From IMG/VR virus record IMGVR_UViG_3300030329_000925, positions 1 to 29,114 of that record: a stretch of DNA of 29,114 nucleotides; one strand, 5' to 3'. Made by a program: the position numbers and the translations under genes. Below are positions 1 through 29,114 of this stretch, one piece after another. A model generated the notes under the pieces. The model was not told where the DNA came from, did not search any database, and was given only the letters and a program-made list of their open reading frames with translations. Position 1 is the stretch's first letter; every line of letters starts with the position of its first letter. This stretch comes from a virus.

Positions 1-177
1 ATAGCTCTTGATTTTGGAGAAAGTCAGTTGCATTCTCAGATGCGAGATGGTAGCACATCAGCTACAATATTCTTTTTAAAAACAAAAGGAAAGAAAAGAG
101 GTTATGTGGAAAAGAGCGAATTAGATATTACCTCTGATAACGAACCTATCAAAATTAATATCAATCTTGGAGATTAA
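1..177 (+). CDS. terS: Terminase small subunit, C-terminal fragment (left copy)
   Basis: This is an open frame from the first base to TAA at 175-177, giving the last 58 residues of the same protein that is complete at 28230-28574. The N-terminal DNA-binding half is missing only because the window starts here. The first 40 residues match the right copy exactly. The tail differs at several positions (end of left copy ININLGD, right copy INIDLRD). The stop overlaps the start region of the large terminase. It should be read as the left edge of a circular map, not as a broken gene. Confidence 0.88.
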   Translation: MALDFGESQLHSQMRDGSTSATIFFLKTKGKKRGYVEKSELDITSDNEPIKININLGD

Positions 178-717
178 TCCTGAATTTACTAAAACACAAA
201 AAGAGTGTTTAAAATATTTGTTTGATAACAAAACAAAAGAAGTATTATTTGGGGGTGCGGCAGGTGGCGGTAAATCATGGGTTGGTGTAAGCTACTTAAT
301 ATTAATGGCAACTAAATATCCTAAGACTAGATATTTAATGGGCAGATCTAAATTGGATGCGCTAAAGAAAACAACACTAAACACTTTCTTTGAGGTTTGT
401 ACAGCTTGGAAGTTGAAAGCAATAGAGCATTACACTTTTAACGGATCAAGTAATGTGATAACATTTTACAATGGATCAGAGATAATACTAAAAGATTTGT
501 TTTTATATCCATCAGATAGAAACTTTGATAGCTTAGGTTCGTTAGAGATTACATCAGCTTTTATTGATGAAGCAAATCAAATAACAGAAAAAGCAAAGAA
601 CGTAGTTGCTTCAAGATTAAGATACAAGCTAGATGAAAATGGATTAATCCCTAAAATGCTAATGACTTGCAACCCTGCAAAGAACTGGGTGTACACAGAG
701 TATTACAGACCAGCAAA
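1..717. repeat. Left copy of a diverged terminal direct repeat
   Basis: Bases 1-717 align without a single gap to 28398-29114. By hand count about 56 positions differ (about 92 % identity). Differences are mostly third codon positions of terL, plus a dense cluster at 121-170 covering the last codons of terS. This is an overlap of a circular or circularly permuted genome of 28,397 bp, but from two non-identical variants. Seen directly; the cause is inference. Confidence 0.93.
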
Positions 718-1477
718 AGATAATTCAATAAAACCTTATAGAAAGTTCATACAAAGTTTAGTAGGTGATAACACTTATATATCTAAGCATTATGAGAAAC
801 AGCTATTTGAATTAGATGAACTGAGCAAACAAAGATTACTATATGGTAATTGGGAATATGATGCAACAGATGATAGCTTAATAGATTATAACTCAATTAT
901 AAGTTTGTTCAACCAGCAAGGTGTAGATGGTGAAAAGTATATAACATGTGATGTGGCTCGTTTTGGTAGTGATAAGACAGTTATAATGTTGTGGCAAGGG
1001 TTACACCTTAGACATATAAGAACGTTGCTTAAATCGGCTGTAAATGATGTTGTGGATGAAGTAAAGAGGCTACAACAAGAGAATCAAGTTAATTTAAGGA
1101 ATATAATAGTAGATGAAGATGGAGTGGGTGGTGGTGTTAAAGATTATCTAAGATGCAAGGGGTTTGTAAATAATGCAAGACCTTTGAAAAATGAAAACTA
1201 TCAAAACTTAAAAACACAATGCTATTATAAGTTAGCTGATCTAATTAATAAAGGTCAAATAGGAATAAGCTGCTCAGATGTTAATGTTAAACAACAGATA
1301 ATAGAAGAATGCGAACAAGTTAGAACTAAAGATGCTGATAAAGATAATAAATTACAGATCATTCCAAAAGATACAGTAAAAGCTATATTAGGTAGGTCAC
1401 CTGATTATTCAGATGCTTTAGCTATGAGAATGTTTTATGAAGTGGACAGTAATTTTGGAAAGTATTTTGTGCAATAA
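167..1477 (+). CDS. terL: Terminase large subunit (ATPase and nuclease)
   Basis: DNA-packaging motor of 436 aa, a normal size for the family. A Walker A loop (GGAAGGGKS, residues 29-37) and a Walker B segment with catalytic acidic pair (AFIDEA, 131-136) form the ATPase half. The C-terminal half shows the RNase H-like nuclease pattern: CDVARFGSD near 265, an IIVDEDGVGGGV strand near 315, and the late PDYSDAL acidic motif near 415. There is no usable ATG: the first in-frame ATG is codon 47, after Walker A. TTG at 167 is the most likely start and overlaps the end of terS by 11 nt, suggesting translational coupling. A second partial copy begins near 28558. A terminator follows directly. Family assignment is secure; the exact start is not. 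Confidence 0.95.
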   Translation: MEINPEFTKTQKECLKYLFDNKTKEVLFGGAAGGGKSWVGVSYLILMATKYPKTRYLMGRSKLDALKKTTLNTFFEVCTAWKLKAIEHYTFNGSSNVITFYNGSEIILKDLFLYPSDRNFDSLGSLEITSAFIDEANQITEKAKNVVASRLRYKLDENGLIPKMLMTCNPAKNWVYTEYYRPAKDNSIKPYRKFIQSLVGDNTYISKHYEKQLFELDELSKQRLLYGNWEYDATDDSLIDYNSIISLFNQQGVDGEKYITCDVARFGSDKTVIMLWQGLHLRHIRTLLKSAVNDVVDEVKRLQQENQVNLRNIIVDEDGVGGGVKDYLRCKGFVNNARPLKNENYQNLKTQCYYKLADLINKGQIGISCSDVNVKQQIIEECEQVRTKDADKDNKLQIIPKDTVKAILGRSPDYSDALAMRMFYEVDSNFGKYFVQ

Positions 1478-1515
1478 AAAAAGAGGGCAGCCTAATGAAG
1501 ACCACCCCCCTTTTT
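1478..1515 (+). terminator. Intrinsic terminator after terL
   Basis: An A-tract with AAAAAGAGGG pairs with CCCCCCTTTTT (one A/C mismatch), with a loop of about 17 nt, and ends in five T. It starts at the terL stop. The A-tract and T-tract on the two sides would let it act in both directions. It closes the packaging transcript before the tail operon. Confidence 0.65.
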
Positions 1516-1572
1516 ATAACTAAAATGAAACAAACCGCGGCAAATATAAAAATTTTAAACTAAATAACAACT

Positions 1573-1590
1573 TTTTCTATTATATAATAT
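1573..1590 (+). promoter_or_regulatory. Conserved pre-start element, copy 1 (putative phage promoter)
   Basis: TTTTCTATTATATAATAT lies directly before ATG 1591. The core TCTATTATATAAT recurs at 10901 and 14109, with a close variant at 26873, each 0-2 nt before an ATG. The inner ATTATATAAT is a perfect palindrome and contains TATAAT. This copy follows the terL terminator, so a promoter is needed here. Calling it a promoter is inference. Confidence 0.6.
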
Positions 1591-2259
1591 ATGAAAGTAA
1601 AAATTAAGCAGGATGGTGAAGTAAAGGAATTTAAATTAATTAGCAGTTGGTCAGATGTTACTCTAGAAACTTGGGCTAAACTAATTGGATTCCAAAAAGA
1701 AATAAAGACAAAAGAGGCGCTAGAAACTATAAAAGCATTGTCTACAATTCCAAGAAAGCTGATCAAAAAGCTGGAAATAAAAGATATTGCAATTATATTA
1801 GAAAGAATAAGTGATGCGCAAAAGGGAGCAGAAAGTTCTTTGAGAAAGATAATTGAAGTGGATGGGAAAGAGTATGGGTTTCATCCTGATTTAGACTCAA
1901 TTACTCTTGGTGAATATGCAGACATAGAAACGTTCATTAAGAATGGAGTTGATAAGAACATGGCTGAATTGATGGCGGTATTGTATAGACCGATTGTAGA
2001 AAAAAAGAATAATATTTATACCATTGAAGCATATGATGGTAATATAAGTATAAGGGCGGAAGAAATGAAGAAGATGAAAGCAGAGCAAGTGCAAGGAGCC
2101 TTGCGGTTTTTTTTTGCTTTAGGGAAAGAATTGCTAGAGATTTTGCCATTATTTTTAATGGAACGAATGAAGGAGATGGAGATGGAATTGCCTCCGAATC
2201 TTTTACAGAAAAGTGGTCGTGGTTCGGGGTTTTTTACAGGTTGTCGGGAGGGCAAATAG
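1591..2259 (+). CDS. Tail-assembly-chaperone-like protein (zero-frame product)
   Basis: A 222-aa protein, first gene after the terL terminator and the conserved pre-start element, so the first gene of the tail operon. The N-terminal pattern (LISSWSDVTLETWAKLIGF, residues 16-34) is one I associate with Bacteroidetes phage tail genes, but no domain name can be fixed by eye. Residues 155-200 are helical and charged. From about residue 200 on, the sequence looks less protein-like (serine/glycine rich). A -1 frame of 84 codons is open from a nine-T run at 2107-2115 to 2369, so this is probably the short partner of a frameshift pair like lambda G/GT. The role in tail assembly rests on that architecture and the neighbours. 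Confidence 0.7.
   Translation: MKVKIKQDGEVKEFKLISSWSDVTLETWAKLIGFQKEIKTKEALETIKALSTIPRKLIKKLEIKDIAIILERISDAQKGAESSLRKIIEVDGKEYGFHPDLDSITLGEYADIETFIKNGVDKNMAELMAVLYRPIVEKKNNIYTIEAYDGNISIRAEEMKKMKAEQVQGALRFFFALGKELLEILPLFLMERMKEMEMELPPNLLQKSGRGSGFFTGCREGK
2093..2115 (+). promoter_or_regulatory. Putative programmed -1 ribosomal frameshift signal
   Basis: AAGGAG at 2093-2098 lies 10 nt upstream of a perfect slippery heptamer T TTT TTT (2109-2115) in the zero frame, part of a run of nine T. This spacing is that of the Shine-Dalgarno stimulator of E. coli dnaX. A shift here gives 175 zero-frame residues plus 84 in the -1 frame. I see no convincing downstream stem. A homopolymer length error (true T10) would also join the frames. 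Confidence 0.5.
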
Positions 2260-2369
2260 TAAATTTAGATAAAATAACAAACCTTAACTTGTTAGAATGT
2301 TTAACGTGGTTAAGTTATGAAATGGATTTAAGTACACAAAATAAAGTAAAACATGGCGGTAAGCAATAA
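2115..2369 (+). CDS. Hidden -1 frame extension of the tail chaperone (GT-like part)
   Basis: This frame is open for 84 codons after the T-run and ends with TAA at 2367-2369, inside the next gene. It has no ATG before 2322, so it can hardly be translated alone and must be joined to the gene upstream. Its second half is strongly protein-like: a tryptophan-rich motif (FTEKWSWFGVFYRLSGG) followed by a helical stretch (LNLLECLTWLSYEMDL). I recall similar KWGWY-type motifs at this place in Bacteroidetes phages; that is memory, not a search. Joined product about 259 aa. The exact shift position is uncertain, since the zero frame also looks coding until about 2185. Confidence 0.55.
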   Translation, partial: CFRERIARDFAIIFNGTNEGDGDGIASESFTEKWSWFGVFYRLSGGQIVNLDKITNLNLLECLTWLSYEMDLSTQNKVKHGGKQ

Positions 2370-2901
2370 GACATATAACAACGTTACAAACACATTAATA
2401 AGGATTGGTCAGTATCATGATCAAATATCAACAGTATCAGTTGGTGATATATATGATATTAATTTAGAAAAGCTGGAGAAATTTGTGTTAATGCACATCA
2501 ACCCGCTTAATGTAGAAACAGGGGATAGTGAGTTAATATACAACTATCAGATTTTTATTTGTGATTTAGTTTCTGAGAAAAAAGATTGGCAAACCAAACA
2601 ACATGCTGATTTAACTAAGTTAGTAGATATGAAGAACAACGAACAAGAAGTGTTCAATCAAACATTAGAAATATGTACTGATATTATTGGTATGTTAAGA
2701 CATAGTGCAAGACAATCACTAGCAGGAACTAATGATATTAATAAACCTTTGTACTTTACAGAAGATCAGTTTACAATAGAGCCATTTACAGAAAGATTTG
2801 ATAATGCTCTATGTGGTTGGACGTTTCAAATAGGAATTAAAGTAATGAACGATTTTGATGCTTGTGTAATACCAGCAACAGATTCAGGAGCAGGGTACTA
2901 A
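2353..2901 (+). CDS. Putative tail terminator/completion protein
   Basis: A 182-aa soluble protein with no membrane segment. The first 17 nt overlap the -1 frame extension of the gene before, and the stop overlaps the next start (TAATG). The C-terminal part (EPFTERFDNALCGWTFQI, then a cysteine near the end) resembles a protein common in Bacteroidetes phage head-tail/tail clusters. The position, ahead of a gp10-like protein and the tail proteins, suits a tail terminator. The assignment is from context and weak pattern memory. Confidence 0.5.
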   Translation: MAVSNKTYNNVTNTLIRIGQYHDQISTVSVGDIYDINLEKLEKFVLMHINPLNVETGDSELIYNYQIFICDLVSEKKDWQTKQHADLTKLVDMKNNEQEVFNQTLEICTDIIGMLRHSARQSLAGTNDINKPLYFTEDQFTIEPFTERFDNALCGWTFQIGIKVMNDFDACVIPATDSGAGY

Positions 2902-2990
2902 TGTGGAAAAGATTAAAAAAAATAAACGTTATAAAAATAGGGAAAGTAGAAATACAAATAATCCCACCAACTATTAGAATAAGATTATAA
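2901..2990 (+). CDS. 29-aa basic microprotein
   Basis: ATG 2901 overlaps the previous TAA by one base, and its own TAA overlaps the next ATG at 2990 in the same way (TAATG on both sides). Perfect tiling between two genes argues for real translation. The peptide begins MWKRLKKINVIKIG and is rich in Lys, Arg and Ile with two adjacent prolines near the end. It may mainly serve to pass ribosomes to the next gene. No function known to me. Confidence 0.5.
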   Translation: MWKRLKKINVIKIGKVEIQIIPPTIRIRL

Positions 2991-3199
2991 TGGAAGAAAC
3001 TTTACGAATGGTTGAAAATTACGGATTGAGTGTAGTGCTTTTAATGGGCACATGTTACGCTTTGTATAAATTTTTCTTCTTTAGCATTAGAGAAGTGAAA
3101 GATACATTTTCAAAACATCATGAAACTAATGCAAAAAACATGGAAGATTTAAAAGAAAAAATAAATACAATATTAACACTATTAAACAATAAAAAATAA
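2990..3199 (+). CDS. Small membrane protein, holin-like architecture
   Basis: 69 aa: a short polar N-terminus, one hydrophobic segment (about residues 13-33, LSVVLLMGTCYALYKFFFF), then a charged amphipathic helix with a heptad feel ending in NNKK. This layout is like BhlA/UviB-type holin-like proteins. It lies among tail genes rather than in the lysis region, so it could also be a membrane-associated structural or DNA-delivery protein. Its start is coupled to the 29-aa gene before it. Confidence 0.55.
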   Translation: MEETLRMVENYGLSVVLLMGTCYALYKFFFFSIREVKDTFSKHHETNAKNMEDLKEKINTILTLLNNKK

Positions 3200-3202
3200 A
3201 TT

Positions 3203-3658
3203 ATGGCAGACTTAGTAACAACAATTTCAGACATTGTCACTTTAAATGGACAAAGTAGAGGTAGCACAAATAGTACAACGCAATCAGGTATTACTGATGT
3301 GTATGAAAGAATAGTTTTATGCGCACATTCTAATACTACAACTGTTGCGGTTTTTGATGCAAGCCCTCATGCTTCAGCAGGTAATGTTACAATTGACAGA
3401 GATCGAACTAAATATATTAGAGTGACAAATCTTAGCGAAACAGAAAATATAGAGGTTGCTTTTGTAGGTACAGCTACACTTTATCAAGTTAAGATAAGAC
3501 CAGGATATTCTCATGTATTAAGTGAAGGTGAAGAAATCTTACTAGCAGAAGGTGACACAAGTCCTAGTTTTGGAACAATGGAATCTCTTGCGAGTATACA
3601 AGTACAACCTGTTGGTTCAACAGATACTCAGATTGAAGTGTTCGTTGCTCTTGTATAA
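3203..3658 (+). CDS. Small virion protein, beta-rich (hypothetical)
   Basis: 151 aa rich in Thr, Ser and Val with alternating beta-strand patterns and no charge clusters, typical of a virion surface or decoration protein. It starts 3 nt after the previous stop, and its TAA shares a base with the following ATG. The segment TKYIRVTNLSETENIEVAFV looks like a strand-turn-strand jelly-roll element. Context (between a membrane protein and a gp10-like tail protein) supports a structural role. Specific function unknown. Confidence 0.5.
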   Translation: MADLVTTISDIVTLNGQSRGSTNSTTQSGITDVYERIVLCAHSNTTTVAVFDASPHASAGNVTIDRDRTKYIRVTNLSETENIEVAFVGTATLYQVKIRPGYSHVLSEGEEILLAEGDTSPSFGTMESLASIQVQPVGSTDTQIEVFVALV

Positions 3659-4194
3659 TGAAAACTAAAAATATAGAAAGATACTTGGAGAGCTTTGGTA
3701 GACAGGTAGTTAATCGAGCTAAAGGGAATATTCAAAAAGCAAAAGGAGGTGGTACTGCTTTGGAGAACTCTATATATTTTAAAATTAAAAACACTCCAAC
3801 AGGATATTCAGTAGATTTCTATATGGCAGATTATGGTCAGTATGTAGATAAAGGGGTTTCAGGAACAAAAGTAAGAAGGAGTTTTAAAAACTATAAAAGC
3901 AAGGTAATACCAAGCCCTTACAAATACACTAATAAGCAGCCTCCTAGCAGGGTGTTAGATAAGTGGATAGTAAAAAAAGGTATAGCACCTAGAGATGAAA
4001 AAGGTAGGTTTATGTCAAGAAAAAGCATTTCATTTTTAATTGCTAGAAGTATATTTAGAAAAGGGATACAAGGGATTAGCTTCTTTCAAAAACCTTTAGC
4101 ATTAGGATTAAAACAATTTGGAGATGAACTTTTAGGTGGTGTAAAGGAAGATATTATAAACGGATTAAAAACACAAAAAATAACAGTTAAATAA
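3658..4194 (+). CDS. HK97 gp10-like minor tail / tail-completion protein
   Basis: 178 aa, basic. The N-terminal helix (NIERYLESFGRQVVNRAKGNI) followed by a substrate-like YVDKGVSGTK loop (about residues 60-69) is the pattern of HK97-gp10/tail-completion proteins, where an initial helix leads into a small beta sheet. The C-terminal half is unusually long, with many Lys/Arg (GRFMSRKSISFLIARSIFRK). Coupled on both sides by 1-nt stop/start overlaps. Family-level call moderate. Confidence 0.55.
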   Translation: MKTKNIERYLESFGRQVVNRAKGNIQKAKGGGTALENSIYFKIKNTPTGYSVDFYMADYGQYVDKGVSGTKVRRSFKNYKSKVIPSPYKYTNKQPPSRVLDKWIVKKGIAPRDEKGRFMSRKSISFLIARSIFRKGIQGISFFQKPLALGLKQFGDELLGGVKEDIINGLKTQKITVK

Positions 4195-5708
4195 TGGCAA
4201 CAACAGTAATACAAGAACCTGCATTTGGACGGTCAACAACACCGCCAATGCCTGTCGGTCAAAAGATTTTATTCTCAGTAAAAAATAATTCTGTGGTTAA
4301 TAATAATTTTAATGTAAAATTTGTAGCAGAAGTTTATGTGCATACAACTGTAATAGCCCCAGGATCAGGAAGTACAGGTTTCAATGTAGAGCCAGCAGGA
4401 ACATTTAAAACAACTCCAAACAATGTAGGTGTTGGAATTTTTGATTTTCAGTCTGTATTAGAGTCTTTTGTTTCTTCAGATAGTGAACCTGGACGTGGAG
4501 ATATTACTGAAGGAATTTCTAAGTTTAAAAATTACGCATATAATTCATCAAGTTACCGTTTTCCTATTCATGTAATAGATAAGTTCTCACAAAGCAGAAA
4601 CGCAATACGTTATTTTGGTGTGAAGTTTTATATAGAAGGATCAAGCACTGCAACAGGATCAATCTCAGAAATTGTCAACACAACGGCTGGTATGTTTAGT
4701 TATGTCTTTTTTAATGGTGTTTTACAGCATGATAATCATTTAACATTAAAAGCTAACACATTTTCAGCTACCAGCGCCATGGGGTATGGTTATGATTTAA
4801 TTGCTAATAACTTGTGTATGTCCTCTGTTACAAACTATGGAAATCAAGGATTTTTATCAAATGCTCCAACTGTTCAATATGCTAACAAAACAGATTATGG
4901 AACTTTTTCATATATACAAGCATTACCTATTGCAACCACAAATATTGGTAATATAGTTTTTACATGGTATGATGCTTCAGGCTCGCAATTAGGAACTCTA
5001 AATTATTTCAGCAGCACCACAACAGGAGCAAGTACAGGAGCAGGAGGTACAGGAGCAGTTACATTTGCACCTGGTAAATTGCTTTATTTTGGAGGTTTTC
5101 CAGGAAATCTTAGAAATCATTCTTCTGCATTTGAAAGTGATATTGATGATATTTCTTATTATACAATTACTCCTGAACTATTTCAAAATGGTGTTAAATT
5201 GGTAAATCAAAAAACATATACAGTCTATATTAATTGTCCTGATCTAAGAGGTTATGAAAGTGTTAGATTAGGTTGGTTAAATCAATGGGGAACTTGGGAT
5301 TATTACACTTTTACAAAGAAATCAACTAGATCAACTACAACAAAACGAACAACATATACTCAAAGCACAGGTACTTGGAATGAAGAAACATTTGCAATAA
5401 ATGGATATAAGGGAGGACGTAAAAACTTTAGAGTAAATTCAACAGAAAGATTTCAGATAAATACTGATTTTTTAACTGAAGAAGAAGGAGCATGGATGGA
5501 AAATTTAATGAACAGCCCAGAGGTTTATATAATAAATGGATTTGATAGTTCAGAAGTTGCTCCTGCTGATGATATAACAAATAAATATGTAGAGCCTGTA
5601 TTGATAACAACATCTAACTATATTAGAAAAACCATAGCAAATGATAAGTTGATACAATACACTTTTGATATAGAAAGAAATAAAACACAAAGAACACAAA
5701 CAGTATAA
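4194..5708 (+). CDS. Tail structural protein (504 aa)
   Basis: Large, beta-rich, Thr/Ser/Gly-rich protein with a low-complexity loop near residues 275-290 (repeated TGA/GAGG units). The C-terminal 130 residues include NGYKGGRKNFRVNSTERFQI and a segment LTEEEGAWMENLMNSPEVYI, followed by DKLIQYTFDIE. That order recurs in tail/baseplate proteins of Bacteroidetes phages as I know them. It is coupled to genes before and after by 1-nt overlaps (TAATG). Probably part of the distal tail or baseplate; exact role not assigned. Confidence 0.6.
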   Translation: MATTVIQEPAFGRSTTPPMPVGQKILFSVKNNSVVNNNFNVKFVAEVYVHTTVIAPGSGSTGFNVEPAGTFKTTPNNVGVGIFDFQSVLESFVSSDSEPGRGDITEGISKFKNYAYNSSSYRFPIHVIDKFSQSRNAIRYFGVKFYIEGSSTATGSISEIVNTTAGMFSYVFFNGVLQHDNHLTLKANTFSATSAMGYGYDLIANNLCMSSVTNYGNQGFLSNAPTVQYANKTDYGTFSYIQALPIATTNIGNIVFTWYDASGSQLGTLNYFSSTTTGASTGAGGTGAVTFAPGKLLYFGGFPGNLRNHSSAFESDIDDISYYTITPELFQNGVKLVNQKTYTVYINCPDLRGYESVRLGWLNQWGTWDYYTFTKKSTRSTTTKRTTYTQSTGTWNEETFAINGYKGGRKNFRVNSTERFQINTDFLTEEEGAWMENLMNSPEVYIINGFDSSEVAPADDITNKYVEPVLITTSNYIRKTIANDKLIQYTFDIERNKTQRTQTV

Positions 5709-8485
5709 TGAGTGTACAATTAGCCATATTTCCGCAAACACATGCTAGTAACAGCCTTTTAGTAGATGGTCAAGAGTTTACAGGAGTTCCTGGAGCGTAT
5801 GAGATAAACACTGTTCAATCCAGTAATGTGACGACTGGTATTATAAGTATGACACCACCACCCATAACTCCAAACACATGGTATAAATTTAGATGGATTT
5901 TGAACAGTATGCCATCAGCTCCTGCTTCAGCTACATCATCAAATGGGTTATTAACTTTAAATTCAATAGTATCATCAGGACTAGGCACACGAGTGGGTAT
6001 TTATCAAAGGCTTTCAGGATTAACTCCAGGACAAGTCTACACTGCTACTGCTGAATATACTTCTGCTCCTGGATATTTGTTTTTCTTGCACACAAGTGCA
6101 TCAACTCCATTCACGCTACATGCTTATCAATCTATTGCAACAGATACAACTACTTCATTTACATGGGATTTTACAGCAGCAGCAACTGATGATGTGTTTT
6201 TTATACAATATCAAAATAACACTAATGCTAATTTGGTAATTTCTAAAGTAACTATAAATTCAAGTTCAGCACTTGGTTATACAGGTCAAGTTATTGCTGA
6301 TTTGTATGAAGATGAAGAAATACCACTAACATTAAGTGTAGATGATTTTAAAAGCATAGCAGAAAAGGTGCAGTCATATTCTAAAGATTTTAACCTACCA
6401 GCTACTAAAAGAAACAATAAGTTATTTAGCCACCTCTTAGATGTTACAAGAAGCATACAGCATCCGTATGAGTTTAACCCTTACATTAAAACTAGAGCAG
6501 TATTAAAGCAGGATGGAATCATTTTGTTTGATGGTATTCTTAAATTGATAAACATAGAAGATAGAGATGGTGAAGTAAGTTACAATGTGAATCTGTTTGC
6601 AGAAACAATTGCTTTAGCTGATACGTTAAAAAATAGAACTTTTGATTATATTGATTTTGGAGAATTAGCACATGAGTATAATATAGCAAATATTAAAAAT
6701 AGTTGGGATGATTCTGTTGGTTTGCCATTAGATGCTGCTCTTTCTACATCTAGCTTTGCTTATGATTCAAGTATTGGTGCTAACAATACAAATGTTTTAA
6801 AGTATCCTTTTGTAGATTGGACAGGTCAGATACTATATGCAAACGGATCAACAGGTTCATCTGCTACACTAGGAATGCCTGAGTTAACAAATTTAGAACA
6901 AGCGTTTAGGCCTTGGATAAAAATAAAATACTTAGTAGATCGAATATTTAGCGAGGCAGAATTTACCTATTCTTCAAACTTTTTTGATAGTTCAGATTTT
7001 GGTAAGTTATATATGGATTTCAATTGGGGTGGTGATAGAATGCCCGCCACACTAGATAAAAGTGTGTATAATTCTTCACAGGGGGCAGCTCCACAAGTTT
7101 TAGTTTCAACGAGTATTGAGCCTATTAAGTTTTATGCTCCTGGTACTTACGGAATAGCTACATCATCTGCATTACCGCCTGATTACAATACTTCAGGGGC
7201 AAATCAATATAGTATCGTTAGCACATCAGATAATCAGCTATACAATGTAGATTATAAAATCAGATTTAGACCTAATATCGGCTCTTCTGCTGATGGGTTT
7301 TTTGCTTGGCAGTATTATGATGCTTCAACAGGTACAACCACTAATATTGATGAACTTTATGAATACAATATACAATATTATTCCAATTGGAATTATGAAG
7401 GACAGTTTTATATAACATTAGACACAGGGGATAAGTTAACTCCTGTGCAACAAGATATAGGAACTAGCAATACGCTTAAAACATATCCTGGAGGAACAGC
7501 TATATTTACGGTGTCAACAGTTGAAGTTACATCTTCAATTTTAAACACATTAAGAGGGGAATTAAATCAATGGGAATTTATGAAAGGTATTTTCACCATG
7601 TTTAATTTGGTAACATTAAAAGATGAATCTGATCCTGGAAATATTATAATAGAACCATATAAAGATATATTTATAAAAACAGATAAAGGATTAACACTTA
7701 GTGATAGGGGCATTCAACATGATTGGACTGATAAAATAGATGAAAAAGATATTAAGCTAACCCCTTTAAATGATTTAAAAAAGAAAACCATATTTAAGTA
7801 TGCAGAAGATGATGCAGATTTTATCTTTGATATATATAAAAAATCTACTAGAGGTCATTTATACGGAAGTAAAGTTTTTGATGCTTCAGCTTTCACTGTA
7901 TTAGAAGGAGAAGAAGAAATAGTAGCAGAACCTTTTGCAGCTACTGTATCTAAACCATTATGGACAGCATTCCCTGAATTAATTGTTCCTACTATTTACA
8001 CAGCAGATAGTAATGGTGTAACAAGTGCATTTGATAATGCTCCAAGAATACTATACCAACTAACTGATGAAGCTGATACAATGGGAACTACGAGTTATTA
8101 TATACCTGCTCAAAATGGAGAATCAGCAGAACAGTCTTTTAAAAGGTTCACATTTGCGCATTTAACAACAATACCTACTGTTGTGAGTACGCCTCCTGTT
8201 CCAGCAGATACATCAGACTTTAATTTTGGTGAATGTCAGTTAATACAGCCAATAGGTCAAGCAGTGCCTAATAACTTATTTAACACATATTGGTTCCCTT
8301 ATTACAATCAGCTTTATAATCCTGATACTAAAATGATGGAAATAAAAGTAAACTTGCAGCCAGGTGATATTGCAGCATTTAAATTCTCAGATCATGTGAT
8401 GATCAAGAACAGATCATACAGAGTAAATAGAATTGATTACAAGCCAAAAGATTTATCAACAGTTGAATTTATATTAATACCATAA
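5708..8485 (+). CDS. Large tail/baseplate protein with N-terminal carbohydrate-binding-like insert
   Basis: 925 aa, the largest protein of the phage. After a short lead, residues about 50-195 form a beta-sandwich-like stretch resembling a carbohydrate-binding module (many alternating aromatic/Thr strands, ending in NLVISKVTINSSS). From about 200 a tail-type domain begins (DLYEDEEIPLTLSVDDF, then SKDFNLPATKRNN and GIILFDGILKLINIEDRDGEV), which I associate with Bacteroidetes phage tail tips. The last 60 residues (MMEIKVNLQPGDIAAFKF, then RSYRVNRIDYKP) look like a barrel-type closing domain. Likely tail-tip hub or receptor-contacting protein. The insert suggests glycan recognition; that part is inference. 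Confidence 0.6.
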   Translation: MSVQLAIFPQTHASNSLLVDGQEFTGVPGAYEINTVQSSNVTTGIISMTPPPITPNTWYKFRWILNSMPSAPASATSSNGLLTLNSIVSSGLGTRVGIYQRLSGLTPGQVYTATAEYTSAPGYLFFLHTSASTPFTLHAYQSIATDTTTSFTWDFTAAATDDVFFIQYQNNTNANLVISKVTINSSSALGYTGQVIADLYEDEEIPLTLSVDDFKSIAEKVQSYSKDFNLPATKRNNKLFSHLLDVTRSIQHPYEFNPYIKTRAVLKQDGIILFDGILKLINIEDRDGEVSYNVNLFAETIALADTLKNRTFDYIDFGELAHEYNIANIKNSWDDSVGLPLDAALSTSSFAYDSSIGANNTNVLKYPFVDWTGQILYANGSTGSSATLGMPELTNLEQAFRPWIKIKYLVDRIFSEAEFTYSSNFFDSSDFGKLYMDFNWGGDRMPATLDKSVYNSSQGAAPQVLVSTSIEPIKFYAPGTYGIATSSALPPDYNTSGANQYSIVSTSDNQLYNVDYKIRFRPNIGSSADGFFAWQYYDASTGTTTNIDELYEYNIQYYSNWNYEGQFYITLDTGDKLTPVQQDIGTSNTLKTYPGGTAIFTVSTVEVTSSILNTLRGELNQWEFMKGIFTMFNLVTLKDESDPGNIIIEPYKDIFIKTDKGLTLSDRGIQHDWTDKIDEKDIKLTPLNDLKKKTIFKYAEDDADFIFDIYKKSTRGHLYGSKVFDASAFTVLEGEEEIVAEPFAATVSKPLWTAFPELIVPTIYTADSNGVTSAFDNAPRILYQLTDEADTMGTTSYYIPAQNGESAEQSFKRFTFAHLTTIPTVVSTPPVPADTSDFNFGECQLIQPIGQAVPNNLFNTYWFPYYNQLYNPDTKMMEIKVNLQPGDIAAFKFSDHVMIKNRSYRVNRIDYKPKDLSTVEFILIP

Positions 8486-9309
8486 TGCAATTTAGAACAG
8501 GAATATCGGTTAAACCGAAAGAAATACAAAGAAATGGATTGGTTATCTTTACAGATGGCACAACTGATGTGACTCCTAATCAAGTAGATTGTGAAGCTTA
8601 TGGATACACATACAATGAAGAAACTCAAACGTGTCAAGCGTTTCATTATTCACCTACAACTCAGGAGGGGGTTAGAAACATCACGAATGTAATAAGAGGG
8701 CAAAATAATTTTACAGAAAAAGGAACTAGAAACACTTTTATATTAGGTCAAAACAACACAACAAAAGGTGATAACAAGGATAGTATAATAGTGGGTGATA
8801 ATAACGAGATTGCTCTTGGTGTAAACAATGCGACAGTTTTAGGATCGTATGGTGTAGCACAAAGAGATGGAGAAATAGTTTTTGGAGGTGGTGGATTTAA
8901 TGGTGCAGGTAAAGGGTATGGACAAAGCTCTATAATATCTTTATCAGGAACAACTACTAATGCAACTCCTACTAAGTTAAAAGTAAGCAATAGCAGTTCA
9001 ACTGAAGTTATTGCTAGAGCATCTACAAGCTCTTTTCAAGGTTTTGAAGCAAAGCTAATTGGAGTTAGAACAGGTGGAACAGCAGGTGGTAGTGTAGATG
9101 ATAGGGTGTTTATTAATGTAGCTGGATTGGCTCATGAACGTGCAGTAGATCAAACTAAAACAACTCTAGGATCACATGGAACAGTTACAGGATGGACAGG
9201 AGATGTGATTTTTACAACACCTAATGATATGTTTTTTGCAGTTACAGGAGCAGCTAATATGAATATAAGTTGGAGTTGTACGCTTCACCTTTATGAAATG
9301 AAAGTATAA
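8485..9309 (+). CDS. Tail fiber/appendage with YadA-like head repeats
   Basis: 274 aa. Near residues 68-115 there are repeats of the type IxGxNNxxxxGxxN (RGQNNFTEKGTRN, LGQNNTTKGDNK, VGDNNEIALGVNN), the left-handed beta-roll repeat of YadA-like trimeric stalks. A two-cysteine N-terminal motif (CEAYGYTYNEETQTC, residues 32-46) precedes them, and a beta-rich C-terminal domain follows. It ends 11 nt before the tape measure gene. Probably a trimeric host-contact fiber at the tail tip; the receptor is unknown. Confidence 0.62.
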   Translation: MQFRTGISVKPKEIQRNGLVIFTDGTTDVTPNQVDCEAYGYTYNEETQTCQAFHYSPTTQEGVRNITNVIRGQNNFTEKGTRNTFILGQNNTTKGDNKDSIIVGDNNEIALGVNNATVLGSYGVAQRDGEIVFGGGGFNGAGKGYGQSSIISLSGTTTNATPTKLKVSNSSSTEVIARASTSSFQGFEAKLIGVRTGGTAGGSVDDRVFINVAGLAHERAVDQTKTTLGSHGTVTGWTGDVIFTTPNDMFFAVTGAANMNISWSCTLHLYEMKV

Positions 9310-9320
9310 AACAAAATAAA

Positions 9321-10877
9321 ATGGCAGATAAAACAATACTAGAAGCAGAAGTAAAAACAAATATAAAAAGCGTTACTAAAGATGTAAAAGGTTTAGATAA
9401 GGCAACGGATCAAGCAGGAAAAGGATTTAAAACTTTAGGTTCTACAATTAAAGGAATGGGTGCGGCATTAAAGGCTGCTGGTATTGGAATAGTTGTGGCG
9501 CTGGTAGCCAAGCTATTTGAAGTATTTTCAAAAAATCAAAAAGTTATAGATGCTTTTAATACAGCTATGACGGCTTTAGATATTGTGTTTAATGATTTAT
9601 TTGATGTTATAAGTAATACTGCTGGAAATATAGTAGGGTGGTTTAAAGAGTTGTTTGAAGACCCGCAGCAAAAAATAGCAGATTTGGGTCAATCTATAAA
9701 AAATGGTATTATAGATAGATTTAATCAGATGCTTGAAGTTATGGGTTATCTTGGTGAAGCAGTTAATTATTTATTTGAAGGTGAATTTACAAAAGCCGCC
9801 AAAACGGCAGCAAAGGCACAAGTGGAATTTTATGATGTTCTAACAGGAACAGATAAATCAGTTGAAAAAATAACTAAATCAGTTGTAAAGTATACTAAAC
9901 AAACATATGAGAATGCTAAAGCAACTACGGAATCAGGTAAAGCAGCTAATAAGGCTCAGGTAGAATTTGCTAAACTTAATGCAATTAAATTACAAGAAGC
10001 TGAAGTTCTTAGACAAATAAGAGATGATGAAACTAAAACTTTTGCAGAAAGAATACAAGCTAACAAAGATTTAGATAAAGTACTAGCAGAACAACAAGAA
10101 TTACAAAGAGCGCAGTTAAAGATCATGGAAGAAGCTGCACAAAGACAGTACAATATAAATCAAACTGATGAAAATTATATAGCACTGCAAGAAACTAAAG
10201 TAGCTCAATTAGAATTAGAAGAAACAATAACAGGTCAACTATCAGAACAAAAAACAAATCAAGTAGCTTTAGAAAAAGAACTATTAGAAACACAAAACGA
10301 ATTAAGAGCTGAAGGATTATCAGGTATTGAAAGGGAGCTAGAAGAATTAGAAGCTTCGTATAAATTAAAATTAGATATGGCTAGAAAATCTGGAATGGAT
10401 ACAACAGCTATAACTAAACAATTTGAGCAACAAAAATCAGCTATTGTGGCATCAGGAGTTGAACAGCAATTAGGTGCTTATTCTAATTTAGCTGGAGCAT
10501 TACAACAGTTAGCAGGAGAAAATAAAGCATTAGCAATAGCACAAGCTATTATGGATACTTATGCGGCAGCTAATAAGGCACTAGCAAATGTGGCAGGAAA
10601 TCCTTGGGCTATGGTAGAAGTGGCAGCAATTATAGCCACAGGTTTAGCTAATGTTCAGAAAATAATGGATACTGAGGTTCCTGGTCAAGGAGGATCAGGT
10701 GGCGGATCAGTGCCATCAGCAGGAGCATCTCAAACTCCATCACCACAAATGATGGGTGGAACGTTTCAGTTAGAAGGTGGTCAAGCTCCTGAACCTGTTC
10801 AAGCATACGTTGTTTCTGACGACATAACAAATAATCAAGACAAGTTAGCAGCAATTAGAAGAAGAGCTACAATTTAA
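9321..10877 (+). CDS. Tail tape measure protein
   Basis: 518 aa, long alpha-helical protein. The N-terminus has the typical VTKDVKGLDKATDQAGKGF pattern and a Gly/Ala-rich hydrophobic segment (about residues 47-65). The middle (about 190-370) is charged coiled coil rich in Gln, Glu, Lys. A second Ala-rich helix region (AIMDTYAAANKALANVAG) lies near 410, followed by a Gly/Ser/Pro-rich tail. It is short for a tape measure; at about 1.5 angstrom per residue (family rule of thumb) the tail would be near 80 nm. It is the last gene of the tail operon, before the second conserved pre-start element. Confidence 0.8.
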   Translation: MADKTILEAEVKTNIKSVTKDVKGLDKATDQAGKGFKTLGSTIKGMGAALKAAGIGIVVALVAKLFEVFSKNQKVIDAFNTAMTALDIVFNDLFDVISNTAGNIVGWFKELFEDPQQKIADLGQSIKNGIIDRFNQMLEVMGYLGEAVNYLFEGEFTKAAKTAAKAQVEFYDVLTGTDKSVEKITKSVVKYTKQTYENAKATTESGKAANKAQVEFAKLNAIKLQEAEVLRQIRDDETKTFAERIQANKDLDKVLAEQQELQRAQLKIMEEAAQRQYNINQTDENYIALQETKVAQLELEETITGQLSEQKTNQVALEKELLETQNELRAEGLSGIERELEELEASYKLKLDMARKSGMDTTAITKQFEQQKSAIVASGVEQQLGAYSNLAGALQQLAGENKALAIAQAIMDTYAAANKALANVAGNPWAMVEVAAIIATGLANVQKIMDTEVPGQGGSGGGSVPSAGASQTPSPQMMGGTFQLEGGQAPEPVQAYVVSDDITNNQDKLAAIRRRATI

Positions 10878-10900
10878 AAATCAAATAAATATTAATTTAA

Positions 10901-10913
10901 TCTATTATATAAT
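10901..10913 (+). promoter_or_regulatory. Conserved pre-start element, copy 2 (putative phage promoter)
   Basis: TCTATTATATAAT is immediately followed by ATG 10914, at the switch from tail to head genes. It is identical to the core of copies 1 and 3, but 2 nt closer to the ATG. No terminator lies before it, so it would be an internal start within a read-through operon. Confidence 0.55.
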
Positions 10914-11639
10914 ATGCCTTGCGAAAAATGTGAAAACGGAAAATATAAATGGGGAAAGACAGGAGCTTGTGAGTATGATACAAAAGCTGAATGTGAAGAA
11001 GCCAATAAAGATTATTATAAAAATCTAAAAACCACTTCTATCAAAGAATTGGTTATTGCAGATGATTCAGAAGAATTGGCAATTGACGCTATTAGTTTAG
11101 TTTCTGCTCCTGCAATAGAGCAAGACTTTGTTTATTTCGGTAAAGAGAAAAACAACTTAACGTTTGCTAAAGTAGATGAAGATAAAAGAATGATCGTTAG
11201 TCCTGCTTTAATCCCTAACAAGCAAATATTCAGATATGATCCAAATACTGATTCAGAGTATTACGTATATTTTAGCCCTGATACAGTTAGAAAGGCTTCT
11301 GAGCTTTATTTAAAACATAACAATCACCACAAAGCAACTTATGAACACCAAGATAGAGTTTCAGGTGTTTTAACAGTTGAATCTTGGATTAAAGAGGGCG
11401 ATATGGATAAATCTAAATTATATGGCTATGACCTACCAAATGGTACGTGGTTCGTTAAAATGAAAATAAATAATGATGAACTATGGTCTAAGGTGAAGGA
11501 TGGCTCTTTAAAAGGGTTAAGTATTGAGGGCTACTTTACGGACAAGATGGAAAAGATGGCAGAAAGAGAAGCAACAACAGAGGAAATACTTAAAGCTCTT
11601 AATGAGATAATAAGCGAAAATCAAACAAAATCAAAATAA
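10914..11639 (+). CDS. XkdF-like prohead protease
   Basis: 241 aa. The core from about residue 45 fits the XkdF-type prohead protease pattern: AISLVSAPAIEQDFVYF, SPALIPNKQIFRYD, VYFSPDTVRKASELYL, then THEH-type YEHQDRVSGVLTVESWI and GTWFVKMKINNDELW with LKGLSIEGYF at the end. His (YEHQ) and Ser (LSIEGYF) are the expected catalytic-type residues. A cysteine-rich lead (CEKCENGKYKWGKTGAC, residues 3-19) precedes the protease domain and may bind metal. It matures the capsid shell together with the scaffold gene that follows. Confidence in the family is good; the catalytic triad was judged by eye. Confidence 0.8.
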   Translation: MPCEKCENGKYKWGKTGACEYDTKAECEEANKDYYKNLKTTSIKELVIADDSEELAIDAISLVSAPAIEQDFVYFGKEKNNLTFAKVDEDKRMIVSPALIPNKQIFRYDPNTDSEYYVYFSPDTVRKASELYLKHNNHHKATYEHQDRVSGVLTVESWIKEGDMDKSKLYGYDLPNGTWFVKMKINNDELWSKVKDGSLKGLSIEGYFTDKMEKMAEREATTEEILKALNEIISENQTKSK

Positions 11640-11663
11640 ATCTATTTAATTAAAAAAGAACCT

Positions 11664-12410
11664 ATGGACTTAAAAGAAAAAATATTAGTAGCTCTTGGTC
11701 TTAGCAAAGATGAAGAAGTGAAATTGGCTTGGCAGGCAAAAAGTGAGGATGGTACTATCTTTGTTTCTACTGCTGAAGAATTAGAATCAGGTGTTGATAT
11801 TTCTGTTTTAACAGAAGACGGCACGACAATACCTTTACCAATCGGAACATATAAGACCGATACAGGCGTTAGCTTCAGAGTAGAAGAAGAAGGCGTTGTT
11901 GGTGAAGTGATCGAATCTGAAACTGAAGAAGCTGACACGGTTGAAGAAGAAGAAATGTCAGAAGAAGTTAAAGAAGAAGAATTAGCTAAAGAGGATGAAG
12001 ATGATTATGATGAAGAAAGTAGAGCAGAAGAAACTGATTGGGCTAAAACTTATGAAGAAATGAAGGAAAAAGTTGAAAACCTAGAAGACGCAATTGCAGA
12101 TATAAAAGCAAGATTAGGTGAAGGAGATTCAGAAGAAGTAGAAATGACAGAAGAAACTACTGAAGAAGTATCTGATACTCCAAAAACAGTTACTACTAAA
12201 ACAACTGAAGTAGTTGAATTTTCAGCAGAAGAAGAAGTAGAAAAATTAAAAGCTGAAAACGAAAAACTTAAAACTGAATTAGCTTCAAGCCCTGCTGATT
12301 CACCAATAAACATTAATAAATTTAGCTCAGAAAGACCTACATTATCTAGAAAAGATTATGGTAAACTTTCTAAGCATGAGAAATTTTTATACAACTTAAA
12401 TAAATTATAA
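11664..12410 (+). CDS. Acidic scaffold-like protein
   Basis: 248 aa, extremely acidic. Residues 1-80 form a small beta domain (KSEDGTIFVSTAEELESG, then TEDGTTIPLPIGTY). Residues 80-150 are a Glu/Asp-rich stretch with a predicted coiled coil (YEEMKEKVENLEDAIADIKARL). A second coiled coil (EVEKLKAENEKLKTEL) comes near 195, and the C-terminus is basic (TLSRKDYGKLSKHEKFLY), the part expected to touch the capsid protein. Placement between protease and major capsid is the classic scaffold position. Confidence 0.7.
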   Translation: MDLKEKILVALGLSKDEEVKLAWQAKSEDGTIFVSTAEELESGVDISVLTEDGTTIPLPIGTYKTDTGVSFRVEEEGVVGEVIESETEEADTVEEEEMSEEVKEEELAKEDEDDYDEESRAEETDWAKTYEEMKEKVENLEDAIADIKARLGEGDSEEVEMTEETTEEVSDTPKTVTTKTTEVVEFSAEEEVEKLKAENEKLKTELASSPADSPININKFSSERPTLSRKDYGKLSKHEKFLYNLNKL

Positions 12411-12440
12411 ATTAATAAATAACCAAAAAAACAAAAAATT

Positions 12441-13364
12441 ATGGCATTTACTACGACAAGCAACTTTGCGGGAAAGGCGGCAGGATTTTATATAGCGGCA
12501 GCCCTAAAAGAAGCTAAATCATTGGACTATTTAACAATGATAGAAAACATTAAGTACAAGAGTAACATCCAACGTATGGCAGGATCAGGAATGATTGCTG
12601 ACGCTACGTGTGACTTCTCTGATGCAGGAACTCTTGCCCTGACAGAAAAAGTTTTAGAACCTAAGAACCTACAAATAAATATTGATTTATGTAAGGCTAC
12701 CCTGCTAGATTCTTGGGAAGCCCTTCAAATGAGAGCAGGAGCAGGCGCTCCACCTCCAGCATCTTTCGAGGATTATGTGATTTCTTACTTAGGTGAGATT
12801 ATTGCTAATGGTACTGAAGAATCAGTTTGGAATGGTGCAGGAGGTACAGGTGGTGAGTTTCAAGGGTTCCTTGATACAAACGGATACTTATTGCCAACAG
12901 GAACTAATGCTGATGCAACTGTAATTCAGTCATCAGCTTCAGGCGCTTACACGGCAGCAAACATTATTGCTAACTTACAAACTTTAACAGCAGATATGGC
13001 TGCTAACACACCAGCTATATTAAGAAAAGAGGATTTACATATTTACATGAATCCTAAGACTTATGCATTCTATGTGTCAGCAGTATCGACTTTAGGATAT
13101 GTAAACGCTTACAACATGAATGGAGATTATGAGCCTGTATTTGAAGGTTACAAAATTGCAGTTTGTCCAGGTATGGTAGACAACCAGCTAGTTGCAGCAG
13201 AAAAGTCAAACTTATTCTTCGGAACTGACCTTTTAAGTGACGCTACTAGAATATCTATGCTAGACATGTCTAACCTTGACGGTAGTGACAATATGAGAGT
13301 TGTTGCAAGATATTCAGCAGGTGTTCAAACAGGAGTTGGAGCTGATATTGTTAGACAATCATAA
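12441..13364 (+). CDS. Major capsid protein (HK97-like fold)
   Basis: 307 aa, a normal length for a small HK97-fold capsid protein. It follows the protease and scaffold genes and precedes a hairpin. The sequence has an N-terminal helical segment, a Gly/Ala-rich central region (NGAGGTGGEFQGFLDTNGYL, about 133-152), an A-domain-like stretch with ADMAANTPAILRKEDLHIYM (about 186-205), and a closing SDNMRVVARYSAGVQTGVG. Codon choice is more GC-rich at third positions than most neighbours, as in strongly expressed genes. The leader is AT-rich without Shine-Dalgarno. Confidence 0.82.
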   Translation: MAFTTTSNFAGKAAGFYIAAALKEAKSLDYLTMIENIKYKSNIQRMAGSGMIADATCDFSDAGTLALTEKVLEPKNLQINIDLCKATLLDSWEALQMRAGAGAPPPASFEDYVISYLGEIIANGTEESVWNGAGGTGGEFQGFLDTNGYLLPTGTNADATVIQSSASGAYTAANIIANLQTLTADMAANTPAILRKEDLHIYMNPKTYAFYVSAVSTLGYVNAYNMNGDYEPVFEGYKIAVCPGMVDNQLVAAEKSNLFFGTDLLSDATRISMLDMSNLDGSDNMRVVARYSAGVQTGVGADIVRQS

Positions 13365-13381
13365 ATAACTTAATTAATAGA

Positions 13382-13405
13382 AGCAGGGGTGTAAAAACCC
13401 TTGCT
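13382..13405 (+). terminator. Hairpin after the capsid gene (partial terminator/attenuator)
   Basis: AGCAGGGG pairs with CCCTTGCT (8 bp with one G-U) around the loop TGTAAAAA, followed by CCTTTAACCTTT, a weak T-tract. It sits 18 nt after the capsid stop. No conserved pre-start element follows, so the major tail protein may depend on read-through; the hairpin could set a capsid-to-tail ratio or protect the capsid mRNA 3' end. Confidence 0.6.
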
Positions 13406-13432
13406 CCTTTAACCTTTAAAACATAAAAAAAT

Positions 13433-14020
13433 ATGGCATGTACAGCTTTAACAAAAGGTAGAGGACTCGACTGTAATAGAATATCAGGGGGAATTAAGTA
13501 TGTTTATTTTTCAGTATATGATAATTTTGCAAGAGATGATTGGGCGTATGATAGTACGAATCCATTAGAAATTGACACTATTAACTTTCAAACATCTACA
13601 ATTTACCGATACACTATGCCTTTGGGCGTAGCTTCTATAACAGACACGATTACAGGTTCACGTGAGAATGGAACTGTATTTTATACACCTACTGTTAACA
13701 TTATTCTCAACAGACTTACAAAAGAAGATCAAAACGAAATTAAGCTTTTAGCAAGAACTAAGGTAAGAATTTTCGTTCAACTTAATGCAACTCACACCGC
13801 AACAGGAAATGATGTGATTATTTGCATGGGTATGATAAATGGAATGGAACTAAACACGGGTACTATGGATAGTGGCGCTGCCTTTGGCGACAGAAATGGT
13901 TACACGTTGACGTTTGACGGCTTAGAGCCTGAACCATTTGCTATGTTAGAAGATGTTGCAGCAGGAGGGGCACCATTCTCTAACGCAGGGATAACAGGTC
14001 TAAGTATTGACAACGATTAA
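13433..14020 (+). CDS. Major tail (tube) protein
   Basis: 195 aa. The opening (GRGLDCNRISGGIKYVYF) and the later TNPLEIDTINFQTSTIYRYT, FYTPTVNIILNRLTKEDQ, GMINGMELNTGTMDSG and DRNGYTLTFDGLEPEP make the pattern of beta strands around a central loop seen in tail tube proteins of this phage group. It lies directly after the capsid gene and is followed by a strong terminator, as expected for an abundant virion component. The call rests on pattern and position, not on a search. Confidence 0.65.
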   Translation: MACTALTKGRGLDCNRISGGIKYVYFSVYDNFARDDWAYDSTNPLEIDTINFQTSTIYRYTMPLGVASITDTITGSRENGTVFYTPTVNIILNRLTKEDQNEIKLLARTKVRIFVQLNATHTATGNDVIICMGMINGMELNTGTMDSGAAFGDRNGYTLTFDGLEPEPFAMLEDVAAGGAPFSNAGITGLSIDND

Positions 14021-14054
14021 TCTACTTAGTTTTTTCATATATATTTCAGATTAG

Positions 14055-14080
14055 GGTGGCTTTATTGCCACCTTTTTCTT
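14055..14080 (+). terminator. Strong intrinsic terminator after the major tail protein
   Basis: GGTGGC and GCCACC form a perfect 6-bp GC-rich stem around TTTATT, followed by CTTTTTCTTTT-like T-rich sequence (TTTTT at 73-77 of the 14000 line, then CTTTT). It lies 35 nt after the stop at 14020 and 23 nt before the third copy of the conserved pre-start element, so one transcript ends and a new one begins here. Confidence 0.85.
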
Positions 14081-14102
14081 TTATAAGCAAATAAAAACAG
14101 GG

Positions 14103-14121
14103 TTTTTCTATTATATAATAT
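14103..14121 (+). promoter_or_regulatory. Conserved pre-start element, copy 3 (putative phage promoter)
   Basis: TTTTTCTATTATATAATAT directly precedes ATG 14122. It matches copy 1 over 18 consecutive bases up to and including the spacing to the ATG, though the flanks are unrelated. A strong terminator ends just upstream, which makes a promoter function here the simplest reading. Confidence 0.62.
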
Positions 14122-14601
14122 ATGATACAAGCAACAACTAAAACAGATTTAACTTTTTATTTGCAAACTGAAGATAATAGAATTGATACTTCTGTTGATT
14201 CAAGCAAGATAAGGCATTTAGTGAAGTTCACTAATGATATGGATAAATCAGTTCAGTATGCTTATTCATCAGTGCATTTAATATATGAAAGATACACAAA
14301 ATTTGTGTTTACATATAATGCAACTCCTGATGTTTATACAGGTGATATTGATTTGTTACCTGCTGGATATTGGAAATATGAAGTGTTTGAAGTTAGCTGG
14401 ACAGGTGCAGTAGCAATTAGCTCTGGTAATGCTCCTGTAACAGAAGATGATGTATTACCTGTGGGACCCACTCATGGTGTTGTGCAGGGATTAGTAACAA
14501 AAGGAAAAATGTATGTTGCTGAAAAAGATGGAACGCAACAAGTGACATATACACAAAGAGAAGAACCAAGTGGAACGAATTATATATATTACGGACAATA
14601 A
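14122..14601 (+). CDS. Virion-associated hypothetical protein (159 aa)
   Basis: First gene of the operon that follows the strong terminator. 159 aa, beta-rich, with no membrane segment. A central stretch (YTGDIDLLPAGYWKYEVFEVSW, here residues about 73-94) looks like the edge of a fibronectin- or Ig-like sandwich. The C-terminus ends in a Thr/Gln/Tyr-rich tail (TNYIYYGQ). Similar small proteins occur between tail tube and portal genes in Bacteroidetes phages as I recall them. Structural role likely, exact function unknown. Confidence 0.5.
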   Translation: MIQATTKTDLTFYLQTEDNRIDTSVDSSKIRHLVKFTNDMDKSVQYAYSSVHLIYERYTKFVFTYNATPDVYTGDIDLLPAGYWKYEVFEVSWTGAVAISSGNAPVTEDDVLPVGPTHGVVQGLVTKGKMYVAEKDGTQQVTYTQREEPSGTNYIYYGQ

Positions 14602-14611
14602 ATAAAATAAA

Positions 14612-14887
14612 ATGGCAATAGAAAATGTACAACAACTCTTAACTGAGCAATTAGGTAAAAACGGCAGCACTGAAGTGTTTACAACAGCAGCACAAACTAG
14701 CAAAGATTGGTATTGTGTTTACTTTCCTGTTGAAAGTGTAGTATCTGCAATAACAGTAGCAGATGCAACAGGTGAATCAGCTTTACAAACAACACTACCT
14801 GCTGGCACAACTCTTTTTATGAACGTGACGGCAATAACGCTAACTAGCGGGATTGGGATAGGTTATCACGAAGGTGTAACAACATAG
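14612..14887 (+). CDS. Small virion-associated hypothetical protein (91 aa)
   Basis: 91 aa, rich in Thr and Val; the second half (ATGESALQTTLPAGTTLFMN, then AITLTSGIGIGYHEG) looks like a short beta roll ending in a Gly-rich turn, as in decoration or fiber-tip proteins. It starts 10 nt after the gene before and ends 3 nt before the next ATG, so it belongs to the same operon. No family recognised. Confidence 0.45.
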   Translation: MAIENVQQLLTEQLGKNGSTEVFTTAAQTSKDWYCVYFPVESVVSAITVADATGESALQTTLPAGTTLFMNVTAITLTSGIGIGYHEGVTT

Positions 14888-14890
14888 GAT

Positions 14891-15574
14891 ATGTTAAAAT
14901 TAGGATTAGGTTTAAGTCTATCAAACATCAAAAACATGGGCGCTTGGAGTCCTGATGATGAATCTAAGCTAGAGGCTTGGTATAAAAAAGGTGCTGGTAT
15001 TGTGCTAAACGGAAGTGATGTAAGTACATGGCGGGATTCTTCTGCTAATAGTAGAGATATGGCACAAGCAACAGCAACTGAACAACCTGCTTATGACGCT
15101 AGTGGAGAATATTTAACTTTTGTTAGTGCAGATACAAACAATCTTCAAACAACTAGCCAAATATCTATATCAGATGAATTTACAATAGGAATAAAGTTTT
15201 ATCCTACTGCTTTCAACAATACTATTATAGCAGATAACACAACCGCAAATGAGTTTTTTAAACTTACATCAGATGATAGAATAGCAGTAAAAATTGATGG
15301 TTCTACTAAAAATATGGATTTGGATGGAACTGATGTATTTGGTGATGATTATATTGTACTTACTAGAAACAGTTCAAATCTTATGACACTTTATAGAAAT
15401 GGTAGTGCGCAAAGTGCCACTCAAACATTACCAGGAACTACGGATATTGATTGTATAGGTGTAAGAAAAACAGATGTTAATCCATATGCAGGAAGAATCT
15501 ATGAAATTCAGATATATTCGGCATCTAATGCCACTTTAATATCTAATGTAAATGATTATTTATCAAAACTATAA
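14891..15574 (+). CDS. LamG/concanavalin-like virion protein
   Basis: 227 aa. The body is a concanavalin A-like (LamG-type) sandwich: LEAWYKKGAGIVLNGSDVST at 27-46, EYLTFVSADTNNLQT, then DEFTIGIKFYPTAFNNTI, LYRNGSAQSATQTLPGTT and a closing GRIYEIQIYSA. This is the fold of glycan-binding modules in phage appendages and host surface proteins. No signal peptide. AGGAT lies just before its ATG. It could be a capsid-surface or tail-adhesin protein that binds polysaccharide; ligand unknown. Confidence 0.65.
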   Translation: MLKLGLGLSLSNIKNMGAWSPDDESKLEAWYKKGAGIVLNGSDVSTWRDSSANSRDMAQATATEQPAYDASGEYLTFVSADTNNLQTTSQISISDEFTIGIKFYPTAFNNTIIADNTTANEFFKLTSDDRIAVKIDGSTKNMDLDGTDVFGDDYIVLTRNSSNLMTLYRNGSAQSATQTLPGTTDIDCIGVRKTDVNPYAGRIYEIQIYSASNATLISNVNDYLSKL

Positions 15575-15581
15575 TAAAACT

Positions 15582-15671
15582 ATGAAAAAAATTATATGTA
15601 AATTTATCTGCAAAATAACTTTCAACAAAATTTGCTTCAATTGGTGTGAAACAAAATGTTGTAGAAAATAA
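15582..15671 (+). CDS. 29-aa cysteine-rich basic microprotein
   Basis: ATG 15582 to TAA 15671, in the gap between the LamG-like gene and the portal gene. The peptide has six cysteines in 29 residues (positions 6, 10, 18, 22, 26, 27) and eight lysines/arginines. CxxxC is used three times (6/10, 18/22, 22/26). Such a composition is not expected by chance in this AT-rich DNA. The portal ATG lies 12 nt downstream. It could bind metal or sit at a membrane; unknown. Confidence 0.45.
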   Translation: MKKIICKFICKITFNKICFNWCETKCCRK

Positions 15672-15682
15672 ATTAAGAAAAC

Positions 15683-17680
15683 ATGAAAGAGAATATTTTA
15701 AGTATAAATTTAGAAACTCAAACAGCTCCAATTATACAAGAAGTACGTGGAAAAGATTATATCGAATACGGAACAGAAGATTGGAAAAACCTCTATCCTC
15801 AGTTTCTCATAGATTTATATTATAACAGTTCAACCCATGCCGCTATTATTAATTCTACGGCAGAGATGATTGCTGGCGAAAATTTAATTGTAGAAGATGC
15901 AGAAACTAACTTAGATGCTTATGTTAAACTTAAAAAGTTTTTAAGACATCCTAACAGTAAAGAATCACTACATCAAGTAATTAAAAAAATAGCTTTTGAT
16001 TTTAAGCTTCAGGGCGCTTATGCCTTACACATTATTTGGAATAGAGAAAGAACTGAAATTGCTGAAGTGTACCATGTGCCTGTTGAAAGGGTAAGGGCAG
16101 GTAGACCAAACGAAATGGGGCAAATTGATACTTATTTTATTAGTGCAGATTGGTCAAACACTAGAATGCATAAACCTTATCCAATTTCAGCATTTAACAG
16201 AAATGATAGAACTGCTACAAGTCAATTGTTATATGCTGGATCATATTCACCAAATATGGATATTTATCACACACCAGATTATTTAGCTGGATGTAATTGG
16301 GCTTTAGTAGATCAAAGAGTTGCTGAATTTCATCTAGCGAATATAGACAATGGCTTCTCGGGTTCTTACTTCATAAGCTTCGCCAATGGCGTGCCAACAC
16401 AAGAAGAAAGATTTCAAATAGAACAAAGCCTAAAGGATAAATTCACGGGCGCTGCCAATTCAGGCAAGTTTATACTTACGTTCAGTGACGATCGAACAAG
16501 AACACCTGAGATAACACCAATTAGTGTTTCTGATGCAGACAAGCAATATTTAGCTTTACAAGAACTGCTGGTTCAAAACATAGTTACAGCCCACCGCGTA
16601 ACATCTAAGACACTAATGGGTATTGATAGCACAAACGGTTTTTCATCAAATACTGATGAACTTATAAATGCTGCCAATTTCTATTTAAACACTGTTGTAA
16701 GGCCATTCCAATTAAATATATTAGATACACTACAAACAATATTCTCAGTAAATAACATGGATTTAGAAGTTGATTTTGTACAATTAAAACCAATTACTGT
16801 ACAATTTGATTCAAAAACTGTTAGAGAGGTAATGACGCAAGATGAAATAAGAGAATCTCTTGGATTAGCACCATTAAATGAAGATGAAGAAACAGTAGAA
16901 GAAGAAGTTAAGTTTGCAAAAGTTGGAATGATTGATGGAAAACCTGTTTTTAGCACAATAGAAGAGGCTGAGAGGCATGCAAAGACTTTAGGGTGTACAG
17001 GGTACCATGAGCATGAATATGAGGGGAAAACGGTTTATATGGCTTGTGAGGGTCATGAAGAAGCAACTGAGCTTTCTAAATTCATGGAAGAGTTTGGTGA
17101 AGATATTCCTGAAGGGTGGGAAATAATAAGTGAAGAAGATGCAGAAGAAGAAGTAGAAGATTTTGATTTTGAAGCAGAATTAAATTCTGATTACTATGAA
17201 TTTGCTAGTACAGGTTCAGCATATCCTAACAGAAAATCAGGGCAAGATCAAACTACTAAGCAAGAAAAATACAAAGATGATATTTATAGGGTTCGTTATA
17301 GATATACAGGTAGTTTAAAAGGAGAAAGGGAGTTCTGTAAAAAAATGACAAACGCCAACAAAATCTATCGTAAAGAAGATATTATTGCAATGGGGCGAAG
17401 AGCTGTTAATCCTGGATGGGGACCCTATGGAGCAAACACTTACTCAATTTGGAAATGGAAAGGAGGCGCACTGTGTAAGCATAAATGGTTCAGAGTTATT
17501 CTAGTGCAAGAAGGAAATAGACCAAAGAACTCTGATAAAATAATAACATCAACAGAAGCAAGAAGTAGAGGGGTTAAATTGCCAAGAAACGCAAAAGAAG
17601 TATCAGTAGCTCCACACGATATGCCTGATCATGGTTTTGTTAATCCTGAATTAATAGCTAAATATAAAAATGTAAAATAA
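15683..17680 (+). CDS. Portal protein with fused C-terminal domains
   Basis: 665 aa. Residues 1-400 are a portal protein: IEYGTEDWKNLYPQFLIDLY, STHAAIINSTAEMIAGENL, AFDFKLQGAYALHIIWNRE, and later VTSKTLMGIDSTNGFSS in the region of the crown helices. An acidic linker (about 400-415) leads to a compact Cys/His module (TLGCTGYHEHEYEGKTVYMAC, about 430-455) of a kind I have seen beside phage protease domains. After a second acidic stretch, residues about 510-620 form another domain (RVRYRYTGSLKGEREFCKKM, NPGWGPYGANTYSIWKWKGG, CKHKWFR). Such C-terminal parts may be minor-head or assembly functions fused to the portal. Stop shares bases with the next start. Confidence 0.82.
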   Translation: MKENILSINLETQTAPIIQEVRGKDYIEYGTEDWKNLYPQFLIDLYYNSSTHAAIINSTAEMIAGENLIVEDAETNLDAYVKLKKFLRHPNSKESLHQVIKKIAFDFKLQGAYALHIIWNRERTEIAEVYHVPVERVRAGRPNEMGQIDTYFISADWSNTRMHKPYPISAFNRNDRTATSQLLYAGSYSPNMDIYHTPDYLAGCNWALVDQRVAEFHLANIDNGFSGSYFISFANGVPTQEERFQIEQSLKDKFTGAANSGKFILTFSDDRTRTPEITPISVSDADKQYLALQELLVQNIVTAHRVTSKTLMGIDSTNGFSSNTDELINAANFYLNTVVRPFQLNILDTLQTIFSVNNMDLEVDFVQLKPITVQFDSKTVREVMTQDEIRESLGLAPLNEDEETVEEEVKFAKVGMIDGKPVFSTIEEAERHAKTLGCTGYHEHEYEGKTVYMACEGHEEATELSKFMEEFGEDIPEGWEIISEEDAEEEVEDFDFEAELNSDYYEFASTGSAYPNRKSGQDQTTKQEKYKDDIYRVRYRYTGSLKGEREFCKKMTNANKIYRKEDIIAMGRRAVNPGWGPYGANTYSIWKWKGGALCKHKWFRVILVQEGNRPKNSDKIITSTEARSRGVKLPRNAKEVSVAPHDMPDHGFVNPELIAKYKNVK

Positions 17681-18255
17681 TGGCATACGTATTATTCATA
17701 TCAGAAGAAAAATTAAAGGATTCAACAGCAATAAATCTTAATGTTGACGTTAATCTGTTGCTGCCCTATGTAAGACAAGCACAAAAGCTATATGTAGAAA
17801 CTAAGCTAGGAACTGAGTTAAATCAAAAACTAAAAGATTTAATTGTAGCTGGTACTATTGGAAATGTAGGTAATGAAGCATATAAAACTTTACTAGATGA
17901 CTACATTGGCGACATGTTACCGAATTGGGCATTTTACCATGCCATACCCTTCCTTAGATTTAAAATCGAGAACGGCAATATATATTCCAAAACTTCAGAA
18001 ACAGGAACTGCTTTAAGCACAGAAGAGGCACAACATTTAAGAGAAGAAGTTAGAAATACGGCAGAATATTATACGGAAAGACTAATAGATTATATAAGAA
18101 ACAATACATCTAGCTTTCCTGAATACTCACAGAACAGTGGGGCAGATGTTAACCCTGATCAAAATGCGTATTACAATGGCATGAACCTTGAAAGACCAAT
18201 GCAACAAGGGACTAAATTAACTTTAAGAAACTTTTTAACTGCATCAGGAGATTAA
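17680..18255 (+). CDS. Head-tail connector (DUF6712-like)
   Basis: 191 aa, mostly helical, starting with LFISEEKLKDSTAINLNVDVNLLLPYVRQAQKLYV. This opening, with its DxxxLLPYVRxAQ pattern, and the later LLDDYIGDMLPNWAFYHAIPFL match a connector-type protein common in Bacteroidetes phages and associated with DUF6712. It directly follows the portal by a 1-nt overlap and is followed by the lysis genes. Adaptor at the portal-tail interface is the natural role. Confidence 0.6.
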   Translation: MAYVLFISEEKLKDSTAINLNVDVNLLLPYVRQAQKLYVETKLGTELNQKLKDLIVAGTIGNVGNEAYKTLLDDYIGDMLPNWAFYHAIPFLRFKIENGNIYSKTSETGTALSTEEAQHLREEVRNTAEYYTERLIDYIRNNTSSFPEYSQNSGADVNPDQNAYYNGMNLERPMQQGTKLTLRNFLTASGD

Positions 18256-18380
18256 TGAAGAAATATTATAAAACAAAAAAAATTAACATAACGAAGCTGA
18301 AATCCTACTTGGAAAATAAGCCTAAATCAAATACAAATGAAAGAAGTGCAAGACACAGTACAAGTAGGGCTAGCAAATAG
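18255..18380 (+). CDS. 41-aa basic hypothetical peptide
   Basis: ATG at 18255 overlaps the connector stop by one base. The 41-aa product is very basic (MKKYYKTKKINITKLKSYL at the start) and Ser/Arg-rich at the end. Its last 44 nt overlap the next gene in another frame. Coupling to the gene before supports translation, but it may simply bring ribosomes to the small membrane protein downstream. No family recognised. Confidence 0.4.
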   Translation: MKKYYKTKKINITKLKSYLENKPKSNTNERSARHSTSRASK

Positions 18381-18492
18381 TACAGCTATCGGAATATCTT
18401 TAGTTGAAGCAAACGAAATATTAACTTTTGTTTCACTAACTTTAGCTATCGTATTTACTATTTATAAATTTTTTAAATACGCAAAAAAGTAA
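18337..18492 (+). CDS. 51-aa single-span membrane protein, holin candidate
   Basis: 51 aa: a polar N-terminus, one hydrophobic helix (about residues 27-44, ILTFVSLTLAIVFTIYKF) and a basic C-terminal tail ending KYAKK. This is the class III-like or pinholin-size architecture seen for holins and small phage membrane proteins. It begins inside the 41-aa gene and its stop shares a base with the next ATG at 18492. Located immediately upstream of a candidate endolysin, it is one of two good holin candidates in this region. Confidence 0.6.
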   Translation: MKEVQDTVQVGLANSTAIGISLVEANEILTFVSLTLAIVFTIYKFFKYAKK

Positions 18493-18623
18493 TGGCAAAA
18501 AAGAGAAAACTAAATAGCACTAATCCTAAGTACAACCAAAACCAAAATAATGTGGTTAAAATGCGTAAAGAGTTGGTTCAAGAAATTAAAGGCTGCAAAA
18601 TCTACAAAAGCTATATCATCTGA
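18492..18623 (+). CDS. 43-aa basic hypothetical peptide overlapping the endolysin gene
   Basis: ATG 18492 overlaps the stop of the membrane protein (TAATG), and the ORF runs to TGA 18621-18623, 74 nt into the next gene in a different frame. The peptide starts MAKKRKLNSTNPKYNQNQNN and is basic and Asn-rich without a membrane segment. Nested overlapping genes in a lysis cassette recall Rz/Rz1, but neither a signal peptide nor a lipobox is present. Possibly a translational relay. Confidence 0.35.
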   Translation: MAKKRKLNSTNPKYNQNQNNVVKMRKELVQEIKGCKIYKSYII

Positions 18624-19035
18624 TTTGAGCAAAATCAATCTTTTAATTATTAGGGATACGTTTACAGAAAATTCAACAATGGGCGAATTGTTCTTAAATG
18701 GAGAACGTATGTGTGATACATTAGAGCTGCCATGGAAAGATAATCAAAGAAGTATATCCTGCATACCAGCAGGAGAATATCCTGTGAGGATAAGAGTTGC
18801 ACGTGAAAGTGCATCAAGAAAATATGTTCACTTATTAGTTCAGGAAGTAAAAGACCGCTCATATATACTATTTCATAGGGGAAATACGGCTAAAGACACA
18901 CGTGGTTGTATCCTAGTAGGATTAGGAAGCCAACAGGACATTGTTCATAACTCTACGTTAGCAATGGATTTACTTATGAAAGAAATTATAAATTTGGGTG
19001 GTGAAAATATTAATTTAATAATCAAAAATAAATAA
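18550..19035 (+). CDS. DUF5675-type protein, candidate endolysin
   Basis: 161 aa. After a basic lead of about 28 residues, the domain runs IIRDTFTENSTMGELFLNGE, then DTLELPWKDNQRSISCIPAGEYPV, and the signature RSYILFHRGNTAKDTRGCILVG, with a His (about 118) and a Cys (about 127) in the arrangement of YkuD/DUF5675-type proteins. DUF5675 proteins often lie beside holins in phages and are assumed to cut or modify peptidoglycan. No other lysozyme, amidase or peptidase is visible in the window, so this is the best endolysin candidate. Activity is inferred. Confidence 0.7.
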   Translation: MWLKCVKSWFKKLKAAKSTKAISSDLSKINLLIIRDTFTENSTMGELFLNGERMCDTLELPWKDNQRSISCIPAGEYPVRIRVARESASRKYVHLLVQEVKDRSYILFHRGNTAKDTRGCILVGLGSQQDIVHNSTLAMDLLMKEIINLGGENINLIIKNK

Positions 19036-19036
19036 C

Positions 19037-19225
19037 ATGAAAAATTTCATTTTAACACAATTACTAAGTTCAAAAAAAGTATGGTTAGGTATTAGCTCAA
19101 TTGTTATACCTATGGTTGCTTCGTGGTTAGGTGTAGACGAAGATTCAGTTTCTAAAATTTGGTATTCACTTCTAGCTATGTTACTAGGACAATCAGCAGC
19201 AGATTTTGGAAAATCAAAAAAATAA
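19037..19225 (+). CDS. Holin-like membrane protein (62 aa)
   Basis: 62 aa with hydrophobic stretches at about 16-30 (WLGISSIVIPMVASWLG) and 41-52 (IWYSLLAMLLG), and a basic end (FGKSKK). Length, two short hydrophobic segments and the position one base after the candidate endolysin stop fit a holin. Its last 20 nt overlap the TTG start of the phosphoesterase. With the 51-aa protein upstream, this gives two holin-like genes around one endolysin, which could be holin and antiholin. Confidence 0.6.
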   Translation: MKNFILTQLLSSKKVWLGISSIVIPMVASWLGVDEDSVSKIWYSLLAMLLGQSAADFGKSKK

Positions 19226-19940
19226 TAGATTTAGATTAAAACCCCACGAGATAGCCGCTCTAAAAAAGATGCGTGAGAATGATGTGCGTAACATTCTTTG
19301 TATAGGTGATTTACATGAGCCATTTTGTTTAGACGGTTATCTTGAATGGTGTTTAGAACAATACGAAAATTATAATTGCAATCACGTTATATTCATTGGC
19401 GATATTTTAGATAACCACGCATTTTCTTACCATGAGCCTGATCCTGATGGAATGTCGGCTGGTTATGAATTAGAAAAAACAATAGAGAAAGTTTCATATT
19501 GGTACAAAGCATTTGAGGATGTTCCTGTTGATGTATGTATTGGGAACCATGATAGAATGGCTTCACGTAAGGCAATGACAGGAGGAATACCTAGTGCTTG
19601 GATCAAATCTTATAACGAAGTATTGGGAACTCCAAATTGGAATTGGGTGGAAAGCGTTACATATGATGGTGTATTGTATGAGCATGGTGAAGGCGGTCAA
19701 GCTCAGACCAAAGCAAAAAATAATTTAATGTCTAGTGTGTGTGGGCATACACATACTGAGGCTTATTGTAAATGGTTTGTGGGAAAAAGATTTAAAGTCT
19801 TTGGCATGCAAATCGGATGTGGCGTGGACGCTGACACTTACGCCTCTGCATATGCTCGTAATTTTAAACGTCAAGCAATTGGGTGTGCGGTTGTATTAAA
19901 TGACGGAACACTGCCAATTAACCTTTTAATGGATTTATAA
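19206..19940 (+). CDS. Calcineurin-like metallophosphoesterase
   Basis: 244 aa. All motifs of the metallophosphoesterase fold are present: GDLHEP (residues 34-39), GDILDNH (about 65), GNHDR (about 117) and GHTHTEAY (about 180). They would bind two metal ions, so the enzyme is likely active on phosphodiesters or nucleotides. The start is uncertain: TTG at 19206 gives an N-terminus (RFRLKPHEIAALKKMREN) that seems part of the family; ATG 19269 would remove 21 residues but keep all motifs. Overlap with the holin-like gene suggests coupled translation. Phage roles could be nucleic acid end processing or nucleotide-signal removal; unknown. Confidence 0.85.
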   Translation: MENQKNNRFRLKPHEIAALKKMRENDVRNILCIGDLHEPFCLDGYLEWCLEQYENYNCNHVIFIGDILDNHAFSYHEPDPDGMSAGYELEKTIEKVSYWYKAFEDVPVDVCIGNHDRMASRKAMTGGIPSAWIKSYNEVLGTPNWNWVESVTYDGVLYEHGEGGQAQTKAKNNLMSSVCGHTHTEAYCKWFVGKRFKVFGMQIGCGVDADTYASAYARNFKRQAIGCAVVLNDGTLPINLLMDL

Positions 19941-20020
19941 TGGATACACACGATAAAGCAACTTTACGCTTATTTATACTGTATTTTGGCTTGATGTTAG
20001 CCATTTTCTTACTTTCTTAA
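19940..20020 (+). CDS. 26-aa membrane microprotein
   Basis: ATG 19940 shares a base with the phosphoesterase stop. The 26-aa peptide starts MDTHDKATLRLF and continues as an uninterrupted hydrophobic helix to its end (LFILYFGLMLAIFLLS). The stop/start overlap and membrane nature favour a real product, but the length makes chance possible. It is the last gene before the 145-nt early promoter region. Confidence 0.4.
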   Translation: MDTHDKATLRLFILYFGLMLAIFLLS

Positions 20021-20093
20021 TACTAACCCACTAGAAAGCACACACAATCTCTTATCTAGCAAAACGGTTGTTAACACTAATTTTGTTAATAAC

Positions 20094-20121
20094 TTTGTGA
20101 ATCATTTTGTGAATATCATTT
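20094..20121. repeat. Direct repeat at the early promoter (possible operator)
   Basis: TTTGTGAAT occurs at 20094-20102 and 20106-20114, a 12-bp period, each followed by a TCATTT-type half (TCATTTT and ATCATTT). The second copy covers the -33 element of the promoter. Twelve base pairs is close to one helical turn, so a regulator could bind both on one face. Binding is inference. Confidence 0.45.
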
Positions 20122-20137
20122 AATTTTTATATCTTTG
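20106..20137 (+). promoter_or_regulatory. Early promoter of Bacteroidetes type
   Basis: TTTG at 20106-20109 and TATCTTTG at 20130-20137, spaced by 20 nt, match the known Bacteroidetes primary-sigma consensus (-33 TTTG, -7 TAnnTTTG). It stands in the largest gene-free stretch (20021-20165) upstream of the early gene cluster. Transcription would start near 20143, about 20 nt before ATG 20166. Confidence 0.75.
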
Positions 20138-20165
20138 TACCGTTGTTTAACTAAAATAAACTAAA

Positions 20166-20339
20166 ATGAAAATTACTAAAAACAAAGATTCAAAATTTTT
20201 AAACGAGTATTATTATAAAACTGAAAAGAAATCTAATGATGATATTGAGGTTTTTGTGTGTGAAGATACTTGTTATTTACACTTTATTAATATGAAAACA
20301 AATAAAACTATTCATATTATAACTAACACTAATTATTAA
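20166..20339 (+). CDS. 57-aa early hypothetical protein
   Basis: First gene after the early promoter: ATG 20166 in the leader AAACTAAAATG, TAA at 20337-20339. The 57-aa protein is polar, starting MKITKNKDSKFLNEYYY, and has two cysteines (VCEDTCYLHF). It may be a small early host-takeover protein, but nothing in the sequence names a function. A second AACTAAAATG leader follows for the next gene. Confidence 0.55.
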   Translation: MKITKNKDSKFLNEYYYKTEKKSNDDIEVFVCEDTCYLHFINMKTNKTIHIITNTNY

Positions 20340-20355
20340 TTATAAAAAAACTAAA

Positions 20356-20586
20356 ATGAAAATCACAAACAAAAAAACAGGTCATAGCTTTAACCTAAAC
20401 CCAAAAGAAGCTGCTAATTTCTTCTATGTTAAAAACAGTAGAGGGGAATACATTAACACATCTGATGATTATATTATACAGGATGATGATAAATTTATGG
20501 ATAATATAAGGTTTTCACTTCTTTGTATTGGATTGGTAGCTTTATTTGTTGGATCAATTTTATTACACATTAACTTAAACTACTAA
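20356..20586 (+). CDS. 76-aa early membrane protein
   Basis: 76 aa with a polar N-terminal half (residues 1-50: DNA- or protein-contact type, KKTGHSFNLNPKEAANFFYV) and one C-terminal transmembrane segment (FSLLCIGLVALFVGSILLHI, about 53-72). The N-terminus is therefore probably cytoplasmic. The first residues (MKIT.K) echo the gene before. Leader ACTAAAATG. Early membrane proteins of phages often block superinfection or change the host envelope; here this is only a possibility. Confidence 0.55.
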   Translation: MKITNKKTGHSFNLNPKEAANFFYVKNSRGEYINTSDDYIIQDDDKFMDNIRFSLLCIGLVALFVGSILLHINLNY

Positions 20587-20588
20587 TT

Positions 20589-20870
20589 ATGAAACTAGAA
20601 TGCGATACTTTTTATTTTTATCCTAATGGAGAATATAGGGATTCACATAAATGGAGTGGTGAATTTAGTCGTTTCAATTCAAACCCTGTTCCTGTAAGTA
20701 CAGCTATCAGAATATTTGGAACTAGAAAACAAATATCAGAAGCGCTTGATAAATATTGTGATGAAACAGGATTAAATCTTGATGAATCTTATGATTTTGA
20801 GGATAAAGAAACATTAAAAAAATACAAACAATATTATAAAAACAAAGCACTAATAATAAATTTAAGATAA
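20589..20870 (+). CDS. 93-aa early hypothetical protein
   Basis: 93 aa, soluble, aromatic-rich at the start (CDTFYFYPNGEYRDSHKWSG) and acidic-helical towards the end (CDETGLNLDESYDFEDKETL). It starts 2 nt after the gene before and its stop shares a base with the following ATG at 20870, so the genes are co-translated. No family recognised. Confidence 0.5.
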   Translation: MKLECDTFYFYPNGEYRDSHKWSGEFSRFNSNPVPVSTAIRIFGTRKQISEALDKYCDETGLNLDESYDFEDKETLKKYKQYYKNKALIINLR

Positions 20871-21073
20871 TGGAAAAAGATATAATACATAAAGCTATGC
20901 ACAGTATAAACACATTTCAATGTTGTGATGGAGAAATATACCTAAGAGGTTTAGATGAATATGGGAATGATTTTCAAGTTTGCTTTGATGCATATAATTT
21001 TTTAGAGTGGATTAATACTGAGCAGATTGGTTATATAAAAGAGCAAATAATTAAACATGTTGAAAGTAAATAA
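20870..21073 (+). CDS. 67-aa early hypothetical protein
   Basis: 67 aa, soluble, acidic centre (DGEIYLRGLDEYGNDFQVCF) with alternating beta-strand pattern, then a helix with INTEQIGYIKEQIIKHVESK. Coupled to the gene before by a TAATG overlap. Its last codons contain the -33 element of the second early promoter. Function unknown. Confidence 0.5.
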   Translation: MEKDIIHKAMHSINTFQCCDGEIYLRGLDEYGNDFQVCFDAYNFLEWINTEQIGYIKEQIIKHVESK

Positions 21074-21088
21074 ATTTTTATACTTTTG
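21060..21088 (+). promoter_or_regulatory. Second early promoter of Bacteroidetes type
   Basis: TTG at 21060-21062 and TACTTTTG at 21081-21088 with an 18-nt spacer fit the Bacteroidetes promoter pattern. It is followed by ATG 21115 after a leader containing AACTAAAA. Likely drives the recombination/replication genes. Confidence 0.6.
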
Positions 21089-21114
21089 ACCAACTAATAA
21101 CTAAAACGAAACAA

Positions 21115-21498
21115 ATGAAAACAGAAAAAATTAAGGAAAAATATCTTCACTATGGATTAGAAAAAGAAGATATATTTAAACATCAACACTATTTGATCAT
21201 CACTAGAAGTGGCGTAGAAAAAATTGCTGCTATTGAACAAATAAAATTAGATTACTACATAGAGAAATGCGAGAAAGATTTTTGTGTAATTAAAGCATAC
21301 GCTACAAAAGGTAAAACATCCATACAAACGTATGGTTCTGCACTTAAAGGTGATTTTAAAAGCGGAACAACCAATTCCTGGTATGTTGTTGAAATGGCAG
21401 AAAAGAGGGCTATGAGCAGGGCGGTACTAAAGCTGACAGGTTTTTATGAGCTTGGAGTGTTTGGTGAAGATGAATCAGAAGAATTTAAACGAAAATAA
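21115..21498 (+). CDS. Early DNA-metabolism-type protein, SSAP-like motif (unassigned)
   Basis: 127 aa. The N-terminal half contains KYLHYGLEKEDIFKHQHYLI and a basic strand pattern. The centre and end (TNSWYVVEMAEKRAMSRAVLKLTGFYELGVFGEDE, given here as two motifs of EMAEKRAMSRAVLKL and GVFGEDE) resemble the EMAEKRA-RAxLKL segment in many phage proteins encoded near SSB and replication genes, some of which are suspected annealing proteins. That suggests a role in recombination or single-strand annealing, but I cannot assign a named family. It has its own promoter and precedes SSB by three genes. Confidence 0.5.
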   Translation: MKTEKIKEKYLHYGLEKEDIFKHQHYLIITRSGVEKIAAIEQIKLDYYIEKCEKDFCVIKAYATKGKTSIQTYGSALKGDFKSGTTNSWYVVEMAEKRAMSRAVLKLTGFYELGVFGEDESEEFKRK

Positions 21499-21606
21499 TA
21501 TAGATTGTGAGAGGGTTGGTATTAAACAATTTATTAACCAGCAGTTATACTTTGCAAATGTACCGTTTCCCTTTCACTTTCTTTTTTACTAACTAAAATA
21601 TAAACT

Positions 21607-21780
21607 ATGGAAAATTACATCCCAAAAAACAGTATTAACACACCTGAAGATAATAGAGAAAAGCTGGAACATTTTAAAAGAGAAAATGAAAGAGTTAGAG
21701 AAAACAACATGAAATTAAAACTACAAGTAATTGAAACAAAACTAAAATTGCAAAAGATTTTAAACATAATAAAAAAGTAA
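21607..21780 (+). CDS. 57-aa coiled-coil protein
   Basis: ATG 21607 after a leader AACTAAAATATAAACT, TAA at 21778-21780. After about 15 polar residues, the rest is one long charged helix with heptad spacing (KLEHFKRENERVRENNMKLK then VIETKLKLQKILNIIKK), likely a dimeric coiled coil. Lies between the putative annealing protein and SSB, so it may act with DNA-metabolism proteins. Function unknown. Confidence 0.5.
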   Translation: MENYIPKNSINTPEDNREKLEHFKRENERVRENNMKLKLQVIETKLKLQKILNIIKK

Positions 21781-21782
21781 GC

Positions 21783-21959
21783 ATGGAAAAGTATAGAGTA
21801 AGAAACAAAAAAAGAATAAACTATAATGGAGGGTTTACAATAACAAAATCATGGTTTGAGTGTGGAATACATAAATGCAAAGCAGTAAATGATTTAAATG
21901 AAGAATATACATTTAACATTAGAGATTTAGAAGAAATTAAAACAAAGTCAAATAAATAA
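21783..21959 (+). CDS. 58-aa hypothetical protein
   Basis: ATG 21783, 2 nt after the gene before; TAA 21957-21959. The 58-aa protein is basic at the N-terminus (KYRVRNKKRINYN) with a later beta hairpin pattern and two cysteines (WFECGIHKCKAV), then an acidic tail. It fits a small single-domain protein. Within the early operon just ahead of SSB. Function unknown. Confidence 0.5.
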   Translation: MEKYRVRNKKRINYNGGFTITKSWFECGIHKCKAVNDLNEEYTFNIRDLEEIKTKSNK

Positions 21960-21970
21960 AAAACAAAAAA

Positions 21971-22288
21971 ATGGAAATTACAGGAAAATTAAAGAAAAAA
22001 CTAGAATTAGAAAAAGGAGTATCTAAAGCAGGTAAGGAGTGGCAAAAGCAATCAGTTGTTATTGATACAGGATCAGAGTTTAACAACTTGGTGGTTGTAA
22101 GTGCTTTTGGCGATAAAGTATTAAAAATGAACAAGTTAAATGAGGGAATGGATGTTTCAATTCTTTGTAATGTTTATTCAAGAGAATATAATGGAAAATA
22201 TTATCACAATATAGATGGTTACCATTTCGTAGATAAAAGTAATACTAACCAAGCTGATGAAGATTTTGAAGCTGATATGCCATTTTAA
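21971..22288 (+). CDS. Single-stranded DNA-binding protein-like (DUF3127 type)
   Basis: 105 aa. The first 85 residues have an OB-fold pattern (TGKLKKKLELEKGVSKAGKE, FNNLVVVSAFGDKV, NVYSREYNGKYYHNIDGYHF) as in the DUF3127 proteins of Bacteroidetes and their phages. The C-terminus is acidic and ends DEDFEADMPF, the same type of tail that SSB uses to recruit replication partners. It lies just upstream of two replication-initiation genes. Confidence 0.75.
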   Translation: MEITGKLKKKLELEKGVSKAGKEWQKQSVVIDTGSEFNNLVVVSAFGDKVLKMNKLNEGMDVSILCNVYSREYNGKYYHNIDGYHFVDKSNTNQADEDFEADMPF

Positions 22289-22290
22289 TC

Positions 22291-22800
22291 ATGACAGAAG
22301 AATTGAATTTTAAAGAAATCTGCAATTTAACGACTAGGACTCTTGGAATGCCCGAAGGTGCGCTATCATTAAAAAGCAGAAAAAGACCATTACAGATAGC
22401 TAGATCAGTTGCAGCATATATTGGTCTAACTGAAGAAAACATACACAGAACTGTTATTGCTAAAGAGTTAAATCGTGATAGGAGTTTAATGTATCATTAT
22501 GAAAATAAACATAAACATATTTATAGAAGTTGTGAAAAATATCGTAATACTTTTAATAAAGTTTATAAGGTTTATAAAGATATAGATAATGAAAAAGAGA
22601 TATTTATTAGAGGTGATCACATGAAAAGACATCTTTTGAAAAGCGGTGTTAGTGAGGTTAAAAACCCTGATGTGTTTATTGAAGTTAAAAGCGGTGAAGC
22701 TAGATGCACTTTAAATACTTCATACTTTAAATTTTCAGAACAATTAGAAATTGTTAAGTTTGCAATGGAAAAATATCATTACACAATAAAACTTATATAA
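22291..22800 (+). CDS. DnaA C-terminal-domain-like DNA-binding protein
   Basis: 169 aa. Residues 25-75 (LSLKSRKRPLQIARSVAAYI then AKELNRDRSLMYHYENKHKH) follow the pattern of DnaA domain IV: a basic loop SRKRPLQIAR, an amphipathic helix, and a second helix where the RDRSLMYHY segment corresponds to the family's RDHTTVLHA signature. No AAA+ domain. The rest is helical and basic with no known motif. It probably binds DnaA-box-like or phage-origin sites. It directly precedes the winged-helix initiator (shared base of TAATG). Confidence 0.7.
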   Translation: MTEELNFKEICNLTTRTLGMPEGALSLKSRKRPLQIARSVAAYIGLTEENIHRTVIAKELNRDRSLMYHYENKHKHIYRSCEKYRNTFNKVYKVYKDIDNEKEIFIRGDHMKRHLLKSGVSEVKNPDVFIEVKSGEARCTLNTSYFKFSEQLEIVKFAMEKYHYTIKLI

Positions 22801-23402
22801 TGCAAAAACCTAATTATTACGCGGTTATTCCTGCTGAAGTAAGATACAGCAAAAAGCTAACACCTAATGCTAAACTTCTTTATGCAGAAATAACTGCTTT
22901 GTGTAATATGAATGGGAAATGTACAGCATCCACACAATACTTTTGTAAGTTATATGAAGTAAGTAGATCATCTATTCAAAATTGGTTAAAACTTTTAGAA
23001 GATAATAAGTATATTGTTAGAGATGTAAAATATAAACAAGGTAGTAGAGAAATTGAGTCTAGGTCAATCAGATTGGTGGACAATCCTATGCTAAAAATAT
23101 CAACAGATAATACTAATATAAATATAACTAATACTAATCTTACAGATGGTAATAAGAAGAAGCGTTTTAAAAAACCAACTTTAGATGAAGTTAAAGATTA
23201 TTGTATATTGCGAAAAAATAATATAGATGCTGAAGCATTTATTGATTTTTATGAAAGCAAGGGGTGGAAAATAGGAAAAGAAATAATGAAGGATTGGAAG
23301 GCAGCAGTTAGAAATTGGGAAAGAAGAAATAAAGAAAAAGTAACAATGTCCAAGCTAGATTCACAAATAAATGCTTGGCAAGAAGCAAAAAAACTATTAT
23401 GA
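22800..23402 (+). CDS. Winged-helix replication initiation protein (O-like)
   Basis: 200 aa. The N-terminal part (NYYAVIPAEVRYSKKLTPNA, LLYAEITALCN, and helix-turn-helix YEVSRSSIQNWLKLLEDNKY, about 49-68) is the winged-helix domain of phage replisome organizers like lambda O. A polar linker rich in Asn/Thr (about 100-118) leads to a C-terminal domain (FKKPTLDEVKDYCILRK then GWKIGKEIMKDWKAAVRNWERR), typical of such proteins. It would bind origin DNA and recruit helicase. Neighbours: DnaA-like upstream, putative loader downstream. Confidence 0.78.
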   Translation: MQKPNYYAVIPAEVRYSKKLTPNAKLLYAEITALCNMNGKCTASTQYFCKLYEVSRSSIQNWLKLLEDNKYIVRDVKYKQGSREIESRSIRLVDNPMLKISTDNTNINITNTNLTDGNKKKRFKKPTLDEVKDYCILRKNNIDAEAFIDFYESKGWKIGKEIMKDWKAAVRNWERRNKEKVTMSKLDSQINAWQEAKKLL

Positions 23403-23578
23403 CAGAAAAAGAATTTTATAATTTATTGTTAGATGAACTAAATGAAATGCAAGATTACGCGTTATGTCCTATGGATATATTGGATACTGTTGAAGATTAT
23501 ATAGAACATCACATAGATAAAGAGATTAATAAAAGATTAGATGAATTAGATGATACAATAAAAAGCATAAAATTATGA
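23399..23578 (+). CDS. 59-aa acidic hypothetical protein
   Basis: ATG 23399 overlaps TGA of the initiator gene by ATGA; a further upstream TTG at 23375 would extend it, but the ATGA junction is the better start. 59 aa, very acidic, helical (TEKEFYNLLLDELNEMQDYA, EDYIEHHIDKEINKRLDEL). Its stop is also in an ATGA overlap with the next gene. Probably a small partner in the replication operon; unknown. Confidence 0.5.
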   Translation: MTEKEFYNLLLDELNEMQDYALCPMDILDTVEDYIEHHIDKEINKRLDELDDTIKSIKL

Positions 23579-23946
23579 AACCACTTAAACAAGAAAATTT
23601 ACAAGAACTATCAGAAAAGGTTTTAGACCTTTTAGCTAAGACCTCTGTTGAGATAGGACACAACACCGATCCTCAAACTATGGCTAGTCTTAGCAAGATA
23701 TTTGCACAAGATTTAATTAATGAAAAAAGATTTGGAAATATGACATTCAACCAAGTGCAGGATGCTTTTCATCAAGGCGTTCGTTTTGGTAAAGATGAAC
23801 CATTTTTAAATATTAGAACATTTTATAAATGGGTATATGCCCACAAAAAAGTAATCGACAATGCATGGTATGAAGTGAAGACATTAGGGAAAGACCCTAA
23901 GAAAGTATTATTTTATCAAGAACCTTTAAAAAAACTATTAAAATGA
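23575..23946 (+). CDS. Replication-operon protein, candidate helicase loader
   Basis: 123 aa, helical. The motif FNQVQDAFHQGVRFGKDEPF (about 60-79) followed by LNIRTFYKWVYAHKKVI is one I know from Bacteroidetes phage replication clusters, where it follows the initiator. It has no Walker A and so is not a DnaC-type ATPase; a lambda P-like or adaptor loader is possible. Joined to neighbours on both sides by ATGA overlaps. Confidence 0.5.
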   Translation: MKPLKQENLQELSEKVLDLLAKTSVEIGHNTDPQTMASLSKIFAQDLINEKRFGNMTFNQVQDAFHQGVRFGKDEPFLNIRTFYKWVYAHKKVIDNAWYEVKTLGKDPKKVLFYQEPLKKLLK

Positions 23947-24017
23947 AAACATCAATCGTAGGCTGGGTATTTTTTACCGCAATTGTAATGTGGTTAATAA
24001 GAAGAATCAGAGAATAA
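23943..24017 (+). CDS. 24-aa membrane microprotein
   Basis: ATG 23943 overlaps the previous TGA (ATGA); TAA 24015-24017. The 24-aa peptide (MKTSIVGWVFFTAIVMWLIR...) is one hydrophobic helix with a basic end RRIRE. Stop/start overlap and the positive-inside tail suggest a real small membrane protein, like those at 19940 and 18337. It precedes another AACTAAAATG leader. Confidence 0.4.
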   Translation: MKTSIVGWVFFTAIVMWLIRRIRE

Positions 24018-24032
24018 CTAAAATTAACTAAA

Positions 24033-24350
24033 ATGAAAGATAAAACAAAAGATATAGTAAAAGAACTATTAATTAATAAGCCTCATTTAAGAGATAGTGA
24101 TCCAAAACTTATAGCTACTTATTGGTATAATGAATTGAAAAAGAAACAAATAAATCCTTATAAACTAAGTGGTTATGAATTTATGCAGTTATTTGCTAAC
24201 AGTAAATTAACCAATATAAAAACCATTGAAAGAATGCGTAGAAAATTACAGGAAGAACATCCAGAATTAAGGGGTAAGATATACAGTATGCGCAAAGGAG
24301 CTATTCAAGATGATTGGAAAAGAGAACTTGGATATGAAGTCAATAAGTAA
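24033..24350 (+). CDS. Basic hypothetical protein, possible HTH regulator
   Basis: 105 aa, basic. The order KLIATYWYNELKKKQINPYK then FMQLFANSKLTNIKTIERMRRKLQEEHPELRG is a pattern I have met in phage proteins of the replication/early region; the segment SKLTNIKTIERMRRKLQ may be a recognition helix. Leader AACTAAAATG. Its end overlaps the NinG-like gene. DNA binding is a guess from charge and pattern. Confidence 0.5.
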   Translation: MKDKTKDIVKELLINKPHLRDSDPKLIATYWYNELKKKQINPYKLSGYEFMQLFANSKLTNIKTIERMRRKLQEEHPELRGKIYSMRKGAIQDDWKRELGYEVNK

Positions 24351-24738
24351 GCTCAAAAAAGAATTAGATAAATGGTTTAGCCTTTACATAAGGCTTAAAG
24401 ATGCAACAGATGAAGGGTTAGTACAGTGCATAACTTCAGGCAGGGTGTATCACTACAAAAAAATTCATGCAGGACATTTTATGTCAAGAAGACATTTAGC
24501 AACAAGATGGTGTGAGATTAATGTTGCACCACAATCAGCAGCAGATAATTTATTTGGTCAAGGAGAACAGTACAAATTTGGATTAGCTTTAGATCAAAAA
24601 CATGGTGAAGGTACAGCAGAACAAATGCAACTCAAAGCAAGAACAACAATTAAAATGTCTAGAATTGATTATGAAGATAAAATAAGTTATTACAAATCGG
24701 CTGTTGAAAACTTAAAAAAAGAAAAAGGCATTGAGTAA
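24334..24738 (+). CDS. ninG: NinG/Rap-like recombination nuclease
   Basis: 134 aa from ATG 24334 (142 aa if ATG 24310 is used). The pattern KLKKELDKWFSLYIRLKDAT then GRVYHYKKIHAGHFMSRRHL, RWCEINVAPQS and NLFGQGEQYKFGLAL matches NinG, the lambda protein Rap that acts on recombination intermediates with an HNH-like fold. The AGHF motif and following basic residues would hold the active site. Most NinG proteins have CxxC and QCxxCN zinc cysteines; here these positions read QCITSGR and PQSAADN, so the structural zinc site appears to be lost. The overlap with the gene before suggests coupling. Confidence 0.72.
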   Translation: MKSISKLKKELDKWFSLYIRLKDATDEGLVQCITSGRVYHYKKIHAGHFMSRRHLATRWCEINVAPQSAADNLFGQGEQYKFGLALDQKHGEGTAEQMQLKARTTIKMSRIDYEDKISYYKSAVENLKKEKGIE

Positions 24739-24748
24739 ACTTTTCTGT

Positions 24749-24756
24749 TAAATTTG
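24749..24756 (+). promoter_or_regulatory. Weak Bacteroidetes -7 element before ATG 24761
   Basis: TAAATTTG matches TAnnTTTG; the best upstream TTG (24731-24733) is only 15 nt away. ATG 24761 starts 4 nt after the element, so a transcript would be nearly leaderless. It could give the sigma-like operon its own start. Confidence 0.3.
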
Positions 24757-24760
24757 GCAT

Positions 24761-25117
24761 ATGACAAAGCCAATATATTCAAGCCATGAACATCAGTCAA
24801 TAGTTGATATTTATGTTAGAATGTGTTTAGAGTTTGCAGAAGAAGTAAGTTCCAAAGCAAAATACGAAAATTATTTAGATGTTGTCAATGTAATATTTGA
24901 ATACAGCAATGGATACGGAAAGGGGGTTAGAGAAAATAATTTTTATGATTGGATTATGATCATACCTATTAACTTATCAGTTGCAACAAATGGGTTTTTT
25001 GCAGCGTTAGAAACAAAAAAGAATGCAGCAGTTATAAGAGCTTATAAAGTGGTATTACAAGAAATGTTACATCAAACAGTTGATAAACTAGATTTAATTA
25101 ATCCAGAAAATGAATAA
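24761..25117 (+). CDS. 118-aa hypothetical protein
   Basis: 118 aa, helical and soluble; opening SSHEHQSIVDIYVRMCLEFA, centre NGYGKGVRENNFYDWIMIIP, then an Ala-rich helix (NGFFAALETKKNAAVI). No motif I can name. It is the first gene of the operon that encodes the sigma-like protein and overlaps it by 8 nt, so it might regulate or assist it (for example as an anti-sigma or co-activator); that is speculation. Confidence 0.45.
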   Translation: MTKPIYSSHEHQSIVDIYVRMCLEFAEEVSSKAKYENYLDVVNVIFEYSNGYGKGVRENNFYDWIMIIPINLSVATNGFFAALETKKNAAVIRAYKVVLQEMLHQTVDKLDLINPENE

Positions 25118-25682
25118 GATATATCTGGAAATATCAAAGCTAACAGATAAATTTAGAACAATGGCTTATGGTATTACAACAGATGAAAACAAAATCCATG
25201 AAGCCGTACAGGAGTTGATGTTATATTTTCTGCAAATGAATCCCAAAACTTTACAAGATATATGGGAAAAAGATGGTGAAAAAGGTATTGTATGTTATGG
25301 AGCAGTTGCATTAAGAAGGGCATTAACCAGCACTAGAAGTAATTTTTATTATAAATATGAAAAGTATTACACACATATTGATAGCGCTAGTTACAATTGC
25401 AGTACAACTTTTAGTAATGATAATGTGGCATATAATGTTGCTAATAACAAACATATACATAATATTGCGGAAAAAGAAGTGAACAAGCAATGGGAAAAGC
25501 TAGAGCAAATAGATAAAGTGTTAGATGATATCCATTGGTACGATAGGGAGTTGTTTAAGCTATATTATTATGAGGGGAACACATTAGATAGTCTTGCTGC
25601 AAAAACTAAGATAAGCAGAAATAGTTTATTCACTACAATAGATAAGGTAAGGGAAATATTAAAAAAAGAATTAAATGAATAA
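25110..25682 (+). CDS. Sigma-factor-like protein (sigma-70 family, region-4-type HTH)
   Basis: 190 aa. The C-terminal 50 residues (HWYDRELFKLYYYEGNTLDS, then LAAKTKISRNSLFTTIDKVR) form a region-4-like helix-turn-helix: a first helix, the YYEGNTLDSLAAKT turn, and a recognition helix SRNSLFTTI. The N-terminal part (AYGITTDENKIHEAVQELML) has the helical pattern of a region-2-type domain with a basic/aromatic stretch (FYYKYEKYY). Size and layout fit a phage-encoded ECF-like sigma factor, which could direct host RNA polymerase to phage late promoters. Alternative: a DNA-binding regulator without sigma function. Confidence 0.65.
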   Translation: MNKIYLEISKLTDKFRTMAYGITTDENKIHEAVQELMLYFLQMNPKTLQDIWEKDGEKGIVCYGAVALRRALTSTRSNFYYKYEKYYTHIDSASYNCSTTFSNDNVAYNVANNKHIHNIAEKEVNKQWEKLEQIDKVLDDIHWYDRELFKLYYYEGNTLDSLAAKTKISRNSLFTTIDKVREILKKELNE

Positions 25683-26076
25683 ATTTTTTGTTCCTAATGA
25701 TGTGTATGAAGATAGAATATCTATATGCAGGGAATGTATTTATTATTTTAAGCCGACAGGAACATGTAAGGACTGTGGTTGTTTCATGAAAATCAAAGCC
25801 AGGCTCGCCCCAATGGAATGCAGTCAAAGGAAGTGGCAGAAAACAACTAAGATAGAAACACCTGATGATTTACCACAAGAGATAATAGATGAAATATTAG
25901 ATATGTGGAAAGATTTAAAAACAGGTAAAGCTAAAAACATAGAAGCAAAAAAACGAATGATTGAAACATATAATACGATATTTATGACTAGTTACAGCCC
26001 AAGAACAAATTGTGGCTCATGCCTATCAACATGCTTTGATGGAATAAAAAAATTATATAAAAAATATACACAATGA
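25675..26076 (+). CDS. Zinc-binding phage protein with two cysteine modules
   Basis: 133 aa. An N-terminal zinc module has cysteines at 18, 21, 31, 34, 36 and 49 (CRECIYYFKPTGTCKDCGCF...C). A helical middle (LPQEIIDEILDMWKDLKTGK) leads to a second module NCGSCLSTCFDGIKKLY at the end. Both modules are common in T4-like and other lytic phages but not of known function. Overlaps the sigma-like gene by 8 nt (ATGAATAA junction), so it may belong to the same regulatory unit. Confidence 0.6.
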   Translation: MNKFFVPNDVYEDRISICRECIYYFKPTGTCKDCGCFMKIKARLAPMECSQRKWQKTTKIETPDDLPQEIIDEILDMWKDLKTGKAKNIEAKKRMIETYNTIFMTSYSPRTNCGSCLSTCFDGIKKLYKKYTQ

Positions 26077-26333
26077 AAAAAAAGGAAGAAATACCACATT
26101 ACTACATAGGTAAAAAGCATAAAATTGAAGCAAGAAAAGTTGTAGAAGATTTTCAAGGTGATAACTATAATTTAGGCACAGCCATTACTTATTTACTAAG
26201 GGCAGGCAAAAAAGAAGGAAACCCAATTGAACAAGATATACGCAAAGCAATAAACCATTTACACTTTGAGTTGGATCGTATTTTTAAAGATAGTGATATA
26301 AAAACAGGAGGTTTAGATAGAACAGGATTATAA
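26073..26333 (+). CDS. DUF3310 protein
   Basis: 86 aa. The pattern HYYIGKKHKIEARKVVEDFQ, NLGTAITYLLRAGKKEGN, and EQDIRKAINHLHFELDRI is that of DUF3310, a small phage protein often next to nucleotide-metabolism or replication genes. Some members are called nucleotide kinases on weak grounds; no P-loop is visible here. Overlaps the gene before by 4 nt and the next by 1 nt. Confidence 0.75.
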   Translation: MKKKEEIPHYYIGKKHKIEARKVVEDFQGDNYNLGTAITYLLRAGKKEGNPIEQDIRKAINHLHFELDRIFKDSDIKTGGLDRTGL

Positions 26334-26584
26334 TGGCATTATATAAATGTAAATGTGGAGAACACCAAAAAGAAATACACAAGCAAGTGATTGTTTTTCG
26401 TGATGGTGCTTGGGTTACTAAAGGATCAGAATGCCCATGTGGAAAGTTTATGGAAAGTGAACCTGAAGAAGGAATGCCAACTATAAAGAGAACAGAACCT
26501 TCTTTAAGCAAAAAGAGAGATATGCTTTGGGATAGCGCAAGAGAAAAGTTAATTGGTGAAAGAGGTATTAACGAAGATTTTTAA
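26333..26584 (+). CDS. Small zinc-ribbon protein
   Basis: 83 aa. Two CxC pairs (KCKCGEH at 5-11 and ECPCGKFM at 33-40) would make a zinc ribbon. The rest is polar with a basic helix (SLSKKRDMLWDSAREKL). Coupled to DUF3310 by TAATG. Possibly a DNA- or RNA-contacting protein; function unknown. Confidence 0.55.
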   Translation: MALYKCKCGEHQKEIHKQVIVFRDGAWVTKGSECPCGKFMESEPEEGMPTIKRTEPSLSKKRDMLWDSAREKLIGERGINEDF

Positions 26585-26586
26585 AA

Positions 26587-26856
26587 ATGAAAAATTATAT
26601 ATTATTATTGATGATATTATTGTTTAGTTGTGCTAAAAATAATTATACACCACTTAATAATGAAGTAAATACAGAAGCGTGTTTAGATACGTGCGGTATT
26701 ATTATTTATGTAAAACATTATATGAATGATTACCCAGAAATTTGCTCAGAATTAACAATAAAAACTTCGTGTGACACTTTAGATATAATAAGTATTCACA
26801 CACTAGCAGAAATTACTTACCATTCAGGGGATAGTGTTTGTTTTGCTAGAGAATAA
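26587..26856 (+). CDS. Predicted lipoprotein (89 aa)
   Basis: 89 aa with a classic lipoprotein signal: MKNYILLLMILLFSC, lipobox cysteine at residue 15. The mature part has five further cysteines (30, 34, 52, 60 and 84 or so) and an acidic, hydroxylated surface. The product should reach the outer or inner membrane. Phage lipoproteins of this size often block superinfection (for example T5 Llp) or assist lysis as spanin lipoproteins; here the position, away from the lysis genes and next to ParB, favours a superinfection or conversion role, but this is only inference. Confidence 0.6.
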   Translation: MKNYILLLMILLFSCAKNNYTPLNNEVNTEACLDTCGIIIYVKHYMNDYPEICSELTIKTSCDTLDIISIHTLAEITYHSGDSVCFARE

Positions 26857-26870
26857 ATAAATAACAAAAA

Positions 26871-26885
26871 TTTCTATTATATATT
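26871..26885 (+). promoter_or_regulatory. Conserved pre-start element, copy 4 (variant)
   Basis: TTTCTATTATATATT directly precedes ATG 26886. It agrees with the other copies through TTTCTATTATATA and then has TT for AT. It lies 29 nt after the lipoprotein stop, at the start of the ParB-glycosyltransferase-terminase operon. Confidence 0.52.
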
Positions 26886-27500
26886 ATGAAAGAACAAGTA
26901 AGTATAAGCAAAATAAAAGGGAATCCTAATAATCCAAGAGTTATCAAGAACGATAAGTTTAAAAAATTAGTTCAATCAATTAAAGATTTTCCTGAGATGT
27001 TAGAGTTAAGACCAATAGTTGTTGATGAAAATATGATGGTACTTGGGGGTAACATGAGATTAAGGGCAAGTAAAGAAGCTGGTTTAACAGAAGTATGGAT
27101 AGATGTTGCAACAGGATTATCAGAAGAACAGAAGCAGGAGTTTGTGGTAAAAGATAATGTAGGTTTTGGTGATTGGGAATGGGATATGTTAGCAAACGAA
27201 TGGGATAGTAAAAAGCTTAATGAGTGGGGATTGGATGTGTGGTTAACTGAAGATGATATAGAAGAAATAAAAAATCCTGAAAATTCAGAAAGTGAGAACC
27301 CTTTTGCAAATGAGATTGATTCAGAGTGTAATTATATTATATTAAAATTTACAAAGGATATTGATTGGATATATGCAAACAGTCTGTTTAAGTTGGAAAA
27401 GGTTGTTGCAAGAAATCAAGCAGGTAAGCATTTTCGTACAGGTGTAGGTAGGGTTTTAGATGGGATTAGTGCAATAAAAACAATGCGTAATGAAAGTTAA
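26886..27500 (+). CDS. ParB-like nuclease-domain protein
   Basis: 204 aa. Residues 1-75 are a ParB/sulfiredoxin-like N-terminal domain: NPR (16-18), LRPIVVDENMMVLGG and NMRLRASKEAG (56-66, the ParB box-2 type GGNxRLxA). No HTH of the chromosomal ParB type follows; instead a helical extension with WEWDMLANEWD and an acidic stretch. Phage ParB-like proteins are found near terminase and DNA-modification genes. CTP- or DNA-related activity is expected from the family, not shown here. Its start follows the conserved element, and its last 11 nt overlap the glycosyltransferase gene. Confidence 0.75.
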   Translation: MKEQVSISKIKGNPNNPRVIKNDKFKKLVQSIKDFPEMLELRPIVVDENMMVLGGNMRLRASKEAGLTEVWIDVATGLSEEQKQEFVVKDNVGFGDWEWDMLANEWDSKKLNEWGLDVWLTEDDIEEIKNPENSESENPFANEIDSECNYIILKFTKDIDWIYANSLFKLEKVVARNQAGKHFRTGVGRVLDGISAIKTMRNES

Positions 27501-28230
27501 ATTTTTTGCTCCATCATATAAAAGACCTGAGAAAAGTACAACGCAAAAAAAATATCCTCTTGTTAAATTGGTTGTAAAAGAAAGTGAAGCAGATGATTAT
27601 ATAAAAAATGGAAATGATATTGTTGTTTGTCCTGATAATGTGCAGGGAAATTTGTGCAGGGTAAGGAATTGGATACTTGATAATCTTTATGATGATGCAG
27701 ATTGTATTGTTCTTATAGATGATGATTGTAAATATATAGGGAGATGGGAAAACCAAAAAAGAATAAAGTTTGATCAGGATCAACTAGAAAAGTTTTGCAT
27801 AATGAACACTGTTCTTGCTAAAGAGTTGGATTTTAAGTTTTGGGGATGCAATATAATAGAAGATAAAAAAGCATATAAAGAGTATATCCCCATTAGCTTT
27901 CTTTCGTATATAGGAGGACCCTTTCAGGCGCATCTTAAAAACAGCAGAATAAGATATGATGAAAGCTTACCATTAAAAGAAGATTATGATTTAACGTTAC
28001 AGCACATACAAAAGCATGGGGGTTGTTTGAGGGTTAACTATGCTCACTATATGGTTAAACAAGCTGAACAGATTGGAGGGTGTTCTACGTATAGAAATTC
28101 AGAAACGGAAAAGCAACAATTCTTTGCGCTTCAAAAGAAATGGGGTAAGGATGTGATTAGGCGTGATAAAAACAGTAAAAGGGGATTTGATTTTAATCCT
28201 GTATTAAAGGTACCAATAAAAGGAATGTAA
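27490..28230 (+). CDS. TET-associated-type glycosyltransferase (GREB/TAGT-like)
   Basis: 246 aa. Starts FFAPSYKRPEKSTTQKKYP and VVKESEADDYI, the opening of TET-associated/GREB-type glycosyltransferases in phages, with an acidic IDDD (76-79) that should bind metal and nucleotide sugar, and a later segment GGPFQAHLKNSRIRYDESLP with LKEDYDLTLQHIQKHGG (near 155-175) in the acceptor/catalytic region. In phages the family is linked to base hypermodification, where it glycosylates a hydroxylated pyrimidine. No TET/JBP dioxygenase is visible in the window, so the substrate may be different or the base may be made otherwise. It lies between the ParB-like and terminase genes. Confidence 0.75.
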   Translation: MKVKFFAPSYKRPEKSTTQKKYPLVKLVVKESEADDYIKNGNDIVVCPDNVQGNLCRVRNWILDNLYDDADCIVLIDDDCKYIGRWENQKRIKFDQDQLEKFCIMNTVLAKELDFKFWGCNIIEDKKAYKEYIPISFLSYIGGPFQAHLKNSRIRYDESLPLKEDYDLTLQHIQKHGGCLRVNYAHYMVKQAEQIGGCSTYRNSETEKQQFFALQKKWGKDVIRRDKNSKRGFDFNPVLKVPIKGM

Positions 28231-28574
28231 TGGACAAAAGTAGACACATAAAAAAGGAATCAATGTTACAGGCTTTAGAAAAGAGCTTGGGCGTTGTAAC
28301 AGTTGCATGTAAACAAGCAGATGTTCCTAGAAGCACATATTATAAATGGTTAAAGGAGGATGAAGAGTTTGCTAAAGCAGTTAAGGATATTGAGAACATA
28401 GCTCTTGATTTTGGAGAAAGTCAGTTGCATTCTCAGATGCGAGATGGTAGCACATCAGCTACAATATTCTTTTTAAAAACAAAAGGAAAGAAAAGGGGGT
28501 ATGTGGAAAAGAGTGAGCTGGATATAAAATCAGGTGATGAAAAGATAAAAATAAACATTGACCTTAGAGATTAA
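28230..28574 (+). CDS. terS: Terminase small subunit
   Basis: 114 aa. An N-terminal helix-turn-helix (VVTVACKQADVPRSTYYKWL, about residues 22-41) is followed by an oligomerisation helix (FAKAVKDIENIALDFGESQL) and a short C-terminal tail. It recognises the packaging start and hands DNA to TerL. ATG 28230 shares a base with the glycosyltransferase stop (TAATG). Its end overlaps the TTG start of the second terL copy. A C-terminal fragment of a variant copy opens the window (1-177). Confidence 0.85.
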   Translation: MDKSRHIKKESMLQALEKSLGVVTVACKQADVPRSTYYKWLKEDEEFAKAVKDIENIALDFGESQLHSQMRDGSTSATIFFLKTKGKKRGYVEKSELDIKSGDEKIKINIDLRD

Positions 28575-29114
28575 TCCAGAATTTACTAAAACACAAAAAG
28601 AGTGTTTAAACTACTTGTTTGATAACAAGACAAAAGAAGTATTGTTTGGAGGGGCAGCAGGTGGTGGTAAATCATGGGTGGGTGTAAGCTACTTAATACT
28701 AATGGCTACTCAGTATCCTAAGACTAGGTATTTAATGGGCAGATCTAAATTGGATGCACTAAAGAAAACAACACTTAATACTTTCTTTGAGGTTTGTACA
28801 GCTTGGAATCTAAAAGCAATTGAGCATTATACTTTTAATGGATCAAGTAATATAATAACCTTTTACAATGGATCAGAGATAATACTAAAAGATTTGTTCT
28901 TATATCCATCAGACAGAAACTTTGATAGCTTAGGTTCGTTAGAGATTACATCAGCTTTTATTGATGAAGCAAATCAAATAACAGAGAAAGCAAAGAACGT
29001 AGTTGCTTCAAGATTAAGATACAAGCTAGATGAAAATGGATTAATCCCTAAAATGCTAATGACTTGCAATCCTGCAAAGAATTGGGTGTATACAGAGTAT
29101 TACAGACCAGCAAA
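28398..29114. repeat. Right copy of the diverged terminal direct repeat
   Basis: Pairs with 1-717 without gaps. Within terL only four amino-acid changes are seen (K/N, K/Q, K/N, V/I) against about 33 base changes, the sign of purifying selection. The unit between the copies is 28,397 bp. Confidence 0.93.
28558..29114 (+). CDS. terL: Terminase large subunit, N-terminal part (right copy, cut by window end)
   Basis: Same protein as 167-1477, running off the end of the window after about residue 184. The Walker A and Walker B motifs are intact. The TTG used as start in the left copy is TTA here (28564-28566); the nearest in-frame start is another TTG at 28558, which adds two residues ahead of the shared EINPEF. 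No ATG is available before Walker A in this copy either. It should be joined with the left copy on a circular map. Confidence 0.85.
   Translation, partial: MTLEINPEFTKTQKECLNYLFDNKTKEVLFGGAAGGGKSWVGVSYLILMATQYPKTRYLMGRSKLDALKKTTLNTFFEVCTAWNLKAIEHYTFNGSSNIITFYNGSEIILKDLFLYPSDRNFDSLGSLEITSAFIDEANQITEKAKNVVASRLRYKLDENGLIPKMLMTCNPAKNWVYTEYYRPA

Follow-up and report, generated by a model that had tools for sequence, protein, structure and literature searches.

A short element recurs, nearly unchanged, directly before the start codons of several genes in a virus genome (IMG/VR record IMGVR_UViG_3300030329_000925), which raises the question of what the element is and what reads it. The window, that is, the whole stretch of 29,114 nucleotides that was analyzed, comprises a genome of about 28.4 kb plus a 717-nt end overlap with 92% identity. 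An earlier note, made from the letters of this stretch, had proposed a phage-specific promoter giving leaderless or nearly leaderless mRNAs.

The repeated element in the window and in related phages

The core TCTATTATATAAT was found exactly at 1576-1588, 10901-10913, and 14107-14119, all on the plus strand, and with one mismatch at 26873-26885, leaving gaps of 2, 0, 2, and 0 nt, respectively, to the ATG that follows. These are the four near-identical copies of the earlier note, and they are real, but two things had been missed: a fifth copy at 11622-11653, which has diverged further, and an upstream block that makes the element a longer, 33-nt repeat with two parts at fixed spacing (yAAAyNAA-N11-TCTATTATATA). 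A comparison with expected counts and shuffled sequence, suggested at the time, gave three exact 13-mers in the window against about 0.01 expected under Markov models of order 1 to 3. With a position weight matrix built from relatives, the four noted copies scored 33 to 38 bits and the fifth 19.1 bits, while the best of 20 shuffles reached 11.9. A chance origin of the element is excluded.

1557-1588, plus strand: putative late promoter 2 (gene 1591 and the tail block after it); AAACTAAA at 1557-1564, N11, TCTATTATATAAT at 1576-1588; ATG at 1591 (2 nt); kept in 102 of 111 orthologs
10882-10913, plus strand: putative late promoter 3 (head maturation protease and the head genes after it); CAAATAAA at 10882-10889, N11, TCTATTATATAAT at 10901-10913; ATG at 10914 (0 nt); kept in 21 of 24 orthologs
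11622-11653, plus strand: putative late promoter 3b (gene 11664); CAAACAAA at 11622-11629, N11, TCTATTTAATTAA at 11641-11653; predicted 10-nt leader AAAAGAACCU; ATG at 11664; element kept in 23 of 23 orthologs
14053-14074, plus strand: intrinsic terminator at the junction of late unit 3 and promoter 4; fold of -17.5 kcal/mol for 14021-14090 (z -4.5)
14088-14119, plus strand: putative late promoter 4 (gene 14122 to portal and the genes after it); CAAATAAA at 14088-14095, N11, TCTATTATATAAT at 14107-14119; ATG at 14122 (2 nt); kept in 51 of 52 orthologs
26854-26885, plus strand: putative late promoter 1 (ParB/glycosyltransferase/TerS/TerL operon); TAAATAAA at 26854-26861, N11, TCTATTATATATT at 26873-26885; ATG at 26886 (0 nt); kept in 45 of 50 orthologs

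The copies at 1576 and 14107 had both been described as directly following intrinsic terminators. This holds for the copy at 14107, but the hairpin before the copy at 1576 resembled those of shuffled sequence (z +0.5). RNA folding at the copies at 1576, 10901, and 26873 was no better than in shuffles.

Whether the element stays before the same gene blocks in relatives had also been asked, and it does. Among related marine viral contigs, six gene families had the bipartite motif on the coding strand ahead of 269 of their 358 starts, compared with 9 of 2,288 other starts. Gaps of 11 nt (326 forward, 16 reverse) and 12 nt (115 and 23) between the two blocks were the only ones that clearly exceeded background. 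The exact core occurred 47 times on the coding strand of TerL-containing relatives, and not once on the opposite strand or in the reversed control. A scan of IMG/VR for the exact 17-mer yielded at least 116 contigs; 90 of those listed belong to this phage family, and in the listed contigs of the family 90 of 91 copies precede an ATG. The element also persists where the first gene of the operon encodes TerS instead of ParB. Relatives carry the versions TCTATATATA, TCTATTTAAT, and TCTATTTCAT; TCTAT and the upstream A-block are conserved, but the palindrome is not. One element before several structural and packaging operons, on the coding strand only and absent elsewhere, is the arrangement of a phage late promoter class. 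This conservation before the same blocks supports the earlier proposal: the boundaries of late units would carry a promoter-type element specific to the phage, and the mRNAs are predicted to be leaderless or nearly so.

No convincing copy of the element was found in the cultured relatives 11b, phi10:1, and P12024S. The sole relative in the genome collection was a 29-kb contig within a marine Euryarchaeota MAG, which is probably misbinned and thus gives no host assignment. The hosts appear to be Flavobacteriia, an assignment drawn only from the distant cultured relatives (phages of Flavobacterium, Cellulophaga, and Nonlabens) and from the TAnnTTTG boxes described below.

Host-type promoters and a predicted sigma factor

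The sigmaA promoter of Bacteroidetes has the form TTTG/TAnnTTTG (PMC6847099). Its -7 box is missing from the late elements, and within 60 nt of the late starts TAnnTTTG was found only in the 1591 family, where 14 of 111 starts have it 50 to 52 nt upstream. In contrast, the box precedes the operon of a predicted sigma factor, at leaderless distance, and some of the early genes, for which the earlier note had proposed Bacteroidetes promoters.

20130-20137, plus strand: TATCTTTG, host-type -7 element in the noncoding stretch before early genes; in relatives, a TAnnTTTG box lies within 60 nt (mostly 25 to 29 nt) of the start of the 20356 family in 24 of 31
24749-24756, plus strand: TAAATTTG, host-type (Bacteroidetes) -7 element, with a gap of 4 nt to the ATG of gene 24761, which heads the sigma operon; 112 of 127 relatives share this layout, 75 with a gap of 4 nt and 37 with one of 3 nt
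24761-25117, plus strand: small gene of the same operon overlapping the start of the sigma gene; no clear family match
25110-25682, plus strand: predicted phage sigma factor of 190 aa (sigma2, disordered linker, sigma4), called from weak Sigma70_r4 and phage sigma/regulator family matches, AlphaFold models, and PDB fold matches

In F. johnsoniae, transcription begins 4 to 5 nt after the -7 box (PMC6847099). Since the box lies 3 to 4 nt before the ATG of the sigma operon, this operon too looks leaderless, and its predicted promoter looks host-read.

The 25110 protein is predicted to be an ECF-like sigma factor, an assignment that rests on predicted folds. Its AlphaFold model comprises a helical N-domain, a disordered segment (residues 76-123), and a helical C-domain with an HTH. 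The predicted structure has only sigma2 and sigma4, joined by a linker, which is the layout of ECF (group 4) sigma factors of about 160 to 200 aa. Both the whole model and the separate N-domain fold like ECF sigma factors, and the VIA-align matches listed are sigma factors. For the N-domain alone, the best 17 matches were all sigma factors, and unrelated ones had Z of at most 4.5. This domain aligned with M. tuberculosis sigma L over 71 aa at 2.4 Å (Z 9.1), and a match to sigma4 of E. coli sigmaE covered 68 aa at 3.1 Å (Z 10.1); Foldseek gave E-values above 1 for the N-domain alone.

At the sequence level, Pfam Sigma70_r4 matched in 25 of 36 relatives (best 0.0026), with the window protein below the gathering cut-off, and Sigma70_r4_2 matched in 18 of 36 (best 2e-4). 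The regulator family phrog_36 matched at 7.8e-6, and the sigma family phrog_1740 reached 7e-5 among relatives. A sequence search of solved structures with the 25110 protein gave no sigma match, and a search of annotated phage records found no sequence relatives of it. The N-domain aligned over 52 columns (E 2e-4) with gp33 of Nonlabens phage P12024S, annotated as sigma-70 region 2; the portal of P12024S is related to that of this phage lineage.

The element and the sigma gene were both present in 35 of 35 near-complete relatives, including all 20 that were reached via portal or TerL and not via sigma or the element; because these relatives are all of one lineage, the co-occurrence does not represent independent evolution. 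Covariation of sigma and motif was looked for in the relatives and none was found. Motif variants differ promoter by promoter within one genome, so that there is nothing for sigma to correlate with.

From the motif, its conservation, strand, gene specificity, and spacing to the ATG, together with the co-occurring sigma gene and the predicted fold of its product, we infer that the element is likely a phage promoter used late in infection, that host RNA polymerase carrying the phage ECF-like sigma factor probably reads it, and that transcription starts at or just before the ATG to give leaderless or nearly leaderless mRNAs. Alternatively, host RNA polymerase could read the promoter with a host sigma factor and another phage activator, while the 25110 protein acts elsewhere or remodels sigma. 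Other conserved phage genes do have DNA-binding domains (22291, DnaA_C-like; 22800, HTH_36), and the sigma gene has no direct link to the element. However, the element lacks the host TTTG/TAnnTTTG signature and has two invariant blocks of its own, and the 25110 protein is predicted to have both sigma2 and sigma4 folds. We consider reading by a host sigma factor unlikely.

Distance to the start codon

Among 211 distinct sites, the ATG lies 0 to 3 nt from the element in 167, 4 to 9 nt in 3, and at least 10 nt (10 to 29) in 41. TATTAT ends 6 to 9 positions before the A of the ATG in 167 of the 211, which is the geometry of leaderless genes, where a -10-like box is placed so that +1 coincides with the start codon. 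At element position 14, which in the 0-nt class is occupied by the A of the start codon, each of the longer leaders (about 20 distinct) has A or G as its first base. Since every longer leader has a purine at this position, transcription probably starts there. All 37 sites with a spacing of 2 nt likewise have a purine at position 14, and the same 10-nt leader as at promoter 3b (AAAAGAACCT) is present in relatives.

None of the four genes behind the noted copies has an alternative upstream ATG, GTG, or TTG. The ParB domain begins at residue 3; the ATG must thus be contained in the mRNA, and the -10 box must be TATTAT or TCTAT. The earlier note had instead pointed to the palindrome and to the TATAAT in it as a possible -10 element. 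The palindrome is what relatives do not keep, and TATAAT was rejected as the -10 box because its positions are variable and the RNA would begin inside genes that need their first residues.

The 0- to 3-nt distance at the 167 sites would be expected of a translation signal in the mRNA, namely, a start-codon context for Bacteroidetes-type ribosomes that work without Shine-Dalgarno pairing. However, the same element lies 10 to 29 nt away at 41 sites, the partner block holds its position 30 nt upstream just as strictly, and the element is missing from about 2,280 other starts of the same genomes. The known Bacteroidetes context, A at -3 and -6 (PMC6847099), is also unlike the element. A distance of 10 to 29 nt, as found for the 11664 gene's own copy, fits a promoter and not a start-codon signal. 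A role in translation is thus very improbable. Least plausible of all, and rejected, was a palindromic operator or ParB (parS-like) site: three copies contain the perfect palindrome ATTATATAAT and one copy stands ahead of a gene with a ParB domain, but the symmetry is lost in relatives, the element is strictly directional, and the ParB gene is present in 13 of 35 near-complete relatives, compared with 35 of 35 for the element.

A putative late switch and its relation to known systems

In the proposed late promoter of this lineage, an 11-nt A/T-rich spacer would separate a -33-like block (yAAAyNAA) from a -10-like block (TCTATTATATA). The sigma operon would be transcribed early from its host-type TAnnTTTG promoter, and the new sigma factor would then switch on five late units, at 26886, 1591, 10914, 11664, and 14122. 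The predicted start of transcription is element position 14, some 6 nt beyond TATTAT; in most units this position is the A of the ATG or lies 1 to 3 nt before it, so that the mRNA would be leaderless or nearly so. Translation of such mRNA by the host is assumed.

Known phage sigma factors activating late or middle genes include T4 gp55, with its TATAAATA late promoters, and SPO1 gp28 and gp34. As in T4 and SPO1, a small phage sigma factor would here divert the host polymerase to a short A/T-rich element that recurs ahead of structural-gene operons. T4 late promoters have no -35 element and consist of the -10 octamer TATAAATA only. The present element is not of this type, having an upstream AAAyNAA conserved at fixed spacing and the core TCTATTATATA, and the predicted sigma factor has both sigma2 and sigma4.

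Most middle and late transcripts of Thermus phage phiYS40 have no leader (PMC3594737), as is proposed here for the heads of late operons. In contrast to phiYS40, the hosts here appear to be Flavobacteriia, with mostly leadered transcripts as in F. johnsoniae (PMC6847099), and a phage sigma factor is the proposed reader. In bacteria, leaderless genes carry a TA-like signal some 12 nt upstream of the start (PMC3160421); similarly, the -10-like box described here begins about 11 to 13 nt before the ATG. The boxes of that survey of bacterial genomes are sigma70-like, whereas the present box is distinct and phage-specific.

Sigma factors of phages are known, and so are leaderless phage mRNAs; it is their joint occurrence in a Bacteroidetes-type phage that looks new. 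Searches of open-licence papers found no description of the late promoter. More tentatively, this marine Bacteroidetes-type lineage might start its operons leaderless by design: the sigma operon would use a host-type promoter, and the operons that follow a dedicated phage-sigma class in which start site and start codon coincide, with host ribosomes perhaps shifting late towards leaderless initiation. Bacteroidetes-type ribosomes work without Shine-Dalgarno pairing, and most genes of the host have a leader. Should the reading as a late promoter hold, it would offer a naturally occurring example of programmed leaderless translation in such a setting, and the late-gene switch of an uncultured marine phage lineage would have been read from sequence alone, with promoter, sigma factor, and exact predicted start named. 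The specificity of the motif is sufficient to flag late operons and members of the lineage in metagenomes.

The repeated element and its conservation

The core sequence TCTATTATATAAT, which the earlier note had described before four start codons, was recovered as three exact copies (1576-1588, 10901-10913 and 14107-14119) and one copy with a single mismatch (26873-26885); about 0.01 exact copies would be expected by chance. The repeat is longer than this core, spanning 33 nt and including a second block upstream. When the window was scanned with a matrix built from relatives, these four copies scored 33-38 bits and a fifth (11622-11653), upstream of gene 11664 (genes are named by start coordinate), scored 19 bits. 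The scan found no further copies in the window, all remaining sites scoring 1.4 bits or less. Terminators had also been proposed before the first and third copies, and one was found only before the third.

Window genes referred to by function
25110-25682 (+), predicted sigma factor of 190 aa, with weak sequence signals for sigma region 4 and phage sigma/regulator families
26886-27500 (+), ParB-domain gene opening the packaging operon, variable among relatives
27490-28230 (+), glycosyltransferase between ParB and TerS, matching phrog_842 (beta-glucosyl-HMC-alpha-glucosyltransferase) at 6e-17

Relatives were gathered via three queries (TerL, portal and the sigma-like protein, 80 each), and orthologous starts of window genes were placed in 239 loci. 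With up to 2 mismatches allowed within 60 nt of a start, the element preceded the same gene blocks, a check that the earlier note had proposed, and was found nearly nowhere else. It was present at 102/111 starts of the 1591 family, 21/24 of the 10914 family, 23/23 of the 11664 family, 51/52 of the 14122 family, 45/50 ParB starts and 49/103 TerS starts. The bipartite pattern occurred at 269 of 358 starts in six gene families versus 9 of 2,288 others, with a gap between blocks of 11 nt or, in a minority, 12 nt; all other gaps were at background. At TerL loci, the coding strand carried 47 exact cores and the opposite strand 0, and a reversed-core control gave 0 occurrences. Among the matches listed, 90 of the 116 IMG/VR contigs with the exact 17-mer belonged to the family of the window phage.

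Orthologs apparently without the element bore variants instead (TCTATATATA, TCTATTTAAT and TCTATTTCAT). These variants kept TCTAT, the T's before it and the upstream A-block, and kept neither the palindrome nor the final two bases of the element. Loss of the palindrome while TCTAT and the A-block persist argues against a palindromic operator, and this reading was disfavoured.

Predicted transcription starts

The distance from the element to the ATG was 0 nt at 110 distinct sites, 1 nt at 8, 2 nt at 37, 3 nt at 12, 4-9 nt at 3 and at least 10 nt at 41, the longer spacings coming chiefly from the 11664 and 14122 families. Element position 14, the first nucleotide after the core, is the A of the ATG in the 0-nt class, a purine in 37/37 sites of the 2-nt class, and A or G in all of the approximately 20 distinct sequences with longer leaders. 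Most simply, position 14 would be +1, and the predicted leaders would then be either 0-3 nt long or no shorter than ~10 nt. No alternative upstream starts were found for the window ATGs, and the ParB domain begins at residue 3 of its protein. Thus, judged from sequence, an RNA start inside the ParB gene is excluded.

A candidate sigma factor and its operon

The predicted structure of the 25110-25682 protein consists of two helical domains joined by a disordered linker, and sigma factors ranked top when the model was compared with the PDB. Modelled alone, the N-domain matched ECF sigma region 2 (Z up to 9.1, 2.4 A, 71 residues); unrelated folds reached Z of 4.5 at most. Both the sigma gene and the element were present in 35/35 near-complete relatives. 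Since 20 of these were reached via portal or TerL, this co-occurrence is not due to selection by sigma or element. Nonlabens phage P12024S has a Sigma70_r2 protein whose first 52 residues align with the window protein; the matrix scan did not find the element in P12024S.

Gene 24761 directly precedes the sigma gene. A host-type TAnnTTTG -7 box (24749-24756 in the window) lies 3-4 nt before the ATG of this gene in 112/127 relatives (exactly 4 nt in 75, 3 nt in 37) and 5 nt before it in one further relative. In Flavobacterium johnsoniae, transcription begins 4-5 nt past this box, and leaders longer than 10 nt make up 87% of those mapped (PMC6847099). From this start geometry, the sigma operon mRNA is also predicted to be leaderless, which would make it a second, independent leaderless case, with a box geometry measured by others. 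Similar TAnnTTTG-N3-5-ATG arrangements were observed in the cultured phages Flavobacterium phage 11b, Cellulophaga phi10:1 and P12024S; leaderless starts may therefore be common in flavophages.

We propose that host polymerase would serve the early TAnnTTTG promoters, including that of the sigma operon, and that the phage sigma would later direct that polymerase core to yAAAyNAA-N11-TCTATTATATA. The element would thereby act as a late promoter for the units of packaging, tail, head and portal genes, and most of these units would be translated from leaderless or nearly leaderless mRNAs. The analysis shows the motif, how it is conserved and spaced, its joint presence with the sigma gene and the predicted fold of the protein; promoter activity, the sigma as its reader, the start site, the timing and leaderless translation are inferred. 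Phage sigma factors are already known, as in T4 gp55 and SPO1 gp28. Leaderless late phage mRNAs are known separately, from phiYS40 (PMC3594737). Searches of open-licence literature found neither this promoter class nor a phage sigma and leaderless mRNAs combined in a Bacteroidetes-type phage.

The window genome and its relatives

The window is an IMG/VR virus record. All of its assigned genes lie on the + strand, in the order TerL, tail genes with tape measure, head maturation protease, probable capsid genes, portal and metallophosphoesterase, followed by early/replication genes and then ParB-domain, glycosyltransferase and TerS genes. Positions 1-717 and 28398-29114 form an end repeat of 717 nt with 92% identity; the window therefore probably covers a circularly permuted genome of ~28.4 kb once, plus the overlap, and was assembled from mixed strains. 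The closest cultured phages are distant, being 11b and phi10:1 by TerL (53%) and P12024S by portal (32%). The ParB-domain gene was present in 13/35 near-complete relatives; elsewhere the putative promoter adjoins TerS or another gene.

A close 29-kb relative was found within a marine Euryarchaeota MAG (PBGL02000003.1) and is probably a misbinned viral contig. Another relative, of 31.6 kb (IMGVR_UViG_3300030450_000412), has two distinct ParB genes, one with 100% and the other with 65% identity to that of the window, and a partial second sigma match close to its ends; it is perhaps a chimeric or over-closed assembly.
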